From Bdellovibrio sp. (GTDB lineage: Bacteria; Myxococcota; SpSt-1050): DNA of 64,000 bases. The translations under genes were made by a program, and so were the position numbers. The notes below the pieces were generated by a model, which searched no databases, was not told the DNA's origin, and saw only the letters and a program-made list of their open reading frames with translations. This document shows, one piece after another, positions 1 to 64,000 of the stretch (within the stretch, counting starts at the first letter, position 1; the number at the start of each line of letters is the position of its first letter). The stretch covers positions 39,421 to 103,420 of the forward strand of contig DYEF01000046.1 of the NCBI GenBank assembly GCA_020725805.1. Direction: 5' to 3'.

Positions 1-418
1 AGAATAGCTCGCTGTCCGTCTCCCCCTGTATGTTTCGCATAAGAAAATCCGGGAGTTTGAAGAAAAGCTTCGTGTCTATCTTTGAAAAGTTGTATATGGA
101 GCCGATATGGGCAAATACAAAATTGCGGAACCTGAAGGGATGGGTATTTTCTATCTTGAAAAGACCGGTCTCGGCAATTCTTATATGGACGATTAGTGTA
201 TCCGATTTTACATCACGGGCGATATCGAAGCAGCTTTTATCGAGCCTCTGCCTGTTGAGGGGCTTTTTGAAAATCAGAGCCCTGAAGTCGTTGAAATAAC
301 CCATTCCGTAACCATCATAGCTGACCTCCGGGTCCGGTCTGTAGATATCCTTCTTGCTGTAAAGAAAACAGCTCAATCTGTCCGGATTGTTGCACATTAC
401 ACCGAGGAGTCTGCACAT
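1..418 (-). CDS. Class II glutamine amidotransferase (YafJ/GATase_4-like), C-terminus beyond window edge
   Basis: Reading the minus strand from an ATG at 418 gives 139 codons without a stop up to the window edge. The protein opens with MCRLLGV, so Cys2 becomes the N-terminal nucleophile after Met removal, as in class II (Ntn) amidotransferases that release ammonia from glutamine. Further family landmarks follow: GYGMGYFNDFRA (usually G.G.GY...G.A), HIR, ENTHPF and GETDSELF. A GGAGAG ribosome site sits just upstream. The motif that normally reads HNG, whose Asn and Gly form the oxyanion hole, reads HIG here, and the usual AT of 'R.AT.G' reads AE. Either activity is altered or the glutaminase has become something else. 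It follows the TPR gene on the same strand after 65 bases. Family assignment is firm; substrate is unknown. Confidence 0.82.
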   Translation of the reverse strand, partial: MCRLLGVMCNNPDRLSCFLYSKKDIYRPDPEVSYDGYGMGYFNDFRALIFKKPLNRQRLDKSCFDIARDVKSDTLIVHIRIAETGLFKIENTHPFRFRNFVFAHIGSIYNFSKIDTKLFFKLPDFLMRNIQGETDSELF

Positions 419-483
419 AAACTCTCCTTCTCTTGAGGCCTAAAGATATTAAATCAAACAGGATTTTGTTTCAAGAAAATAAG

Positions 484-3012
484 TTATTTTATCTTTTCGA
501 ACAGACGCTCTGCCTCGTCATTTATAGGTTTTTCGAGTTTGTCGATAGTGGGGGCAGATACAATTTTGACGCCCAGAAGGTCCGATGTCTTTGTGTCGAA
601 GAGCTTCATCTTTATCTGGAGGTTTCTTCCGAACCGTCCGATCTCTCCCGAAACTATATAGTCTGCGCCTATATTCTTTCCGGTCTCTACCTCGCACTCT
701 CCCTCACAGCTTTCGAGATTCTTTCCGGGCGGCAGCAGCTGAAGAATACTCTCCCTTGTCATAACCATAAACTGGGTTCTCGAGAGCACCTCTCTTGCGG
801 CCATTCTGACCATGTCGGTAATTGCCTGAGCCTCATAGGTTGTAATCTTTGCGAAATTCAGGAATTCGAGAACGGCCACCTTCTTCTTCTCCTTCGGTTC
901 TTCCTTGACCACAGCCGCCTGCTGCCCTTTTATGGCAGTTGGTGTAATTGCCTGTGCATCCGTGCAGCTGACCTGAATACCGAGTTTGCAGGCCTGCTCG
1001 AAGGCCTTCTTTGCATTTTCAAGGTCGCCTGAGGCCTTGTAGGCAAGACCTAATCTGTCCCAGAGATTTCCGTTCGACGGGACGATCTTTGTTGCCTGAA
1101 CATAGAATTCTATTGCCTTCTTGTGATTTCCGCTCATAGCGTATTCGAAACCTGCCTCTTCGAGGGCCTTTGCGTGTTTCGGGTCCTTCTCCACGGCCTT
1201 GAGGAACTGGTCAAGGGCGTCTGCATATTTTGCCTGTCCCTGATAGATCTTTCCCTGCTGGTAAAAATAGTCTGCTGTTCCGGGCGTAAAGGTATTTACA
1301 GTTGGTGTTGCCGTCTGCTTGCCGGTCTTTAGTGTCTGTGCGTCGGTGCAGGAGGCCTGAATACCGAGTTTACATGCCTCATCGAAAGCCTTTATTGCCT
1401 CTGCCGTATTCCCTGCTGCTTTCTGGGCAAGTCCCAGCCTGTCCCAGAGATTTCCGCTTTTCGGGTTGAGTTTCAGTGCCAGATTGTAGTAGGAGATGGC
1501 AGTCTTGTTATCTCCCTTCATCGCAAATTCGAAACCGGCTTCTTCTAAGGCTGCGGCATTTTTCGGGTTAAGTTCCACGGCCTTGAGAAACATATTGAGC
1601 GCCTCTTCGTACTTTGCGGCGCTCTGGAGTTTCTTCCCTTCCTGATAATACCATTCTGATGTGTTCGGCACAGCATTATTTGCAGTAGCCGCAGGTTGTG
1701 CCGCGCTCTGTGGTGTGGCAGTCCCTGCCGAACCTTTGAGCTGGTTGGCATCTGTGCAGGAGACCTGAATACCGAGTTTGCAGGCCTGCTCGAAAGCCTT
1801 TATTGCCTCCGGAATGTTGTTCATTGATTTGTACGCAAGTCCCATCCTGTCCCATGCTGTTGAGTAGGTAGGGGCTATCTGAAGTGCCTTCGAGTAGTAG
1901 GATATGGCGTCATTGTATTTTCCCTTCATTGCCAGTTCGAATCCAGCATCTGTGAGTGCCTGATAGTGATTCGGGTTTATGCTAATTGCCTTGAGAAACA
2001 TATTGAGCGCCTCTTCGTACTTTGCGGCGCTCTGGAGTTTTTTGCCTTCCTGATAATATGTCTCTGCCTGACTGAGTCCGGTGGCGGTCTGCTGCGGTTG
2101 TGCTACGGGTTGTGTTGTGGCAATTCCTGTCGAACCCTTAAGCTGGCTGGCGTCGGTGCAGGAGGCCTGAATACCGAGTTTGCAGGCCTGCTCGAAAGCC
2201 TTTATTGCCTCCGGAATGTTGTTCATTGATTTGTACGCAAGTCCCATCCTGTCCCATGCATTCGCCGCTGACGGGTTTACCTGTATAGCTTTTTTGTAGT
2301 AATCGATACCGGTCTGCGGTTTACCTGCCATGGCGTATTCATAGCCGGCCTCTTCAAGGGCGGCGGCGTGGGACGGATTTACGGAGATGGCCTTGAGAAA
2401 CATATTGAGTGCATCAGTGTATTTTCCCTGACCCTGATAGATCTTTCCCTGTTTGTAGTAGTAATCTGCCGACCCGGGGGTGTAGGGATTTACTGTGCCG
2501 GACTGGGGCTGTGTGTTCTGAACAGGCTGGGCCGGTTGTTCCTGCTGATTGCTGAATGATTTGGTCTTCAGGTCGTCACAGGAAGCCTTTACACCGAGGT
2601 CACAGGCCTTCTGGAAATACATCTTTGCCTTCTCTTCGTTTCCGAGATTCCTGTATATAACACCTGCCGTATCATTTAATCCCGGGTAATTCGGTTTTAT
2701 CTTGAGGGCCTTCTCGATATACAGTACTGCATCACTGTATTTGCCCTGCAAATTATAGATTTCCGCGAGCCGTTTGAGTGAACCTAAGTGTTTGGGGTTT
2801 TTGTTCAGAGCCTTTTTGTAATTCTCTATGGCATTTTCCTTGAAGCCTCCGGTATACTGGTCCTCTGCAAGGATATAATAATCTTCCGCAGTCATTGTCG
2901 GCTTCGGCTTTGGTTTGGTCTGTTGGGTTTCTTCTGTCTGTGCATAAAGGATGGATGAAAAAAGGAAGAAAAGGGCTAAGCAGATAAAAAACTTTACTTT
3001 CTGATGATACAT
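484..3012 (-). CDS. Exported TPR-repeat protein with a C-terminal CsgG/FlgO-like domain
   Basis: 842 residues. It has an N-terminal signal peptide (basic start, hydrophobic core to about residue 22, ending YAQ), so it is exported. Residues about 43-700 hold five long units of about 130 residues. Each has an 'YYQEGKK..' helix pair, a 'WDR.GLA.K' TPR pair and a Sel1-like ending 'AF..ACKLGIQ.SC.DA' with two spaced cysteines, followed by a Pro/Gln/Thr-rich linker. The last 140 residues start KKKVAVLEF and continue with 'GADYIVSGEI' and 'KLFDT.T...LG', which resembles the CsgG/FlgO/TolB-N type domain of outer-membrane assembly proteins. A GAGGTG ribosome site precedes the ATG. Likely a periplasmic scaffold; the partner is unknown. 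Two of the repeat units share stretches of identical DNA. Confidence 0.85.
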   Translation of the reverse strand: MYHQKVKFFICLALFFLFSSILYAQTEETQQTKPKPKPTMTAEDYYILAEDQYTGGFKENAIENYKKALNKNPKHLGSLKRLAEIYNLQGKYSDAVLYIEKALKIKPNYPGLNDTAGVIYRNLGNEEKAKMYFQKACDLGVKASCDDLKTKSFSNQQEQPAQPVQNTQPQSGTVNPYTPGSADYYYKQGKIYQGQGKYTDALNMFLKAISVNPSHAAALEEAGYEYAMAGKPQTGIDYYKKAIQVNPSAANAWDRMGLAYKSMNNIPEAIKAFEQACKLGIQASCTDASQLKGSTGIATTQPVAQPQQTATGLSQAETYYQEGKKLQSAAKYEEALNMFLKAISINPNHYQALTDAGFELAMKGKYNDAISYYSKALQIAPTYSTAWDRMGLAYKSMNNIPEAIKAFEQACKLGIQVSCTDANQLKGSAGTATPQSAAQPAATANNAVPNTSEWYYQEGKKLQSAAKYEEALNMFLKAVELNPKNAAALEEAGFEFAMKGDNKTAISYYNLALKLNPKSGNLWDRLGLAQKAAGNTAEAIKAFDEACKLGIQASCTDAQTLKTGKQTATPTVNTFTPGTADYFYQQGKIYQGQAKYADALDQFLKAVEKDPKHAKALEEAGFEYAMSGNHKKAIEFYVQATKIVPSNGNLWDRLGLAYKASGDLENAKKAFEQACKLGIQVSCTDAQAITPTAIKGQQAAVVKEEPKEKKKVAVLEFLNFAKITTYEAQAITDMVRMAAREVLSRTQFMVMTRESILQLLPPGKNLESCEGECEVETGKNIGADYIVSGEIGRFGRNLQIKMKLFDTKTSDLLGVKIVSAPTIDKLEKPINDEAERLFEKIK
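1581..2259. repeat. Near-identical direct DNA repeats inside the TPR gene
   Basis: The 94 bases at 1764-1857 recur without mismatch at 2166-2259 (offset 402), and the 52 bases at 1581-1632 recur at 1989-2040 (offset 408). Both offsets are multiples of three (134 and 136 codons), matching the protein repeat unit. Identity at synonymous positions, while the linkers differ, points to recent unit duplication or gene conversion. Confidence 0.9.
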
Positions 3013-3094
3013 GATTCACCTCGGGTCTTTTGGGATATAGGTTATTGGCCGTATCACCAGCCAGTTAGCACCCGATTAGTGCAATTGCAAATTT

Positions 3095-3116
3095 AAAAAC
3101 GAATCTTTGGGATTCG
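3095..3116 (-). terminator. Possible intrinsic terminator on the minus strand
   Basis: On the minus strand CGAATC, a five-base loop and GATTCG form a 6-bp stem followed by five T. No minus gene ends just upstream, so it could stop antisense read-through from the minus-strand permease gene that ends at 3783, or attenuate transcription of the TPR gene. The stem is short and AT-rich, so the call is weak. Confidence 0.35.
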
Positions 3117-3199
3117 GTTACACGCATACGCCGGACCTGTTTTTTCTTTTATTCGGAATATTTGTCTGATATAGGTTTTTGTGTTCCTGGAGGGCAGAT

Positions 3200-3781
3200 A
3201 TGCTGATTATTGCAACTATTCTTACGACGGCATTTGCGTTTCTCTTTGCCTTTCTCTGGCTGAGCCAGAAGAGAGGATACGCCGGGATACGGATAGGCAG
3301 AAGGGGGGGTTCCGTTTTTGCGGCAGAGACATCATTCGGGGGCGATTTTGAATTTGCAGAAAGTATTATTGGTCAGATAAATGACCTGAATGATTACAGG
3401 ATATATCTTGTATGTTCGGGTGTGCCGGAAAGACCGCCGAATAAAAACATATCGGACAAGGAGTACTTTGCAGGCAGGTTGAGTCCCGAAGAGACCGGAA
3501 GTCTTAAAATATACAGGCAGTTTAAGGATATTTCGTTCTTCTTCCTGAACGAAGAAGTGGAGGATACGGAGAAGATTCTTCTTACCCACGACCTTATTGT
3601 AAATTCGGCACAGATCCCCGACAGGGAACTCCTTCTGGAATCAGGTTTTATTGTTACCATCATATCCCGCAGCGATATTGTCGCGGTTACAGGGGTAAAG
3701 GGGGAGTTCGAGAAGATTCTCTTCGGAATCTCCGATTACTCTTTCTCCAAAGGCAGAAAGGTGATTCTCTCGAAGATGTAG
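3200..3781 (+). CDS. Membrane-anchored protein of unknown function
   Basis: 193 residues from the ATG behind GGAGGG; an earlier in-frame start exists but lacks a ribosome site. The N-terminus (about residues 2-22) is a single hydrophobic segment followed by QKR, so the protein is probably tethered to the inner membrane with its soluble part in the cytoplasm. The soluble part alternates hydrophobic strands and charged helices and contains acidic stretches (FLNEEVEDTEKI) but no motif I recognise. It is monocistronic between two minus-strand transcripts, with its stop 2 bases from the convergent permease stop. No function is assigned. Confidence 0.6.
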   Translation: MLIIATILTTAFAFLFAFLWLSQKRGYAGIRIGRRGGSVFAAETSFGGDFEFAESIIGQINDLNDYRIYLVCSGVPERPPNKNISDKEYFAGRLSPEETGSLKIYRQFKDISFFFLNEEVEDTEKILLTHDLIVNSAQIPDRELLLESGFIVTIISRSDIVAVTGVKGEFEKILFGISDYSFSKGRKVILSKM

Positions 3782-3782
3782 C

Positions 3783-4526
3783 TTATCTGAAAAAGGTGAG
3801 AAAGAGACTCCTGAGACTCAGCAGAACAATGAGTAAACCCGTTAGTAGCATGATTTTCCGGGAGGAAATTTTTTTACACAGGTAAGCCGCAAGAGGTGCC
3901 GAGGCAACCCCTCCCAAAATAAGTGCGATTACAGTTCTCAGGTCCAGATCCTTTACGAGAACAATAAAAACCCCTCCCTGTGCGACGGTGATAAAGAATT
4001 CTGCCAGATTGACCGAGCCTATTATTTTCCTCGGTTCATAACCTCTGGCCATAAGTGTGGAGGTTACAATCGGGCCCCAGCCTCCTCCCCCGATTGCATC
4101 GAAGAACCCTCCGGCAAGTGCCAGAAAACCAGCCTTGTATTCTGTGGAGAGTGGTCTCTTCTTTCCGAAACTTCTGTACAGAATGATAAATCCCATTGCC
4201 AGAAGATATATCGAGACGAACGGTTTCATCTTTTCTGACGGCAGATTACAGAGGATAAAGGCACCGGTTACGGCGCCCGCACTTCCCGGGATCAGCAGTC
4301 TGACAAAGAGCTTCTTGTCCACGTTTCCGAATCTTAAATGACTTATTCCGGAAGCTGCAGAGACAAATATCTCGGAGAGGTGAACCGTGGCACTCGAAAG
4401 AACAGGTGTAAGACCGATACCTATGAGCATGCTGGAGGAGATCACCCCGTAACCCATTCCGAGTGAGCCGTCGATAAACTCGGCGGCAAAACCAATAAGG
4501 AAGAATATTATCAGTCTTAAATTCAA
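3783..4526 (-). CDS. TauE/SafE (DUF81) family membrane permease
   Basis: 247 residues, almost entirely hydrophobic, with about eight predicted membrane segments in two related halves. The first half carries GFAAEFIDGSLGMGYG and the second GGFFDAIGGGGWGPIVTS, which is the inverted pseudo-repeat signature of the TauE/SafE family (sulfite, sulfoacetate or other small organic/sulfur anion export). Length fits the family. It lies 9 bases downstream of a radical SAM gene on the same strand, so the two are probably co-transcribed and the permease may export or import a substrate of that enzyme. Family is clear; transported ion is not. Confidence 0.85.
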   Translation of the reverse strand: MNLRLIIFFLIGFAAEFIDGSLGMGYGVISSSMLIGIGLTPVLSSATVHLSEIFVSAASGISHLRFGNVDKKLFVRLLIPGSAGAVTGAFILCNLPSEKMKPFVSIYLLAMGFIILYRSFGKKRPLSTEYKAGFLALAGGFFDAIGGGGWGPIVTSTLMARGYEPRKIIGSVNLAEFFITVAQGGVFIVLVKDLDLRTVIALILGGVASAPLAAYLCKKISSRKIMLLTGLLIVLLSLRSLFLTFFR

Positions 4527-4535
4527 GGGATTATC

Positions 4536-5762
4536 CTATCTGATTCTCACTTTTTTAATAAAGAAAGATGCCATAATCTGTTTGATTCTGTTTATGAGAT
4601 GATATTTCTTCCACAGAAAGTCTCCGACCTCATCTCTTGCGGCAAAGACTTTTGACTCAAGCGGTGTAACAATTATACTGACATTAATCCCCGGGGCAAG
4701 CCCTACCGGGATATTGTTTTTTATCATACTTACATAGGCAAATCCGAGTATTTCGCTCATCGTCCCGAAAGACGGGGGTCTCTCTGTCTCCATATCGGAC
4801 CCCTCAAGCGGCCTGAAGACACAGATCGTGGGGAATGCCCCCAGACCGGTAATTCTCTGAATGATCTTTTTTGTCTCATCCGTACTCTCTATTCCGGCAA
4901 TGATCTCTCCCGAGACAGAGCCGGCAGGGAAAATCCTTGCACAGTATTCTATGGCATTAAGATATTCTCTGTGGCCTATATCAGCATATTTTCCGGGGCA
5001 TACTTTTTTGAAATATTCTTCACTTCCGAATTCGATACAGAATGACATATGGTCAGCGCCGGCATCCCTTAATCTGTCATATACGGTTAGGTCTCCGAAT
5101 GGCGGAAACTGAACACCTGTAAGGAGCCCGGTATTCTTCCTGATTTTACCTATCAGCCCGATAAATTCTTTTGGATCCCTGATGGCATTGTATCCGCTGT
5201 TGAAGTGAACGAATGTTATATCGCACTCCTTCTTTGCCTCTTCGATTACTTCCAGAATATCGGTTTCGGATTTTTCGATCTCTTCGTTCTTACCTACATT
5301 TATACCTGTTGTACAGAATCTGCACCTTCTTGAGCTGTTCCCTTTCCAGAATTCGCAGATCCCTCCGACATATACTGATAAAAGGCTTCCCTGCATTACC
5401 CCGATTCTCGACATCTGTTTCCCCGATGAGGTCTTCTTTTCATAAAAGGCGGGAGGGGTGAAGATTTCTATGTCAAAATCCGAAAACTGATTTAGTGTCT
5501 CGTTGACTACCCTTATTCTGCCGTCCTTTTGCGTGAGTATATAGGGCGATTCCTGTGCAAACTTCTCCCTGACAGGGGCATTTACGCGGATTATTTTGTC
5601 AAAAATCAGTTCGATTCCCGAACCGAGTCCCGCTCTTGTCCTGAAGATTCTGAGGGAGCTGTTCTCCCTGAGGGAGTCGTCGATTCTGAGTCCCTTGCAG
5701 AAGATGTCGAGTTTCAAAAGTATCGGATTTTTCAATATGTCTGATTGTGTTATGCCGGTCAT
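4536..5762 (-). CDS. Radical SAM protein with unusual CX10CX2C cluster motif
   Basis: 408 residues from the ATG behind GGAAG; a TTG seven codons earlier is less likely. Cys136, Cys147 and Cys150 (CEFWK...CRFC) are the probable ligands of the 4Fe-4S cluster, but the spacing is CX10CX2C rather than CX3CX2C. The following TTGINVG, the 'HFNSGYNAI' strand and the glycine-rich 'GAFPTICVFRPL' strand fit a radical SAM partial barrel. There is no B12-binding domain ahead of it; the 110 N-terminal residues are specific to this protein. It is transcribed with the TauE-like permease. Substrate is unknown; radical SAM assignment is good, subfamily uncertain. Confidence 0.75.
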   Translation of the reverse strand: MTGITQSDILKNPILLKLDIFCKGLRIDDSLRENSSLRIFRTRAGLGSGIELIFDKIIRVNAPVREKFAQESPYILTQKDGRIRVVNETLNQFSDFDIEIFTPPAFYEKKTSSGKQMSRIGVMQGSLLSVYVGGICEFWKGNSSRRCRFCTTGINVGKNEEIEKSETDILEVIEEAKKECDITFVHFNSGYNAIRDPKEFIGLIGKIRKNTGLLTGVQFPPFGDLTVYDRLRDAGADHMSFCIEFGSEEYFKKVCPGKYADIGHREYLNAIEYCARIFPAGSVSGEIIAGIESTDETKKIIQRITGLGAFPTICVFRPLEGSDMETERPPSFGTMSEILGFAYVSMIKNNIPVGLAPGINVSIIVTPLESKVFAARDEVGDFLWKKYHLINRIKQIMASFFIKKVRIR

Positions 5763-5789
5763 ATTCTGCTTCCAGAAAGACAAAAGAGT

Positions 5790-5818
5790 TCTTTACAAAG
5801 CAAAGCCATATTAGTCAA
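5790..5818 (-). promoter_or_regulatory. Sigma-70-like promoter for the radical SAM/permease pair
   Basis: On the minus strand TTGACT, a 17-base spacer and TAAAGA stand about 28 bases upstream of the chosen ATG. The predicted start site supports initiation at 5762 rather than at the earlier TTG. Confidence 0.4.
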
Positions 5819-5969
5819 GGATTAATAAATGGTCCTTTGGATTCCCTGTAAATTCCTGTAAGGGAAATCAGGAACCCGGCTCTTTTTGCCAAAGGGGAAA
5901 ATAATGATGAAAATAATTGAATTGCCGGAATTATTCGGATAGTAATCATCAGAAGGGCGGTTTTGCGGT

Positions 5970-7025
5970 ATGAAAGAGTCCAACGTACCCGGATTGATAG
6001 ATTTAAGAGCAGTAAACAGAATGCTCCGACGATATAATGCCGGTCTTTTAAAAAGATATCTCGGACGAACGGTCTGTGACAGCGTCAGGATTGATGCGGA
6101 TGTGCTGAACAAGGGGATATTTACTCCGCTCTCAGACTTTCTCGGCCGCGGGGGAAAGAGGTGGAGGGTCTCTCTTTTCGATACTGTTCTTAAGATAACA
6201 GGCGGCAGTAAGGAGAGATACAGGAAATATTCTGTCATAACCGAACTTATTCACAACGGGACTCTTATGGCAGACGATATAGAGGATAACTCCCCGATGA
6301 GGAGAGGGCTTCCCGCACTTCATTTGATATACGGTACTGATATAGTCCTCAACCTCTCTCAGTTTCTGTATTTCTTCCCGCTCATTGAACTTCCGGAGCT
6401 TAAAGACAAGGACCTCAGGTCGAAACTGATGAACATCTATATAGAGGAGATGATAAAGCTCGCATCCGGACAGGCTGTTGATATTGTCTGGCACAAAGGA
6501 CTGTATGATATAGGGAAAATAACAGTCAGGGACTACCTCACTATGTGCTCGATGAAGACCGGATCTCTTGCAAGGATGTCGGTAAGGATGGCTTGTGCAT
6601 TTGCCGGCACTGACAGGTCAAAGGAACGTTCTCTGGCCGGTTTCGCCACTGCGCTCGGAATCGCTTTTCAGATAAGGGATGATATCCTCGACATTACGGA
6701 ATCCGGTCTTTCGGCGAAGAAGGGTGGTACAGGTAATGATATTACCGAGGGGAAGATAACGCTTGTGGTTCTGAGAACGTTGAAAGTGGCAGACCGCTCT
6801 GACAGGAAAAGACTCCTTGGCATTCTTATGGCTCATACGAGGGACCGCAGAAAGATCATAAAGGCTCTGGATATTATTCAGCGATATGACGGTATCAGCT
6901 TCTCGCTTGAGACTGCCAGATCTGTTCTAAAAAGGTCTTTTTGTGGCCTCAAAAGAGAGTTTTCCGAAAATAAGGTAAAAAAACTGAGGGAGTTTGCTGA
7001 TTTCTGTCTGAACAGAGACGTATAA
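5970..7025 (+). CDS. Trans-prenyl diphosphate synthase, geranylgeranyl type
   Basis: 351 residues. Catalyses head-to-tail condensation of isopentenyl diphosphate with an allylic diphosphate. GGKRWR (61-66) is the IPP-binding motif; DDIED (102-106) and DDILD (237-241) are the two Mg-binding Asp-rich motifs. DDIEDNSPMRRG followed by H..YG is the form typical of GGPP synthases. Small residues (Gly, Thr) five and four positions ahead of DDIED leave room for a chain of C20 or longer rather than C15. The C-terminus carries NDITEGK. It converges with a UbiA prenyltransferase 27 bases downstream, a natural user of its product. Family certain; chain length is inferred. Confidence 0.93.
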   Translation: MKESNVPGLIDLRAVNRMLRRYNAGLLKRYLGRTVCDSVRIDADVLNKGIFTPLSDFLGRGGKRWRVSLFDTVLKITGGSKERYRKYSVITELIHNGTLMADDIEDNSPMRRGLPALHLIYGTDIVLNLSQFLYFFPLIELPELKDKDLRSKLMNIYIEEMIKLASGQAVDIVWHKGLYDIGKITVRDYLTMCSMKTGSLARMSVRMACAFAGTDRSKERSLAGFATALGIAFQIRDDILDITESGLSAKKGGTGNDITEGKITLVVLRTLKVADRSDRKRLLGILMAHTRDRRKIIKALDIIQRYDGISFSLETARSVLKRSFCGLKREFSENKVKKLREFADFCLNRDV

Positions 7026-7052
7026 ATATCTGAACCGGCTTTTTTTATTCCT

Positions 7053-7979
7053 CTAAAAGATATACGAGAGCATAAATCCTATCTGTAAAGTAAACATAAG
7101 ATAGTACATATGGTGCCAGCTGGGATGATTTTCTGTAAGTTTTTCGAACGGGTCCTTGTCTATCATTCTGACGACGAAATGTCCCCAGACGGTACAGATG
7201 ACTCCGAGGGAAACGAGCAGATACCTGTTGCCGGTGAAATAGCCTGATAATGTGAGAAGAATAATCAGCAGGAAGGGGAGTGTATAGAAGGGGTAGATAA
7301 TCTTTACGGTCAGGTCCTTTCCGTACATGACCGGGAGGGTGTTGCAGCCGTTCGATTTATCCCCTTTTATATCTGCAAAGTCCTTGCTGTTTGTGGCGCC
7401 GAAGAGAAAGAGACCGAATATCAGTCCTATGAACCACGCCTCGGGGAGCAGGATAGACTTCGTGACAGACCATCCGGCGACCTTCAGAAGGATGCCCCGC
7501 GGTATTGCGATTGTCAGATTCGCAACCCATCCGTTCTTCTTGAATCTGAAAGGAGGTGCGCTGTAGAGGATTGTGGCAACCGCTGCCGCAAGAAACATCA
7601 GAAAGCATCCGGTGTTGATAAGCAGGGTTGAAAATACAGAGACAATATATAGTATCAGGGAGAATAATTTTGCCTCTTTTATGCTCATATCTCCTCTGAC
7701 CAGGACGCGTCCGGGCTTGTTGATACGGTCGATTTCGATATCATATATCTGATTGAGTACGTTCGATGCCGCATTCAGAAGGGATGCCATAACAGATGCT
7801 AAAGCGATTTTGATTATCCACAGTTCGGTTGTTTCCGAGTTGTGGGTAAATTTCGGACTTGCCCCGTAGGCAGTAATGGCTCCGCTTATTATCCCGAGGG
7901 CAGGGGCAATGAGGGTAAAGGGACGCATAATTTCTACGTATATTCCAACCGGACTTTTTGAAGTCTTTCTATCTGTCAT
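7053..7979 (-). CDS. UbiA-family membrane prenyltransferase
   Basis: 308 residues with eight to nine membrane segments. First Asp-rich motif NQIYDIEID (Asn76, Asp80, Asp84) and second KDFADIKGDKSNG (Asp200, Asp203, Asp207) coordinate Mg and the prenyl diphosphate. The KD..D..GD...G..TLP form is seen in the branch holding digeranylgeranylglyceryl-phosphate synthase, chlorophyll synthase and homogentisate prenyltransferases, more than in 4-hydroxybenzoate UbiA. It overlaps the upstream B12-type radical SAM gene by 11 bases, so it is translated from the same transcript. Together with the convergent prenyl synthase this suggests a prenylated lipid or quinone-like product modified by the radical enzymes. 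Acceptor unknown. Confidence 0.9.
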   Translation of the reverse strand: MTDRKTSKSPVGIYVEIMRPFTLIAPALGIISGAITAYGASPKFTHNSETTELWIIKIALASVMASLLNAASNVLNQIYDIEIDRINKPGRVLVRGDMSIKEAKLFSLILYIVSVFSTLLINTGCFLMFLAAAVATILYSAPPFRFKKNGWVANLTIAIPRGILLKVAGWSVTKSILLPEAWFIGLIFGLFLFGATNSKDFADIKGDKSNGCNTLPVMYGKDLTVKIIYPFYTLPFLLIILLTLSGYFTGNRYLLVSLGVICTVWGHFVVRMIDKDPFEKLTENHPSWHHMYYLMFTLQIGFMLSYIF

Positions 7980-9495
7980 ACCATTTTGGCTTGTAGAGGA
8001 GGTGGTAGTTCTTCGGGTCGAGCGGATTGAGTCTCATGTAGAGATTTCTAAGACCTACCTTTGAAGCCACAAGGAGCCACCAGATATACATATTTCTCTT
8101 GTATCTGTATTTTGAGGTAAGCCCTTTTACTATCCAGTCAAGCTGCAGGTATTCGGATGTTATTTCAGCCGTTATGTCGAGTATCTCCTCTCTTGTAAGA
8201 TACTCTGAATCCATAACGGGTGTACTCCAGTCGAATTCGTCGAAGGATATCTCTTTTAGCCAGCCGTTGGTAATAGCCTCGTCGTACATAACTGTCCCGG
8301 GCACAGGTGTCAGAGGATGGAATGCCGGAAAGTCGAGTCCGAGCCCCTTTGCATATTCTCCGAGTTTTTTCAGAGACTCCCGGCTCTCTTTTCGGTGCCC
8401 CACAATGAAAGTGCCCTGCAGGAAGACCTGAGGGTATTTCCGTCTGAAAATACTGATTACCTCTTCGGTCACGGACGGTTTGTAGAATTTCTTGTTGAAA
8501 GAGTCCAGTACGTCCTTTTCGACCCGCTCAATCCCGATACATATATGGACGAGACCGGACCTTACCATCTTCTCGAGTATCCCGTTTTTCTCGTCCCTCA
8601 GAAGGCAGTCCGCGCGCATAAAGGCAAACCACCAGACGGGGAGATTCTTTTTAAGAAGGAGTCCGGCGAATCTCTCATTCCATTCAGGGAGCAGATTGAA
8701 CGAATCATCTACGAAGATCATCATTCTTTTGTTGTGAACCCTGTAGAGGTATTCTATCTCTTCGACCGTATATTCCGGACTTTTGGTCCTGAACCGGGGA
8801 ATCAGCTTTATCTTCCCGTTTTCGATTCTGCGCTCGGCGTTATTGACCCAGAAGGCACAGAACGAGCATTTTCCTGTGCAGCCCCTCGAGTGATGGATTG
8901 TGGTCCCGCCGGGGGAGAAGAGATAGTCGGACTTTCCGTAGAGATGCATCGGAAGCATATCGTATGCGGGCAGAGGGAGTGAATCCAGATTCTCAATAAG
9001 AGGTCTGGGCTCCGTCATAATAATTCCGGAATCCCGTCTGAAGGCAATCCCCTTTACCTTCTCCACGTCGCCGGGTTTGTCTCTCAGATAACTGACAAGT
9101 TCCAGAAGAGTCTCTTCCCCCTCGCCAATAACAATATAATCGACGACATTTGAGGAGAGGGTCCACTCAACGGTATTTGCAAAATGGGTCCCGCCGGTAA
9201 TCGTGATGATATCTTTATCTATTCCCTTTGCGAGTTTGAGTACCCTGAGTGCCTCGGATGCATACATCGAGTGATTCTCCCCGACTGCAACAATGTCGGG
9301 CCGGTAGTCTATTATCTCTTTTGCAAGGGATTTATAGCCGATATGGAGCGGAAGGCAGTCGAGTATTTTCGTCTCAATCCCCGCTCTTCTGAGATAAGCC
9401 GCAAGGCAGATTAGGTTCTGCGGGACGAGATAATTATCCTGCTCGTGAATAAAAGGCCAGAAGGCCCTCGGGCCATGTATGAACATTACCTTCAT
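7969..9495 (-). CDS. B12-binding-domain radical SAM enzyme 1
   Basis: 508 residues. Residues 1-140 form a Rossmann-like cobalamin-binding domain: 'GGTHFANTVEW' (101-111) and 'DYIVIGEGEE' (119-128) are its usual landmarks. RGCTGKCSFC holds the cluster ligands Cys206, Cys210 and Cys213 (CX3CX2C). The C-terminus is basic and aromatic (KYRYKRNMYIWW) and lacks the FYLRP tail found in several of the other copies here. Known members of this architecture catalyse C-methylation, ring contraction, cyclisation or C-C coupling. Overlaps its upstream radical SAM neighbour by 4 bases (ATGA) and UbiA by 11, so the three are one operon. Substrate unknown, plausibly an isoprenoid. Confidence 0.9.
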   Translation of the reverse strand: MKVMFIHGPRAFWPFIHEQDNYLVPQNLICLAAYLRRAGIETKILDCLPLHIGYKSLAKEIIDYRPDIVAVGENHSMYASEALRVLKLAKGIDKDIITITGGTHFANTVEWTLSSNVVDYIVIGEGEETLLELVSYLRDKPGDVEKVKGIAFRRDSGIIMTEPRPLIENLDSLPLPAYDMLPMHLYGKSDYLFSPGGTTIHHSRGCTGKCSFCAFWVNNAERRIENGKIKLIPRFRTKSPEYTVEEIEYLYRVHNKRMMIFVDDSFNLLPEWNERFAGLLLKKNLPVWWFAFMRADCLLRDEKNGILEKMVRSGLVHICIGIERVEKDVLDSFNKKFYKPSVTEEVISIFRRKYPQVFLQGTFIVGHRKESRESLKKLGEYAKGLGLDFPAFHPLTPVPGTVMYDEAITNGWLKEISFDEFDWSTPVMDSEYLTREEILDITAEITSEYLQLDWIVKGLTSKYRYKRNMYIWWLLVASKVGLRNLYMRLNPLDPKNYHLLYKPKWYDR

Positions 9496-10898
9496 TTCAG
9501 CATCGCATAGATTCCGTAAAGCAGATTTTTCGGAGTAATGGTCCTGATGACGAAGAGGTGTCTGAAGACCATTTTGAGCCTCAGATAAAATCTCCTTGTT
9601 GCTATTTTCTGAAGATACAATAGTCTCTCGGCGGAGATTCTGTCCGTTGCCAGTGCCATCTTTGAGGGGTCGGGGTTGAAGGTTGTGAAATTCTCCCAGT
9701 CCTTTCTGTTCAGTTTTCCGCCCGATGAGAGCATATCGTATAACTGAGAGCCCGGAAAAGGGACGGTTACTGCAAACTTTGCAAAATCCACATCCGAATC
9801 GATAGCAAATCTGATAGTCTCTTCTATCTCCTCTTCCGACTCGTCCGGGAGTCCTATCATAAAGAGTCCGACAATATGAATCTTCTCCTCGTGCGCTGTC
9901 CGGATTATTTCTCTGGTAAGCTGGAGGTCGAGCCTCTTGTTTATGGAGTTGAGAACCCTCTGACTACCGGATTCTATTCCGAAGAGCAGTCTTCTGGCGC
10001 CGGCACGGTACATCAGGTTCAGAAGTTTTTTATTGAGTCTGTCGGGCCGTGTCTCTGATATCCATACGACCTTTTTATTTATCCCCCTTCTGATTAGTTC
10101 CTCGCAGAAGAGGGTTGTATGTTCTTCCTCGAACGGAAATATCGGGTCGATAAAACCGACCTGCCTTACATTGAATCTTTTATGCAGATATTCGAATTCA
10201 TCTGCGATCGATTCCGGTGACCGCTTTCTGTAGATCTTTCCCATATAGTCAAGGGAACAGTATGTGCATCTGTACGGACATCCCCTCGAGCCGGAGACTG
10301 AGAGCGTAGGTTTTGCGATATCGGCAAAGGGGAGCATTCCGTATGATTTATAGGGAAAGAGTTCCCACGACGGAAACGGAAACGAGTCCAGATTTCTCGG
10401 AGGTTCCCTGTCGCCGGTATTAACTGTAGTACTTCCTTCCCTGAAAGCAATCCCCTTTATCTCCCTCAGAGGTTTTTTGCCTGTTATTGCGCTGATTATC
10501 TCAACAATGCTCTCTTCCGCCTCGCCGTGTGCAATTATATCGGCAAGTCCGCTTCCGAGAAAATCCTCATAAAAGAGACTTGCGTGGATTCCTCCGAGAA
10601 TAATTTTTGTGTCTTTATTCTGTTCCCTGATTATTTTGCACATATTTTCGACAACGGGTGCCGACGGTGTGAGAGTGGTAATGCCGACGATGTCGGGCTG
10701 AAAAAGAAGAAGTCTCTTTTTCAGGTCGTCATACGAGAGTTCCTGCCCGAAATAATCCATTACCTCGACTTCAAGTCCCTCTCTTTTCAGGATAGAGGCA
10801 ATGTAGGCAAGTCCTATACAGGGCATTGCCTGCAGGAGTTTGGAAAATCTTCCAAATCTGTCCTTGACTATTGGCGGATTGATCAGTAGGGCGCGCAC
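9492..10898 (-). CDS. B12-binding-domain radical SAM enzyme 2
   Basis: 468 residues, starting at GTG. The B12-type domain spans 1-145 with LGGIHASLFYEDFL (101-114) and HGEAEES. Cluster cysteines are 207, 211 and 214 (RGCPYRCTYC). The closest relative in this window is the gene ending at 15300: both have CS.D....I.R.RSPE after the cluster, a 'GKLNRKDWENF'-type loop and a FYLR tail. The start codon has only a weak ribosome site of its own and overlaps the stop of a 16-codon upstream ORF by one base, suggesting translational coupling. First long gene of the operon that continues to UbiA. Confidence 0.9.
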   Translation of the reverse strand: MRALLINPPIVKDRFGRFSKLLQAMPCIGLAYIASILKREGLEVEVMDYFGQELSYDDLKKRLLLFQPDIVGITTLTPSAPVVENMCKIIREQNKDTKIILGGIHASLFYEDFLGSGLADIIAHGEAEESIVEIISAITGKKPLREIKGIAFREGSTTVNTGDREPPRNLDSFPFPSWELFPYKSYGMLPFADIAKPTLSVSGSRGCPYRCTYCSLDYMGKIYRKRSPESIADEFEYLHKRFNVRQVGFIDPIFPFEEEHTTLFCEELIRRGINKKVVWISETRPDRLNKKLLNLMYRAGARRLLFGIESGSQRVLNSINKRLDLQLTREIIRTAHEEKIHIVGLFMIGLPDESEEEIEETIRFAIDSDVDFAKFAVTVPFPGSQLYDMLSSGGKLNRKDWENFTTFNPDPSKMALATDRISAERLLYLQKIATRRFYLRLKMVFRHLFVIRTITPKNLLYGIYAMLK

Positions 10899-10948
10899 TA
10901 TTTCTTCGGTCTGATTCCTTTGGGTCTTGGATTCGGTCTCCAGTTCAT
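10898..10948 (-). CDS. 16-residue basic leader peptide upstream of radical SAM enzyme 2
   Basis: An ATG six bases behind a perfect GGAGGT opens a short ORF encoding MNWRPNPRPKGIRPKK. Its TAG stop shares its last base with the GTG start of the radical SAM gene. A sigma-70-like promoter lies just upstream, so this is the first ribosome entry point on the transcript. The peptide has seven Arg/Lys and four Pro in 16 residues. It could simply deliver ribosomes to the poorly initiated GTG, act as a stalling leader, or be a small protein in its own right. Too short for homology; existence is supported by signal strength and placement only. Confidence 0.55.
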   Translation of the reverse strand: MNWRPNPRPKGIRPKK

Positions 10949-10974
10949 TAAAACACCTCCGATTAACAAATTGT

Positions 10975-11003
10975 TATATACCAGTTGCAAATAATATTGT
11001 CAA
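10975..11003 (-). promoter_or_regulatory. Promoter of the leader-radical SAM-radical SAM-UbiA operon
   Basis: On the minus strand TTGACA, 17 bases and TATATA: a perfect -35 and a good -10. The predicted start lies about 20 bases before the leader ATG, leaving room for its GGAGGT. Confidence 0.65.
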
Positions 11004-11050
11004 TTTTTGTTACTATGACTTGAGGCATTTTTGCCATAAAAAACAAAGTT

Positions 11051-12457
11051 TTATCGCAGGATCTTTCTGAACTGGTTTGCAACAAGGTGAATACCGAATC
11101 TGACCAGAGTGGAAAGGTCTACTTTATAGAAGAGGTTTCTGATGCGCGAAGGTCTGAGATAGAATCTGATGTATCCGAGTGTCTGGAAGTATTCGAGTCT
11201 TGCACGCGGGACGGAGTCCAGTTCGAGGGTATTGCCTACGATTCTTCCGGTAGCCTCATACGATTCGCTTTTCAGTCTGAGTCCTCCGATTCCTCTCTTT
11301 GCCCACTCATATACCTCGGTGCTCGGAAACGGTGCAAGGATTGCGAGATTTATGAAATCCGGGTCTGTTTTCATTATAAAGTCAATTGTCTGTTTTATGG
11401 TCTCCTCGTTTTCGTACGGCAGACCGAGAATGAAATTTGTATCTACCTTTATTCCGGCCTCCTTCGTCCATCTGATCGCCTGTTCGGTCTGTTCGAGTGT
11501 AAATCCCTTTCTGATTCCGTCCAGTATCCTCTGGTTTCCGCATTCGGCACCGTATACAATCGAAAATACGTTTGCCTCTTTCATTGCCCTGAGCATCTCC
11601 TTGTTTACCCTGTCTATTCGTGTGGAGGCAATATATCTTACTTTGTTGAGACCCCTTTTGGCTATCTCGCTGAAAAGGCTGATTGTGTATTCGGGTTCGA
11701 TTGTAAGAGTATCGTCTGCAAAGAATATCTGAGTGGCTTTGTACTCCCTTATGTCCCTTTCTATCTCGTCTGCCACCGACTGAAAGGACCTCGTTCTGAC
11801 ATTGTGGCCCATAGGCTGGTAACAGAAGACGCATCTGTTTGGACACCCCCTTGCGGTAATTACAGGGATTTCAATACCTCTGAAATAGTGTGGTTTGTAT
11901 TTTTCAAACGGGAAGCCTGTAAAATCCGGCATCGGGAATTTGTCTATCTCTGTCTCCAGCTCTCTGGGAGGATTTACACTGATTTCGTCTCCGGTTCTGT
12001 ATGCAAGACCTTTGACCTTCTCCAATTCCGCATTGTTTTTCAGCGAGTTTATCAGTTCCAGAAGTGTATATTCACCTTCTCCGAACACAACGAAGTCAAT
12101 GGATTTGTATCTCCTGAGTGTGTCTTCGGGGAGTGCGCTGGGGTGAGAGCCTCCGACAACCACTTTGATATTCTTGTTTATTTCCTTGATTCTGTCGGCG
12201 AGATAGGCTCCGTCGTCCATCTCGGATGTGCAGTGGATATTTATTCCTGCAATATCAGGAGAAAATTCGTTTATTACATCCCTGAGAGCGCTTAATGGTT
12301 TTCTGTATGCACGGGCGTCGAATATCCTGCTCCCTATACCGCTGTTCTTCATAAATGCGTGCAGGTATGCAATCCCCAGCGGCGGACCCTTCTGGTTCAT
12401 TCCGAGTTCCTTGTCGATTCCGAAAGTGTGATATGGCACAATAAAGAGTATTTTCAT
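11051..12457 (-). CDS. B12-binding-domain radical SAM enzyme 3
   Basis: 468 residues from MKILFIVPYH; an extension of 11 codons upstream is open but unlike the family start. B12-type domain 1-145 with VGGSHPSALPEDTL (101-114) and FGEGEYTLLEL. Cluster cysteines 205, 209 and 212 (RGCPNRCVFC), followed by YQPMG. The C-terminus has the IRFYLRPSRI tail shared with several copies in this cluster. It stands alone with its own promoter, separated by about 100 bases from the leader ORF downstream. Same general chemistry as its neighbours (radical methylation or rearrangement with cobalamin); substrate unknown. Confidence 0.9.
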   Translation of the reverse strand: MKILFIVPYHTFGIDKELGMNQKGPPLGIAYLHAFMKNSGIGSRIFDARAYRKPLSALRDVINEFSPDIAGINIHCTSEMDDGAYLADRIKEINKNIKVVVGGSHPSALPEDTLRRYKSIDFVVFGEGEYTLLELINSLKNNAELEKVKGLAYRTGDEISVNPPRELETEIDKFPMPDFTGFPFEKYKPHYFRGIEIPVITARGCPNRCVFCYQPMGHNVRTRSFQSVADEIERDIREYKATQIFFADDTLTIEPEYTISLFSEIAKRGLNKVRYIASTRIDRVNKEMLRAMKEANVFSIVYGAECGNQRILDGIRKGFTLEQTEQAIRWTKEAGIKVDTNFILGLPYENEETIKQTIDFIMKTDPDFINLAILAPFPSTEVYEWAKRGIGGLRLKSESYEATGRIVGNTLELDSVPRARLEYFQTLGYIRFYLRPSRIRNLFYKVDLSTLVRFGIHLVANQFRKILR

Positions 12458-12477
12458 ACAATACCTTTGCTTTTCAT

Positions 12478-12506
12478 AATATAATGTCAAACACAGACAA
12501 AAACAA
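12478..12506 (-). promoter_or_regulatory. Possible promoter of radical SAM enzyme 3
   Basis: On the minus strand TTGTTT, 17 bases and TATATT. The predicted start is about 14 bases before the ATG at 12457, which agrees with the shorter start. Confidence 0.42.
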
Positions 12507-12628
12507 CATTAAATATTGAATAACATATCCTAAATTCAAATCACAGGAGTGGCAGCTTTTCTTTGTTATAACTGAGAATGCGGATGTCCGGTACCTGTGC
12601 CGAAGTCAATCCCGACGATAGAATTTGC

Positions 12629-12657
12629 TTTACACAAAGTGGTTTGCCATATATCAT
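12629..12657 (+). promoter_or_regulatory. Promoter of the PATAN/DUF4388-like gene
   Basis: TTTACA, 17 bases and TATCAT, ending 29 bases before the GTG start at 12687, which has AAGGAGGT in between. One of the better-formed plus-strand promoters in the window. Confidence 0.5.
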
Positions 12658-12686
12658 TTTGCTATTCTGATTAAGGAGGTTTTGCC

Positions 12687-13742
12687 GTGCCAAATCCGGA
12701 GTTTGTCAATCAGGAAGAACTCTTGAATTCCATTCTGCACATAAGCCCCCGTGTCAACTGGGATACACTGAGACTCAACGAAATCGAGGCATTCATTCTC
12801 TCGCGTGCAACAGGTGTTCTGACGATAAAGGAAATCATTGAGCAGACGAGTATCGATGTCAGGCAGGCTGTCTCGATAATCAATGACTATCTTGCAAAAG
12901 GAATTCTTCTGATTGAGAAGAAGCAGCAGATGGGCAGTGCCGACTTTTCACTCTCCGGGCTCAAGAGGGCGGAGCAGAAGGTTACACTGAAGAAGGTGCA
13001 GGAAATCAAGTCTTTCGAGAACTTCGAGATAAAATTTCCGTTCGGAGAGATTTCGGAGTATCATTTTCCCAAGATTCTTTTATACGCCGTTTATTCGAAA
13101 CTGACCGGGAAGATAGAGGTCGAGAGCGGACAGAAGATGAGAATCATAGGATTCGACAACGGAATGGTCTGTGAGGTCAGAAGTATTCCGATTATCCTCG
13201 AGGAGTGTCTCGGAAGAATAATGCTTACGAGGGGAGAGATAACATACGAACAGTATCAGGAGAGTCTGAAACTTATGGCAAGGTCCCACAAGCGGCAGGG
13301 CGAGATTCTCGTGCAGATGAAGGCTGCCACAGAAAAGGGTATCGAGAATGCCTTAAGACTTCAGTCCGAGATAAAGATTACAGACCTTTTTGGCTGGGAG
13401 ACCGGCGAATACAGGATAAAGCCGGGTGTAAAAATCAACAGGGCGTTTACCGGCGGGATTGACCTTGTTGCGGTGGTATTTTCGGGTGTGAAGGAGAAGA
13501 GTTCACTCGAAAGAATCAGAAAAGAGATCAAGAGTGTGCAGCTTCTGGGTTATGAGTTTTCGAATGCCACGCTCTGTGAACACCTGAAAAAGATTGTCAA
13601 GGGTCCGGATGCCGGTGTCATCGCTCAGGTCGAAAAGAACAAGAGCGGTCAGGTCAACGACCTTCTGTCAGATAAATCGGCAGGGGCATATATGATGGTT
13701 TATATCTGCCTTCTTCTGGGAATAATCAGAATAAAGAGATAG
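12687..13742 (+). CDS. PATAN/DUF4388-like regulatory protein
   Basis: 351 residues, GTG start six bases after AAGGAGGT. Residues about 8-75 resemble a small winged-helix-like module (ILSRATGVLTIKEIIEQT). Residues about 110-260 look like DUF4388 (PATAN): 'ILLYAVYSKLTGKIEVESG', then 'IGFDNGMVCEVRS', then a helical part with LGRIMLTRGEITYEQY and RQGEILVQM. Such domains occur in myxobacterial and deltaproteobacterial signalling proteins, often beside receiver domains. No receiver domain is present. A second gene, encoding a membrane/propeller protein, begins 6 bases after the stop, so the two form an operon. A regulatory or sensory role is inferred from family only. Confidence 0.65.
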   Translation: MPNPEFVNQEELLNSILHISPRVNWDTLRLNEIEAFILSRATGVLTIKEIIEQTSIDVRQAVSIINDYLAKGILLIEKKQQMGSADFSLSGLKRAEQKVTLKKVQEIKSFENFEIKFPFGEISEYHFPKILLYAVYSKLTGKIEVESGQKMRIIGFDNGMVCEVRSIPIILEECLGRIMLTRGEITYEQYQESLKLMARSHKRQGEILVQMKAATEKGIENALRLQSEIKITDLFGWETGEYRIKPGVKINRAFTGGIDLVAVVFSGVKEKSSLERIRKEIKSVQLLGYEFSNATLCEHLKKIVKGPDAGVIAQVEKNKSGQVNDLLSDKSAGAYMMVYICLLLGIIRIKR

Positions 13743-13748
13743 ATACTG

Positions 13749-15230
13749 ATGTCCGACAGAAAAAAGACCATTCTGATAATTGCAGCAGCAGTTGTCCTTC
13801 TGCCTCTCTTTCTCAAGATCGCAGACTTTACGAGATTTGTGGTTTTTACCACCCGTATTCACGAACTCTTTGCCGGAATTCTGAAATATCTCCTGAAAAA
13901 TTATCTGATTCCTGTTCTGGTCATACTTGTTTCTGCAGTAAGTATTGCTGCCTGTCTTGTTTACAAAATATCGAAACGTAGATTATACAGGGATTTCTGG
14001 TTTATGTCCGGACTTCTCATATTTCTCTTCCAGATCTTTCCTCTGGCACTGCTTAAATCCGTAAAACCCGAATTGCTATATGTTTATCTGGTCTGTTTCG
14101 TATGTCTCTTTATCTTTCTTCTTTTGAGAAGCGTCCCGTTTGATTTTTTAAGGTCGTTTTCATTTTCGGTAATCTTTCTCTTCCCGGTCTTTGCACTCTT
14201 TTTAATGATCGGTTTTAATGCAAGTGCGGCAAGACCCCAAAAGACGATATTAAACGGGGGTCCCGGGCACAACCTTCTGGATGAGAGGTGCGACAGAAAG
14301 AGATTGCTCTCGCAGAAGGAGATAAAACCTGTCTGGCTTGAGGATGCCTGGTTATACGGAGGTGTTGCAACAAGGGACGGAAGGTTTATCTACTTTTCCG
14401 ACAACGGATACGGGATTGTGGGTTTTGAAATCCGGGAGGACGGCACCTATGAAAAACTGCCTTTTGTGAGATATCCCGAAGGTTTTAATGCAGCCCTTTA
14501 CAGCCACAGGCTCTATCTCACACCGGATGAAAAATATCTGTATTATTACGGGGCAAGGAGTGCGGAGTTCGTATTCATAGACAGGGAAAAACTCGAAGTC
14601 TCCTATGTCATTCCTACAAAAAACGGACTGGACGGATTCTCTGCCGCTATGGATACAAAGAGAAATCTTATTTACGGATTCCCCTTTATCGGCAAAGAAG
14701 TCCCTGTACTTTCCTATGAGAACGGCGTTCCGAGACTGATAAAGTGGATTGATTTCTCGCAGATATCGGGGTGGCTTATTCAGGGGGTATATGATGAAAA
14801 AAGGGATTATTTTATTATCTCAACCAGCCAGTGGCTTGTGGTTTATAACGCGTCTTCAATGGGTCTATTAAAATATTTATCCTTGGGCCCTATGGCCAAT
14901 AGATTATTTATGATAGATAAAGATAACCTGCTTTTAACATATTATCACTCCGGATATTTTCAGGTTATCGATTTAAATACATTTAGTTTAAGCACAACTG
15001 ATGCGCCAAAGGGAAAAACAGAAGCAGGATATGATAAAACAAACAATATATTAATGTTTGCCGATCTGGTATTTCCTTATTTATATATTTATAGCCGCGA
15101 TAAATTCCTTTGGAAATCTTTATATACGGGTCCGAAGACAAGAGGGGTTGTACAGACAGGTAAACTTGTCTTTGTTTCCTCCGCCTGCGGTATAGTTAGA
15201 TTGGAACTGAAGGATGTTTTTGCAGACTAA
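13749..15230 (+). CDS. Membrane protein with C-terminal beta-propeller-like domain (paralogue A)
   Basis: 493 residues. About the first 160 residues hold four or five membrane segments. The rest is probably periplasmic and looks like a beta-propeller: repeated short strands with Tyr/Gly/Asp turns (LYGGVATRDGRFIYFSDN, YLTPDEKYLYYYG). The C-terminus 'TGPKTRGVVQTGKLVFVSS' followed by CGIV closely parallels the end of the protein encoded at 20264-21727, which has the same two-part layout. Base composition changes inside this gene: after about 14860 leucine is often TTA and the sequence becomes AT-rich. Function unknown; it lies within the radical SAM cluster. Confidence 0.7.
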   Translation: MSDRKKTILIIAAAVVLLPLFLKIADFTRFVVFTTRIHELFAGILKYLLKNYLIPVLVILVSAVSIAACLVYKISKRRLYRDFWFMSGLLIFLFQIFPLALLKSVKPELLYVYLVCFVCLFIFLLLRSVPFDFLRSFSFSVIFLFPVFALFLMIGFNASAARPQKTILNGGPGHNLLDERCDRKRLLSQKEIKPVWLEDAWLYGGVATRDGRFIYFSDNGYGIVGFEIREDGTYEKLPFVRYPEGFNAALYSHRLYLTPDEKYLYYYGARSAEFVFIDREKLEVSYVIPTKNGLDGFSAAMDTKRNLIYGFPFIGKEVPVLSYENGVPRLIKWIDFSQISGWLIQGVYDEKRDYFIISTSQWLVVYNASSMGLLKYLSLGPMANRLFMIDKDNLLLTYYHSGYFQVIDLNTFSLSTTDAPKGKTEAGYDKTNNILMFADLVFPYLYIYSRDKFLWKSLYTGPKTRGVVQTGKLVFVSSACGIVRLELKDVFAD

Positions 15231-15299
15231 TTTGTCAATCATTAACGGAATTTTATTAATGTTCATTTTGCAATATCGGGATGTTTGGAACTAACAATT

Positions 15300-16679
15300 T
15301 CAGTTGTTTTTAAAGAGTAGTGAAAAAAGAACCTTTTTTATCTGCCTTGGTCTGAGGTAAAACTTTAAATGGGCCAGAAACAAATTCCTGACGAGTTCTT
15401 TACTGCTCTGAAATCTGTTAATATTAACAAGTCCGTCCGGATGTGTAGTGAAAGTAAGATAATTGTTCCAGTCGGGTCGTTTGAGTCTTCCGCTTTTGTA
15501 ATATTCATCGAAGAGAGGAGAGCCTGGCAACGGAACCGTGATCGCAAACTTTGCAAAGTCAAGATTGAGTTCGCAGGCATATTTTATGGTTTTCACAGTG
15601 TCCTCTTTTGTCTCATTAGGCAATCCGATCATAAAAAGCCCCGCTGCTTCTATGCCCTCGTCTTTGATAATCCTGCATGCCTCCTTGCCCTTATTCACAG
15701 ACGTGTTTTTATTGATATCGTTTAGTAATTTGTCTACTCCTGATTCAAAACCAAGGTATATTCTTGCACATCCGGCTTTTTTTACCAGTCTTATCAGGTC
15801 TTTTTCAACATAATCTGTTCTCATTCCGCAGACCCATTTTATTTTTTTATGAATGTTACGGCTTATGAATTTTTCCAGTAGTTCTATAGTGTATTTCTTG
15901 TTTATTCCGAAGTTTGGCTCCAGAAACCATATATGGTCTATTCCAAAGTCTTTTATGAGATATTCAATTTCTTCAATAATGTTTTCTGGCGATCTGTAAC
16001 GAGGTATTCGTGCGTATTTGTCAAAGGAACAGAAGCTGCATTTATAGGGGCAGCCTCTGGCATTGAACATCGGCACGCCTCTTGCGCCCAGTTTCACAAG
16101 GGCATTCATATCGTATTTTAATGGATTAATCAGAGACCAGTCCGTAAATGGAAGTGCGTCGAGGTCCATTGGCGGAATTCCTCTCCGAGTACTTATACAC
16201 TTCCCCTTTTCGAAATATGAAATGGAAAAAAGGGATGCCGGGTTTGATTTGCTTCCGGTTATGTCGATTAATCTAATTATTGTCTCTTCACCTTCTCCGT
16301 GTACAACATAGTCACATAGTCCTTCACATATCCATTTTTCAGCCATAAAGCTCGAATGAAGGTTTCCGGTAATAATTATTGTATTTTTAGATACCTGCCT
16401 CGTTCCGATACATATTTGTTCTGCGATCCGGGCGGCTGGGGTCAAGACGCCGATTGCCAGAAAATCTGGTTGTCTTTTTTTTATTATTTGAATTACCTGA
16501 TTTACGTTTAATTTCTGATATTCCATATCTATTAACTCAACATTGTGCCCCTTATTCTTTACAGCAGAAGCAACATGCAAAAGGCTTATTGGGTGAAAAG
16601 GTTTATAAAAGTATTTAAAAATACCGTATTTTTCTATATCTATTGACGGGTTGATAAAAAGAAAATTACAGCCTGCCAT
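15300..16679 (-). CDS. B12-binding-domain radical SAM enzyme 4
   Basis: 459 residues. B12-type domain 1-145; the usual GG.H motif is ITGNLHSSFMAEKW (104-117), so Asn replaces the second Gly. Cluster cysteines 210, 214 and 217 (RGCPYKCSFC). Resembles enzyme 2 in the post-cluster segment (RYRSPENIIEEIEYL), in the 'GRLKRPDWNNYLTF' loop and in the LKFYLRPRQI tail. Codon use is AT-rich, unlike enzyme 2, fitting acquisition from a different genome. Lies 3 bases after the stop of the next radical SAM gene, so they are co-transcribed. Substrate unknown. Confidence 0.9.
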   Translation of the reverse strand: MAGCNFLFINPSIDIEKYGIFKYFYKPFHPISLLHVASAVKNKGHNVELIDMEYQKLNVNQVIQIIKKRQPDFLAIGVLTPAARIAEQICIGTRQVSKNTIIITGNLHSSFMAEKWICEGLCDYVVHGEGEETIIRLIDITGSKSNPASLFSISYFEKGKCISTRRGIPPMDLDALPFTDWSLINPLKYDMNALVKLGARGVPMFNARGCPYKCSFCSFDKYARIPRYRSPENIIEEIEYLIKDFGIDHIWFLEPNFGINKKYTIELLEKFISRNIHKKIKWVCGMRTDYVEKDLIRLVKKAGCARIYLGFESGVDKLLNDINKNTSVNKGKEACRIIKDEGIEAAGLFMIGLPNETKEDTVKTIKYACELNLDFAKFAITVPLPGSPLFDEYYKSGRLKRPDWNNYLTFTTHPDGLVNINRFQSSKELVRNLFLAHLKFYLRPRQIKKVLFSLLFKNN

Positions 16680-16682
16680 CGT

Positions 16683-18080
16683 TTATTCTCGTGCTCTTCC
16701 AAGTGCTATTTGTGAAATCAGTTTTCCGCCCTGCAGAAGTCCTCGTGCCGGTGTGTCTCTCAATATTCTATATATTTGTCTTGGCCTCAGATAATATACA
16801 GGACCGGTAAACCGCTGAAGTACGTTCAGAATGCTGTCCGGTATGTTACTTAAATTTACATCAATATTGTGGTAATGGAGATCACTTTTAAGAGATGTCA
16901 TAATTATTCTTTTCTGTTCATCTGAGAGTATTTCAAACAATTCGGAACCTATGTGAGGTACAACCCTTAAAAAACTAGCATAGGTAATCGGAAGTCCGAA
17001 AGCAAATCTGATAGATTTTATCAATTCGTTTAGTGTCTCTGTCGGAAGTCCGAAAAGAAATGTTGTGATAATAGGGATATTATATCTTGACAGATATCTG
17101 ATATTATTTTCGGCTTTTTCAAGGTTGATATTCTTTTTTAAAAGATTCTGCAATCTTTGGGAGGCTGTTTCAATAGCTACGGAGAGAAATCTTGTATTGT
17201 TACAACCTATAAAATCCATAAATTTTTCAGACATAATATCTACACGAAAGCCGTTGGGATAGGAAAATTTAATATCTCTGTTTATTCTTCGGATTCCTGA
17301 TATAATTTTCATTGCTCTTTCTTCGTCAATATTGAATATGTCATCTGAAAAATCAATCCACTCAAAATTGTATTTTCTTTGAAACTTCTCGAAAGACGAA
17401 AGTATTTTTTCTATTGGTATAAACCTGACCTTTCTTCCAAACAAGTGATGGCAATATATACAACTGTAGGGACAGCCCCTTGTGGTTATGGCATAATAGG
17501 TCTTTCTTGGTCCCAGCATCACATGAGAAAATCTTTTGAAATATTCAGGAAGTCTCAGAAAATCGAAATCGGGTATTTGTATTTCTTCTTCATGAACGAC
17601 CTGGGGTTCGTTTATCCTTATCTCATCTTTGCTTCTAAAGATTAGAGAGGGGACATCGCTGGGACTTCCTCCCCGGGAAACATATTCTAAAAGTTTAAGA
17701 AAACCGATTTCACCATCTTTATATATTACATAATCAACGGAATCGTTTTCAAGAACCATATCCATAAGAGACGAAGGGCCGGCCCCTCCCATAACTATCG
17801 GGACTCCGGGCAGGATCTGTTTTAATCTTTTAGCAATTTCGATTGCAAGATAAAAATGCCGCAGCAAGGTTGAAATTCCTATTAAAATCGGCTTTATGCC
17901 GGAATATTTTGTTTTAATAAACTCATCCAGATTATTATCGAGACAGTAATCAAAAAGATCAAAATCAAATTCTGTGCTTCTCTCTTTGACATATTCTACC
18001 AGTGAACCTATGCCAAGCGGAGGAAATACCGTCAGGGCGTTTTTATGATATACTCTTATCAATAATACTTTTTTTGTCAT
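16683..18080 (-). CDS. B12-binding-domain radical SAM enzyme 5
   Basis: 465 residues. B12-type domain 1-140 with MGGAGPSSLMDMVL (97-110); the His of the common GG.H motif is replaced by Gly-Pro, and the usual GEGE is KDGE. Cluster cysteines 203, 207 and 210 (RGCPYSCIYC) followed by HHLFGRKVRF. This 'CH.(L/I)FG(R/K)' signature is shared with the enzymes at 18808 and 28672. The tail has VYYLRPRQI. There is no recognisable ribosome site before the ATG. AT-rich codon use. Upstream on the same strand is a decayed radical SAM gene. Substrate unknown. Confidence 0.88.
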   Translation of the reverse strand: MTKKVLLIRVYHKNALTVFPPLGIGSLVEYVKERSTEFDFDLFDYCLDNNLDEFIKTKYSGIKPILIGISTLLRHFYLAIEIAKRLKQILPGVPIVMGGAGPSSLMDMVLENDSVDYVIYKDGEIGFLKLLEYVSRGGSPSDVPSLIFRSKDEIRINEPQVVHEEEIQIPDFDFLRLPEYFKRFSHVMLGPRKTYYAITTRGCPYSCIYCHHLFGRKVRFIPIEKILSSFEKFQRKYNFEWIDFSDDIFNIDEERAMKIISGIRRINRDIKFSYPNGFRVDIMSEKFMDFIGCNNTRFLSVAIETASQRLQNLLKKNINLEKAENNIRYLSRYNIPIITTFLFGLPTETLNELIKSIRFAFGLPITYASFLRVVPHIGSELFEILSDEQKRIIMTSLKSDLHYHNIDVNLSNIPDSILNVLQRFTGPVYYLRPRQIYRILRDTPARGLLQGGKLISQIALGRARE

Positions 18081-18110
18081 GGGGAGACTGTCTTAAAAAA
18101 TAAATACATA

Positions 18111-18727
18111 TCAAAAAATATAAAATCCGATTAACGCAATGTCATATTTTATATTAAACGATAAATGAATTTTATGCAATAATTTCATTAAAATTTTTTG
18201 TTTTCTTTGGGTTAGCCTGTTGAGGTTATGCAAAAATTTACAGATAGTTCTTCCGTAACCAGGTAAACCCTCTTTTCCGATAATTGCTTGCACGGTTTTA
18301 ACGATGGTATTTCCCCTTCTCCGTCAATTACAAAATCGATAAAGTGAAATATTGACAAAATCTCTTTTTTGAAAACCGATGCTGTTATACCACCAAGCAC
18401 CACAACGGAATCGGGATAACCCTCTTTTATGGTTTTTGCCAGCTCAATTACATCGCAGATCTGGTAATGCCCCATAAGGGATAATCCATATATCCTTGCC
18501 CTGCAGTCTCTGAGAATTTCTTTGTTTTCAATACCTGTGTTTTTAAGTCTCATTAAACCCGTATGGAGTATCTTTGTCCTGAACCCGTTCTTTGTAAGTA
18601 TGTCTGCAATTGAAAATAGTCCCGTTGGTATGATGTTGATAAATTCCGTTTTACCAAGAGGATGGAAGTAATGATTAAGTTTGGGCGTATGAATCAGAAC
18701 ACAATCATATGTCCATTTGTTATCCAT
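18111..18727 (-). pseudogene. Decayed B12-binding radical SAM gene (N-terminal domain only)
   Basis: From an ATG at 18727 the first about 145 residues match the B12-type domain of the neighbouring enzymes (IPTGLFSIADIL, VVVLGGITASVF, FVIDGEGEIPSLK). After IPSLK the reading frame degenerates and stops at 18212. The expected continuation appears in another frame as TVQAIIGKEGLPGY, consistent with loss of one base in the A run near 18297-18300, and then homology ends. No CX3CX2C motif or barrel follows before the next gene. This is a truncated, frameshifted relic, within the AT-rich segment. A short functional stand-alone B12-binding protein is possible but less likely. Confidence 0.7.
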
Positions 18728-18807
18728 ATAGTCAAAATTTAATATACCAATTTTATGTTAAATTTATCTTTTGTACAATACAGTATTAATTTTTTATTAA
18801 GAGATGC

Positions 18808-20217
18808 TCAGTAGGGAACATTTCTGAAGGCAGAGAGACGAAGAACGTTGACTGCATTTCTGAAAAGGGAGATATAATTCGGTACATCTCTCAGGTTCAT
18901 CAGAATTCTTGAAGGCTTCAGGTAGAATCTCCTTATTGCAGTCTTTTTCAGGTCCATTAGCTTTTTCTCCGATACTTCACACAGACTTATCGGCTCGCTG
19001 TAAAATGTGTCGTACTTAAAGAGTCTGTCGAATATTATATCTCTCTCATACTTTTCTGTTGCCACCCCGAAAAACTCTGTATCGGGATAGGGTGTTACAA
19101 AAGATACGCTTGCAGTGTGAAGCGGAAGGGAATCCATAAGTCCGATTGTTTCCGATATATCTGCCTCTGTCTCGGTCGGAAAACCGAACATAAAGAACCC
19201 GCCTATTAGTCGGGATATCTCCTTTATTTTATATGTATTTTCCGTGGTTTTTCCTATATCCATATTTTTTCCTGTGATATCGAGTATTCTCTGAACAGCA
19301 CTCTCAAAGGCAATATTTATTCGGAAGAATCGGAGTTCCTTCATCAAAAGGAGCAGTTCATCGGAAAAGAGGTCTCCCCTTACACCGGACGGTATTGCAA
19401 AGATTATCTCCCCTTTAAAACCCTGAAGTTTCTGAAATAACTCGGATGCCTTTCTGTTGTCTGCATTTATTGTATCATCTAAAAAGTCAATCTCTCTTAT
19501 GCCGAAATTCTTCCTGACGTACCTGATCTCTTCGATGATCCTTTCTGGGCTGAAATATCGAATCCTCTTCCCGAAGATATTGTGGCAGAATTTACAGCCG
19601 AATGGACACCCCCTTGAATACATAAGAGGGTATGTTCTGTCTGTCGCTGTCACAAGATTAAAGGCGGTTCCGAAATATCTGAAATACTCTTCTATCTTTA
19701 TGAGCGAAAAATCCGGCACAGGCAGTGTGTCAAGATTCTCTATGAGTTCCGGCTGTCCCGTTTCGATAATCTCCTCCCCTTTTCTGTAGATTATTCCCCT
19801 GACACCCGACGGCTCGGCATTTTCATCAATATGTCTTATAAGTTCCGGTGTGCTCTTCTCTCCCTCGCCGACGACGCCGTAATCGATGTAAGGATTCTGT
19901 TCGAATTCTATTCTTTTGAATGATGATATATGAGGTCCTCCGAGTATTATTCTTTTCTCCGGATACGACATTTTTATCTTCTTTGTAAGGGAGCGCATAT
20001 ACATAGTCTCGCTCGTCATATTTGTAATACCGACGATATCCGGATTGAACTCCGCAATAAGGCTCATCAGTCTCTTTTCACCGGTTCTGTTTATATGGGC
20101 GTCGATTACAGATACATTGTGTCCGTTCTTCTTCAGTATTGTTCCGATATACAGTAATCCGATCGGCAACGGGGCGATCGGTGTGTTGGTAAAAGGCTTT
20201 ACAAGTAAAATTCTCAT
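18808..20217 (-). CDS. B12-binding-domain radical SAM enzyme 6
   Basis: 469 residues. B12-type domain 1-140 with LGGPHISSFKRIEF and VVGEGEKSTPEL. Cluster cysteines 204, 208 and 211 (RGCPFGCKFC) followed by HNIFGKRIRYFSPERI, placing it with the enzymes at 16683 and 28672. C-terminal tail RRFYLKPSRI. Normal GC content, so it lies outside the AT-rich segment. It is 46 bases downstream of the propeller paralogue B on the same strand and may be the last gene of the long minus operon that starts with the lipoprotein at 25987. Substrate unknown. Confidence 0.9.
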   Translation of the reverse strand: MRILLVKPFTNTPIAPLPIGLLYIGTILKKNGHNVSVIDAHINRTGEKRLMSLIAEFNPDIVGITNMTSETMYMRSLTKKIKMSYPEKRIILGGPHISSFKRIEFEQNPYIDYGVVGEGEKSTPELIRHIDENAEPSGVRGIIYRKGEEIIETGQPELIENLDTLPVPDFSLIKIEEYFRYFGTAFNLVTATDRTYPLMYSRGCPFGCKFCHNIFGKRIRYFSPERIIEEIRYVRKNFGIREIDFLDDTINADNRKASELFQKLQGFKGEIIFAIPSGVRGDLFSDELLLLMKELRFFRINIAFESAVQRILDITGKNMDIGKTTENTYKIKEISRLIGGFFMFGFPTETEADISETIGLMDSLPLHTASVSFVTPYPDTEFFGVATEKYERDIIFDRLFKYDTFYSEPISLCEVSEKKLMDLKKTAIRRFYLKPSRILMNLRDVPNYISLFRNAVNVLRLSAFRNVPY

Positions 20218-20263
20218 TTAACAGACATTAATACATTGCAGAGATTATATCAAATAATAAATC

Positions 20264-21727
20264 CTATTCTTCCCATTTTGCCTTCATACATTCGTCTGTC
20301 GGCTTTATCTCGAATACTCCGCATCCTGAAACAACGATTATTTTTCCGGTAACAGGGTCTTTGCCGATTCCTCGGGGTCTGGGACCTACCATGATATGTT
20401 TCAGGATAATATTTCTTTTTGTGTCGATTATCGTTACATTCCTTTCCGAATAATTGGATACATATAGCAGAGAGGCGGTATCGTCATAGATGAGCCACCT
20501 CGGCCCTTTGCCGGAATAAAAAGATGTAATCCTGAAAGGGTCATCAAAACCGATACGTTCGACGCGGTTTAGCAGAAAATTAGAAAAGAATATCTGTCTG
20601 CTCTCTGTTGATGAATATATTTCATGAAAGAATGACGGGTAGAATTTTTTATCTGCGACTGTATAATAGTCTTCCCTGCCATTTCTGGCCAGTTTGTAAA
20701 TGCCGAGTTCAGTAAGCAGAACAAGTGAGTCTTTACCGGTTCTGTGCCAGCGTAAATACGCACCTGTAATCTTATCGTAATCAATGTTGAGATAACCTTT
20801 GTATCTGTAATCCCGGGTATCGTATCTTACGATCCTTTTACCGTGTCCGGCACCAAGCCAGTATTCGTTTATGTCGTATTCAGTAGTTACGAATCCGTCA
20901 TCAAAGTCGAATATATCTTTCCACGGGAGTGAGGATTTATGGATTATCTGCATATCCGAGGCCCTCATTACAAACATCTCTTCGTAGTGATTTGCAAATA
21001 CTATTTCATCCTTGAGGGTGTTGTATGTGATATTGGCGGTAAAGCTGTATTCAGCCGGCAGTCCGGATTCGGTAATATCCCCGTTCCCGTTTATGGAGTA
21101 GATTCCGTTCATCCTGTCGAAAACCACGACATCGGAATTTTTACTGACTGCGAAATTATATGGCCGGCCGATTCGGAATTTTACAGGATTTATACACCTG
21201 TTTTCCGATATGTTTCTTATATCCTCGTTTGAGCACATATCTGTCAGGGCATATTTTATCCTGAAGTACTTTTCTCCGGGGTTGTAGTGGTCCATCCCGA
21301 AGATATAGCTCGATGCAGAAAAGGAGATGAAGGATATGATAAGCATTGAGAGAAATACGGCAAGTCTTTGTCCCCTGCTTTGCCGCAGGAATATATATGC
21401 TGAGAATATCAAGATGAGAAACTGAATTACGGTAAAGAAAAGGTTTACCGAATATGTGATCACGGCATTTACTATGGAAATGGATACAATGTTTATTGCG
21501 GTAAGAAAAGCAGATAAATACCTCTTTTCTGTGACAAAGTAATCCAGAATGAAGGTCAGAATCGGGGATACCGCTATTATATTGAGAACGACAAAGAGCG
21601 TTGTGCTGAGATATCCTCTGAATTCGTACAGATATAGGAATTTGTAATAGACAAAATTTACAAGGAATATATATCCGAGCAGGGTGTGGAATAAGGATAT
21701 AATCAGTGAATAAATCTTACTTTTCAT
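20264..21727 (-). CDS. Membrane protein with C-terminal beta-propeller-like domain (paralogue B)
   Basis: 487 residues. Residues 1-165 hold about five membrane segments; the remainder is a probable periplasmic propeller with YVTN/NHL-like strands (FAVSKNSDVVVFDRMNGIYS; NVTIIDTKRNIILKHIMVG; PRPRGIGKDPVTGKIIVVS). The ending GCGVFEI parallels ACGIVRL of paralogue A at 13749. Overlaps the upstream GT-C glycosyltransferase gene by 11 bases, so it is made from the same transcript. A role in sensing or organising the lipid/glycan pathway in the membrane is possible; there are no catalytic residues I recognise. Confidence 0.72.
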   Translation of the reverse strand: MKSKIYSLIISLFHTLLGYIFLVNFVYYKFLYLYEFRGYLSTTLFVVLNIIAVSPILTFILDYFVTEKRYLSAFLTAINIVSISIVNAVITYSVNLFFTVIQFLILIFSAYIFLRQSRGQRLAVFLSMLIISFISFSASSYIFGMDHYNPGEKYFRIKYALTDMCSNEDIRNISENRCINPVKFRIGRPYNFAVSKNSDVVVFDRMNGIYSINGNGDITESGLPAEYSFTANITYNTLKDEIVFANHYEEMFVMRASDMQIIHKSSLPWKDIFDFDDGFVTTEYDINEYWLGAGHGKRIVRYDTRDYRYKGYLNIDYDKITGAYLRWHRTGKDSLVLLTELGIYKLARNGREDYYTVADKKFYPSFFHEIYSSTESRQIFFSNFLLNRVERIGFDDPFRITSFYSGKGPRWLIYDDTASLLYVSNYSERNVTIIDTKRNIILKHIMVGPRPRGIGKDPVTGKIIVVSGCGVFEIKPTDECMKAKWEE

Positions 21728-23228
21728 ATCTGATAATCTCGTACTGCGAATCCTGATAAAGGTATTCGTTTTTATTGTAAAAGCTTTCGAAGAATCTGTA
21801 TATCATCTTTTCCCGGTCGACCATCAGTTCCGACAGGGGTTTATTGTTCAGAAAAAGTATTCTTTCATACTTATTTGATAGTCTGGATATGAATTCGAGA
21901 CAGGTCCCGTCCGGATTAACGAATGACGAACAGGTTGAGCCCTGTGTGTTGGATACATCTGCACAGACCGAGTAAAAATCATCAAGTCCGTAAGTTTTAA
22001 TGAGATATGCAAGTATTGGAGGATGAATTACTATAGCCGTATTGGCGTCCTTCTTCTCTCTCAGAATATCCGTAACCGGGTTCATATCCTTTGACTTTAC
22101 CGGATGTCTGTTTGCAACTATTGCAGACGAGGATAAGATCATCAGTACAAAAACAGTCAGAGTCAGGGCCTTTCCTGCCTTAGTATGGATGATTCTTTCT
22201 GTCCCGCAGGATAAGAGTATCAGAAACGGAATCATCGATGAGATGAACATTCTGGGATAATATATGTATCCGTCGCCTTTTAGGCTTAGTATAAGTGAAA
22301 GGATAAACGGTCCGGTACCGGTTATCAGAAGGAATGTGCAGAATCTGTCCGGTCTCTCTTTCAGTATTTTATAGATACTGAAGAGTATCATAGGTGTGCT
22401 TATTGCGGCAAGCAGGAAGAGAATGGTTTTGGGCCAGAAGAACCAGTTTCCGTTGCAGACGAAGAATAGTATGTCCTGAACAGTTCCCAAAAGACTGAAC
22501 TTGAAAATATTACTGACATTTGGTGCCCAGCATCTTTTTATCTGATGGAACTGATACAGAAATGTAAAGAGCCACGGCAGGAGCACAAGCAATGTAGTAG
22601 CAGAAGCGGCAGATACTCTGAATAAATATCTTTTTAAGTTATTTCTTTCATACAGTACGAAGGCAAGACCCGTGAAAGCCAGCAGGATAAAATAGACGGT
22701 GTGATATGACCAGTAGAATAACAGAGCATTGAGTAATCCGAATAGTATCAGATGGTAATCCCTGTATTCATTTATTATTCTCAGAACCACCACTACTATA
22801 AGAGAGACAATAAAGAATTCGAAGATATACGGTTTGGCAAAGCGTGAATAAAAGAAGAGAAGGGGGTTGATTGCAATAAGCAGCAGTAATAATCTGTATG
22901 TTCCGTTGGTCAAATATTTTTTTACAGAAAAGATAACCACGAGGAAAGCAGCGATAAAGGCAAAAAGAGAGAAATATCTCATTGAATAGAGAACGTTCAG
23001 GTTGAGCTTCTTGAATATGTTTGCAGCATAAAAAGAGACAGGTGGGTCGGGGGTCACTCTTACGACCTGGTCGAGAAGGTATTTCGGATGTGCCATACTA
23101 AGCTGGACGAAGAGGGCTTCGTCTACATCGGGACTTGTCTGCCGTATGTTGTACACTCTCAGTATAAGAAACAGAAAAATGAGTGAAAAAAGGAAATATT
23201 TTATTGTCTTTTCCCTGAAAGATTCCAT
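21717..23228 (-). CDS. GT-C (ArnT/PMT, GT39-like) membrane glycosyltransferase
   Basis: 503 residues with about ten to eleven membrane segments. The first periplasmic loop carries SPDVDEALF (Asp34, Asp36, Glu37), the acidic catalytic motif of GT-C enzymes that take sugar from a polyprenyl-phosphate donor. A soluble C-terminal domain of about 120 residues follows the last membrane segment. Overlaps the GT2 gene upstream by 28 bases. The usual logic is that the GT2 enzyme makes polyprenyl-phosphate-sugar and the GT-C enzyme transfers the sugar on the outer face of the inner membrane. Acceptor (lipid, protein or glycan) unknown. Confidence 0.82.
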   Translation of the reverse strand: MESFREKTIKYFLFSLIFLFLILRVYNIRQTSPDVDEALFVQLSMAHPKYLLDQVVRVTPDPPVSFYAANIFKKLNLNVLYSMRYFSLFAFIAAFLVVIFSVKKYLTNGTYRLLLLLIAINPLLFFYSRFAKPYIFEFFIVSLIVVVVLRIINEYRDYHLILFGLLNALLFYWSYHTVYFILLAFTGLAFVLYERNNLKRYLFRVSAASATTLLVLLPWLFTFLYQFHQIKRCWAPNVSNIFKFSLLGTVQDILFFVCNGNWFFWPKTILFLLAAISTPMILFSIYKILKERPDRFCTFLLITGTGPFILSLILSLKGDGYIYYPRMFISSMIPFLILLSCGTERIIHTKAGKALTLTVFVLMILSSSAIVANRHPVKSKDMNPVTDILREKKDANTAIVIHPPILAYLIKTYGLDDFYSVCADVSNTQGSTCSSFVNPDGTCLEFISRLSNKYERILFLNNKPLSELMVDREKMIYRFFESFYNKNEYLYQDSQYEIIRYEK

Positions 23229-23908
23229 CTTAGTTTTATGATATCACATATAATTCTGAATATGTGTAAAATATTAAATGTCCGGGAATGTTCGAATACC
23301 CTTTTCCTGTGTACGATATCTGTCTGTCTTATCCTGATTCCGCTTTTGTGTGCCCTTATAACCTGCTCTGCCGATGAGAAGCCGCTGTCGCAGAGAGGAA
23401 TTGTATCTTTAATCACGTCGTGTCTTATCAGTCTGAAGGCGCAGCCGAAATCGTAGGAGGGTATACCAAAGAGTATTCTGAGAAGCAGATTGTAGGTTCT
23501 GGTGACGACCTTCCTGATAAGACCATCTCTGTCCTTTCTTATGCCGGTATAGAAGTGTACCGATTCCTCGTAGATTGTGAGAAGATTGTCGATATTGGAT
23601 ATCGGATACTGCCCGTCTCCGTCGGTGTACAGAATCCAGTCACGGTCACAGGAGAGTAGTGCCGAACGGTGTGCCGCACCATAGCCGAGGTTTCTTTCGT
23701 GGGTAACGATTCTTATTGTATCGGGGTATTTTGTCTTCAGCTCTGTCAGTACGTTTTTTGTGAATTCGTCAGAGCCGTCGTCAACTATGATTATGTCAAA
23801 GTCTTTGAAGTCGTATCGTCTGGCAACGGCAAAAATCTCCTCCGTCAGGGTTTTGATTATATATCCCTCATTATAACACAGCAGGGCAAAGGTTATATTA
23901 TTTATCAT
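23201..23908 (-). CDS. GT2 glycosyltransferase, dolichyl/polyprenyl-phosphate sugar synthase-like
   Basis: 235 residues, cytoplasmic GT-A fold. Opens with 'FALLCYNEGYIIKTL', then IIIVDDGSDEFTK (nucleotide-binding Asp pair) and YTDGDGQYP, the DXD-type metal site. 'YDFGCAFRLI' and 'KSGIRIRQTDIVHRKR' are usual for the DPM1-like group, without a C-terminal membrane pair. Probably transfers a hexose or similar sugar from a nucleotide to polyprenyl phosphate for the GT-C enzyme encoded next. Overlaps the upstream radical SAM gene by 4 bases (ATGA) and the downstream GT-C gene by 28. Confidence 0.88.
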   Translation of the reverse strand: MINNITFALLCYNEGYIIKTLTEEIFAVARRYDFKDFDIIIVDDGSDEFTKNVLTELKTKYPDTIRIVTHERNLGYGAAHRSALLSCDRDWILYTDGDGQYPISNIDNLLTIYEESVHFYTGIRKDRDGLIRKVVTRTYNLLLRILFGIPSYDFGCAFRLIRHDVIKDTIPLCDSGFSSAEQVIRAHKSGIRIRQTDIVHRKRVFEHSRTFNILHIFRIICDIIKLRWNLSGKRQ

Positions 23909-25383
23909 AATCCGAAATCTTTTATCGTCTTTTCCTTGAATTGTCTCACTGTTTCACTGACAATGTCGTTTTTGTTTTTTTGAAGCTTGTGTATAAACTC
24001 GACAAATGAATAAAAGTTCCAGTGTTTCATCGTATCGTAATATCCGTAGAGCATATTTGCCAGATGGTCAGACGAATCCTTCCTGAAAATGTGCGGGTCG
24101 AGGGTAACGAGAAAATATGTCATGGATTTGACAAGGTCGAATTTTCTCTGGTCGGTAAACCTCAGCCAGTAGAAGTTTTCGGGAGAATTGTATTTGTCAC
24201 TCATACGGGTAAATTTGCGGGGTTTCCAGTCGGAATAAAGAAGGATATCGGCAACCTTCTTTCTGGGAAGACGGATTCTCTCCTGAAAGGGGAAACCCGT
24301 AAGATAGAATCCATAGACATATATCCCGAGGTTATGGAGTGTCTGATATATCTCCGGGTATCTTTCGACATATTCGCTTCCAATGTGTTTTCCCATTTTG
24401 TCTATGTCTTCCGGATTGTCGGATTCGAGACCCACAAAGACCTTCCGCAGTCCCGCCTTTGCTGCCATTTTTATCAGTTCAGGGTATCTGATGACGTGGT
24501 CAGCCCTCAGGAAGGAACCAAACAGAATGTCATTGAAGCCGTTTTTCACGAGATACTCGAAGATTCCGAAATCCCTTTCGGGTGATGCAAAAAAATTATC
24601 GTCTATTATTCCTATCTGTCTTATACCGAGCCTGTAAAGGTATTTTATCTCTTCTATGACTCTTTCAGATGATTTGATTCTCTGTCTGTTGCCCCAGTAG
24701 ACGGGTATTGTGCAGAAGCTGCAGTTGTGTACACATCCGCGGGAAGTCTCTATGGATGCAGTATAGCCTTTGTGGAATCTTGATAGATTATAATACCGGT
24801 AATCGGTCAGTTCGAACATCGGGAATGGCGTCTCATCCAGATTTTCAATGTTCTTTGTGCGGTCAACGAATTTGTTTTTATCCGCTGTCCTTTTAGACAT
24901 CACACCGTCTATGTCGGTATCGGTTTCGTTGTTTACAAGATTTCTTATCAGCTTGGGAAAGCTCTTCTCTCCTTCTCGCAGAACTATGAAGTCGGCACCT
25001 CTTTTCAGCCAGTCTTCGGCAAAAAATGTAGCGTGATGTCCTCCGAGTATAATGACAGATCTGGGGTTTATTCTTTTTATCAGTTCGATATTTACTTCGA
25101 TATTCAGGGCAATGACATCAGCCATTGCATTTATACAGAAGATGTCGGAATTACGGATGAGTTCCCTGTATTTTTCGTTGGTAATTTCTTCGAAGAGAAA
25201 ATCCCTGATCTCTACTTCAATATCCGGTATGTCTCTTATTGATGCGGCCAGTAACGGATAGGTAACGTTGGGAATTCTTATAAAATACCGCGTAAAATCA
25301 TCCGGCACCGGCCATGGTCTGTAGAGTACCTTTGGATTTAAGAACAGAATCCTTCTGATTTTTTTATTTGCAGTATTCTTCAA
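23905..25383 (-). CDS. B12-binding-domain radical SAM enzyme 7
   Basis: 492 residues. B12-type domain about 10-155 with LGGHHATFFAEDWL (113-126) and VLREGEKSFPKL, where Arg replaces the first Gly of GEGE. Cluster cysteines 217, 221 and 224 (RGCVHNCSFC) followed by TIPVYWGNRQRI. The segment 'LYRLGIRQIGIIDDNFFAS' is the usual strand after the cluster. The C-terminal 80 residues have no FYLRP tail and are helical and charged. Start overlaps the 3' end of the lipoprotein gene by 20 bases. Substrate unknown; co-transcribed with glycosyltransferases, so a glycolipid precursor is plausible. Confidence 0.9.
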   Translation of the reverse strand: MKNTANKKIRRILFLNPKVLYRPWPVPDDFTRYFIRIPNVTYPLLAASIRDIPDIEVEIRDFLFEEITNEKYRELIRNSDIFCINAMADVIALNIEVNIELIKRINPRSVIILGGHHATFFAEDWLKRGADFIVLREGEKSFPKLIRNLVNNETDTDIDGVMSKRTADKNKFVDRTKNIENLDETPFPMFELTDYRYYNLSRFHKGYTASIETSRGCVHNCSFCTIPVYWGNRQRIKSSERVIEEIKYLYRLGIRQIGIIDDNFFASPERDFGIFEYLVKNGFNDILFGSFLRADHVIRYPELIKMAAKAGLRKVFVGLESDNPEDIDKMGKHIGSEYVERYPEIYQTLHNLGIYVYGFYLTGFPFQERIRLPRKKVADILLYSDWKPRKFTRMSDKYNSPENFYWLRFTDQRKFDLVKSMTYFLVTLDPHIFRKDSSDHLANMLYGYYDTMKHWNFYSFVEFIHKLQKNKNDIVSETVRQFKEKTIKDFGL

Positions 25384-25987
25384 TTGATTTTGCCGGTGAA
25401 ATATCTTCGGCTATACAGCTCGAGATATTCGAACATTCGTTTGATCTGGCAAAACAGGCAAGGGTTCTGGAAACCCTGTCGTTCATAAGGAACATATCCA
25501 TACACCCTTTGAGGCAGTTTGCCATATTTGAACCCATCTGCTTGGGTATATTACCATTGTTGCATCTGGCGGCGTCCTTGCAGGCTATATCACAGAGATA
25601 CCTGTTCGTGTTGCATCTTACAAAGTTGCAGTCCTTTGATTTTGAGATTGCGGATTTGATTGTATCGGGCATAGAGCCGCAGCGGGTTACACAGTCTTCC
25701 TTTGACCTGAAGACTCTGGATGCAGCAAAGTCTTTTACACAGTCCGTGATTCTGCCGCAGATCGAGTTACAGTCTTCGCCGACCTGAGGGGTATCGTTTT
25801 GTCCTACGAAGACCTCTTTCTTGACAAGGTCATTACCTATGGCAACGCTCAGTGCCTCCCTCTTTGGCTCCGCAGGAGATTCAACCTGTTTTACAGGAGG
25901 GGGAAGCGGTGCCGGGGCCTCTTCTTTTGTGCAGCCGGTTATTGCGAGAACTGACAGAAAAACGAAAATAAGTAAAAATCTGTACAT
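25364..25987 (-). CDS. Cys-rich lipoprotein
   Basis: 207 residues from the ATG five bases behind GGAGGT. Signal sequence MYRFLLIFVFLSVLAITGC with a lipobox (ITGC, Cys19), then a Pro/Ala/Glu-rich linker to about residue 50. The mature part has about 18 cysteines spaced in helical CX3C/CX7-9C patterns (DCNSICGRITDCV; DIACKDAARC; CLKGCMDMF), likely paired as disulfides in the periplasm. Such helical Cys-rich lipoproteins are frequent in deltaproteobacterial and myxococcal genomes. It is the first gene of the minus operon holding radical SAM enzyme 7 and the glycosyltransferases. Function unknown. Confidence 0.78.
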   Translation of the reverse strand: MYRFLLIFVFLSVLAITGCTKEEAPAPLPPPVKQVESPAEPKREALSVAIGNDLVKKEVFVGQNDTPQVGEDCNSICGRITDCVKDFAASRVFRSKEDCVTRCGSMPDTIKSAISKSKDCNFVRCNTNRYLCDIACKDAARCNNGNIPKQMGSNMANCLKGCMDMFLMNDRVSRTLACFARSNECSNISSCIAEDISPAKSIEEYCK

Positions 25988-26119
25988 TTTGACCTCCATC
26001 TTAAGCAGAACGCATTAATAATTACATTACATATAGTAAAAAAGCAAATCATTTTTAACAGACTGTAAAAAGCCGTATTCGGGAAACAAGTCGGTCCGGC
26101 AATTATTCGTTCCGGTTTC

Positions 26120-26148
26120 TTGACACATATATTGACAATTGATATGAT
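26120..26148 (+). promoter_or_regulatory. Strong promoter of the six-radical-SAM operon
   Basis: TTGACA, 17 bases and TATGAT. The predicted transcription start falls about 3 to 5 bases before the ATG at 26158, so the mRNA would be almost leaderless. A second TTGACA lies at 26132. The 170 bases between 25987 and 26158 separate two large divergent operons. Confidence 0.6.
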
Positions 26149-26157
26149 TCGAAGGAT

Positions 26158-27651
26158 ATGGCACTAAAGGTCCTTTTTATTTATCCTGATTATGAATCGA
26201 TGGGGGTGGAGTTTGTTATGCAGAAGGTCCTCGATGAGGGACATTCGGTTGCCCTGCTGCTCTATAATTCGAAAGACGATTATACTTCGCAAAACAGGAA
26301 GGCAGATACAGGCAGGATTGCAAGAAAAGCCGCCGGAATGGAGCCGGATGTGATTGCATTCTCCTGCGTAACGAATATATACAGAGAGCAGCTTGCCATT
26401 GCAGATGAGATAAAGAAGGTCAGACCTTCGGTAGTCAATGTCTTCGGTGGTGTCCACCCTACTATTGTTCCCGAACGTGTGATAGCAGAAAAGCCGGTAG
26501 ATGCAATAGTCGTCGGGGAAGGTGAGACTCCTTTTGCTGAATACCTCCAGAATGTTGAGTCGGGGAGGAGGTCGGAGATAGACGGGGTGGTTGCAAAATA
26601 CGGTCAGGAGATAACCGGTAATCCGAAGAGATTTCAGCTGACCGACCTGTCGGTGAGGTCCGCACCTTTTAAGGAGGCTTTTTATCAGCTGAATCCGTTT
26701 CAGAAGGCGATTTACAGGACTGTGGCATCGAGGGGTTGTCCATATAACTGTTCCTATTGTGCAAACAGTGCCCTGAGGAAGCTCTACGGCGGCAGACACT
26801 TCAGGTACCGTCCTGTCGAAAATGTTATAGATGAGATAACTCTGGCACGAAAGAAGTATGACTTGGAATATGTATATTTCGGAGATGATTCCTTTGGTTA
26901 TGACAAAAGATGGCTCTCGGAGTTTTCAGATGCTTACGAAAGAAATATCGGTCTGCCGTACAGCTCTATAGCCAATCCTTTGGACCTCGATGCAGATAAA
27001 ATTGATATGCTTAAAAAATCCGGATGTGTGCATATTCAGCTGGGAATACAGTCACTCAATCAGCCGGTATGCAGAAAGATTCTCAACAGGCACATCGATA
27101 CCGGGCATCTGGCAAAGGTTATAAGGATGCTCAAAGATGCCCGTATTTTCATTCAGGCTGACCACATTATCGGAATACCGGAAGAGGACCTCTCTTCGCT
27201 TGATGAGGCAATAAGTTTCTATCTGGAGAACAGGCCGGATGTCATATCTGTCTTCTGGCTTACATATTTTCCGTCTGTAGCAATATTGGATTATGCCAGA
27301 GAGAACGGTTTGTTGTCGGATAAGGAGATCGAGGATATACTTAGCGGAGAAGGGGCCGGCAGTATCAAGATGGGTGGTTCGGTCAAGGATTACGATATAT
27401 ACGGAAGACATTTTCTCCTGATGAATTATCTCACACTTCTGCCCGGGTCTGTATTCAGGCGGCTTTACAGGAGCCGTATACCGGATTTTCTTACAAAATC
27501 CTATGTCTTAGCAACCGGTCTTCCCCGCTTTGTCAAGGCATTTGCGGACAGAAGGAACTTTCTGGATAAGGAGCACTTAAAAAGGCTGATATACAACACA
27601 TTTCACAAATCCGTAAGGGCGACAGGTTATTATGAAAAGAGAAGCGATTAA
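26158..27651 (+). CDS. B12-binding-domain radical SAM enzyme 8
   Basis: 497 residues. B12-type domain 1-140 with FGGVHPTIVPERVI (96-109) and VVGEGETPFAEYL, the classical forms. Cluster cysteines 194, 198 and 201 (RGCPYNCSYC) followed by ANSALRKLYGGRHFRYR, an insertion not seen in the FYLRP subgroup. 'VHIQLGIQSLNQPVCRKILN' is the strand where many relatives have 'GIESG'. The C-terminus is basic. First gene of a seven-gene overlapping operon; its predicted transcript starts within a few bases of the ATG. Probably anaerobic radical methylation or C-C bond chemistry; substrate unknown. Confidence 0.9.
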   Translation: MALKVLFIYPDYESMGVEFVMQKVLDEGHSVALLLYNSKDDYTSQNRKADTGRIARKAAGMEPDVIAFSCVTNIYREQLAIADEIKKVRPSVVNVFGGVHPTIVPERVIAEKPVDAIVVGEGETPFAEYLQNVESGRRSEIDGVVAKYGQEITGNPKRFQLTDLSVRSAPFKEAFYQLNPFQKAIYRTVASRGCPYNCSYCANSALRKLYGGRHFRYRPVENVIDEITLARKKYDLEYVYFGDDSFGYDKRWLSEFSDAYERNIGLPYSSIANPLDLDADKIDMLKKSGCVHIQLGIQSLNQPVCRKILNRHIDTGHLAKVIRMLKDARIFIQADHIIGIPEEDLSSLDEAISFYLENRPDVISVFWLTYFPSVAILDYARENGLLSDKEIEDILSGEGAGSIKMGGSVKDYDIYGRHFLLMNYLTLLPGSVFRRLYRSRIPDFLTKSYVLATGLPRFVKAFADRRNFLDKEHLKRLIYNTFHKSVRATGYYEKRSD

Positions 27652-28675
27652 GGCAGCCGGACTGCTGAACAGGATTCTTTTCAGAAAATTCTTTAAGCTG
27701 AATTATTTCGTAACCTACAGGTGCAACAGCCGGTGCAGAATCTGTAACATCTGGAAGGGTTGTAATAAGACAGGGGAGAAGGAACTCGGTATTCAGGAGA
27801 TAAGAAGTCTTTTTCAGTCTTTAAGGGGCAGAATATTCTGGATTAATCTTACAGGAGGGGAGCCGTTTTTGAGGGATGATATCTCCGAAATTGTGACCGA
27901 GGCAATCAGGATTGTAAATCCGCTCATTCTGAATATCCCGACAAACGGATTATTGCCCGGGAAAGTCCGGGATTTTGTTGACGGACTTAAAAGGAACGGC
28001 AAGTGGACGGGCGGGACGAAAATTATTATGTCCGTAAGCGTTGATGAACTTGGTGAGAAAGATGATGAACTGAGGGGCGTTAGAGGCGCTTTCGAAAAAG
28101 CTCTCGAGACACATAGAATATTATCGTCATCCGGTCTTGTTCTGGTCTATTTTCAGGTAAATATATCCGGATACAACATATCTGATATAGAACGGATACT
28201 GGATAGCATCCCGGAATATGGCAGGTATGTGATTACATTTGCACACAGGGCTGATCTTTACAGGAATGATGAGAGCAGGATGACAGCGGATTTTCACAGG
28301 GATGAGATAATCAGATTTATCGATAATTTTCTGAAAACGCTGAAGACGAGAGATTTGCACTCGGCAGTAACAAAACTGTATTTTAAGGGTATGAGGGATT
28401 TTCTGCTGAACGGTAAGGCTCCTGTCAGATGTGCCGCCCTCAGGTCAACAATGACTATTGACCCGTATGGAAATCTCCTTCCCTGTCCGTATAAAACCGG
28501 GGCGGCTGGTAATATCAGGAATTATGATATGGATCCTTTCAGACTTGTTTTGACAGAAGAGAAGATATCTGATATCAGGTCCCAGAACGAGAATTGCAAT
28601 ATGTGCTGGCAGAACTGTGAGGCTATTCCGTCATTAATGAACGAACCTTTTTATACTCTTAAATGTGTCTTATGA
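27632..28675 (+). CDS. Radical SAM protein with SPASM-like C-terminal cysteines, no B12 domain
   Basis: 347 residues. The cluster motif comes early, CNSRCRIC with Cys31, Cys35 and Cys38 (CX3CX2C), followed by NIWKGC and TGGEPF (GGEP at 75-78), the S-adenosylmethionine-binding motif. The last 70 residues contain VRCAALRSTM, GNLLPCPY and ENCNMCWQNC, a twitch/SPASM-like arrangement for an auxiliary iron-sulfur cluster. Such enzymes modify peptides, sugars, lipids or cofactors. No obvious precursor peptide is next to it. Overlaps the genes on both sides by 20 and 4 bases, so it is expressed with five B12-type or B12-like paralogues. Substrate unknown. Confidence 0.87.
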   Translation: MKREAIKAAGLLNRILFRKFFKLNYFVTYRCNSRCRICNIWKGCNKTGEKELGIQEIRSLFQSLRGRIFWINLTGGEPFLRDDISEIVTEAIRIVNPLILNIPTNGLLPGKVRDFVDGLKRNGKWTGGTKIIMSVSVDELGEKDDELRGVRGAFEKALETHRILSSSGLVLVYFQVNISGYNISDIERILDSIPEYGRYVITFAHRADLYRNDESRMTADFHRDEIIRFIDNFLKTLKTRDLHSAVTKLYFKGMRDFLLNGKAPVRCAALRSTMTIDPYGNLLPCPYKTGAAGNIRNYDMDPFRLVLTEEKISDIRSQNENCNMCWQNCEAIPSLMNEPFYTLKCVL

Positions 28676-30141
28676 AAAAGATATTACTGATCAAGGCTTC
28701 ATATACGGGACGGATGATAAAATCTATTACACAGCCTCTCGGGATTATGTACATCTCTTCGTTCATTAAGAAGATGGGTGGAGATTATGAAATCAGACTC
28801 TTTGACAACAGATTTTATTCTGACAACAGAAAGGTTGAAAATATCATCAGAGAGTATGCTGCGGATATTGTGGGTATCAGCTCGATTACACAGGAAGCTC
28901 AGAATATGCATGATATAGCGGATATTGTGAAAAGATACAACAGGAATGCCGTCGTCATTGCAGGCGGACCGCACCCTACCCAGTTTTTTGAAGACGTGCT
29001 GAATGACGTAAATATTGATTTTGTTGTCCGCGGTGAAGGTGAGGAGGTCTTTTTTGAACTTGCGGAGAAGATTAAGAAAGGCGAGGATATCGGCTTGTTG
29101 AAAGGCGTAGCATACAGGCGGGGAGAGGAGATAATCGACGGAGGTAAAGCCATTTTGAGGATGGATGTAAATGAACTGCCGCTACCCGACTATGAGGCCG
29201 TCGATATGGAGGATTATTTCAGACACTTCTCTATGTCCACGATAGGTAAGAGAAGGTATGCCGCGATAAGTACAAGCAGAGGCTGTCCGTACGAATGTAT
29301 ATATTGTCATAATCTCTTCGGGAGAAGATTCAGGTATATGAGTCCCGGGCGGGTGATTGCGGAGATAGACTATCTGGTCAGAAAATACAGAATAACGGAT
29401 ATCGAGTTCGTGGAGGATATCTTCAACCTCAACAGAGAACGTGCTGAGAAGATTCTGGATATGCTGATTAAGAGAGATTATAAACTCAATCTTGCTTTCC
29501 CGAATGGTCTTCGTTCGGATATGCTGGACAGGGAGCTTCTCGAAAAATTCAGAAAGGCAGGGACGATATTTATCAGTTTCGCAATAGAGACGGGTTCGTC
29601 CGAACAGCAGAAGAGAATCAAGAAGAGACTCGACCTCGAAAAGGCCAGAGAGGCAATCGATATGGCATCTGATATGGGAATTTTGTGTAACGGCTTTTTT
29701 ATGCTCGGCTTTCCGGGTGAGACGAGGGAGGAGATCAAGAAGACTATCGATTTTGCACTGAACAGCAGACTTCACACGGCATATTTTTTTATTGTAAATC
29801 CCTTTAAGGGGACCGAATTGTATGATATGAACAGGGATATGATTGACGGTATGTCTGTCAGCAACAGGTACGATGAATATTCCTATTTTCTGGGAAGATT
29901 TAATCTGAGCAGGCTCTCTACTCCGGAACTGCTGAAAATACAGAGGGATGCTTATCTGAAATTTTATCTGAGACCCGGCAGGTCATTCAGGATATTCCGT
30001 ATGTATGTGAATCTGCCGGACGGTATCAGGTTTCTGACATACTATACACTTAAGACGCTTTACCTGATAGGAGACAGGGCTATAAAGGGCATTTTTCATT
30101 ATGAAGGTTCTTCTGATAAAACCGATGATGCATCCCGATAA
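28672..30141 (+). CDS. B12-binding-domain radical SAM enzyme 9
   Basis: 489 residues from the ATG that overlaps the previous stop as ATGA; an ATG nine bases earlier is possible but the family starts at MKKILLIK. B12-type domain 1-145 with AGGPHPTQFFEDVL (97-110) and VRGEGEEVFFEL. Cluster cysteines 205, 209 and 212 (RGCPYECIYC) followed by HNLFGRRFRYMSPGRV, the same signature as the enzymes at 16683 and 18808. Tail LKFYLRPGRS. The three share the whole post-cluster segment, pointing to duplication and divergence inside this cluster. Substrate unknown. Confidence 0.9.
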   Translation: MKKILLIKASYTGRMIKSITQPLGIMYISSFIKKMGGDYEIRLFDNRFYSDNRKVENIIREYAADIVGISSITQEAQNMHDIADIVKRYNRNAVVIAGGPHPTQFFEDVLNDVNIDFVVRGEGEEVFFELAEKIKKGEDIGLLKGVAYRRGEEIIDGGKAILRMDVNELPLPDYEAVDMEDYFRHFSMSTIGKRRYAAISTSRGCPYECIYCHNLFGRRFRYMSPGRVIAEIDYLVRKYRITDIEFVEDIFNLNRERAEKILDMLIKRDYKLNLAFPNGLRSDMLDRELLEKFRKAGTIFISFAIETGSSEQQKRIKKRLDLEKAREAIDMASDMGILCNGFFMLGFPGETREEIKKTIDFALNSRLHTAYFFIVNPFKGTELYDMNRDMIDGMSVSNRYDEYSYFLGRFNLSRLSTPELLKIQRDAYLKFYLRPGRSFRIFRMYVNLPDGIRFLTYYTLKTLYLIGDRAIKGIFHYEGSSDKTDDASR

Positions 30142-31462
30142 TGTCCAGCCTCCCTTGGGCCTCGGATATCTGGCATCTGTTATAAAATCAGGGGGTTTCG
30201 ACGTAAGGATTCTGGACCTCGAGCTTCTGAAAAAGGGTGCAGACAGCACAGAAAGGATTTTAATTCAGAACAGACCCGATGTGGTGGCAATCCAGTGTTA
30301 TACCTATGGTATCGGTATCGTCAGGGAGTATCTGAAAAAAGTAAAGGAATTCGATAGCGGCATTATTACAATTCTCGGAGGACCACAGGTTACAGGTTCT
30401 CCCGAAGAGACACTTGAATATATGTCTCCTTTTGCTGATTATCTGATTGCGGGAGAGGCCGAATTTGAGATGGTAAAGCTTTTGAAAGCACTCAAAGAGG
30501 GCGTGGTGCCGGAAAGCAATGTAATTAAAGCAGGGCTTATCGAGAATCTGGATGATATACCGTTCCCCTGCTGGGAATTGATTGACCCTTCCTCTTATCC
30601 TCCGGCCCCTCACGGTGCATTTTACAGGGAGTTTCCCGTGGCTCCGGTTATAGCCTCCCGTGGCTGTCCGTATAATTGTTATTTCTGTGAGGCTACGGTG
30701 CTCTCCGGAAGCAGGGTGAGATACAGGTCGGTCGAAAACCTTACCGAAGAGATTCTCTTTCTGAATAAGAGATTTGGTGTAAGGGAGATACACTTTGTCG
30801 ACGATAATTTTACATTCAGAAGAGATTATGTCCTTAAATTCTGTGAACGTATATTGTCAAAAGGGCTCAGACTCTCGTTTGCCTGTCCGAACGGTGTCAG
30901 AATCGATTCAATCGACAGGGAATTGCTCTCTGTTATGAAGAGGGCCGGCTTCTATTCGCTCTCTTTGGGGATCGAGTCGGGTTCCCAGAGGGTTCTGGAC
31001 CGGATTAACAAGAAGATTAATCTTGAAGATGTAAAAAAGGCCGTGAAACTGCTGAATGAAGCAGGGATATGTGCGGTAGGGTTTTTTATTATAGGATTTC
31101 CGTTCGAGAGCAGGGAGGATATTGAAAGGACAATAGAGTTTGCAAAGAGTCTTGACCTGACACTTGCAAATTTTATGCTCTATCACCCTCTGCCCAAAAC
31201 CGTGCTCTATGAAGAGATGAAGGAGAGTAATCTTCTCGGGGATATCGACCTGAACGCTGTCTCGTTTTCCCACTCTGCTTATTCGCACGGCAGTATTTCG
31301 AAGAGGGATCTGAAATATCTGCAGATAAAGGCTTTTCTGAGTTTTTACGGAAGACCGGAGAAATTCTTTTCGACGGTGAAAAACATCAGGTCCCCCGAAC
31401 ACTTTATGTATGTATTTAAGAGAATCAGAAGATGGCTTATAGGTTCCTGGTTTAACCGATGA
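30101..31462 (+). CDS. B12-binding-domain radical SAM enzyme 10
   Basis: 453 residues. B12-type domain 1-140 with LGGPQVTGSPEETL (92-105), where Gln takes the place of the common His, and IAGEAEFEMVKLL. Cluster cysteines 189, 193 and 196 (RGCPYNCYFC) followed by EATVLSGSRVRYRS. Then FVDDNFTFRRDY and SLGIESGSQRVLDRINKK, the standard barrel strands. Tail LSFYGRPEKF, a variant of FYLRP. Its start lies 41 bases inside the preceding gene, the longest overlap in this operon, and its stop overlaps the next start by 4. Substrate unknown. Confidence 0.9.
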   Translation: MKVLLIKPMMHPDNVQPPLGLGYLASVIKSGGFDVRILDLELLKKGADSTERILIQNRPDVVAIQCYTYGIGIVREYLKKVKEFDSGIITILGGPQVTGSPEETLEYMSPFADYLIAGEAEFEMVKLLKALKEGVVPESNVIKAGLIENLDDIPFPCWELIDPSSYPPAPHGAFYREFPVAPVIASRGCPYNCYFCEATVLSGSRVRYRSVENLTEEILFLNKRFGVREIHFVDDNFTFRRDYVLKFCERILSKGLRLSFACPNGVRIDSIDRELLSVMKRAGFYSLSLGIESGSQRVLDRINKKINLEDVKKAVKLLNEAGICAVGFFIIGFPFESREDIERTIEFAKSLDLTLANFMLYHPLPKTVLYEEMKESNLLGDIDLNAVSFSHSAYSHGSISKRDLKYLQIKAFLSFYGRPEKFFSTVKNIRSPEHFMYVFKRIRRWLIGSWFNR

Positions 31463-32730
31463 GAGTACTGCTATTAAATCCCCCCGGCCAGAAGAGATAT
31501 CTCAGAGACTGCTACTGTTCTACTATATCAAAGGGTGCATATCTCTGGCAACCGGCAGATCTGTTGTCTGCCTCCGCTATTCTGGGAGAAAAGAATGAAC
31601 TATCCGTCCTTGACTGTATAGCCCGGGGATTCTCCCCGAAAAAGGCATCAGGAATGATAAAAGAGATTTCTCCCGAACTTATATATATGCTGATATCATC
31701 GCTTTCGCTGAATGAAGATATCGAATTTGCCCGTCTTTTGAAGAGGGAGATAAGAGGTGTCAGGATTATATGTTCCGGTGAACCGGTTTTATCGGATGAG
31801 TTTGCTGAAAAAAATGATGTCTTCGATATTCTTGTGAGGAATTATACAAGTCCTGATCTGGGAAATCCCGAAGAACTCCTGAAAATGGGTGGCGGCAGGG
31901 TGATTGCGGCAGGAGACAAAAGAAGGAGCTCATACTTCAGTATCGGTCAGCCGTATCATGAGTTGTTTGATAGTGACAGATACTGGATTCCGTTCGCGAG
32001 ATTACCTTTTGCCACTCTTATAACGGATTTCGGCTGTCCCTTTGGCTGCCGGTTCTGCAACAGCAATTTTCATTATGCAAAAAGGGATGATGCAGAGGTA
32101 ATGGAGGATATTCGCAGAATCGCCGTTCTGGGTTTTAAGCATATCTTCATCAAAGATATGACATTTCTGATAGACAGGGAACGTTCTCTGAGATTTGCCG
32201 AAGAGATTGCCAGACACAAAATGACATTCAACTGTTACAGCAGGATTGACCTTGTGGATAATGATATTCTTGACCAGCTGAAGAGGCTCGGACTCAGACT
32301 TATTCAGTTCGGGGTTGAGGATTACGACGAATCAGTACTCGAATCAGAGGGAAAAAAATTATCGTACGAAAAGACCATATCTGTATTCAGGCATCTGAGG
32401 GAGACGGGTGTTTTTACAGGCGCGCATTTCATAGTCGGGCTCCCTTCCCGCAATGGTCAGTATGAATATGACAGACTTTTCAGACTTATAAGGGACTTGA
32501 GACCGAGTTATATCTCGGTTAATATATTTACTCCGAGAACAGGTTCGTATTATTCGGAAAATACAGACGTAAAAAGACCAGCTGACTCTGAAAGACACAA
32601 ATCAGCCGGTCTGCTTTTCCGGTCGGTCCTCTCAACGTCCTATCTGATAACAGACCCTATAAAGGATATCAGCAGGGATACCTTTTTATGGTATTTAAAA
32701 GCTGTATTCGGTATGATAAAAGGTAACTGA
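31459..32730 (+). CDS. Radical SAM enzyme 11 with a degenerate B12-binding domain
   Basis: 423 residues, shorter than its neighbours. The N-terminal domain starts like the others (MRVLLLNPPGQK, LLSASAIL) but lacks both landmarks: where GG.H is expected it reads CSGEPVLSDEF (105-115), and where GEGE is expected it reads LVRNYTS. It may not bind cobalamin in the usual way. The radical SAM part is intact: Cys193, Cys197, Cys200 (GCPFGCRFC), 'FIKDMTFLID', 'GLRLIQFGVEDYDESVL'. No FYLRP tail. Starts with an ATGA overlap and shares one base (TGATG) with the next gene. Substrate unknown. Confidence 0.85.
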   Translation: MRVLLLNPPGQKRYLRDCYCSTISKGAYLWQPADLLSASAILGEKNELSVLDCIARGFSPKKASGMIKEISPELIYMLISSLSLNEDIEFARLLKREIRGVRIICSGEPVLSDEFAEKNDVFDILVRNYTSPDLGNPEELLKMGGGRVIAAGDKRRSSYFSIGQPYHELFDSDRYWIPFARLPFATLITDFGCPFGCRFCNSNFHYAKRDDAEVMEDIRRIAVLGFKHIFIKDMTFLIDRERSLRFAEEIARHKMTFNCYSRIDLVDNDILDQLKRLGLRLIQFGVEDYDESVLESEGKKLSYEKTISVFRHLRETGVFTGAHFIVGLPSRNGQYEYDRLFRLIRDLRPSYISVNIFTPRTGSYYSENTDVKRPADSERHKSAGLLFRSVLSTSYLITDPIKDISRDTFLWYLKAVFGMIKGN

Positions 32731-34181
32731 TGGCTGATATACTCTTTATAATGCCCCGTATTGGATATATGGATTCGAGACGGAGTCATCCGGCGGTTCC
32801 TCTCAGTATCCTGAGCGCTGCAAATCTTGTCTCAAGGGAATTCGGTGTAAAGATACTCGATATGCGAATCAGCAACTCTTTTGAGGAAGAACTGAAGACG
32901 GAACTGCTGAAAAAGCCGCTTCTGGTAGCCTCAACCTGCTGGACAGGTCCTATGATAAGAGATGTAGTCAGGGTAGCGAGGTTTGTAAAGAGATATGGGG
33001 ATATCCCTGTGGTTCTGGGCGGTGTCCATCCTACCCTGCTCCCTGAGCAGACCGTACTCTCCCCTTTTGTTGATTTTGTGATTACTGGCGAAGGAGAAGA
33101 ATCCCTTCTGAAACTTGCAAGGGTATTGAAAAACGGGGGGAGCATCGGCGACGTTCCGAATCTCTGTTACAAAAAGGACGGGAAAGCGGTATCTACATTC
33201 AGGTCGGATTTCCTGAAACTGGATGAGCTCCCGGAACTGCCTTACCATCTTATAGAAGTTACGAAATATCTTCCGCTCTATCAGGGGAGAAGGAGTATAT
33301 CAATCGAGAGCTCGAGGGGATGTCCGTTCAGATGCAGATACTGCTATCAGGGACCTTTCAACAGACAGCAGATAAGGTTTGTCTCGGCAGATAAGGTTGT
33401 AAAGTCGGTAATAAATCTGAGGGACAGATACGGTGTGGAGGATTTTTATTTTATCGATGACAATTTCTATATCGATATGGAACGTGGCAAAGAGATTGCG
33501 CTGGGGCTTCAGGGCAGGGGAGTAACATACCAGATTCAGGGTGTGGATATTCTCTCTCTGTCGAAGATGAGCGACGAGTATTTCTCTCTTCTGGAGAGAA
33601 GCGGTCTCAGACGTCTGACAATAGGGATTGAGACCGGTTCCCCGAGACTCAGGGAGTATCTCGGTAAAAAGGGTGATGTTGAGACTATCATAGAAGTTGT
33701 GAAGAGACTCTCTAAACACAATATCATCATATATTGCAGTTTCTTCGGAGGATATCCGGAGGAGACAGTCGAGGATGTAAGGATGAGTATTGACCTTATG
33801 CTCAGGCTCATCGGCTTAAATCCCAATTTCAGAACCTCTCCTTACTATATATATATTCCTTTTCCCGGGACCCGGATGTATGAAGAGATAGTAAAAGCCG
33901 GCAGATTCAGGGAGCCCAAAACGTTCGAAGAGTGGGGTGATTTTTCGTGGGAAGACAATCCATATATCAGGACTCTCGGGAGAGAGAAGGCAGAGCTTTA
34001 CAGGCGGCTATATCTGCTCACTCTTTTTGCAGATGACAAGTACAGGGAGTATGAGTATTCATCCCTCAGAAAGGCAGCGGCATCGCTTTATCACAGAATT
34101 GCATATCTGAGGTTAAAGCACTTCTGGCTCAGATATATGCCGGAAATGTTATTGTATAAAAATTTGTTTGGTGCTGAGTAA
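32730..34181 (+). CDS. B12-binding-domain radical SAM enzyme 12
   Basis: 483 residues. B12-type domain 1-140 with LGGVHPTLLPEQTV (96-109) and ITGEGEESLLKLA, both classical. Cluster cysteines 198, 202 and 205 (RGCPFRCRYC) followed by YQGPFNRQQIRFVS. Barrel strands 'DFYFIDDNFYIDMERG' and LTIGIETGSPRLREYL. C-terminal 100 residues are helical and charged with aromatic clusters (WGDFSWEDNPYIRTL). Last radical SAM gene before the CrtI-like oxidoreductase, which starts right after its stop. Substrate unknown; adjacency suggests the two act on the same lipid-like compound. Confidence 0.9.
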   Translation: MADILFIMPRIGYMDSRRSHPAVPLSILSAANLVSREFGVKILDMRISNSFEEELKTELLKKPLLVASTCWTGPMIRDVVRVARFVKRYGDIPVVLGGVHPTLLPEQTVLSPFVDFVITGEGEESLLKLARVLKNGGSIGDVPNLCYKKDGKAVSTFRSDFLKLDELPELPYHLIEVTKYLPLYQGRRSISIESSRGCPFRCRYCYQGPFNRQQIRFVSADKVVKSVINLRDRYGVEDFYFIDDNFYIDMERGKEIALGLQGRGVTYQIQGVDILSLSKMSDEYFSLLERSGLRRLTIGIETGSPRLREYLGKKGDVETIIEVVKRLSKHNIIIYCSFFGGYPEETVEDVRMSIDLMLRLIGLNPNFRTSPYYIYIPFPGTRMYEEIVKAGRFREPKTFEEWGDFSWEDNPYIRTLGREKAELYRRLYLLTLFADDKYREYEYSSLRKAAASLYHRIAYLRLKHFWLRYMPEMLLYKNLFGAE

Positions 34182-34182
34182 T

Positions 34183-35685
34183 ATGGAGACAGAAAGAGTG
34201 TATGATGTGATCGTTGTAGGCGGAGGTATCGGAGGACTTTCTGCGGGCGCAATACTGTCGAAGAAGGGATATTCGGTGCTCCTGCTTGAAAAGAATAGTC
34301 TGCCGGGAGGGAACTGTAATTATTTCGAATATTCCGGTATCAGGTTCGAGTTTGCTGTCCACCAGATAACAACCATTGGTTCAGATACGGGCATGGGCTG
34401 GTTTTTGAGAGAACTGGGAATCAGGACTGAGTTTATCAGAATAAACGACCTGCTCGACATATATTATCCGGAGAGAAGTTTCAGGATTTCGGGTAGTTTC
34501 GATAGTTACCTCGATGCCCTGAACCGGTTCAGAAGCTGTAAGCAGAACAGGGAGTATATCGCATTCCTGAGGGATGTAAGTTGTCTGGTAGAACACTATG
34601 ACTGGCTTTTCAGTGGTAAAATATTAAGTCCGCCGGAGATGAATCTTCCGTTTTGTGTGAGAGGTCCGTTCTCTCTCTTCAGGTTTCTTAAGAGTGCAGA
34701 TATGACCTCGGAGCAGTTTATGAAGAGATTTTTTCCGGCGATAGCGGATAACGAAATGGCTTATTTTCTTGCCCCGTATATAGGTCTGCCGCCCGACAGA
34801 AGTGCGGCTATTATGAATATCTGTGCAAACTCCTCTTATCTCTCAAAGGGTTCGTATTATCCTGCCGGAGGAAGCAGGGCTCTTTCGGAGGCGTTTTGTG
34901 ATGTTATAAAAAATAATGGCGGGAGTGTTTTATTGAACAGCGAGGTAACTGAGGTCAGAAAGAGAGAAGGTAAATTCAGGGTATCAACCCGGGGTGGCGG
35001 TATTTACAGCTCAAGGGCTCTCGTTCTCAACGCCCCCGTGAAGTATGCTCTTGATAGAATTATCGCCGGAGGTGAAGAGCCTGACGAATACAAAAGGAAG
35101 ATAGAAAAACTCGCTTGCTCTCTTTCTCCTCTGAGAATCTTCTGCATTTACGAGGGAGATACATCTGTCTTTGATAAGATGGGTTATGAGAGTTTTATGT
35201 ATGAGTCTTCTTCTCTCAGGCAGTATTTTGCAGATATTATGGATGGCAAATATTCCGGATTTTCGGTTCTTCTGCCGTTTAAGATAGACCCTGAAAACCG
35301 GCAGGGCAACAGGGTTCCTGTTATTATAACAACCCTTACCAAATACCTTACGGATGAGGAGTTCGAGGTGCGGAAGGAATCTGTTCTTGACAGGATTTTC
35401 GGAATACTCGATAAATATGCAAAGGGCATTTCGTCCGGGATTCAGATTGCATCGATACTGACCCCGGAGGGCCTGAAAAAAAGGACAAATGTGGACAGCG
35501 GGGCTATGTATGGATGGGAATGTTCACCCGGACAGGCTCTTTTCAACCGCTTGAAGCAGGAGACGAATATCGAAGGAATGTTCTTGAGCGGCCACTGGAC
35601 GAGACCTGTAAACGGAATATCCGGAGTGATCAGGTCCGGAACCGCCTGTGCAAAACTGGTGAGCAGGTATCTGAAAAGGCATTAA
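34183..35685 (+). CDS. CrtI/RetSat-like FAD oxidoreductase
   Basis: 500 residues from the ATG directly after the previous stop; TTG and GTG codons five and four codons earlier are alternatives. N-terminal Rossmann motif VIVVGGGIGGLSAGAIL, then EKNSLPGGNCNYFE, as in phytoene desaturases, carotenoid isomerases and retinol saturases. 'YYPAGGSRALSEAF' and 'GGSVLLNSEVTEVR' match the family's middle region, and the C-terminal SGHWTRPVNGISGVIRSG is the second FAD contact. The family desaturates, saturates or isomerises long polyene or prenyl chains. It is the last gene of the radical SAM operon, so it probably acts on the same isoprenoid-like compound. Reaction direction cannot be told from sequence. 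Confidence 0.88.
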   Translation: METERVYDVIVVGGGIGGLSAGAILSKKGYSVLLLEKNSLPGGNCNYFEYSGIRFEFAVHQITTIGSDTGMGWFLRELGIRTEFIRINDLLDIYYPERSFRISGSFDSYLDALNRFRSCKQNREYIAFLRDVSCLVEHYDWLFSGKILSPPEMNLPFCVRGPFSLFRFLKSADMTSEQFMKRFFPAIADNEMAYFLAPYIGLPPDRSAAIMNICANSSYLSKGSYYPAGGSRALSEAFCDVIKNNGGSVLLNSEVTEVRKREGKFRVSTRGGGIYSSRALVLNAPVKYALDRIIAGGEEPDEYKRKIEKLACSLSPLRIFCIYEGDTSVFDKMGYESFMYESSSLRQYFADIMDGKYSGFSVLLPFKIDPENRQGNRVPVIITTLTKYLTDEEFEVRKESVLDRIFGILDKYAKGISSGIQIASILTPEGLKKRTNVDSGAMYGWECSPGQALFNRLKQETNIEGMFLSGHWTRPVNGISGVIRSGTACAKLVSRYLKRH

Positions 35686-35717
35686 TCCGGGGAACCGGGA
35701 AGTAACCAGAATATTAT

Positions 35718-35745
35718 TTGACAATTGCTTATTATAAATTATAAT
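35718..35745 (+). promoter_or_regulatory. Consensus promoter of the Cys-rich lipoprotein gene
   Basis: Perfect TTGACA, 16 bases and perfect TATAAT. The predicted start is about 12 bases before the ATG at 35765, just ahead of AAGGAGGT. The lipoprotein should be strongly transcribed; the glycosyltransferase genes downstream may depend on it. Confidence 0.72.
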
Positions 35746-35764
35746 TTTGTGCAAGGAGGTATTT

Positions 35765-36529
35765 ATGAAGAGAAATAGTACAAATATTATTCTGGTTATT
35801 ATTGCAATTATATCGGTATTAGGCCTGCTTAAGTGCAGTTCTTCCTCGGATGGCGACGGAGACGGTACAACAGACACACAGGTCGACCCTGTTTCAAAGG
35901 TCTGTTCAAATATTCCGAAATGTTTCGGAGGTTCATATCCGGCATTTTTCGGCAAATCCAAAAAGGAGTGTATGACGAAGGTCGGTGAGAATCTGAGCGA
36001 TGACGAGGTTGACACGTTGATCGAGGCCGGAACAAAATGCGACGAGATTACTCCGGTTATCAAGGCGTACGAAGGAAAGAAGACCTGTGAGATACTCAAG
36101 GGATGTATGGGAGATGCCGAATTTGCGAATCTGTTCGGGACAATAGACGGTTGCGTATCATACGGAAACAATAAAGGAATCAAGGAAGAAGATTTTAAGT
36201 GTGTGGACCAGAACAGTTCGAACTGTGAAGTTATTGCCAACTACTGCCTCGCCAAGTATAATCCTGACGCAGGTGTTGAAGATGCCGGCGAGGATGCAGG
36301 TGAGGACGCCGGAGAGGAGAAGGCCTGTGTTACAGATACAAAAAGCTATTACTGTGTTGATGTGTGTGATAAATTCTATACCTGTACCGGACAGTATTGC
36401 CCGCAGGGAGGCTGTACCAAGGAGAGTTGTATACACGGCTGCAATACAGAGTCGGTCTTTACGGTCGAACTGATGTGTTGCATAATGGAAAAGTCCTGCA
36501 GCGAGATCAACACCTGTCTTCCCAAGTAA
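35765..36529 (+). CDS. Cys-rich lipoprotein with Asp/Glu-Ala-Gly linker
   Basis: 254 residues from the ATG four bases after GGAGGT. Signal sequence ends VLGLLKC (Cys24). Lys before Cys is unusual for a lipobox, so lipidation is likely but not certain. An acidic DGDGDG linker follows. Two Cys-rich helical parts (about 45-155 and 195-254; ICSNIPKCF-like and 'CVDVCDKFYTC') flank a linker with VEDAGEDAGEDAGEE. This composition is typical of surface or periplasmic lipoproteins of deltaproteobacterial and myxococcal lineages. Own consensus promoter; 15 bases before the GT2-fusion gene. Function unknown. Weakly similar in layout to the lipoprotein at 25364. Confidence 0.78.
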   Translation: MKRNSTNIILVIIAIISVLGLLKCSSSSDGDGDGTTDTQVDPVSKVCSNIPKCFGGSYPAFFGKSKKECMTKVGENLSDDEVDTLIEAGTKCDEITPVIKAYEGKKTCEILKGCMGDAEFANLFGTIDGCVSYGNNKGIKEEDFKCVDQNSSNCEVIANYCLAKYNPDAGVEDAGEDAGEDAGEEKACVTDTKSYYCVDVCDKFYTCTGQYCPQGGCTKESCIHGCNTESVFTVELMCCIMEKSCSEINTCLPK

Positions 36530-36544
36530 AGACACTGATGGTAA

Positions 36545-39031
36545 ATGAAAATATCTCTTGTCATCCCCTGTTTTAATGAAGCGGATATCATATCCAGTGT
36601 TATCGGAGATTTAGAAAATTCGCTGAAGAAATACGGTTTTGAGGAGACTGAGATTATCTTTGTTGATGACGGGAGTAAGGATAATACGGCTGATATTATC
36701 CGCTCTTCTTCGGTCCCGAATCTCAGACTAATTCCGACCGGGCATCTGGGACTTTCCCACGCCCTTTTTACAGGCATAAAGGAGGCGACGGGAGATATTA
36801 TCGTAACTATCGATGCAGACGGACAGTTCTCATTTGATGATGTCCCGCGTTTTATAGAGACACTTATAAAAAACGACGCCGATATTGTCACAGGTTACAG
36901 AATAAAAAGAAACGATAATCCAGTCAGGGTAATAAGCTCGAAGTTTGCGAATTTTGTCAAGAGGGTGATTCTTAAAGACGATATCTATGATTCTACCTGC
37001 ACGCTTAAGGCATTCAGAAGAGAGGTCAGGGAGAGGATTCTGTACGGATTCGACGGATTTCACAGGTTCATTCCGTCTTTTGCCCTGATGAATAACCTGA
37101 AACTCATTCAGATTCCTGTTGAACACAGGGACAGGCGCGGAGGTAAGGCAAAGTTCGGAATTATTAACCGTCTTCCGGATGTGATACCCGATGTTCTGGG
37201 AGTAAGATGGCTGCAATACAAACGTTTTTCGACTGATGCAGACGAGAGGAGATACTCCTTCTATCCAGACCTGCTCTTTCTTCTGCTCTTTCTTTATGTC
37301 GCATCAGGATTGTTTGGCGGATACTTCAGGGTTGTGGACGATTTCTGGCTTTACGGCTCTCTCAACCGCTTCATCGGGTATGATTACTCAAAGAGTTACG
37401 GATGGGAGAACTTCGTCTTCAACGAGATTGTTCCTCCCTTAATCAGGCTCTTCTATGCAGTCGTTATGAACCTTGGCAGACTGCTCGGAGTAAAATATCC
37501 CCTTGAGTGGGCAAATAAGGTTATCGGTATTTCAGTTACATTTTCGTCGTACTTTCTCTTTGGCAGATTCTTTAATCTCTTTTTCAGAAGAAATTACGCA
37601 AAGTGGATTTCCCTGCTTATTGTATTCTGGGGTATTTCGTCTTCGGAAATCTACTCGGGGCTTGCAAGGTCATTCTCCTATATACTCATTCCGTTCCTGC
37701 TTATATTCTCACGGAATTTGTCAGTAATAGGACTTTCTGTAATTTCCTTTCTGACGGCCCTTATCTATCCCGTGCTACTCCCTCTCTTTTTCCTGACGAT
37801 TCTCCTGACGTATCTGTTCGGCAATATAAAAAGCATTTATAAATCGGCAGTTCCTGTAATATCCGGACTGGCAGGGCTTTTGCCTATGGTATACAAAATA
37901 AATCTGATGTCTTTTAGTCCGGCAACAGAGGGAGACACCTTTCTGGGCAAGAATAATATCTTCAATCTGCATATTTCATCTGATTTCGGTCTTCTCTTCG
38001 GATTTACAAAGGACATAGGTTTTATAGAGTGGATAAATTTCAATTTTCTCCACCAGTGGATACTTAATGATGAACTGACTGCTATTATAAGATTATCACT
38101 GATTGTTTTTCTTTTGTCTGGAATTTTCAGAAGGCTAAGCGGCAACAGTAAGAGCCATGTGGATATTTTCGTTTTTCTGTTTACTGTTCTCTTTTTTCTG
38201 CTCGCACTCCACAGGAGGGAATATGTCGATTTATCGTACCTTTTCAAGTGGGGTCTGCTCTTGTCGGCCGTTTATACCGTTGCAGGTATTGTAAAAACTG
38301 ATGATTTGAGAAGATATAAGACAGTATTCGTTTTTGCTCTCTCGTCGCTGGTGGCCTTCTTTATAACACATGTCCTGTCAAGAAAGTTTGGTTTCGGGGT
38401 TCACGAGCCCGGAAGACAGCTCCAGAGGGCTTTTGCAGTAATCTTTCCCTTTGCAGCATCGGTCTTTTATTTCAATGTGTATAAGAGTACGGGCGGATAC
38501 AAAAGAGCGCTTGTTATTGTGCTTATATGTCTGACAGGAATCCTCTTCTTCCCGAAGCTGAAACTTGTCTCGCCCAATGACAAATATGTAATCGAGAGGT
38601 TACAGGGACTTCCGAAGGGTAGTCTTGTCCTTTCTCACCCTCTTACTGCCAACTGGGTGGTCAGTCATACAGACAAGTATTCAACGATTATTGACGAGCA
38701 GATTCGTGCCACGAAGAAAAATCCTATAAGAGGGTCTGAGGAGAGGATTATGCCGACAGAGATGACGGCAATCGTTCTAGAAATCTATTACGGAAAGAAT
38801 CTCGAGAAGGTCTATGACTGGTGCAGCAGTAATCAGAACGGCTATATTCTGGTTGAGGAATACTATTATTCTGACCAGTTTTTTAATACAAGAAGGGAAC
38901 CGTATATAAGTTTTGTCGAGAGACAGAATCCTGAAAGGAGTTTTCCTCTTTTGGGTATTCCGCTGAGTCTCAGGCATCCGGTAACTCCCGAAACATTTCT
39001 TCTTTCCTGTAAAGAGTTGACCATCAGATGA
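36545..39031 (+). CDS. GT2 glycosyltransferase fused to a large membrane GT-C-like domain
   Basis: 828 residues. Residues 1-235 are a DPM1-like GT2 domain: 'KISLVIPCFNEADI', 'EIIFVDDGSKDNTA', TIDADGQFSFDD (metal site), then HRDRRGGKAKFG. Residues about 240-670 carry around ten to twelve membrane segments. 'FRVVDDFWLYGSL' at the start resembles the first acidic loop of GT-C enzymes. About 150 soluble residues end the protein, as in ArnT-like enzymes. One polypeptide would thus make polyprenyl-phosphate-sugar and transfer the sugar across the membrane. Separate genes do this at 21717-23908. Overlaps the next GT-C gene by 4 bases (ATGA). Fusion is clear; sugar and acceptor are unknown. Confidence 0.83.
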   Translation: MKISLVIPCFNEADIISSVIGDLENSLKKYGFEETEIIFVDDGSKDNTADIIRSSSVPNLRLIPTGHLGLSHALFTGIKEATGDIIVTIDADGQFSFDDVPRFIETLIKNDADIVTGYRIKRNDNPVRVISSKFANFVKRVILKDDIYDSTCTLKAFRREVRERILYGFDGFHRFIPSFALMNNLKLIQIPVEHRDRRGGKAKFGIINRLPDVIPDVLGVRWLQYKRFSTDADERRYSFYPDLLFLLLFLYVASGLFGGYFRVVDDFWLYGSLNRFIGYDYSKSYGWENFVFNEIVPPLIRLFYAVVMNLGRLLGVKYPLEWANKVIGISVTFSSYFLFGRFFNLFFRRNYAKWISLLIVFWGISSSEIYSGLARSFSYILIPFLLIFSRNLSVIGLSVISFLTALIYPVLLPLFFLTILLTYLFGNIKSIYKSAVPVISGLAGLLPMVYKINLMSFSPATEGDTFLGKNNIFNLHISSDFGLLFGFTKDIGFIEWINFNFLHQWILNDELTAIIRLSLIVFLLSGIFRRLSGNSKSHVDIFVFLFTVLFFLLALHRREYVDLSYLFKWGLLLSAVYTVAGIVKTDDLRRYKTVFVFALSSLVAFFITHVLSRKFGFGVHEPGRQLQRAFAVIFPFAASVFYFNVYKSTGGYKRALVIVLICLTGILFFPKLKLVSPNDKYVIERLQGLPKGSLVLSHPLTANWVVSHTDKYSTIIDEQIRATKKNPIRGSEERIMPTEMTAIVLEIYYGKNLEKVYDWCSSNQNGYILVEEYYYSDQFFNTRREPYISFVERQNPERSFPLLGIPLSLRHPVTPETFLLSCKELTIR

Positions 39032-40365
39032 TTGACAGAAACGATATCTTCCCGCTGATAATTATTCTGGCTATTTCTGTAATCCTCTTTGCTCTCTTTC
39101 TGCACAAGAGACCGTTTACGGACGAAGGTTCTTTCTGCACCATTGCACAGGCAGTATCAAAGGGAGCAGTGTTGTACAAAGATATTTATAATGAAAAGGC
39201 CCCGCTTCCTTATCTGATTGCATCGGTTTTTGTTGGCCTCGGAGAGAATCCGCTGATCGTGTTACGGGTCGTAGCCTTTGTGTTCTTTCTCGCTTCTGTC
39301 TTTTTGCTATATCTGCTCGGAAAGATAAATCTCTTGCAGCCTCTCGAAAATACTGTGGTGTCATGCTTTTATATTATTACAGCGCCGCTCTTTCAGTCGT
39401 TTAATTTCACATCCGAGATTCTTGCGCTCCCTTTAATTCTTTTTATTGTATGGCAGGTAAAGAGGGACGATGACGGCAGGATAAATATTCTGACCGGATT
39501 CTTTACCGGTATGCTCATATTCATCAAGCAGCCTTTTATCTTTTTTATCCTTCTTACTCTTCTCTTTGCCCTTCTATCGAAGAATATGAGGAAGAATTTT
39601 CTTGCCGGTCTGATATTGTCGCTGCTGTTTCTCGTTCTTTTGCTGAAATATAAAGGAATATTAGGACCGTTTATTGAAAACACCATATTTACCCTCAAGA
39701 GATACGACATAAAATCATATATGAGACTCCCGTATCCGAATGAGTATTATCAGTTTGCCCTGCTGGGATTTGTGTTTCTGGCATCGGTGTATTCGTTTGT
39801 AAGAAGGTCGACCGGTCTTTATGAGTTTTTGGCAGTATTAAGCCTGCTCATAATGGGAATTGTGAGAATGGATGCCTTCAAGATGCTCCCGTTCTTTGCG
39901 GTTATGTTTTATGTAATTCTGAGAAAAGAGATAGCCGGCAGTATTAAAAATACAACATTCGTTATGGTAATGCTGTCCCTGATGTCGTTATGGCATTACA
40001 GGGAGATTCTCGAGCAGCGCTTCGACCAGATTAAGGCCATCAGTTATACGATAGAGGCAAAGACCGGTCCTCAGGAGAGTATCTGGGTAGGTCCGCACGA
40101 GGCCAATATATACTGCCTTTCGAAGAGGAGACCTTCTTCGAAATACTTCTTCCTTCTGCCGTGGATAAACAAGCCTGAGGTTCTGCTGACCCTTGGAGAG
40201 GACCTGACAAGAAGAGACCCTCCTGCGTGTATCGTGGATGTCTCTGCCTTCAATAAAGCCACAGAATATCATCTGAGCAGTATGCTTCCGGAGCTCGGTA
40301 TAATAGTAAAGGATTACATGGAGGTTCACGAGATAAGCGGGGCGATTATTTATTGTAAAAAATAA
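39028..40365 (+). CDS. GT-C (GT39/ArnT-like) membrane glycosyltransferase
   Basis: 445 residues, about ten membrane segments. The first loop carries RPFTDEGSFC (Asp32, Glu33), followed by VLYKDIYNEKAPLPY, the pattern of dolichyl-phosphate-mannose-dependent-like transferases and related bacterial GT39 proteins. The last 110 residues are periplasmic, with 'YCLSKRRPSSKYFFLLPW'. It would take a sugar from a polyprenyl-phosphate carrier, possibly supplied by the fused GT2 encoded just upstream. The downstream LpxB-N-like small gene is often found with such enzymes. Acceptor unknown. Confidence 0.82.
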   Translation: MIDRNDIFPLIIILAISVILFALFLHKRPFTDEGSFCTIAQAVSKGAVLYKDIYNEKAPLPYLIASVFVGLGENPLIVLRVVAFVFFLASVFLLYLLGKINLLQPLENTVVSCFYIITAPLFQSFNFTSEILALPLILFIVWQVKRDDDGRINILTGFFTGMLIFIKQPFIFFILLTLLFALLSKNMRKNFLAGLILSLLFLVLLLKYKGILGPFIENTIFTLKRYDIKSYMRLPYPNEYYQFALLGFVFLASVYSFVRRSTGLYEFLAVLSLLIMGIVRMDAFKMLPFFAVMFYVILRKEIAGSIKNTTFVMVMLSLMSLWHYREILEQRFDQIKAISYTIEAKTGPQESIWVGPHEANIYCLSKRRPSSKYFFLLPWINKPEVLLTLGEDLTRRDPPACIVDVSAFNKATEYHLSSMLPELGIIVKDYMEVHEISGAIIYCKK

Positions 40366-40377
40366 CGGAGTATTGAT

Positions 40378-40656
40378 ATGGAACTGAAAAACCTTGATTT
40401 CTGGCTTGTCTTCGGATTTCTGGGACAGGCATTTTTCTTTATGAGATTCTTTGTTCAGTGGATTGTGAGTGAAATAAAAAAGAAGAGCACTATACCTAAT
40501 GCATTCTGGTTTCTGAGTCTTCTCGGAGGAATAACTCTATTGATATACGCTATTCACAGACAGGACCCTGTATTTATTATCGGTCAGGCGGGCGGACTTA
40601 TTATCTATTTCAGAAATATTATGCTGCTCAAAAGAGAGGCAAAACCGGCAAAATGA
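40378..40656 (+). CDS. Stand-alone lipid-A-disaccharide synthase N-terminal (LAB_N) domain protein
   Basis: 92 residues with three membrane helices. 'FGFLGQAFFFMRFFVQWI' followed by SE..K.S.IPNAFW and 'LLIYAIHRQDPVFIIGQ' is the LAB_N signature found ahead of some LpxB enzymes and as small separate proteins next to polyprenyl-phosphate glycosyltransferases. CGGAG precedes the ATG. It has no catalytic LpxB domain, so it is probably a membrane partner or flippase-like helper of the flanking GT-C enzymes. Overlaps the next radical SAM gene by 4 bases. Confidence 0.9.
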   Translation: MELKNLDFWLVFGFLGQAFFFMRFFVQWIVSEIKKKSTIPNAFWFLSLLGGITLLIYAIHRQDPVFIIGQAGGLIIYFRNIMLLKREAKPAK

Positions 40657-42095
40657 ATTTTCTCTTTATACAGGATACGATAGACTCCGAATCCATAGGC
40701 CTTGCATATATTTCGGCAGTTCTCAAAAAGGCAGGACACCGCACAGAGTTGTTCATTGCATCCCTTGAAGACAGACTCTTTGAGAAGATCCGTGATTTTT
40801 CACCGGACGCGGTTCTCTTTTCGGTTATTATAACGAAACAGGATTACTATGACAAACTGGGCAGGGAACTGAAGAGACGTTTTCCCGGCATAAGAATAAT
40901 AGCAGGCGGGCCTTATGTTACACTCAAGACGTCTTTTGCGGAAAACGATTGGATGGATTTCGGAGTAATCGGTGAGGGAGAGGAGGCCACCGTCGAACTG
41001 GCTCAGGCTCTTGAAAAAGGACTTGATATCAGAGGCATTAGGAACATTATATACAGGGAAGATGGCAGAACCGTTGTCAACGAACTGCGTGAACTGAACG
41101 AAGATCTGGATGCTCTTCCGCTTCCTGACAGGTCCCTCTATCTGAAATATAACTCATTCAGAAATCTGACTGTCAAACGTTTCATCAGCGGCAGGGGGTG
41201 TCCTTATTCCTGTACCTTCTGTTTTACGAGAAAACTCAGGGATATGTACAGCGGAAGGGGAAGGTATATCCGCAAGCATTCAGTCGAAAGGGTGTGTGAA
41301 GAGATTAATCTTATGAGAAGGGAATCAGTTGTAAAGACAGTCCATTTCTCTGATGATATATTCCTGACAGACTCGAAATGGCTGACGGAGTTTTACAATG
41401 TATATCCCGGAAAGGCCGGAGTACCGTTTCAGTGCAATCTGACAGCCAATATTATCAGCGAGGAGACGATAAGGCTTCTTAGCGAGTGCGGACTGAGGGG
41501 TGTCGGAATCGGGCTCGAATCCGGAGTCGAGAGAATCAGAAACAGTGTTTTGGGGAAGAGATTCTCGAACGAAGAAATAATCAGGGTTTCGGAAATTCTT
41601 CATAAATACAATGTCGAAATCTATACCTACAATATGATAGCGCTTCCCGGTGAAAAGATAGATGATGCAATCGAAACGCTGAATCTGAATATCAGGATGG
41701 GCGTTAAGATTACGCAGTGTAATATCGCAATTCCCTTTGAGGGTCTGCCCCTTACGGATATGGCCGTTGAACAGTCTTTGCTGAGCGATAATTCTGTTGT
41801 GTCGCAGATGAAGAGGAGGCCCGAATCACCGATCATAAAGGTCGAAAACCCCGAACAGTATGAGCGGCTGTTTTTACTCTTTCCCTTCCTCGCAAGGATA
41901 AGGGCAGGTAATAAATTGATAAAGACACTTGTCAGACTCCCGCTGAATTTTGTTTACAGATTGCTTCACAGGATTAGTTATTTTTTGAATATGAAGAAGT
42001 ATTATGATATCTCTCTCTTTTCGGGACTGAGGATTTTTCTGGATATCAGGAAAGGGGAGCGGTATCTCAGGAAAGTGTTTAGGCAATGGCTCTGA
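40653..42095 (+). CDS. B12-binding-domain radical SAM enzyme 13
   Basis: 480 residues. Short B12-type domain 1-125 with AGGPYVTLKTSFAE (84-97), where Tyr replaces the usual His, and VIGEGEEATVEL. Cluster cysteines 183, 187 and 190 (RGCPYSCTFC) followed by FTRKLRDMYSGRGRYIR. GIGLESGVERIRNSVLG is the fourth-strand motif. The C-terminal 100 residues are basic and aromatic with no FYLRP tail. It sits inside the glycosyltransferase operon rather than the radical SAM operon, tying radical chemistry to the glycan or lipid-sugar pathway. Substrate unknown. Confidence 0.9.
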   Translation: MNFLFIQDTIDSESIGLAYISAVLKKAGHRTELFIASLEDRLFEKIRDFSPDAVLFSVIITKQDYYDKLGRELKRRFPGIRIIAGGPYVTLKTSFAENDWMDFGVIGEGEEATVELAQALEKGLDIRGIRNIIYREDGRTVVNELRELNEDLDALPLPDRSLYLKYNSFRNLTVKRFISGRGCPYSCTFCFTRKLRDMYSGRGRYIRKHSVERVCEEINLMRRESVVKTVHFSDDIFLTDSKWLTEFYNVYPGKAGVPFQCNLTANIISEETIRLLSECGLRGVGIGLESGVERIRNSVLGKRFSNEEIIRVSEILHKYNVEIYTYNMIALPGEKIDDAIETLNLNIRMGVKITQCNIAIPFEGLPLTDMAVEQSLLSDNSVVSQMKRRPESPIIKVENPEQYERLFLLFPFLARIRAGNKLIKTLVRLPLNFVYRLLHRISYFLNMKKYYDISLFSGLRIFLDIRKGERYLRKVFRQWL

Positions 42096-42688
42096 CGTTG
42101 TTTCTCTTTTTTTATTTTGCTGTAAATCAGCAGAATTTTCCTCTCGGATGTATCGAGGACGAAAACAGGATTCGCCCCGACTATCCGTTTTTTACTATAC
42201 CTGCCGGCAGGAAGGTTGAGACGGAAGAGGTCTGCAACTATATCCCTTCGCTTCAGAGTGATTTTATAGAAAAAATCAGGCCCCTCAATAATGCAGGGAT
42301 TTTCAAAAAAGACGGTGCCGTTTCAGTGAAGAAGGGAAAGACAAAGGTCAGAAAATTCTATACAACGGAAAACCTGAGTCTCTATCCCGGCATTATTCTC
42401 GGTGATAACGAAATAAACGATAGTAACAGTCTCGTTCTTTATCTGAAGGCAAAGAGCGGTAACGGACTCTTTCTGCTCGTTCTGAGAAGTAATGACAGAA
42501 TCTTCGCAAGGCAGATTATCATTGAAAAGAATACAAACTGCCCCTTGAAGGTGATTTTACCAATCGGTGATTTTTTCGAGATACCATATAAAAAAGGTGA
42601 TTTTCCCCGGGATAGTTATCAGATGGAATTGTATATGCTGAATTATAATCCGGTGGAATGGATTCTTTTGGGGTTTGAGGTGAAATGA
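42086..42688 (+). CDS. Exported protein of unknown function, beta-sandwich-like
   Basis: 200 residues. Short hydrophobic N-terminus (ALTLFLFFYFAV), probably a signal or anchor. The body after about residue 80 alternates hydrophobic strands and polar turns: SNSLVLYLKAKSGNGLFLLV; 'CPLKVILPIGDFFEIPYKKG'; 'NPVEWILLGFEVK'. This resembles small carbohydrate-binding or jelly-roll domains seen in secreted glycan proteins, but no signature residue confirms that. The start overlaps the radical SAM stop by 10 bases and the stop overlaps the SGNH hydrolase start by 4, so it belongs to the operon. Confidence 0.6.
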   Translation: MALTLFLFFYFAVNQQNFPLGCIEDENRIRPDYPFFTIPAGRKVETEEVCNYIPSLQSDFIEKIRPLNNAGIFKKDGAVSVKKGKTKVRKFYTTENLSLYPGIILGDNEINDSNSLVLYLKAKSGNGLFLLVLRSNDRIFARQIIIEKNTNCPLKVILPIGDFFEIPYKKGDFPRDSYQMELYMLNYNPVEWILLGFEVK

Positions 42689-43620
42689 AAAAGGGTATCT
42701 TTCTGCTTTTATATATTGTTGTTCTGCTTTTGCTCATTGAAGCGGCCTGCAGGCTTTTTATGAGCCCTGTTTATATAGGCATTGAGGACCTGAAGAATTT
42801 CAGAAAGCCCGTTAATCTTGGTGAAAACAGAGCCGGCATAAAAATAGCAATGCTTGGTGACTCCTTTACATATGGTTCGAAGGTCAACGATGAGGAGACC
42901 AGCTCTTTCTATCTTGCTGAAATATTAAGAGAGAGACTCGGAAGGGAAGATATATATGTGGAGAATTTCGGTATATCCGGTACCTCTACGGTAGAGCAGT
43001 ATTACATATTCGAAAGGTATATTAAATCCTCTGATTATGACTTTGTGGTACTGAACTTCTTTATTGATGATTTCACACCGTATTATTACAACAACTCTGT
43101 TCTCAACCCGTATATTTTCTGCAGAGAGTATGAAGAAGGAGCTGAAAGACTCTTATATTATCTGAACAGACTGAGGTTCGTTGAGATGTCAATAGTTTAT
43201 ACAGATTTGTTTATTACTTATATGCACGCAGGAGTTTCTTTGACACCGGTTTCTTATATGATACAGAAGATGATGGAGAAGGATTCTCTGAGATACAGAT
43301 GTGCCAGGGAACTGCTGATTAAGATGGGAAAAGAGATAATACAAAGTAATAAAAAGGGTATCTTTGTCTTGATTCCATCGCTCACTTTATATGATTTTCA
43401 GAATCCCTATCCCGAAGAGATTGCCGGATACGAGACAATGGCAATGCTGACTGCAAAGAGAAGCGGTTTTGAGATAATCGATACTCTCACTGAGCTTAGA
43501 GATGTACTCGACCAGAGACTGATAATTCAGAACGATATACATTACAATGCAAGAGGATATGAACTGATTGCGAAACTGATCGCAGACAGAATTCTCGAGA
43601 TGATGAAGAAACAGATATGA
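42685..43620 (+). CDS. SGNH/GDSL-type hydrolase, membrane-anchored
   Basis: 311 residues with an N-terminal membrane segment (3-21), so the catalytic part is periplasmic. Block I IAMLGDSFTYG provides the serine nucleophile (Ser60), VENFGISGTS provides the glycine block, and NDIHYNARGYELIA near the C-terminus provides His286. The Asp normally three residues ahead of that His is Asn283 with Asp284 next to it, a mild deviation. Such proteins deacetylate or transesterify glycans and lipids. It sits among GT-C enzymes and an exported protein, consistent with trimming or acylating a surface glycan or glycolipid. Confidence 0.82.
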   Translation: MKKGIFLLLYIVVLLLLIEAACRLFMSPVYIGIEDLKNFRKPVNLGENRAGIKIAMLGDSFTYGSKVNDEETSSFYLAEILRERLGREDIYVENFGISGTSTVEQYYIFERYIKSSDYDFVVLNFFIDDFTPYYYNNSVLNPYIFCREYEEGAERLLYYLNRLRFVEMSIVYTDLFITYMHAGVSLTPVSYMIQKMMEKDSLRYRCARELLIKMGKEIIQSNKKGIFVLIPSLTLYDFQNPYPEEIAGYETMAMLTAKRSGFEIIDTLTELRDVLDQRLIIQNDIHYNARGYELIAKLIADRILEMMKKQI

Positions 43621-44966
43621 AAAGCATACTGATTGACAAAGTAGAGACAGACCCGCTTATTCATTACGGAGGCATCTTTAATGATATCGGGACAATACTC
43701 GTTCTGCATCTGCTCTCGTTTCTGGTCTTCATTCCTTTTGTAAAAGGAAAAAGATACTGCAATTTCCTCTTCTTTATTTCCTCTCTGATGCCGGTACTGA
43801 ATATATATTACAGAAACCATCATCAGTTTGTAGGCGGAGTCTTTCTGGGACATCTGCTGCTTATACTCGGCACTCTGTTAGTGGTCTTTCTTGCATATTG
43901 TGGCTTCGAGACTGCTGATACAAAATGGCGCATCTTCCGGGAAAAGAAGATTTTGCTCCCCTTAATCCTGATTTTCTTTCTTATCAGGGCTGTCTTTGTC
44001 TTTGGCTCAAGACCAACTGATTCCGGTATATTTTCGGGTGTTGGCGGAATTCTATATCTAAACGGCAGCTCTATGTTTAGAGACTACTGGGGCGTGGTTT
44101 CAATCGGTTCGAGATACGGACCAATGCTATACCTTGCATATCTTCCATTTGTCCCCATTGCATATATTACAAAACATCTGTTATGGGGAGATGCTCTAAC
44201 ACATTGGAACTCTGTCTCAGACGTCCCGCTTGCAGTTGCGACCTCATTTACCGGTGCACTTTTCTACGAGGGGCTTATACTCTTCATACTTATTAAATCG
44301 TTCAGAAAATTTGGTTACTATGTAGCACTTTTATATCTTCTGAATCCATTAAACTCCCTCGTTCTGTCCGTAAATGCCAACGAACTGCCGCAGACCGCAC
44401 TTTTTATAACGGGGATATATTTGTTGAGAAGCCCATTAAAATCGTCTCTCTTCTTCGTCCTCTCTTCTCTTATGAAGATATATCCGGTTCTCTCCGCTCT
44501 GCCGTTTGTATTTGCTTATGATTCGAATAAGAGGAAGAGATTTTTCTTCTTTCTGGTTCTCTTTTTTGCAGCAGGTTTTGGTTACTGGCTCTTTGAGGCC
44601 ACACTCTCGCCACCTGAACTGAGGACCAACCCGGTAAGGGATATACTCTTCTATCAGTCCGACCCCGGGCGTTACCATTCACTATGGTATTTTTCGGATA
44701 TACTGCTCGGGAAGATTCTGACCTTATTTGTGATAACTGCAACGTCAATGCTAATCTTTATGGCCGGTTTTATGGTTTACAGAAAGAAGGGCAGATTTGC
44801 TCCGCTCAGACTCTCTGTAATAGTTGTCGCTTTATTGATAATAACCAACCGCTCCCCGCACCCGGGATATTATTACTTTATGCAGACCCTGCTTTTTTAT
44901 CTCTTTTTCACATTTCAGGAGGAGCTAGGCGGGCCGGACCCAAAGGATGTCGGCGGTATTCCCTGA
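43617..44966 (+). CDS. Polytopic membrane protein, GT-C/GT87-like glycosyltransferase candidate
   Basis: 449 residues with about eleven membrane segments. After the fourth segment comes SRPTDSGIFSGVGGILYLNG and FRDYWGVVSIGSRYGPMLY, the loop pattern of bacterial polyprenyl-phosphate-mannosyltransferase-like (DUF2029/GT87) proteins. Later 'ALLYLLNPLNSLVLSVNAN' and 'SSLMKIYPVLSALPFVFAYD' fit that group too. It overlaps the SGNH hydrolase by 4 bases and is the last gene of the operon. Sugar donor and acceptor unknown; a non-enzymatic membrane role cannot be excluded. Confidence 0.65.
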   Translation: MKSILIDKVETDPLIHYGGIFNDIGTILVLHLLSFLVFIPFVKGKRYCNFLFFISSLMPVLNIYYRNHHQFVGGVFLGHLLLILGTLLVVFLAYCGFETADTKWRIFREKKILLPLILIFFLIRAVFVFGSRPTDSGIFSGVGGILYLNGSSMFRDYWGVVSIGSRYGPMLYLAYLPFVPIAYITKHLLWGDALTHWNSVSDVPLAVATSFTGALFYEGLILFILIKSFRKFGYYVALLYLLNPLNSLVLSVNANELPQTALFITGIYLLRSPLKSSLFFVLSSLMKIYPVLSALPFVFAYDSNKRKRFFFFLVLFFAAGFGYWLFEATLSPPELRTNPVRDILFYQSDPGRYHSLWYFSDILLGKILTLFVITATSMLIFMAGFMVYRKKGRFAPLRLSVIVVALLIITNRSPHPGYYYFMQTLLFYLFFTFQEELGGPDPKDVGGIP

Positions 44967-45069
44967 TAGTTTTTCTGAACTTATAAACAGATCTGTATTG
45001 CCGGATACCGGTTTGCAGTCGGTTTGTATCGCAGAAAGCATAAGGATTCGTGAAATTCGGGAGTCAATT

Positions 45070-45097
45070 TTGCTTGTATTTGCTGATTTGATAATAT
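45070..45097 (+). promoter_or_regulatory. Possible promoter of the CoA-transferase operon
   Basis: TTGCTT, 16 bases and TAATAT, about 28 bases before the ATG at 45126, which has AAGGAGGT. The 160 bases ahead of the gene hold nothing else I can identify. Confidence 0.35.
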
Positions 45098-45125
45098 ATT
45101 TTTCTGCTGTTTAAGGAGGTTATCT

Positions 45126-46115
45126 ATGCAGGAATTAAAATCCGGTACAAGAGAGCTGATGCAGTTTTATGACTGCGATGAGATGAGAGATTATTTCAGG
45201 AAGAAGGACAAATCACTCAGGAGCAAACTTACAACTGTTTCGGATGCCGTCAAAAATCTTATCTCCGATGGAGAATACATCGCTGTCGGGGGATTCGGGG
45301 GTGTCAGAATTCCTACCGCTGTCCTGCACGAGATAGTCAGGCAGAGAAAGAAGAATCTTGGTCTCTCCGGCCATACGGCTACCCACGACTTTCAGATTCT
45401 CGTGGCCGGCGAGTGCATCAACAGGTGTGATATTGCATACATAATCGGGCTCGAGGCAAGGGGACTTTCCTCGAATGCCAGAAAGGCAGTGGAGACAGGG
45501 AAGGTAAAAGTGGTCGAATGGACAAACGCCGCGCTCGCATGGAGATACAAGGCGGCAGCAATGGGAGTACCTTTTTTGCCTGCGAGAAATATGATGGGGA
45601 CGGATGTCTTCAGGTATTCTGCCGCAAAGGAGATCGAATGCCCGTTTACAGGGAAGAAGCTTGTGGCGTATCCGGCACTTCATCCGGATGTGGGGATTAT
45701 CCACGTTCACAGGTCAGATATCTATGGTAACTGTCAGATAGACGGAATTCAGATTGCAGATTACGAGATGGCGAGGGCTGCAAAGAAACTCATTATTACA
45801 ACCGAACAGATAGTTCCTACCGAGTCTATCAGAAACGACCCGACAAGGACTATAATTCCGTATTATCTCGTAGATGCCGTAATCGAGGTTCCTTTTGGTT
45901 CTTACCCGGGTAATATGCCTTATATGTACTATTCCGATGAAGAGCACCTGAAGGAGTGGCTCGAGGCCGAAAAAGACCCGCAGAGGTTTAAGGAATTTCT
46001 CGATAAGAACATTTACAATGTGAAGGATTTTTATGAATACGTCGAGATAAACGGTGGTCTCAAAAAACTTCACAAGCTGATGCAGATCGAGAAACTCACT
46101 AAAGAAGGGAGGTAA
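45126..46115 (+). CDS. CoA-transferase family I, alpha subunit (glutaconate CoA-transferase-like)
   Basis: 329 residues, strong AAGGAGGT start. YIAVGGFGGVRIPTAVLHEI is the opening glycine-rich fold; LVAGECINRCDIAYI, 'GLEARGLSSNARKAVETG' and 'HRSDIYGNCQIDG' are further family blocks. Works with the beta subunit encoded 2 bases downstream to transfer CoA between carboxylic acids in the cytoplasm. Resembles GctA, but the related IpdAB group (ring-opening hydrolases) has a similar alpha subunit, so the substrate is not certain. Followed in the same operon by the beta subunit and a zinc-binding small protein. Confidence 0.85.
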   Translation: MQELKSGTRELMQFYDCDEMRDYFRKKDKSLRSKLTTVSDAVKNLISDGEYIAVGGFGGVRIPTAVLHEIVRQRKKNLGLSGHTATHDFQILVAGECINRCDIAYIIGLEARGLSSNARKAVETGKVKVVEWTNAALAWRYKAAAMGVPFLPARNMMGTDVFRYSAAKEIECPFTGKKLVAYPALHPDVGIIHVHRSDIYGNCQIDGIQIADYEMARAAKKLIITTEQIVPTESIRNDPTRTIIPYYLVDAVIEVPFGSYPGNMPYMYYSDEEHLKEWLEAEKDPQRFKEFLDKNIYNVKDFYEYVEINGGLKKLHKLMQIEKLTKEGR

Positions 46116-46117
46116 TT

Positions 46118-46891
46118 ATGGCAGATTATAATTCAATGGAACTGATGATATGTGTTGCATCGAGATTTCTTGAAAACGGTGCGACCGTTGTGGTCGGGAC
46201 CGGAGCCCCCTGTGCAGCGGCGATGCTCGCCCAGAAGATGCACGCACCTAATCTGATGGCCTTTTTTGAGGCCGGTGCCTTTGCTCCCATTCTGCCTACA
46301 ATGCCGATATCGGTCGGTGATTCAAGGACCTTCCACAAGGCGCTTATGGCATCCGGAATGCTCGAGACGATGGAGGCCTGTCAGAAGGGTATGGTCGATT
46401 ACTGCTTCCTCGGCGGTGCCCAGATCGATATGTACGGAAACCTGAACAGTTCAATGATAGGGATCGACTATGAGCATCCGAAGGTAAGATTTCCGGGCTC
46501 GGGCGGGGCAAATGACCTGGCATCCCTCACATGGAGGACAATGGTCATTACTCCGCAGGATTCGAGAAGGTTTGTCGAGAAGGTGGATTTTATAACCTCA
46601 CCGGGATATCTTACAGGGAAGGGAGCAAGGGAGAAGGCAGGTCTTCCTAAAGGGAGCGGTCCTTATAAGGTCGTTACGAATATAGGTGTTCTGGGGTATG
46701 ATGAAGAGACCTGCAGAATGAGAATCGAATCAGTTCACCCGGGATATTCCGTGGAGGATATAAAGAAGAATACGGGTTTTGAACTCCTGCTTGCAAAGAA
46801 GATTACGGAGACGGCAAAGCCGACCGAGGAGGAGCTGAGAGTCCTGAGGGAGCAGGTTGACCCGTACAAGTATATAATAGGCAGAGGTTAA
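46118..46891 (+). CDS. CoA-transferase family I, beta subunit
   Basis: 257 residues. NLMAFFEAGAFAP carries a glutamate (Glu51) at the place of the catalytic Glu of glutaconate CoA-transferase beta, which argues for true CoA transfer rather than the IpdB-like ring hydrolases that lack it. 'YCFLGGAQIDMYGNLNSSMI' and 'RFPGSGGANDLASL' are the other standard blocks, the latter forming the oxyanion loop. Translated 2 bases after the alpha subunit with an AGGGAGG site. Probable role: activation of a dicarboxylic or aromatic-degradation acid. Confidence 0.85.
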   Translation: MADYNSMELMICVASRFLENGATVVVGTGAPCAAAMLAQKMHAPNLMAFFEAGAFAPILPTMPISVGDSRTFHKALMASGMLETMEACQKGMVDYCFLGGAQIDMYGNLNSSMIGIDYEHPKVRFPGSGGANDLASLTWRTMVITPQDSRRFVEKVDFITSPGYLTGKGAREKAGLPKGSGPYKVVTNIGVLGYDEETCRMRIESVHPGYSVEDIKKNTGFELLLAKKITETAKPTEEELRVLREQVDPYKYIIGRG

Positions 46892-46946
46892 ATATTGATT
46901 TTTACTAAAGCAGGATATATCATTTAGTCCATCCAAGGAGGAATTG

Positions 46947-47435
46947 ATGTCCAGAAAACATACGCACAAGACGAGTCTTAAGGAGTATCTCTCAACCTAC
47001 AATTTTACAAAGACGAGCAATATCAGGAAAGAGAAGGGAAAACTCTATCTCCCGAACGTCTATTGTCACAACGGACACAGGCTTATTACATCTGAGGAAT
47101 TGTTTGACGGATTTAAGGCTATAAAGATTCTCGCAATTCAGGAGACCGGCGGCAGGTATATTTACTATGTGTCTCCGATTATTAACGACCCGAGACTGAT
47201 AGGTCCGGACCTTCCGGATAAAACCCCACTCAAACTCTGCTGTCCGACCTGTCACGAGGAGCTGCAGCCACTTATTCCCTGTACCTGCAGACCCGGTGCG
47301 ATGAGAAGGGCCCTCTTCCTGACTCCGAAGGGGAAGAAGAGTTCTGCCGTCGGTGTCTGTGATACCTATGGTTGTCCGCACTCATTTGTGATCGATGAAG
47401 GCGAGATAGTTTACGAAGTAGTGGAAGAAAAGTAA
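46947..47435 (+). CDS. Small zinc-ribbon-like protein of unknown function
   Basis: 162 residues from the ATG after AAGGAGGAATTG. Cys and His are clustered in pairs: VYCHNGHRL, LCCPTCHEELQPLIPCTC and VCDTYGCPHSF, suggesting one or two bound zinc ions or an iron-sulfur site. The N-terminus is basic. There is no membrane segment and no domain I can name. It is placed between the CoA-transferase beta subunit and a PilZ gene, probably on the same transcript. A link to CoA chemistry is inferred from position only. Confidence 0.65.
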   Translation: MSRKHTHKTSLKEYLSTYNFTKTSNIRKEKGKLYLPNVYCHNGHRLITSEELFDGFKAIKILAIQETGGRYIYYVSPIINDPRLIGPDLPDKTPLKLCCPTCHEELQPLIPCTCRPGAMRRALFLTPKGKKSSAVGVCDTYGCPHSFVIDEGEIVYEVVEEK

Positions 47436-47461
47436 AAAACCAGAAAAGGGAAATAAAATAT

Positions 47462-47785
47462 ATGCATCAGGACAGAAGAACATCTCCCCGCGTCCCTGTC
47501 GATGTGGGTGTCAAGAGAAAAGGCAGTCGTTTCTTTGTGAAGTATAACGGTGATGTCAGCACGAACGGTGTCTTTCTTAATACTGCGATTCCGCTTCCCA
47601 AAGGTGAGAAGGTAGAGATCGAACTTACCATCGGCGGAGAACATCTTCATCTTGGCGGCGAAGTCCTTGCCCAGCGGCCGGAGGAGGCCGGACTCGGTGT
47701 AAGTGTGATCTTCTCAAATCTGAAGGAAGAGGAGAGAAAAAGGATCGAGGAATATATCAGTTCTGTTTGTGTAGTAAAGAAATGA
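47462..47785 (+). CDS. PilZ-domain protein
   Basis: 107 residues, a single domain. RRTSPR supplies the RXXXR part and GDVSTNGVF supplies DXSXXG, the two c-di-GMP-binding motifs of PilZ; strands EKVEIELTI and HLGGEVLAQ follow. Likely a cytoplasmic c-di-GMP receptor acting by protein-protein contact, as there is no output domain. Overlaps the thioredoxin-like gene by 4 bases (ATGA). Confidence 0.85.
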   Translation: MHQDRRTSPRVPVDVGVKRKGSRFFVKYNGDVSTNGVFLNTAIPLPKGEKVEIELTIGGEHLHLGGEVLAQRPEEAGLGVSVIFSNLKEEERKRIEEYISSVCVVKK

Positions 47786-48330
47786 CTTCCCGGAAAATCA
47801 GAACCGGATTCTTTGTTCTCTTTGTGGTATCACTTTTCCTTTTGTTTGCGGTAAAACATATAACGGACAAGGCCAACGAAGAACTTGCGAGGGCTTCGGC
47901 ATACTTCCCCGTATATCTGAATACACCGATGCCGGAGATTAGTCTGACAGATATAGAGGGCAGAAATATTACAGAGGAAGATCTAACCGGCAAAGTTGTG
48001 CTGCTCCATTTCTGGGCAACGTGGTGCAAATCCTGTGAGCAGGAGTTGTTTGGTATCTCGAAAATACAGACAGTAGAGGGTGTGAGAATCTTTTGTGTCT
48101 CCGTTGATGAAAAACCGGAGGATGCAGTAAATTTTCTGAAAGAGAGAAATCTTGGCCTGACACTTCTGTTTGACATAGAAGGTAAGGCTGCGAAGAAGCT
48201 CGGTAGCAGCAAATTTCCCGAGACCTACGTTGTAAGCAACAAAAAGATTCTTCTCAAGTTCGAAGGCCCGCGTAACTGGGAGGACAAAAATTTTACCGAC
48301 TTTATTAAGAAAACCATCGAATCCCATTGA
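47782..48330 (+). CDS. TlpA/ResA-like membrane-anchored thioredoxin
   Basis: 182 residues from an ATG overlapping the PilZ stop. One N-terminal membrane anchor (8-24), then a periplasmic thioredoxin fold: PEISLTDIEG, LLHFWATWCKSCEQEL with the CXXC pair Cys82/Cys85, and KFPETYVVSNKK with the cis-Pro. Such proteins reduce disulfides in the periplasm, for example in cytochrome c or Cys-rich protein maturation. The many Cys-rich lipoproteins in this window are possible clients, though that is inference. Confidence 0.87.
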   Translation: MTSRKIRTGFFVLFVVSLFLLFAVKHITDKANEELARASAYFPVYLNTPMPEISLTDIEGRNITEEDLTGKVVLLHFWATWCKSCEQELFGISKIQTVEGVRIFCVSVDEKPEDAVNFLKERNLGLTLLFDIEGKAAKKLGSSKFPETYVVSNKKILLKFEGPRNWEDKNFTDFIKKTIESH

Positions 48331-48367
48331 GGTCTTACCTTATAAGGTTTTTCCGTTTTGTGCGGAT

Positions 48368-48396
48368 TTGACAAAATAAATAATTTTTAATATGTT
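48368..48396 (+). promoter_or_regulatory. Promoter of the histidine kinase/response regulator operon
   Basis: TTGACA, 17 bases and TATGTT. The predicted start is about 105 bases before the ATG at 48510, giving a long AT-rich leader. A perfect 12-bp palindrome ACCTTATAAGGT followed by four T (about 48337-48352) lies upstream and may end the previous operon. Confidence 0.5.
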
Positions 48397-48509
48397 GTAA
48401 TTTTCCGGCAGGGTTTATTAATCCTTTTAAGATTATAATCACTGTATCGGGAGAGAAATATTTGTTTCAGCCATCTTTTTGAGAATATTCTGAATTTACA
48501 AGTTTGGAA

Positions 48510-50321
48510 ATGCTTTTAGGCAGACAACATTCCTTAATCCTTTTTTTCTTTCTGTTTTCTTATAATATTTGTTTTGGTGAAAGCAGGATTACTATTTCAG
48601 GAGAACATAAATTCTCGGCCGGAGATAATCTGGATTGGGCACTCCCGTCGTATGATGATACCGGATGGCAGAAAATAAAAATACCCGGAAGCTGGCAGTC
48701 TCAGGGAATAAAATCCGATAACGGTATGGGATGGTACAGAATCCGTTTTGATGCAAGGTCCCTTGCCGGACAGAGAGATTTAGGGGTTTTTCTGGGGAAG
48801 ATAGGAGACGCCGATGAGGTCTTCTTTAACGGTGTAAAGATAGGCGGCGAAGGGGTTATAGATAAAGGCTTTGTGGAGGCTACCTATAAACAGAGACTTT
48901 ACAGGATTCCGCAAAATCTGATTATGTATGGTCAGGAAAATCTTCTGGCTGTGAGAGTACTCAATACTTATCTCGGAGGTGGAATCAATGAAAGTAATAT
49001 AGTGATGGGAAATTATAATGATCTGCTTGCCGATAAGATGATTTATGAGCAGAGAAGAAGTGATATCAATACGGCATTTCTGACTTTCTATACAGTCTTT
49101 TTTATCTTCTGTGTGCTAATGTATCTGTCGGGGGTGCGTGACAGCGGATATCAGGCATTTACACTGGTTGCTCTTATATATCTTTTGGGGTATTTGCTCA
49201 GTATGGATTTTTTCTGTGAGTTGAGAAGTGTGATTATTCAAAAGATGATATTTGTTCTGACCTCACTCCTGCCGGCGAGTTTTATGTTTTTTCTGAAAAA
49301 AGCTTTTAGGGAGAAATTCTCGCTTTATGATAAGGTTGTTTTGACCCTGATAATACTTCTGTCTCTGATAATAGTCTTCCCGTTGAGTCTGAAAATGCAC
49401 AGGTTTATTGTTTTTTTGTGGTCAATATTCACATTACAGGTGGTCTTTTTGTCGTTATACTATCTGGTAAAAGCGATTGTCCGCAGGCATCCGGAGGCAT
49501 ATATCTATCTAATAGGAGTTGTTTTTTTATCTCTTGGTGTAATTTATTGGATAGCAGAGAATTTTGCAGTGATTAGCCCGTATGATATATATGGTTTTTC
49601 CTTTGCTGATTTTACTATGCCTGTAGCAATGTTGTGCTTTGTTTATGCAGTAGACCGGAGATTTGCAGCAACTGTCAGGACTCTCAAGGTCTTTGCAGAC
49701 AAAATTCTCGTCTCGCAGGAGGAGGAACGTAAGCGGATTTCAATGGACCTCCACGACGGGATAGGACAATCACTGATGTCTATCAAACTCAGACTGCAGA
49801 TGTATGATGCAACAATTCCCGCAGAAAATACAGAGGGTCGGGAGGCGGTGAAGAATATTATACAGAATGTCTCTTCTACGATTCAGGAACTGAGGGATAT
49901 TTCTATGAATATAAGACCATCGTTTATAGAAAATATGAGTTTATCCGAGATAATTAACTGGTACGGGGAGCAGTTTGCAAGAAAGACAGGAATAGCGGTA
50001 AAGACAGATGTTGGGAGTATGACTGGTCAGATACCGGATAAGACAAAGGAAGGATTATTCAGGATATTTCAGGAGGCTCTTGGAAATGTAATGAAGCACT
50101 CGGGTGCAAGTCTTGTAAAGATTTCCCTGTCTCAGGGGAGCGGATTTCTCCTTCTTTCGGTTGAGGATAACGGAAAGGGGTTTGACTTATCGGAGATGAA
50201 CAGGAAGACGGGGCTTGGGCTTTATACTATGAAGGAAAGGGCAGAGCTGCTGGGTGGTTTTCTTGAAATTGATGGTATACCTGAAAAGGGGACTGTAATA
50301 AAAGTGAGGATACCGGTATGA
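48510..50321 (+). CDS. Membrane sensor histidine kinase (NarL family, HisKA_3)
   Basis: 603 residues from an ATG two codons after a TTG. Signal peptide to about residue 22, then a periplasmic domain (25-170) with PGSWQSQGIKSDNG and 'GMGWYRIRFD', a galactose-binding-like fold as in GH2 sugar-binding or 7TMR-DISM extracellular domains. About seven membrane segments span 185-395. ERKRISMDLHDGIGQ holds the phosphorylated His415 (HisKA_3). The HATPase has FQEALGNVMKHSG and VEDNGKGFD. The stop overlaps the response regulator start as ATGA. Probably senses a carbohydrate-like or cell-surface signal; the ligand is unknown. Confidence 0.88.
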   Translation: MLLGRQHSLILFFFLFSYNICFGESRITISGEHKFSAGDNLDWALPSYDDTGWQKIKIPGSWQSQGIKSDNGMGWYRIRFDARSLAGQRDLGVFLGKIGDADEVFFNGVKIGGEGVIDKGFVEATYKQRLYRIPQNLIMYGQENLLAVRVLNTYLGGGINESNIVMGNYNDLLADKMIYEQRRSDINTAFLTFYTVFFIFCVLMYLSGVRDSGYQAFTLVALIYLLGYLLSMDFFCELRSVIIQKMIFVLTSLLPASFMFFLKKAFREKFSLYDKVVLTLIILLSLIIVFPLSLKMHRFIVFLWSIFTLQVVFLSLYYLVKAIVRRHPEAYIYLIGVVFLSLGVIYWIAENFAVISPYDIYGFSFADFTMPVAMLCFVYAVDRRFAATVRTLKVFADKILVSQEEERKRISMDLHDGIGQSLMSIKLRLQMYDATIPAENTEGREAVKNIIQNVSSTIQELRDISMNIRPSFIENMSLSEIINWYGEQFARKTGIAVKTDVGSMTGQIPDKTKEGLFRIFQEALGNVMKHSGASLVKISLSQGSGFLLLSVEDNGKGFDLSEMNRKTGLGLYTMKERAELLGGFLEIDGIPEKGTVIKVRIPV

Positions 50322-50944
50322 AAATAAGAGTTGTAATAGCAGATGACCATACTATTTTCAGGGAAGGGCTTTGCAAACTGCTTTCGAGCGAGAAAGAGAT
50401 TGAGGTCTGCGGCTATGCGTCGGGCGGCAAGGAGGCTGCAGAGATTATCCGTAGAGAGAGACCAGATGTGGCTATACTTGATGTGTCAATGCCGGACAGG
50501 AACGGTCTCGAGTTGGCAAGGGAATTACTGAGAGAAAATACCTCAACAAAGATAATTCTTCTTACAATGCACAGAGATTCCCTTACAGCCCGTAGTGCCA
50601 TCAGCTGCGGCGTCTCCGCCTATGTGCTGAAAGATAATGCATTCGACGACCTGCTCTATGCAATAAAGACTGTATTTTCGGGAGGGGTCTTTCTCAGTCC
50701 TTCAATCGCAGCATTGCTTGTGGATGAGAATATCAGGGAGAAGGGGAAACAGATTGGCCTTTCTGACAGAGAGAAAGAGGTCCTTATACTTATAGCCTCG
50801 GGGTTGAGCAATAAGGAGATTTCAAAAAAGCTCTTCATAAGCATAAAGACAGTTGAGACCCATCGTGCAAGGATAATGGAGAAGCTCGGTGCCCACAGCA
50901 CTGCCGACCTTGTGAGATATGCCGTAAAATCCGGCCTTGTGTGA
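50318..50944 (+). CDS. NarL/FixJ-family response regulator
   Basis: 208 residues. Receiver domain with Asp9, Asp10, the phospho-acceptor Asp55 (VAILDVSMPD), a Thr in ILLTMHRD and a Lys in YVLKDNAF. A linker, then the LuxR-type helix-turn-helix LSDREKEVLILIASGLSNKE and 'ISIKTVETHRARIMEKLG'. Cognate partner of the upstream kinase, coupled by the ATGA overlap. Targets are not visible in this window. Confidence 0.93.
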   Translation: MKIRVVIADDHTIFREGLCKLLSSEKEIEVCGYASGGKEAAEIIRRERPDVAILDVSMPDRNGLELARELLRENTSTKIILLTMHRDSLTARSAISCGVSAYVLKDNAFDDLLYAIKTVFSGGVFLSPSIAALLVDENIREKGKQIGLSDREKEVLILIASGLSNKEISKKLFISIKTVETHRARIMEKLGAHSTADLVRYAVKSGLV

Positions 50945-50974
50945 GACTGAATCTCCGGAACCGACAGCCCTCTC

Positions 50975-51026
50975 TGTCAGGTTTTTACCCGACAAAAAAT
51001 ACAGGATTCCACGGATTCACAGGATT
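50975..51026 (+). repeat. Hairpin plus three 9-base tandem repeats
   Basis: 50975-50994 is an imperfect hairpin (TGTCAGGT, four T, ACCCGACA, one mismatched pair). 51001-51026 reads ACAGGATTC, CACGGATTC, ACAGGATT, three copies of a 9-base unit. It lies between the stop of the NarL regulator and the orphan receiver gene and looks like an inserted intergenic element. Confidence 0.6.
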
Positions 51027-51027
51027 A

Positions 51028-51426
51028 ATGTATTTTAATAATCTACTGAATGTGGATAGTGTAAAAAAAATCCTGATAGCCGATGACCATAATATCTTCA
51101 GAAATGCATTAAAAGAATATCTGCATATGTGTTTTGACGTGGAGGTGGTTGGTGAGGCGGAAAACGGACAGGACGCAGTTGTAAATACTACAAAATTGCA
51201 TCCGGATATCGTTCTTATGGACATCTGTATGCCTCAGATGAACGGCATCGAGGCCTGTCATATAATAAAGAGCAAAATGCCCGAAGTGAAGGTATTCCTT
51301 TACAGTTTTGACACAGAACTTGTTAAGGTTTGTGCAGGAAGGGAAAATGCCGATGATATTTTTCCAAAAGATGAAATTTTTCAGAAATTAAAGGGGAATA
51401 ATTTTATCAATTACAGAAAGGAGTAG
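51028..51426 (+). CDS. Orphan receiver-domain protein
   Basis: 132 residues from the ATG at 51028. A GTG at 51052 or one at 50941 (which overlaps the previous stop as GTGA) would also open this frame; the latter would translate the GGATTC repeats. KKILIADDHNIF, LMDICMPQ with Asp65, a Ser in LYSFD and a Lys in FPKDE keep the phosphorylation site intact, but there is no DNA-binding output domain. It resembles the receiver of the regulator just upstream. Could compete for phosphate or be a decayed duplicate that lost its helix-turn-helix. Start uncertain. Confidence 0.62.
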   Translation: MYFNNLLNVDSVKKILIADDHNIFRNALKEYLHMCFDVEVVGEAENGQDAVVNTTKLHPDIVLMDICMPQMNGIEACHIIKSKMPEVKVFLYSFDTELVKVCAGRENADDIFPKDEIFQKLKGNNFINYRKE

Positions 51427-51429
51427 GTT

Positions 51430-53883
51430 ATGGGTAATAAGACCGGAATTATCGTTCTTTTTGTTGTTTTTATGGTTGTATCATTACCTCTTCAGGCAAA
51501 TACAATAAATCTTCCGAAAACGGGTGCGAGGTATTGTCATACTACATACGGGGAGATGATACCCTGTGATGGAACGGGTCAGGACGGAGATATTCAGGCA
51601 GGCCTCGAATGGGTAAAACCAAGGTTTACAGACAACAAGAACGGAACTATTACAGATAACCTTACCGGACTGGTATGGTTAAAGGATATAAAATGTGGAA
51701 AGCTTGATGTAAAAATTATAGAAGCTTTCCAGAAAATAGGTGAATTAAATACTACGGGTAGTATTAATGGAGTTGATTGCGGGGATACCAGCAATAACGG
51801 TTCTCATCAGACAGACTGGCGCCTCCCTACTATTAATGAGCTTGAAAGCATTTTAAATACACAGTATGGAGATTATATGTGTGGTTCCGCAATATGTGAA
51901 ACTCCTCAGGACTGGCTCAGGTATAATGGGTTTTTGAATTATGAACAAAGTGTTTATTATTGGTCATCTACGAAAAGTAAGTTTAGTTTACCACAATACT
52001 GGGTAGTGTTGTTTGGATATGTTATGGAGTATTATTCATCTTTACTTGCTTATATAATCCCTGTACGTGGAGGAACAAACGGCACACCAGACCCTAAATA
52101 CCCGGCAAACGTTCCAAAGGTCGGACCGGATTCGGAACAGCCGGAAGGTTTTGGGGTAAGCTGGCCGGAGCCGAGATTTACAGATAATAATAACGGAACG
52201 GTTACAGATAATCTGACCGGGCTTATTTGGCTTAAAAATGCAGATTGTAATGAATCTATTTTACTATGGGAAGAAGCGTTTAAAAAAATTAATGAGCTGA
52301 ATACCAGCGGTACAATTAACGGGAAAAACTGCGGAGATACAAGTAATAACGGCTCACATCAGAAAGACTGGAGGATGCCAAACCGTAAAGAATTAAGGAG
52401 TCTTATTGATTTTACCAGATATGAACCTGCTCTGCCCAATAATCATCCTTTCGTAAATGTCAGAATAAATAATAGTTACTGGACATCTTCACAATCTGCA
52501 TCAAACAAATTCAAAGATGTGTGGAATGTTGCATTTTCAAATGGTTCAACAAGCAGGTTTACAAAAGATACGAGGCTTTACCTGTGGCCAGTGAGAGGAG
52601 GACAGATAAGCCCCAAATATGAACTTAAAGTTGTTTTGGCGGGAGAAAACAGAATAGGTCAGATCGACAGTAAACCTGCTGGAATAAAATGCGGAGGAGA
52701 TTGTACTGAAAGATTCGCATCGGGCACCGAGGTTATCCTTACGGCATTTCCATTGAGCACTTATGACTTCAAGGAATGGAAAGGAGATTGCAGTCATTGC
52801 GGGACTAATGAAACATGTATTATATCTATGGATACAAACAAAGAGTGCGAGCCGGTGTTTGACATACCAACATACAAGCTTACAGTGTATACTGCCGGAA
52901 CCGGAAGCGGAAAGGTATCTGCTTCGGGTTGTTCTATCGTCTGGTCAAACGGTCAGGGGATATGTGAGGTGTCTTATGCAACAACTCTGAGAATTACCGG
53001 TCAGCCCGACCCCGGTTCAAGGTTCGAAAAGTGGTCAGATGGTACTGGTTCAGCGTCTGTCTGTAAAGGAATCGGTTTTTGTGAGTTTGTCATTAATGAA
53101 GACTCTACGGTCACGGCAAATTTCATTCTCGAAAAGTACGATATTACAGTAAACAGTTCAGGGAACGGGAGCGGTAGTGTGAGTTCAGCCCCGTCAGGGA
53201 TAGATTACAAATATCCTGCAGAGAATACAGGTAGTATGCAGGTTGATTACGGGACTAAGGTAATACTGAGTGCCACAGCGGATTCCGGTTCGAGAGCTGT
53301 GTGGACAGATTGCAGCGGTGTTATGGCAGGGAACGGGACAGAGAATGCGAGCTGTACATACGAGAAGGTAGACGGGACGAAGAAGACAGAGGTGGTGTTT
53401 ACAAATAATGAATATGTGCTTGAAGTGATAAAGACAGGGAGCGGGAGCGGGAATGTAAAATCGGAGCCGTCAGGGATAGATTGCGGTGAGGACTGTACGG
53501 ATGTTTTTGGTACGGATGTTGATGTGAAGCTCAATGCTGTGGCAGAGAATAACTCTGTTTTTGACGGCTGGGGAGAGGATTGCAGCGATTGCGGGAATAG
53601 TACGGAGTGTATAGTAAAGATGACAACGGACAAGAGGTGTGAGGCGGCATTTATCAAAAGCGAACCAGAGCCGGATGCCGGCAGCGATATAACTGAGATA
53701 ACAGATACAACAGATGTAACGGTGATTCAGGATGTTAAGGATGCAGGTGAGGTTGCTGATATATCAGATGTTCGTTACGATACCGGATTAGATGTCGCAA
53801 CAGATACTTTTACTGAAGATGTCAGGACAGTGGTAAAGGATAAGGACGAGGATAAGGGATGTTCCTGCAGTCTGATTGAGTGA
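51430..53883 (+). CDS. Large exported DUF1566/Lcl_C and InlB-repeat-like surface protein
   Basis: 817 residues, AGGAG before ATG, signal peptide to about residue 24 (PLQANT). Two DUF1566-type domains at about 30-215 and 230-400, each with 'RFTDN.NGT.TDNLTGL.WLK' and 'CGDTSNNGSHQ.DWR.P' and ending in 'VRGG'. Four beta repeats at about 405-745, each opening with a 'GSG.V.S.P.GI.C' type strand and a 'F.GW..DC' hairpin with paired Cys (divergent InlB B-repeat or big-domain type). The tail is Asp/Thr-rich (745-800) and ends CSCSLIE. DUF1566 domains are common in deltaproteobacterial surface proteins. Function unknown; adhesion or a sorted surface structure is possible. Confidence 0.8.
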   Translation: MGNKTGIIVLFVVFMVVSLPLQANTINLPKTGARYCHTTYGEMIPCDGTGQDGDIQAGLEWVKPRFTDNKNGTITDNLTGLVWLKDIKCGKLDVKIIEAFQKIGELNTTGSINGVDCGDTSNNGSHQTDWRLPTINELESILNTQYGDYMCGSAICETPQDWLRYNGFLNYEQSVYYWSSTKSKFSLPQYWVVLFGYVMEYYSSLLAYIIPVRGGTNGTPDPKYPANVPKVGPDSEQPEGFGVSWPEPRFTDNNNGTVTDNLTGLIWLKNADCNESILLWEEAFKKINELNTSGTINGKNCGDTSNNGSHQKDWRMPNRKELRSLIDFTRYEPALPNNHPFVNVRINNSYWTSSQSASNKFKDVWNVAFSNGSTSRFTKDTRLYLWPVRGGQISPKYELKVVLAGENRIGQIDSKPAGIKCGGDCTERFASGTEVILTAFPLSTYDFKEWKGDCSHCGTNETCIISMDTNKECEPVFDIPTYKLTVYTAGTGSGKVSASGCSIVWSNGQGICEVSYATTLRITGQPDPGSRFEKWSDGTGSASVCKGIGFCEFVINEDSTVTANFILEKYDITVNSSGNGSGSVSSAPSGIDYKYPAENTGSMQVDYGTKVILSATADSGSRAVWTDCSGVMAGNGTENASCTYEKVDGTKKTEVVFTNNEYVLEVIKTGSGSGNVKSEPSGIDCGEDCTDVFGTDVDVKLNAVAENNSVFDGWGEDCSDCGNSTECIVKMTTDKRCEAAFIKSEPEPDAGSDITEITDTTDVTVIQDVKDAGEVADISDVRYDTGLDVATDTFTEDVRTVVKDKDEDKGCSCSLIE

Positions 53884-54077
53884 CAGGTATCTTTTTTGCG
53901 GAGCTGGGGACAGGAATTTTATCATTTAACATACCCGTATACCGGACAAGGTAATCTGCTTTTTCTCCGGATACTCCTGACATATTGTTGTCTGCCTTAT
54001 TTATGTTTTACTTTTGTGTATTTTATGCTATACATATCTGCACTTTTACCATTATACCTTCGCACGGAGGCAGACGA

Positions 54078-56300
54078 ATGAAAGGATTCAGATTTCTTTA
54101 TATTGCATCGGTATTGTTAGTTTTATCTTTAGTACTCTCCTGTTCGGGGTCCAAGAGGAGCGTGGAGGGTCTGCCGGCAGGTTCAGCCTGCAAGAGCAGT
54201 TCGGACTGCGCGGATAAACTTGTATGTATATATACGACGGCAGAGGGAGACCAGGCGGTCAATTTGTTTCCGGGAGGTTATTGTTCGAGATACTGTCTCA
54301 GTGACAAAGACTGTCCTGAAGGAAGTAAGTGCATCGGAAGTATATGTATTGCAGACTGCTCCAACTGTTCTTCCCGGTCGAATGAGGGTTATGTGTGCTA
54401 CGACGATAAATATTGTCTTCCGGATATGAAGGTCGGGGAGTCCTGTGCGAATGATTCCGAATGTCCTACAAAAAAGTGTGTAACATACGGAGATAAATTT
54501 AAGAACGGATACTGCTCGATGGGGTGTGAGGAAGGCTCCGAATGTCCTCTCTCATCAGGCGGGCTCTGTGTAAACTTTGAGGGAAAGGAAGACAGTACCG
54601 GTGCCTGTGCGAAACGATGCACCTATGATTCGGATTGCAGGACGTCGGATAAATATGCCTGCAAACTTGTATATGCCGACTCTGCAGAATCCGGTGGAAT
54701 ATATACTACGGTCTGTTCCGGCACAGACAATCTGGGGGCGACCTGTAAGGATGACAATGAATGTTCGCAGGGACTGAAATGCATAAGCAAATCCGATATT
54801 GTAAAGAACAGGACAGTAAAGGGAGGAGATTTTTCGGAGTCTGTATGTTCGAAGGAATGTACGACCGACAAAGATTGTCCTCACATCTCCGACTGCAAAC
54901 CGGATGACCAGACCTGTCTTAAGACCGCAAGATGTATCGACGGATATTGTCTCAGGGGCTGTGACAATGACAGTCATTGTGCCAAACCGAAGTATGCCTG
55001 CCGCGGATATGAATACGAGAAGGATAAATTTAAATATTTCTGCAATTCAGTTGCAAGCGTGGGAGCTGCCTGTACAAAGGACGAGGAGTGTACGTCCGGA
55101 CTTACCTGTCTGACAGGTTTTTCGGAGTATTCGGGAGGTTTCTGTACGAAGAACTGTGCAAAGAACGAGGACTGCCCTGCTGAAGTAGGTGTCGAGAGGA
55201 TATGTATAGAGGGTAGATGCCAGAGGTCGTGCACAACCGATGCCGACTGTGGCAGGACAGGTTATCTCTGTGTAGAGAAGGAAGGGAAGAATATCTGCAG
55301 GTCAAAGAAAAATTACGGGGCTGCCTGTCAGACTGATGCAGATTGTTCGGAAGGACTCACCTGTTACAAGGGATATGCCTTCCCCGACGGTTACTGTACG
55401 AAGAAAGGCGAGACGAGCGACCAGTGTGAAGACGGAGGGGTTCCGGGAAATATGGACCTCTGTATGAGACAGTGCTCCAAGGATTCGGACTGCAAGAGAG
55501 ACGGATATTTCTGCTTTGACAGTGGCTCCGAGAAATACTGCTCAACCGGCTTCAATGTGGGATTCCCCTGCTCCGAACACGAAGAGGAGAATATCGTCGA
55601 CTGCGGTGAAGGACTTAGGTGTGCAAAAGATAAGGAGTTTGAGTTCGGATACTGCACGCTCGACTGTGAAAAGGCGGATGACCTCTGTCCAACCGGTTCA
55701 AAGTGTATAACCACGAAGAAGATGTGTATGAGAGAGTGCGCACGGGATGACCAGTGTCTGATAAGTGACTATACCTGCAGAAAGGAAGACAATCTCTATG
55801 TATGTGTCGGCGGCAAGAATGTCGGCGCATCCTGTTCTGCCGACAGCGATTGTTCAACGGATATTATCTGTGACACAAAACAGAACAATGGTTACTGCAC
55901 GGTATCCTGTAAAGATACTGATTGTCCTGATGATTCCGTATGTGTCGGGGATGTCTGCAAGAGGACCTGCAAACTTGACAGGGATTGCGGCAGGAAGCAG
56001 TATTTCTGCCTCACCTCCAAGGGAATCTCCTACTGTGTCGGCACAAAGAATTTCGGCGCCGAGTGTGAAGATGATGAAGACTGTGTAAGCCCTCTGAAAT
56101 GTTATAAACCTGTTGCGGACAAGACCGGTTTCTGCTCGAATGACGGGACTCAGCTCTGCCAGAGTGATACTGACTGCGGTGAGTCATACGCCATCTGCAA
56201 CAAGGACGGAGATAAGCATTGTTACAGAAAATGCAGCTCTGATTCCGACTGCGGCAGAGAGGATATGAAGTGCAAAGACCAGATGTGTGTCTATAAATAA
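54078..56300 (+). CDS. Large Cys-rich lipoprotein with repeated disulfide modules
   Basis: 740 residues from the ATG behind GGAGG; the upstream open stretch of 31 codons is AT-rich and unlike a signal peptide. Signal sequence ends VLSLVLSC, lipobox Cys22. The mature protein consists of about nine or more Cys-rich modules of 60-90 residues with the pattern 'G..C..D.DC..GL.C......GYC...C..D.DCP...C....C...C..D..C...Y.C', similar to Dickkopf-N/EGF-like bacterial modules. Rich in Lys, Asp and Gly, low in aromatic residues. Related in style to the lipoproteins at 35765 and 63272. Surface or periplasmic; role unknown. Followed 18 bases later by a zinc-ribbon membrane gene. Confidence 0.82.
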   Translation: MKGFRFLYIASVLLVLSLVLSCSGSKRSVEGLPAGSACKSSSDCADKLVCIYTTAEGDQAVNLFPGGYCSRYCLSDKDCPEGSKCIGSICIADCSNCSSRSNEGYVCYDDKYCLPDMKVGESCANDSECPTKKCVTYGDKFKNGYCSMGCEEGSECPLSSGGLCVNFEGKEDSTGACAKRCTYDSDCRTSDKYACKLVYADSAESGGIYTTVCSGTDNLGATCKDDNECSQGLKCISKSDIVKNRTVKGGDFSESVCSKECTTDKDCPHISDCKPDDQTCLKTARCIDGYCLRGCDNDSHCAKPKYACRGYEYEKDKFKYFCNSVASVGAACTKDEECTSGLTCLTGFSEYSGGFCTKNCAKNEDCPAEVGVERICIEGRCQRSCTTDADCGRTGYLCVEKEGKNICRSKKNYGAACQTDADCSEGLTCYKGYAFPDGYCTKKGETSDQCEDGGVPGNMDLCMRQCSKDSDCKRDGYFCFDSGSEKYCSTGFNVGFPCSEHEEENIVDCGEGLRCAKDKEFEFGYCTLDCEKADDLCPTGSKCITTKKMCMRECARDDQCLISDYTCRKEDNLYVCVGGKNVGASCSADSDCSTDIICDTKQNNGYCTVSCKDTDCPDDSVCVGDVCKRTCKLDRDCGRKQYFCLTSKGISYCVGTKNFGAECEDDEDCVSPLKCYKPVADKTGFCSNDGTQLCQSDTDCGESYAICNKDGDKHCYRKCSSDSDCGREDMKCKDQMCVYK

Positions 56301-56318
56301 AAGGGAAAATGCGGCATT

Positions 56319-56633
56319 ATGAGGTGTCCGTCCTGCGGTAATACCGAAAAAGTTCACAGGTCTCACAGCATCTATTTCTGGGAGAGATTTGTAAAACTTT
56401 TCAGCTCGTACAGATTATACAGATGTCATAACTGTGGCTGGCGGGGATGGCTTCATCAGCAGACCGGCAATCAGTTGAAGAAAATATCGTTAAGACAGAT
56501 TCTGCTCTTTTTTATCCTCGGTTTTCTGCTGGGGGTCCTGATTACACTCTGGCAGCAGAACCGCACTAAACCCGAATGCCCGCAGATTCCGATAAACTGT
56601 GAGAGCAATTCCAGAAAAGATTTCAAGTGGTAG
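56319..56633 (+). CDS. Small zinc-ribbon membrane protein
   Basis: 104 residues. MRCPSCGNTEKVHRS and YRCHNCGWRGWLH form a four-Cys zinc ribbon (CXXC...CXXC). A membrane segment at about 60-80 (ILLFFILGFLLGVLITLW) and a short polar tail with two Cys follow. Probably an inner-membrane protein with its zinc ribbon in the cytoplasm. Its last 11 bases overlap the end of the convergent copper ATPase gene. Function unknown. Confidence 0.68.
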   Translation: MRCPSCGNTEKVHRSHSIYFWERFVKLFSSYRLYRCHNCGWRGWLHQQTGNQLKKISLRQILLFFILGFLLGVLITLWQQNRTKPECPQIPINCESNSRKDFKW

Positions 56634-58818
56634 TTTTCTCTTTCAGAACAGAAGGCCTGTAAAAATTTATACTAAGAGATATAAGGGTTACTGACAGAGA
56701 TGAAAATATCATAGCGAGGGCAGACAGCTCAGGCCTGAAAACAACTCCAAACAACAGACGGGACAGGCCCATTGCAAATGGAATAAGTGTTATGTTGTAT
56801 ATGGTTGCCCAGAAGAGATTGAGTTTTATTCTCAGCATAACCTTTTTCGCAATCTCAATGAACACGCAGATTAGTCTGATATCGTCCTTTATTATTATTA
56901 CATCTCCTGATTCAACTGCGATATCTGTTCCTCTGCCTATTGCCACACCGATATCTGCCGCGAGCAGTGCCGGTGCATCGTTTGTGCCGTCTCCTGCAAA
57001 AAGGACAGAGTCACCTGCATTTTTCATCTCGAAAATCTTCTCTGCCTTTGACCGGGGAGTCATCTGATAGTAATACATATCGGCACCGGTTTTTTGTGCT
57101 ACACCCTTTACAGACTCTTTTCTGTCTCCCGACAGTATTACGAGATTATATCCGTTTTTTCTGAGCCATTCTGACAATTCGTATGCATTTGAGTCGGGAG
57201 TATCCTCCAGTATTATATATCCCAGAAATTTATTCTCTCTGGCAATACAGACTGAGGTCAGATTATCTTCCGGAAAATCCGGTGATTCGATACCGTTTTC
57301 CCTGAGAAAATCAGGGCTTCCGAAGAAATACATTTCTTTGCCGATGATGCCTTTAAGTCCCTTTCCGTGAATTACTCTTAAGCCGGAAATATCATAAAAC
57401 TCCTTTTTCTGTGCAGAAAAAGTCTTTGTTATTCCTTCCGACAGAGGGTGTTTCGAGAGTCTTGCAAATGAATGGGCTATCCGGATAAATTCTTCCGGCC
57501 CGATACTTTCATTGTGGTAGATAGTCTTAACGGACAAGTCTCCCCGTGTAAGTGTTCCTGTCTTGTCCATGGCTATAGTTCTGATCTTTCCAATCTTTTC
57601 GAAGACAGCAGGGTCCTTTATCAGTAAGCCCAGCTTTGAGGATTTCAGAATTCCGGAAGATACGGCCGCGGGAGTGGCCAGCCCGAGGGCACAGGGACAG
57701 GATATTACTATAGTGGATATGAAAACAGACAGGGCAGATGCGAGATTTTTGTCCAGATAAAAGTACCAGAAAAGCGATGCTCCGGTTGAAAGCAGTATGA
57801 CCACCGGAAGAAAATATCTGATTACAGCATCAGCGAATCTTTCGATATTTGTCCTTCTGGCAGATGCCTCAAGGGCAATCTTTATGATTTTCGATATGAC
57901 TGTTTCTTCACCGGATGCCGTGGCTTTTATTCTGATTACTCCGTCGGTATTGATTGTCCCGCCTATTACTCTGTCGCCTTCCTGTGCGAAGACCGGTATT
58001 CTCTCGCCGGTTATGAGAGAAGTGTCTATGTGGGCACTACCCCCGAGAATTACTCCGTCAGATGGAATCTGCTCTGACGCCCTGACAAGTAATATATCTC
58101 CGTCTTTGAGTTCAGACGAGTCGATCTCGGTTATCTCTTCCTTTCCGTCTTTCTGCAGTATCTTATTGGCTTTTCGTGGTTTTAAAAGAAGCAGTTTTTC
58201 AATGGATAGATTTGCCTTTGACCTTGAAACCCTCTCCAGAAATCTGCCCAGAAGCAGAAAAGAGCCAAGCATAACAGGTGTATCCGGCATGATGAATTCT
58301 TCAGACAGAAATCCGAGATATCCGCCTGTGGTCGACAAGGATGCAGTAATAATTCCGAGCGCATACATAACATCCATAGAGAGATTAAAATTCTTAATAT
58401 TATTTAACGCAGAGACGAATATCGGAAATGAAATAAAAACCATAACAGGGAGAGAGGCCAATCCGAGCAGATATCCGTATGTGGTAAAATATATACCTGT
58501 TCCTCCTGTATGAACAATCAGCATCACTGTTATGCTGAAGATAAAACCCAGAGCAAAGCGGATAATATCTGTTCTGTTTTCTGTGTTTTCAGGAATATAA
58601 TCAAGAGATGCCTTGTACCCAAGTCGATTGACCTTTTCTATAATCTCATTTTCATTAAGGTCCGGCTCTTTTTCGATTATTGCCTCTCTCAGATTGTAGT
58701 TAACCCTTACGCTTTTTATCCCTTTTGTGTTTTTCAGGGCAAGCTCAATGGATCTGGCGCACATAATACAGTGCATTCCCTGAATACTGAGACGAATTAT
58801 GCTACTACCCGCCGGCAT
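56623..58818 (-). CDS. copA: Copper-type P1B ATPase
   Basis: 731 residues from the second in-frame ATG, which has GGAGG upstream; an ATG 12 codons earlier is possible. N-terminal heavy-metal domain with GMHCIMC (Cys17, Cys20), six to eight membrane segments, ISCPCALG with the CPC metal site, DKTGTLTRGD phosphorylation site, SKHPLSEG (HP motif), then GDGTNDAPAL. This is the copper/silver exporting subgroup with one metal-binding domain. Length fits. Stands alone on the minus strand, divergent from a coiled-coil gene. Exports Cu(I) from the cytoplasm; a copper-responsive regulator is not in view. Confidence 0.9.
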   Translation of the reverse strand: MPAGSSIIRLSIQGMHCIMCARSIELALKNTKGIKSVRVNYNLREAIIEKEPDLNENEIIEKVNRLGYKASLDYIPENTENRTDIIRFALGFIFSITVMLIVHTGGTGIYFTTYGYLLGLASLPVMVFISFPIFVSALNNIKNFNLSMDVMYALGIITASLSTTGGYLGFLSEEFIMPDTPVMLGSFLLLGRFLERVSRSKANLSIEKLLLLKPRKANKILQKDGKEEITEIDSSELKDGDILLVRASEQIPSDGVILGGSAHIDTSLITGERIPVFAQEGDRVIGGTINTDGVIRIKATASGEETVISKIIKIALEASARRTNIERFADAVIRYFLPVVILLSTGASLFWYFYLDKNLASALSVFISTIVISCPCALGLATPAAVSSGILKSSKLGLLIKDPAVFEKIGKIRTIAMDKTGTLTRGDLSVKTIYHNESIGPEEFIRIAHSFARLSKHPLSEGITKTFSAQKKEFYDISGLRVIHGKGLKGIIGKEMYFFGSPDFLRENGIESPDFPEDNLTSVCIARENKFLGYIILEDTPDSNAYELSEWLRKNGYNLVILSGDRKESVKGVAQKTGADMYYYQMTPRSKAEKIFEMKNAGDSVLFAGDGTNDAPALLAADIGVAIGRGTDIAVESGDVIIIKDDIRLICVFIEIAKKVMLRIKLNLFWATIYNITLIPFAMGLSRLLFGVVFRPELSALAMIFSSLSVTLISLSINFYRPSVLKEKTTT

Positions 58819-58884
58819 TGCTGTCAGACCTCCGCATAACACTAATATATACATCTTTTATGGTTTTAGCCATATCCCGGCAGG

Positions 58885-58896
58885 ATGATTAATCAT
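58885..58896. promoter_or_regulatory. Palindrome in the divergent copA promoter region
   Basis: ATGATTAATCAT is a perfect 12-bp palindrome. It overlaps by two bases a TATAAT (minus strand, 58895-58900) that could be the -10 of the copper ATPase gene, so it may be an operator. It does not match the CopY consensus I know. Weak evidence. Confidence 0.3.
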
Positions 58897-58911
58897 TATA
58901 CATAATTTCCC

Positions 58912-58939
58912 TTTACTTTTCTTAAATCATTGTTATAAA
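58912..58939 (+). promoter_or_regulatory. Possible promoter of the coiled-coil gene
   Basis: TTTACT, 16 bases and TATAAA, about 20 bases before the ATG at 58959. Confidence 0.35.
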
Positions 58940-58958
58940 AACACCCCAATAGGATGAA

Positions 58959-59510
58959 ATGAAAAAGGTAACATTGATACAGATCAACACTGCAATAAAA
59001 AGGGCGAGGGAATTATATCTCCAAACAAAGAACACTCTTCTTAAAAAGAAGATACAGAATCTTTTATCGTTAAGAAGAAGGTATTCAAGTCTGCTTCGCA
59101 ATTATTATAAAATATGCAAGACAAAGAGAGAGAGAGTAATTAAGGCGGCAGATTTCATTTCTGAAATGTTACTGAAGATAGAGGTCGGAATGCTGAGGAG
59201 CGGGGCAGTCTTTATTAATTGTATGGGTAATGTTCCGGTGTCCGAAGAAAAGTTTGTTATTTATTTTCAGAATGTCATTGAGAAGTTTGAGCAGAAGCAA
59301 GTTGCATCTGTTGCTTGTTATATAGAGCAGCTGAAAACCTACTATAATCAGTTTATGCAGGAAATCGACCGGGAGAAGAGTGATTTTGATAATCTTTGTA
59401 AGGAGTGTGCCAGGCTGTCGAAGGAGATCGAGGATAATATAGCGGCTATTGAACAGTTTCTGAATCCGGAAAAGTTTACCGTTGTGAATGTAAGAGACAG
59501 ATTCGACTGA
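58959..59510 (+). CDS. Basic coiled-coil protein of unknown function
   Basis: 183 residues. Lys/Arg-rich N-terminal third (KKVTLIQINTAIKRARELYL; KKKIQNLLSLRRRYSSLLR), then a long helical region that reads as coiled coil to about residue 165. Only three Cys. No signal or membrane segment. The stop is 2 bases from the convergent ktrA stop. No family recognised; the strong basic helix could bind nucleic acid, but nothing shows it. Confidence 0.6.
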   Translation: MKKVTLIQINTAIKRARELYLQTKNTLLKKKIQNLLSLRRRYSSLLRNYYKICKTKRERVIKAADFISEMLLKIEVGMLRSGAVFINCMGNVPVSEEKFVIYFQNVIEKFEQKQVASVACYIEQLKTYYNQFMQEIDREKSDFDNLCKECARLSKEIEDNIAAIEQFLNPEKFTVVNVRDRFD

Positions 59511-59511
59511 T

Positions 59512-60213
59512 TCAGTCCTTTACCTGTGTGAGGTCGATACCGGTAAGTTTTGTCAGATTTTCCTCTCTGCCGACTATGAGCAGGATGTCTCCCTTTTCGA
59601 AGATATAGGAAGCATCGGGGACAAGTTCGAAGGTCGAATCGGATTTTTCGGCACCTATATCCTGCGGGATATTCCTCCTGATTCCTACCACGTTTACCCC
59701 GTAATCCGCCCTGAACCTGCAATTGGCTAGGGATTTTCCTATGAATCTGTCCGAGACCTCCCATTGCAGTATTGAATATCCCTCTGCAAGGGCAATGTAG
59801 TCCTTTACGGTCGGTGCAAAGAGAGTTCTGGCGAGTCTCTTGGCAACCTCTTTCTCAACCTCTATTACCTGAGTGGCACCTACGATCGAAAGAATTCTTG
59901 CCTCCCTGTCGTTCTTTGCCCTGACTATGATGGTCTTGATTCCGAGTTCTTTGAGGACTGCGACAGTCAGTACGCAGGATTCGAAGTTTTCACCGATTGT
60001 TACTATTGCTATATCGACGGTCTCTGCGCCAATCTCCCTTAATGCCGAGATATCTGTAGAATCGAGCTGTGCCGCATAACTGACGATGTCCTTTACCTCA
60101 TTTACGAGACCGAGATTCTGGTCGACAGCGATTATCTCTGTTTCGGTCTTTGAGAGAGAGTCAATCAGTTCCCTTCCGAATTTTCCGAGTCCGATTACAA
60201 GAATCTTTCTCAT
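59512..60213 (-). CDS. ktrA: Potassium uptake regulatory subunit, TrkA/KtrA type
   Basis: 233 residues from the ATG behind GAGGAGG, rather than from the ATG six codons earlier. RCK-N domain: ILVIGLGKFGRELI (GXGXXG) and IIAVDQNL with an acidic strand end for NAD or ATP. RCK-C domain at about 145-225. A single RCK unit, so it acts as an octameric ring as KtrA does, unlike the doubled TrkA of Escherichia coli. Gates the transporter encoded 14 bases upstream. Confidence 0.92.
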   Translation of the reverse strand: MRKILVIGLGKFGRELIDSLSKTETEIIAVDQNLGLVNEVKDIVSYAAQLDSTDISALREIGAETVDIAIVTIGENFESCVLTVAVLKELGIKTIIVRAKNDREARILSIVGATQVIEVEKEVAKRLARTLFAPTVKDYIALAEGYSILQWEVSDRFIGKSLANCRFRADYGVNVVGIRRNIPQDIGAEKSDSTFELVPDASYIFEKGDILLIVGREENLTKLTGIDLTQVKD

Positions 60214-60227
60214 AACATCCTCCTCGC

Positions 60228-61955
60228 TCATCCTATGATAATATGGTCTTCGGGATATTTATACGAACCCGCGACCTTCTTTCTTGTAAAAATGATTGCA
60301 ACAGTAAGCGGTCCTATCCTTCCTATTAACATAGTCAGAATAATGATAATCTTGCCCATTGACGTCAGCTGAGGGGTAATCCCGAGGCTTAGTCCTACCG
60401 TGCCAAACGCCGAAAAGACCTCGAATATTATTTTGATAAGGTCTTTGTCTTTCTCTGTAAGGCTGAGAAAGAATATGGATATGCATATTATCGCAAATGA
60501 AATAAATGCCACATTCAGGGCTTTGTATATCGAACTGATCGGTATCGTTCGCCTGAAGGCCTCTATATCTTCCTTATTGCGTATAAGGGCTCTTATTGAA
60601 AAGAGCATAGTTGCAAATGTGGTGGTCTTTATGCCGCCACCTGTGGAGGAAGGGGATGCGCCGATAAACATAAGCACAATGATAATTAAAATTGTCGCCG
60701 AACCTATCCCGTCAAGTCGGATTGTATTGAACCCTGCAGTTCGCGGAGTGACCGCCATAAAGAGCGAATTTATCAGTTTCGAGCCGGACTCCTGTTGGCC
60801 AAGGGTATTATTCCATTCGAGCATAAGAAAGAGGATAGTGCCGGCCAGAATGAGACCGGTGGTTGTGGTAAGTACGATTTTCGAGTGGAAGGAGAGATTG
60901 GACTTTTTTCTGAGAAAGAGTCTCTCCTTTATAAAATTGAACAGATTATTTGTTACCGGAAAGCCAATACCTCCTAAAATTATAAGAATCATTATCGTCG
61001 AAATATAACTGTAGTTTAAGGCATAGCCCTCTAAGTTGTTGGAGAAGATGGAAAATCCGGCGTTGCAGAATGCGGAGACAGAGTGAAAAACGGCAGAGAA
61101 CAACCTCAGTGTTGTATCCTCTATGCTCTCCTCTGCAAAGAAGAGCGCAACAGCGCCCGCCGCCTCGATGGCAAATGTGGATATGATAACGGCTTTGGCA
61201 ACACTTAAAACCTCTCTGACGGTCCTGACTCCTGTAAGGTCCCTGATGGTCATTGTCTGTGTAAATGTCGTCTGTGAACCTATGATTATAGGCAGTGAGA
61301 GTGCCAGTGTAATGATTCCGATTCCGCCGGTCTGAATCAGTAAGAGTATAATAACCTGTCCGAAGCGGGTGTAATATGTTCCTATGTCTACAGTGCTCAG
61401 TCCGGTTACGCAGGTGGCTGATGCCGAGATAAAGAGCGAATCTATAAAGGAGACCTTCTCTATTGCAACAATCGAAACCGGAAGTGTCAGAAGCATCGCT
61501 CCTATAATGATGACTGTGGAGAAGCTAACGACAGTAGCGAGCGCAGGAGAGCTTTTGATGACGTCGAAGATTTTGATCAGTTGTGCACTCTGGGTTATGG
61601 ATATAAAGGTTATCAGCAGGTAGAAATATGTCAGATATGTTCTGATAGCCGCCTGAGTCAATCTTATGTCGAGTGATGCAAAATTCGTTCTGAAAAAGAG
61701 CAAAAAGGATTCGAATGCAAATACTAGAGCAAGAACAAGTACTGCGATTCTGAAGAAAATAAATTTTTTTGAAAAGGTGGTTGTTCTGAATTCCCGTATG
61801 AGTTCAATGGCTATACCTGCCACAATAAAGACATTTACGACAAATACCGAGAGATATGGGATTTTTACCGGCAGAACAGAAGCGAGCAGGATACCTGATA
61901 TTATCAGAAATATCCTTGCAGATGGTGAGATGAGATAATTGAGCAGATTATTCAT
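60228..61955 (-). CDS. ktrB: Potassium transporter, TrkH/KtrB type
   Basis: 575 residues, longer than usual (about 450-480), because four N-terminal hydrophobic segments precede the transporter core. The four selectivity-filter segments read SASATCVTGLS, SVSAFCNAGFS, AVTPRTAGFN and SAFGTVGLS, each with the key Gly. Uptake of K+ with H+ or Na+ in the inner membrane together with the RCK subunit downstream. Overlaps the rarA stop by 8 bases, giving the unusual order lipoprotein-rarA-ktrB-ktrA. Confidence 0.9.
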   Translation of the reverse strand: MNNLLNYLISPSARIFLIISGILLASVLPVKIPYLSVFVVNVFIVAGIAIELIREFRTTTFSKKFIFFRIAVLVLALVFAFESFLLFFRTNFASLDIRLTQAAIRTYLTYFYLLITFISITQSAQLIKIFDVIKSSPALATVVSFSTVIIIGAMLLTLPVSIVAIEKVSFIDSLFISASATCVTGLSTVDIGTYYTRFGQVIILLLIQTGGIGIITLALSLPIIIGSQTTFTQTMTIRDLTGVRTVREVLSVAKAVIISTFAIEAAGAVALFFAEESIEDTTLRLFSAVFHSVSAFCNAGFSIFSNNLEGYALNYSYISTIMILIILGGIGFPVTNNLFNFIKERLFLRKKSNLSFHSKIVLTTTTGLILAGTILFLMLEWNNTLGQQESGSKLINSLFMAVTPRTAGFNTIRLDGIGSATILIIIVLMFIGASPSSTGGGIKTTTFATMLFSIRALIRNKEDIEAFRRTIPISSIYKALNVAFISFAIICISIFFLSLTEKDKDLIKIIFEVFSAFGTVGLSLGITPQLTSMGKIIIILTMLIGRIGPLTVAIIFTRKKVAGSYKYPEDHIIIG

Positions 61956-63258
61956 CTTTCTTCCTGATTCTTGAAAGCCTTTCTTTTATCTCTTTCTCCA
62001 GACCGTTTTCAGACGGCTCATAATACTTTCTCTTTGCAATCTTATCGGGAAGGTATATCTCATTTGAGACATAATTTCCATCAAAATTGTGCGGATATTT
62101 ATAACCGTCGGAATAGCCCAGACTCTTCATAAGGCCGGTCGGGGCATTCCTGAGTTTTAAGGGGATTTCGAGAGGCCCGTATTCCAGAAAATCCTTTCTC
62201 GCCTTGGCATAGGTTGTAAGTGAGGTATTACTCTTGGGTGCGCAGGCGAGATAGATTGCACACTCTGTCATCGGCAGGACACCTTCGGGCATACCGATAT
62301 TCTGAAATGCAATGAGTGTGGAGGTTGCAAGTATCAGCGCCTGCGGGTCGGCATTTCCTATGTCTTCTGCTGCAAAGATTATCATACGTCTTATAATAAA
62401 CAGCGGGTCTTCTCCGGATTCGAGCATTCTTGTCATATAATATACCGCAGCGTCGGGGTCGGAGCCCCTCATACTCTTGATAAATGCGCTTACGACATTG
62501 TAGTGTTCATCCCCCTTCTTGTCGTACAGGTGAACCTTTTCCAGAAGGGCCTTGTGAAAATCGTCTTCTGTAATCTCTCTTCTGCCGTCGCTTAACGTCA
62601 GGACTGCTGCTGCCTCGAGCAGGTTGAGCGCCCTCCTTGCATCTCCGTAGGAGTATTTTACTATGAGTGAGATTAATTCTTCACTGACACTTATTCCTGT
62701 TTCGCCCAGTCCGTTCGTCTTATCGGTGACCGCTCTTTTTATAATCTCTTTTAGTTCATCGGCTCTTAGCGGATTCAGCACAAAGACCTTGCACCTCGAG
62801 AGCAGAGCGGCATTGATGGAAAAGGAAGGATTCTCCGTTGTTGCGCCGATGAGAACAATGTCTCCCCTCTCGACGTAAGGTAGCAGGGCGTCCTGCTGGG
62901 ACTTGTTGAAATGATGGATTTCGTCGATGAACAGGATAGTGTTTTTTCCGAACATCCGGCTACCTTCGATGGATTTTTCTATGACCGCTTTCATCTCCTT
63001 CACACCCGACATCACCGCAGAGAGACTTTCAAACTCATAACGGGCCTCTCTGGCAATAATTTTTGCAAGCGTAGTCTTTCCCGAACCCGGAGGTCCCCAG
63101 AGTATCATCGAGGGAACCTTCTTTGACTCGATTGCCTTTCTGAGGTATTTTCCTTTTCCGATTATGTGTTCCTGTCCGACAAAGTCAGAGAGATTTTCAG
63201 GTCTCATCCTTTGAGCAATTGGAATCTGTCTGACCGGTTTGTCCTGAGTTTTGCTCAT
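61948..63258 (-). CDS. rarA: Replication-associated recombination protein A (AAA+ ATPase)
   Basis: 436 residues, the normal length. 'RMRPENLSDFVGQEHIIG' opens the AAA+ domain; Walker A GPPGSGKT (55-62), Walker B ILFIDEIHHF, sensor 1 GATTEN, then the arginine finger region LLSRCKVF and the C-terminal clamp-loader-like tetramerisation domain (GSDPDAAVYYMTRMLESGED). Acts at stalled replication forks. Lies 13 bases after a Cys-rich lipoprotein gene and overlaps ktrB, so it is in an operon with unrelated membrane genes. Confidence 0.95.
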   Translation of the reverse strand: MSKTQDKPVRQIPIAQRMRPENLSDFVGQEHIIGKGKYLRKAIESKKVPSMILWGPPGSGKTTLAKIIAREARYEFESLSAVMSGVKEMKAVIEKSIEGSRMFGKNTILFIDEIHHFNKSQQDALLPYVERGDIVLIGATTENPSFSINAALLSRCKVFVLNPLRADELKEIIKRAVTDKTNGLGETGISVSEELISLIVKYSYGDARRALNLLEAAAVLTLSDGRREITEDDFHKALLEKVHLYDKKGDEHYNVVSAFIKSMRGSDPDAAVYYMTRMLESGEDPLFIIRRMIIFAAEDIGNADPQALILATSTLIAFQNIGMPEGVLPMTECAIYLACAPKSNTSLTTYAKARKDFLEYGPLEIPLKLRNAPTGLMKSLGYSDGYKYPHNFDGNYVSNEIYLPDKIAKRKYYEPSENGLEKEIKERLSRIRKKDE

Positions 63259-63271
63259 TGTATAAAAAGCC

Positions 63272-63775
63272 CTATCTGGTCTTTGGAATGCATTGCCCGC
63301 ACAGCGGGTAATTTCTTACACAGGCCTGGTCTTCCGGGCAATCGGCATCCGATTTACAGCCTAATTCGAAGCAATCACATACCCCTTCATTGCATATCTG
63401 GTTGATTGCATCGCAGTCGGAATTCGAACTGCACTTACAGAGGGGATAGAAGCAGAAAGACTCTACGCACATCTGTCCGGCATAACAGTCTGAGTTACCG
63501 GAACATTTTGTCGGGGTCTGTCCCATCTGGCAGAAGACCGGGTTTGGCTTGCACTCGCCGGATGAAGAGCAGTATTTGTCCGAAGGACAGGAATCGGCAC
63601 AGGAGAACGAATGAGGGTGAGGGACGCATCTGTTTTCTGCTTCATCACATTCATAACCGGAGGGGCACTGCATCTCGCATCCGATAATCTTTTTAACAAC
63701 CGGCTCAGGTTCCTTCTTCGGACAGGCAAAGACCACTATCATTGAAACAGCAAGGATAATTATACATTTTTTCAT
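63272..63775 (-). CDS. Small Cys-rich lipoprotein
   Basis: 167 residues. Signal sequence MKKCIIILAVSMIVVFAC with lipobox VFAC (Cys18). Mature part has four to five modules of the type 'C....C...Y.C.....C.P' and 'C..NSDC.....C....C', with about 23 cysteines, in the same style as the 740-residue protein at 54078. It should be anchored in a membrane and stabilised by disulfides. First gene of the rarA-ktrB-ktrA transcript. The 225 bases beyond it to the window edge are AT-rich and show no gene or clear signal. Confidence 0.78.
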   Translation of the reverse strand: MKKCIIILAVSMIVVFACPKKEPEPVVKKIIGCEMQCPSGYECDEAENRCVPHPHSFSCADSCPSDKYCSSSGECKPNPVFCQMGQTPTKCSGNSDCYAGQMCVESFCFYPLCKCSSNSDCDAINQICNEGVCDCFELGCKSDADCPEDQACVRNYPLCGQCIPKTR

Positions 63776-64000
63776 AAAGTATCCCTCATTGAGACAGCAC
63801 TTTTAACACAAAATTATTCTTAATACAAAAAAATAAGCAAAAGAGAATTTCTGAATATACCCCAATATTTTGGTATTTTTAGAGTGTATGAGAGCAGGGA
63901 TTATTGGTTTTACTACTATCTAAAAGCAATCTGTCTCTATAAGCCTCTTGTTTCCTTATGTTTGCAAGGACTATATAAACAAAATGCCCGTCTTTTCGTA

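Follow-up and report, generated by a model that had tools for sequence, protein, structure and literature searches.

A 40-kb stretch in the genome of an uncultured bacterium of deltaproteobacterial-type lineage holds genes for thirteen distinct B12-type radical SAM enzymes together with lipid-prenylating and sugar-transferring genes, and it probably directs the synthesis of some heavily modified envelope lipid or glycolipid, since sets of related enzymes are met in other families too. The genes are tightly coupled in operons, the B12-type enzymes split in trees into about nine subfamilies, and three other lineages share most of these, two of them having in addition a trio of genes for a UbiA-family prenyltransferase, a polyprenyl diphosphate synthase and a variant radical SAM protein. 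There is good support for a set of radical enzymes that is conserved, if modular. A prenyl-derived envelope glycolipid as the one product, and likewise the reaction of each enzyme, are a best but unproven guess, and the interpretation tentatively preferred here, at somewhat under an even chance, is a large biosynthetic cluster for a prenyl-derived, glycosylated envelope lipid that is tailored at multiple carbons by radical SAM enzymes.

The window, a stretch of 64,000 nucleotides, contains the features listed in Table 1, where genes are named by their first position. Twelve genes (7969, 9492, 11051, 15300, 16683, 18808, 23905, 26158, 28663, 30101, 32730 and 40653) match both PF02310 and PF04055 in Pfam and all twelve encode a CX3CX2C motif, as the first-pass annotation had proposed when it counted twelve proteins with a B12-binding domain and such a core. 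Its single SPASM-like member (27632) and the interleaved UbiA (7053), GT2 (23201, 36545), PMT/GT-C-like (39028) and CrtI-like (34168) genes were likewise recovered. The thirteenth enzyme, 31459, had been described as having an intact core and a degenerate B12 domain; the core is indeed matched by PF04055, but 'degenerate' fits the sequence and not the fold, because the AlphaFold model retains a confident N-terminal Rossmann fold, and it aligns over almost its full length with AprD4, TsrM, MgmA and OxsB. The class-B type architecture, an N-terminal B12-binding-type domain followed by a radical SAM core, is therefore seen by Pfam in 12 of the 13 and in 31459 by predicted fold only, and cobalamin use by the thirteen enzymes is predicted from this arrangement. 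Genome-wide there are 19 matches to PF02310, and 13 of them (the 12 intact genes and a relic) fall within 34 kb of 3.29 Mb, a concentration with a binomial p of about 4e-22 under a null that takes genes as independent.

Three tight transcription units (A, B and C) make up the cluster, with neighbouring genes that overlap or nearly touch, such as the UbiA gene 7053 and the radical SAM gene 7969, and two of the units diverge from a single 158-bp gap. The dense radical SAM core lies between 7969 and 42095, as first mapped, but these are not the boundaries of the cluster: the variant radical SAM gene 4536, missed in the earlier reading, and the polyprenyl diphosphate synthase gene 5970 flank the UbiA gene, so the set begins at about 4.5 kb, and unit C continues in one direction as far as 44966. 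No Rfam RNA, including the cobalamin riboswitch, reached the gathering score within the window, which also lacks chlorophyll and hopanoid genes, and no FASII or other fatty-acid synthesis gene was found among the window genes scanned by profile.

Table 1. Features of the cluster and its flanking genes (positions in the window; genome handles as in the text).
Position	Strand	Feature	Unit	Evidence
4536..5783	-	Variant radical SAM protein, CX10CX2C, NF045502 type		NF045502 166 bits, above cut-off of 125
5970..7025	+	Polyprenyl diphosphate synthase		PF00348 3e-54
7053..7979	-	UbiA-family prenyltransferase, pathway-specific extra copy	A	PF01040 2e-41
7969..9495	-	B12-type radical SAM	A	Pfam
9492..10898	-	B12-type radical SAM	A	Pfam
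11051..12490	-	B12-type radical SAM, 152 bp upstream of 9492	A	Pfam
15300..16679	-	B12-type radical SAM, paralog of 9492	B	Pfam; groups with 9492 in trees
16683..18080	-	B12-type radical SAM	B	Pfam; 28663/18808 group
18212..18727	-	Relic, B12-binding domain only, shortened		PF02310 37 bits
18808..20217	-	B12-type radical SAM	B	Pfam
20264..21727	-	Membrane protein, weak beta-propeller similarity	B	TIGR03866 5e-08, below cut-off; about 5 TM (hydropathy)
21717..23228	-	Multi-TM protein, probable GT-C glycosyltransferase	B	About 9 TM; adjoins GT2; no family match
23201..23908	-	GT2, polyprenyl-phosphate-sugar synthase type	B	PF00535; ArnC-type 61 bits, below cut-off
23905..25383	-	B12-type radical SAM	B	Pfam; long isolated branch
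25364..25999	-	Cys-rich probable lipoprotein, first gene of unit	B	Sequence
26158..27651	+	B12-type radical SAM, first gene of unit	C	Pfam; clade with two G002 C105 genes
27632..28675	+	SPASM radical SAM	C	PF04055 + PF13186
28663..30141	+	B12-type radical SAM	C	Pfam; 38% in G196, 37% in G091
30101..31462	+	B12-type radical SAM	C	Pfam; 43% in G002, 36% in G091
31459..32730	+	Radical SAM with diverged B12-type domain	C	PF04055 only
32730..34181	+	B12-type radical SAM	C	Pfam; three copies in G002 (38-43%), two in G196 (32-35%)
34168..35685	+	CrtI-like flavoprotein (CrtI-like only)	C	TIGR02734 103 bits, below cut-off of 238
35747..36529	+	Cys-rich probable lipoprotein, genus-conserved block	C	67-72% in G001 C119
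36545..39031	+	GT2 (polyprenyl-phosphate-sugar synthase type) fused to multi-TM region		PF00535 7e-30; ArnC-type 95 bits, below cut-off; 62% in G001
39028..40365	+	PMT/GT-C-like membrane glycosyltransferase		PF13231 weak; 58% in G001
40653..42095	+	B12-type radical SAM, genus-conserved block		Pfam; 72% in G001
42086..42688	+	Block protein, no assigned function		48% in G001
42685..43620	+	GDSL/SGNH hydrolase or acyltransferase		PF13472 7e-11; 55% in G001
43617..44966	+	Multi-TM protein, probable GT-C, last gene of unit	C	About 8 TM; 59% in G001

Comparisons were made between the source genome (G000) and a member of the same genus (G001), an order-mate (G002), a Myxococcales bin (G196) and a phylum-mate (G091), with genes in the high-GC relatives found by codon-aware calling and tblastn. 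Pairwise identity among the B12-type paralogs of the window is merely 16-35%, and the supported splits in the trees pair window genes with those of other lineages and not with each other. Gene 7969, for example, forms its own clade with genes of the order-mate (55%), the phylum-mate (51%) and the Myxococcales bin (48%), and 31459 groups with genes of the same three. Both observations speak against, and the trees contradict, the idea that a single gene has recently multiplied on the spot, in which case the copies would be redundant or decaying and would serve no multi-step pathway; this is hardly credible, even if a relic and a pair of paralogs (9492/15300) make it plain that copies do arise and get lost. 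The relic, earlier called a decayed copy, is just that: it has no radical SAM core in any frame and is 39% identical to an intact gene of the same-genus genome (G001 C93). Gene 18808 has a counterpart of 70% in that genome, on C121 and in a different gene context, while 11051 had no firm counterpart in the other genomes compared, and none was seen for 23905 in any related cluster.

In the three more distant genomes the subfamilies are often clustered. Counterparts of 7969 and 9492 are adjacent in the order-mate and the Myxococcales bin and no more than 10 kb apart in the phylum-mate, the 30101, 31459 and 32730 types sit together in the order-mate, and SPASM genes accompany the clusters of all three. 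The single multi-step pathway of the first-pass annotation, for which conservation of gene neighbourhood was the proposed check, gains from this joint recurrence of most subfamilies, but conservation is modular and the partner genes elsewhere are different. Four modules can be separated: the UbiA trio, the 7969-9492 pair, the 30101-31459-32730 set and the glycan-type block 35747-43617. The same-genus genome lacks the core and keeps only the last of these, as seven syntenic genes, plus one other radical SAM gene. Inheritance of this block alone is what would be expected if two or more pathways were neighbours here, one for a prenyl lipid (4536, 5970, 7053, 7969, 9492 and some of the other radical SAM genes) and one for a surface glycan (35747-44966, possibly also 20264-23908), with B12 enzymes that work on sugars in the latter. 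Such a division is a possible, if less favoured, arrangement. It is also consistent with the 26158/40653 clade, which takes in a gene set that lies among glycan genes on a plasmid of Solidesulfovibrio, and with the nearest fold of both modelled radical SAM proteins, that of AprD4, an enzyme acting on an aminoglycoside. However, 40653 directly continues unit C after a gap of 287 bp, no nucleotide-sugar genes occur within the window, and in the phylum-mate the 40653 type, paired with an SGNH hydrolase gene (the 40653 homolog is 31% identical), shares one 27-kb stretch with the 7969, 9492 and 31459 types.

The trio was found again in the order-mate and the Myxococcales bin, with homologs of 4536 (45% and 44%, respectively) and of 5970 (25-28%) adjoining the UbiA gene. 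In both genomes it lies on a different contig from the radical SAM genes, so that linkage there is unproven. UbiA 7053 scores over the PF01040 cut-off and has the Asp-rich motifs, and its homologs reach 60% in the order-mate, 45% in the Myxococcales bin, 49-50% in two Acidobacteriota and 37-39% in Thermoplasmatota. A housekeeping role was rejected for it, the source genome having two further UbiA genes and the same-genus genome two. Its nearest solved relatives are in the DGGGP synthase/chlorophyll synthase branch, with which it shares fold family and aspartate motifs, and DGGGP synthase itself is the nearest solved structure. It could be speculated from this, and from the fact that the only archaeal relatives found are those of Thermoplasmatota, one of them beside isopentenyl-pathway genes, that UbiA 7053 is a DGGGP synthase and the B12 enzymes supply rings or methyl groups to GDGT-like lipids. 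Such an archaeal-type ether-lipid pathway is very improbable because, unlike DGGGP synthase systems, the genome has no GGGPS: PF01884 was not found in G000, G001, G002 or G196, with control archaea positive. A Tes-type enzyme is also lacking, 27632 scoring 39 against 450 bits.

UbiA 7053 also has an NQxxDxxxD motif, known from homogentisate prenyltransferases, and this would fit a quinone- or chromanol-like product, in which UbiA would prenylate a chorismate-derived acid that the radical enzymes then tailor. Further indications of a prenylated aromatic are a U32 peptidase-family gene that precedes the 7969 counterpart in the phylum-mate and an FkbO/Hyg5-like chorismatase gene in the Myxococcales bin, directly upstream of radical SAM genes and on the same strand. 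The chorismatase, however, scores below its NCBIfam cut-off (204/325 bits) and is absent from G000, G001 and G002, and the UbiA profile matches are ambiguous, with no cut-off reached (ChlG 119/313 bits, DGGGPS 100/296 bits), making this an improbable explanation. Among the source genome, G001, G002 and G196 the chorismatase occurs in G196 alone, and it was rejected as a general partner. The phylum-mate has DegT, MocA, AMP-ligase and U32 genes as partners, and since partners differ between clusters (chorismatase, DegT, AMP-ligase) the products may vary. Beta-propeller or GT-C families common to several clusters were looked for, and only GT2 domains gave a sequence match. The CrtI-like gene 34168 (closest relative within the phylum, 30%) was dropped as a conservation marker because its matches are distant.

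In the preferred interpretation, a prenyl-derived, glycosylated envelope lipid, the product of 5970 would be a prenyl diphosphate from which UbiA 7053 attaches the prenyl group to an acceptor. Non-redundant radical SAM enzymes would then modify the prenylated product at several carbons: 4536, the SPASM enzyme and the thirteen of B12 type would each catalyse a reaction of its own, be it methylation, ring closure, dehydration or rearrangement. The CrtI-like flavoprotein may alter saturation, and the GT2/GT-C pairs may attach sugars at the periplasmic face. As far as sequence can tell, the coupling within units, the subfamilies shared with other lineages, the recurrent trio and the likeness of the GT2 proteins to polyprenyl-phosphate-sugar synthases speak for this scheme; against it are the same-genus genome, with the block and without the core, and the phylum-mate, which carries the 7969/9492 types among other partners and no homolog of UbiA 7053 at E<=1e-30. 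A lipid or glycolipid, the product class already suggested in the earlier reading, is thus still what we infer. In its strongest form, the scheme would have about fifteen radical SAM enzymes act in sequence on one envelope molecule with a prenyl-derived glycosylated scaffold, with at least six B12-type subfamilies shared across several deltaproteobacterial lineages; this strongest form, which would be a class of pathway not known before, seems rather unlikely. Should all the enzymes share one molecule as their substrate, this would be anaerobic C-H functionalisation carried to an extreme and would offer new chemistry, as no member reaches the cut-off of a named family. The conserved subsets (7969/9492, 30101/31459/32730 and UbiA/prenyl synthase/4536) are small, directly testable units, and any unusual lipids that such bacteria make may also be biomarkers that have so far gone unnoticed.

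No such cluster met in database and literature searches had as many as thirteen non-redundant B12-type radical enzymes at a single locus, and no described cluster with such gene content was found in a literature search that covered few subscription papers. Against curated NCBIfam profiles the window B12-type enzymes are all far below the cut-offs of the named families, and they belong to none of these. BchE and HpnJ (TIGR02026 and TIGR03471) have the same domain order and length and are the top-scoring profiles for most members, the best values being 243 bits (9492, cut-off 481) and 202 bits (11051, cut-off 578), respectively, while HpnR gave at best 121 bits (9492, cut-off 650); in trees the BchE reference sequences fall outside the window subfamilies. 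Known non-methylating B12-dependent radical SAM members carry out ring formation or rearrangement (PMC13142503). The radical SAM diol dehydratase AprD4 (6fd2) is the nearest solved fold for the models of 31459 and 9492 (pLDDT 89 for the latter) and the top sequence profile match in the PDB, at 20-22% identity; its NCBIfam profile gives at best 110 bits (9492, cut-off 500), and likeness of predicted fold does not establish a shared reaction. The ladderane-type clusters of Kuenenia and Desulfotalea, which belong to a lipid context, are similar in combining several radical SAM genes with a glycosyltransferase and phytoene-desaturase-like flavoproteins (PMC2649909). They have between four and six SAM genes and also FASII genes, whereas the window has thirteen B12-type members and no FASII, and its best match to the ladderane-associated B12 radical SAM profile TIGR04072 is 143 bits (30101, cut-off 360). 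Plasmid clusters of Citrobacter portucalensis and Solidesulfovibrio carbinolicus are smaller, with some five members at most, which belong to other subfamilies, and they lack the UbiA trio, but they too have several radical SAM genes packed with lipid- or glycan-type genes, the lipid-type partners being a desaturase, a PAP2 protein and a GH3-type ligase.

Twelve genes between 7969 and 42095 (genes are named by their start coordinates) encode proteins in which a Pfam-matched B12-binding-type domain precedes a radical SAM core, as the first-pass annotation had claimed from the sequence, and CX3CX2C is present in 12/12. A thirteenth gene, 31459, had been credited with an intact core and a degenerate B12 domain; the core is intact, but the domain, while without a Pfam match, keeps its Rossmann fold, which is confidently predicted at the N-terminus of an AlphaFold model (pLDDT 78) that aligns with AprD4, TsrM, MgmA and OxsB across nearly its full length. 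The decayed copy and the SPASM-type member (27632) listed there were also borne out, and the former is closest to an intact gene (39%) of a same-genus genome, G001. Gene 4536, a variant radical SAM (CX10CX2C) above the NF045502 cut-off, was missing from that list. Of 19 B12-binding matches across the genome (3.29 Mb, 97.9% complete), 13 fall in the cluster (12 intact genes and the relic; binomial p about 4e-22).

Judged by sequence, the radical SAM genes are not a tandem array. The paralogs share 16-35% identity and fall into about nine groups in trees of 90 and 86 rows and a 38-row bootstrap tree, built without GrsA/B, HpnP and Fom3 references. Supports in the 38-row tree (ultrafast bootstrap/SH-aLRT) were 100/100 for the 7969 group, 100/99 for the 31459, 32730, 30101 and 28663-16683-18808 groups, 100/98 for 40653, 99/96 for 26158 and 92/98 for 9492-15300. 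Other genomes are represented in every group except that of 23905, and at best weakly in that of 11051.

Neighbours within the units (Table) mostly overlap or almost touch: UbiA 7053 overlaps 7969 by 11 bp, and the widest gap inside unit C, ahead of 40653, is 287 bp. Units B and C diverge across a 158-bp gap. Polyprenyl synthase 5970 and 4536 flank UbiA 7053, together forming a trio. The GT2 proteins 23201 and 36545 resemble polyprenyl-phosphate-sugar synthases, and the multi-TM proteins adjoining them are probably GT-C. On the favoured but tentative reading, the product would be an envelope lipid of prenyl origin, tailored by the radical enzymes and glycosylated.

Features of the window and of compared loci (TM counts by a simple hydropathy rule)
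Feature	Location	Strand	Remarks
Unit A	11051-9492-7969-7053	minus	UbiA 7053 last
Unit B	25364 to 15300	minus	
Unit C	26158 to 44966	plus	
Relic	18212-18727		truncated B12 domain; core missing in all frames
Membrane protein	13749-15230		~490 aa, ~5 TM segments, no Pfam match
Membrane protein	20264-21727		~490 aa, ~5 TM segments, no Pfam match; weak beta-propeller similarity
Cys-rich probable lipoprotein	25364-25999		unit B, beside radical SAM/GT genes
Cys-rich probable lipoprotein	35747-36529		unit C, beside radical SAM/GT genes
CoA-transferase subunit pair	45126-46891		after cluster
G001 cluster (L039, L040)	C93, about 23000-33000		dense, other subfamilies; about six B12-type radical SAM genes and a SPASM-type gene; low GC (0.32-0.36)
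G002 short gene (L026)	2214-2564 and nearby		between 4536 and polyprenyl synthase of the trio
G196 chorismatase (L084)	C740:21869-22993	same as 7969/9492 types	FkbO/Hyg5-like
Citrobacter portucalensis plasmid (L140)	4621-16007		five radical SAM genes

Of the cluster, only 18808 (70%) and the block 35747-43617 have counterparts in G001 (97% complete). The block, a glycan-type set of seven genes, is syntenic there, and the G001 contig begins at it, the upstream region lying outside the contig. The main rival reading, somewhat less probable than a single glycosylated lipid, is that two pathways, one for a lipid and one for a glycan, simply lie next to each other. The CoA-transferase pair was not found beside the block in G001.

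The relatives are fragmented bins, limiting comparison at contig ends, and counterparts were assigned by best match inside the loci examined together with placement in the trees, rather than as reciprocal orthologs across whole genomes. G002, from another family of the same order, has UbiA (60%) and 4536 (45%), and also adjoining 7969 and 9492 counterparts (55% and 50%), which share a contig with 26158-type genes; the 30101 counterpart (43%) adjoins a 31459 type (32%) and a 32730 copy (38%), with additional 32730 copies at 43% and 38%. The short gene in its trio looks, from its sequence, like a HEPN-type (HEPN/MNT) antitoxin-toxin element. In the phylum-mate G091, 7969 (51%), 9492 (34%) and 31459 types share a stretch of about 27 kb with SPASM and GT2 genes and a 40653 type followed by an SGNH hydrolase; 30101 and 28663 types are adjacent on a separate contig. 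Matches to 7969 above 50% identity occur in 3/195 phylum genomes.

The trio is contiguous in G196 (Myxococcales bin-0880; UbiA 45%), where the 7969 counterpart (48%) adjoins that of 9492 (36%), and 40653-, 30101-, 31459-, 32730- and 28663-type genes occur, several clustered. The chorismatase gene directly upstream of its 7969/9492-type genes is compatible with a prenyl-aromatic product, an unlikely reading overall. Partner genes vary among lineages, and the radical SAM set may therefore be a toolkit serving different final products.

UbiA 7053 is an extra copy, two more being present in the genome, and its nearest solved structures are DGGGPS and ChlG; GGGPS was not found in the genome. At E<=1e-30 it is matched in 2/195 phylum genomes. 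In the named genome collection, close relatives occur in just two Acidobacteriota (L053, L055; 49-50%) and three Thermoplasmatota (L056-L058; 37-39%). So patchy an occurrence points to lateral transfer of the family.

None of the 13 B12-type proteins reached curated profile cut-offs, the best profiles being BchE (243 bits of 481) and HpnJ (202 of 578). Known B12-type radical SAM enzymes include many that methylate and others that form rings or catalyse rearrangements, so each enzyme of the window may do any of these. OxsB, HpnJ, PbsB and BchE are of the non-methylating kind, acting in ring formation or rearrangement (PMC13142503). A small, lipid-like B12-type cluster is carried by the plasmid of the enterobacterium Citrobacter portucalensis, with a GH3-type ligase, an N-acetyltransferase, a PAP2 phosphatase and a fatty acid desaturase as partners.
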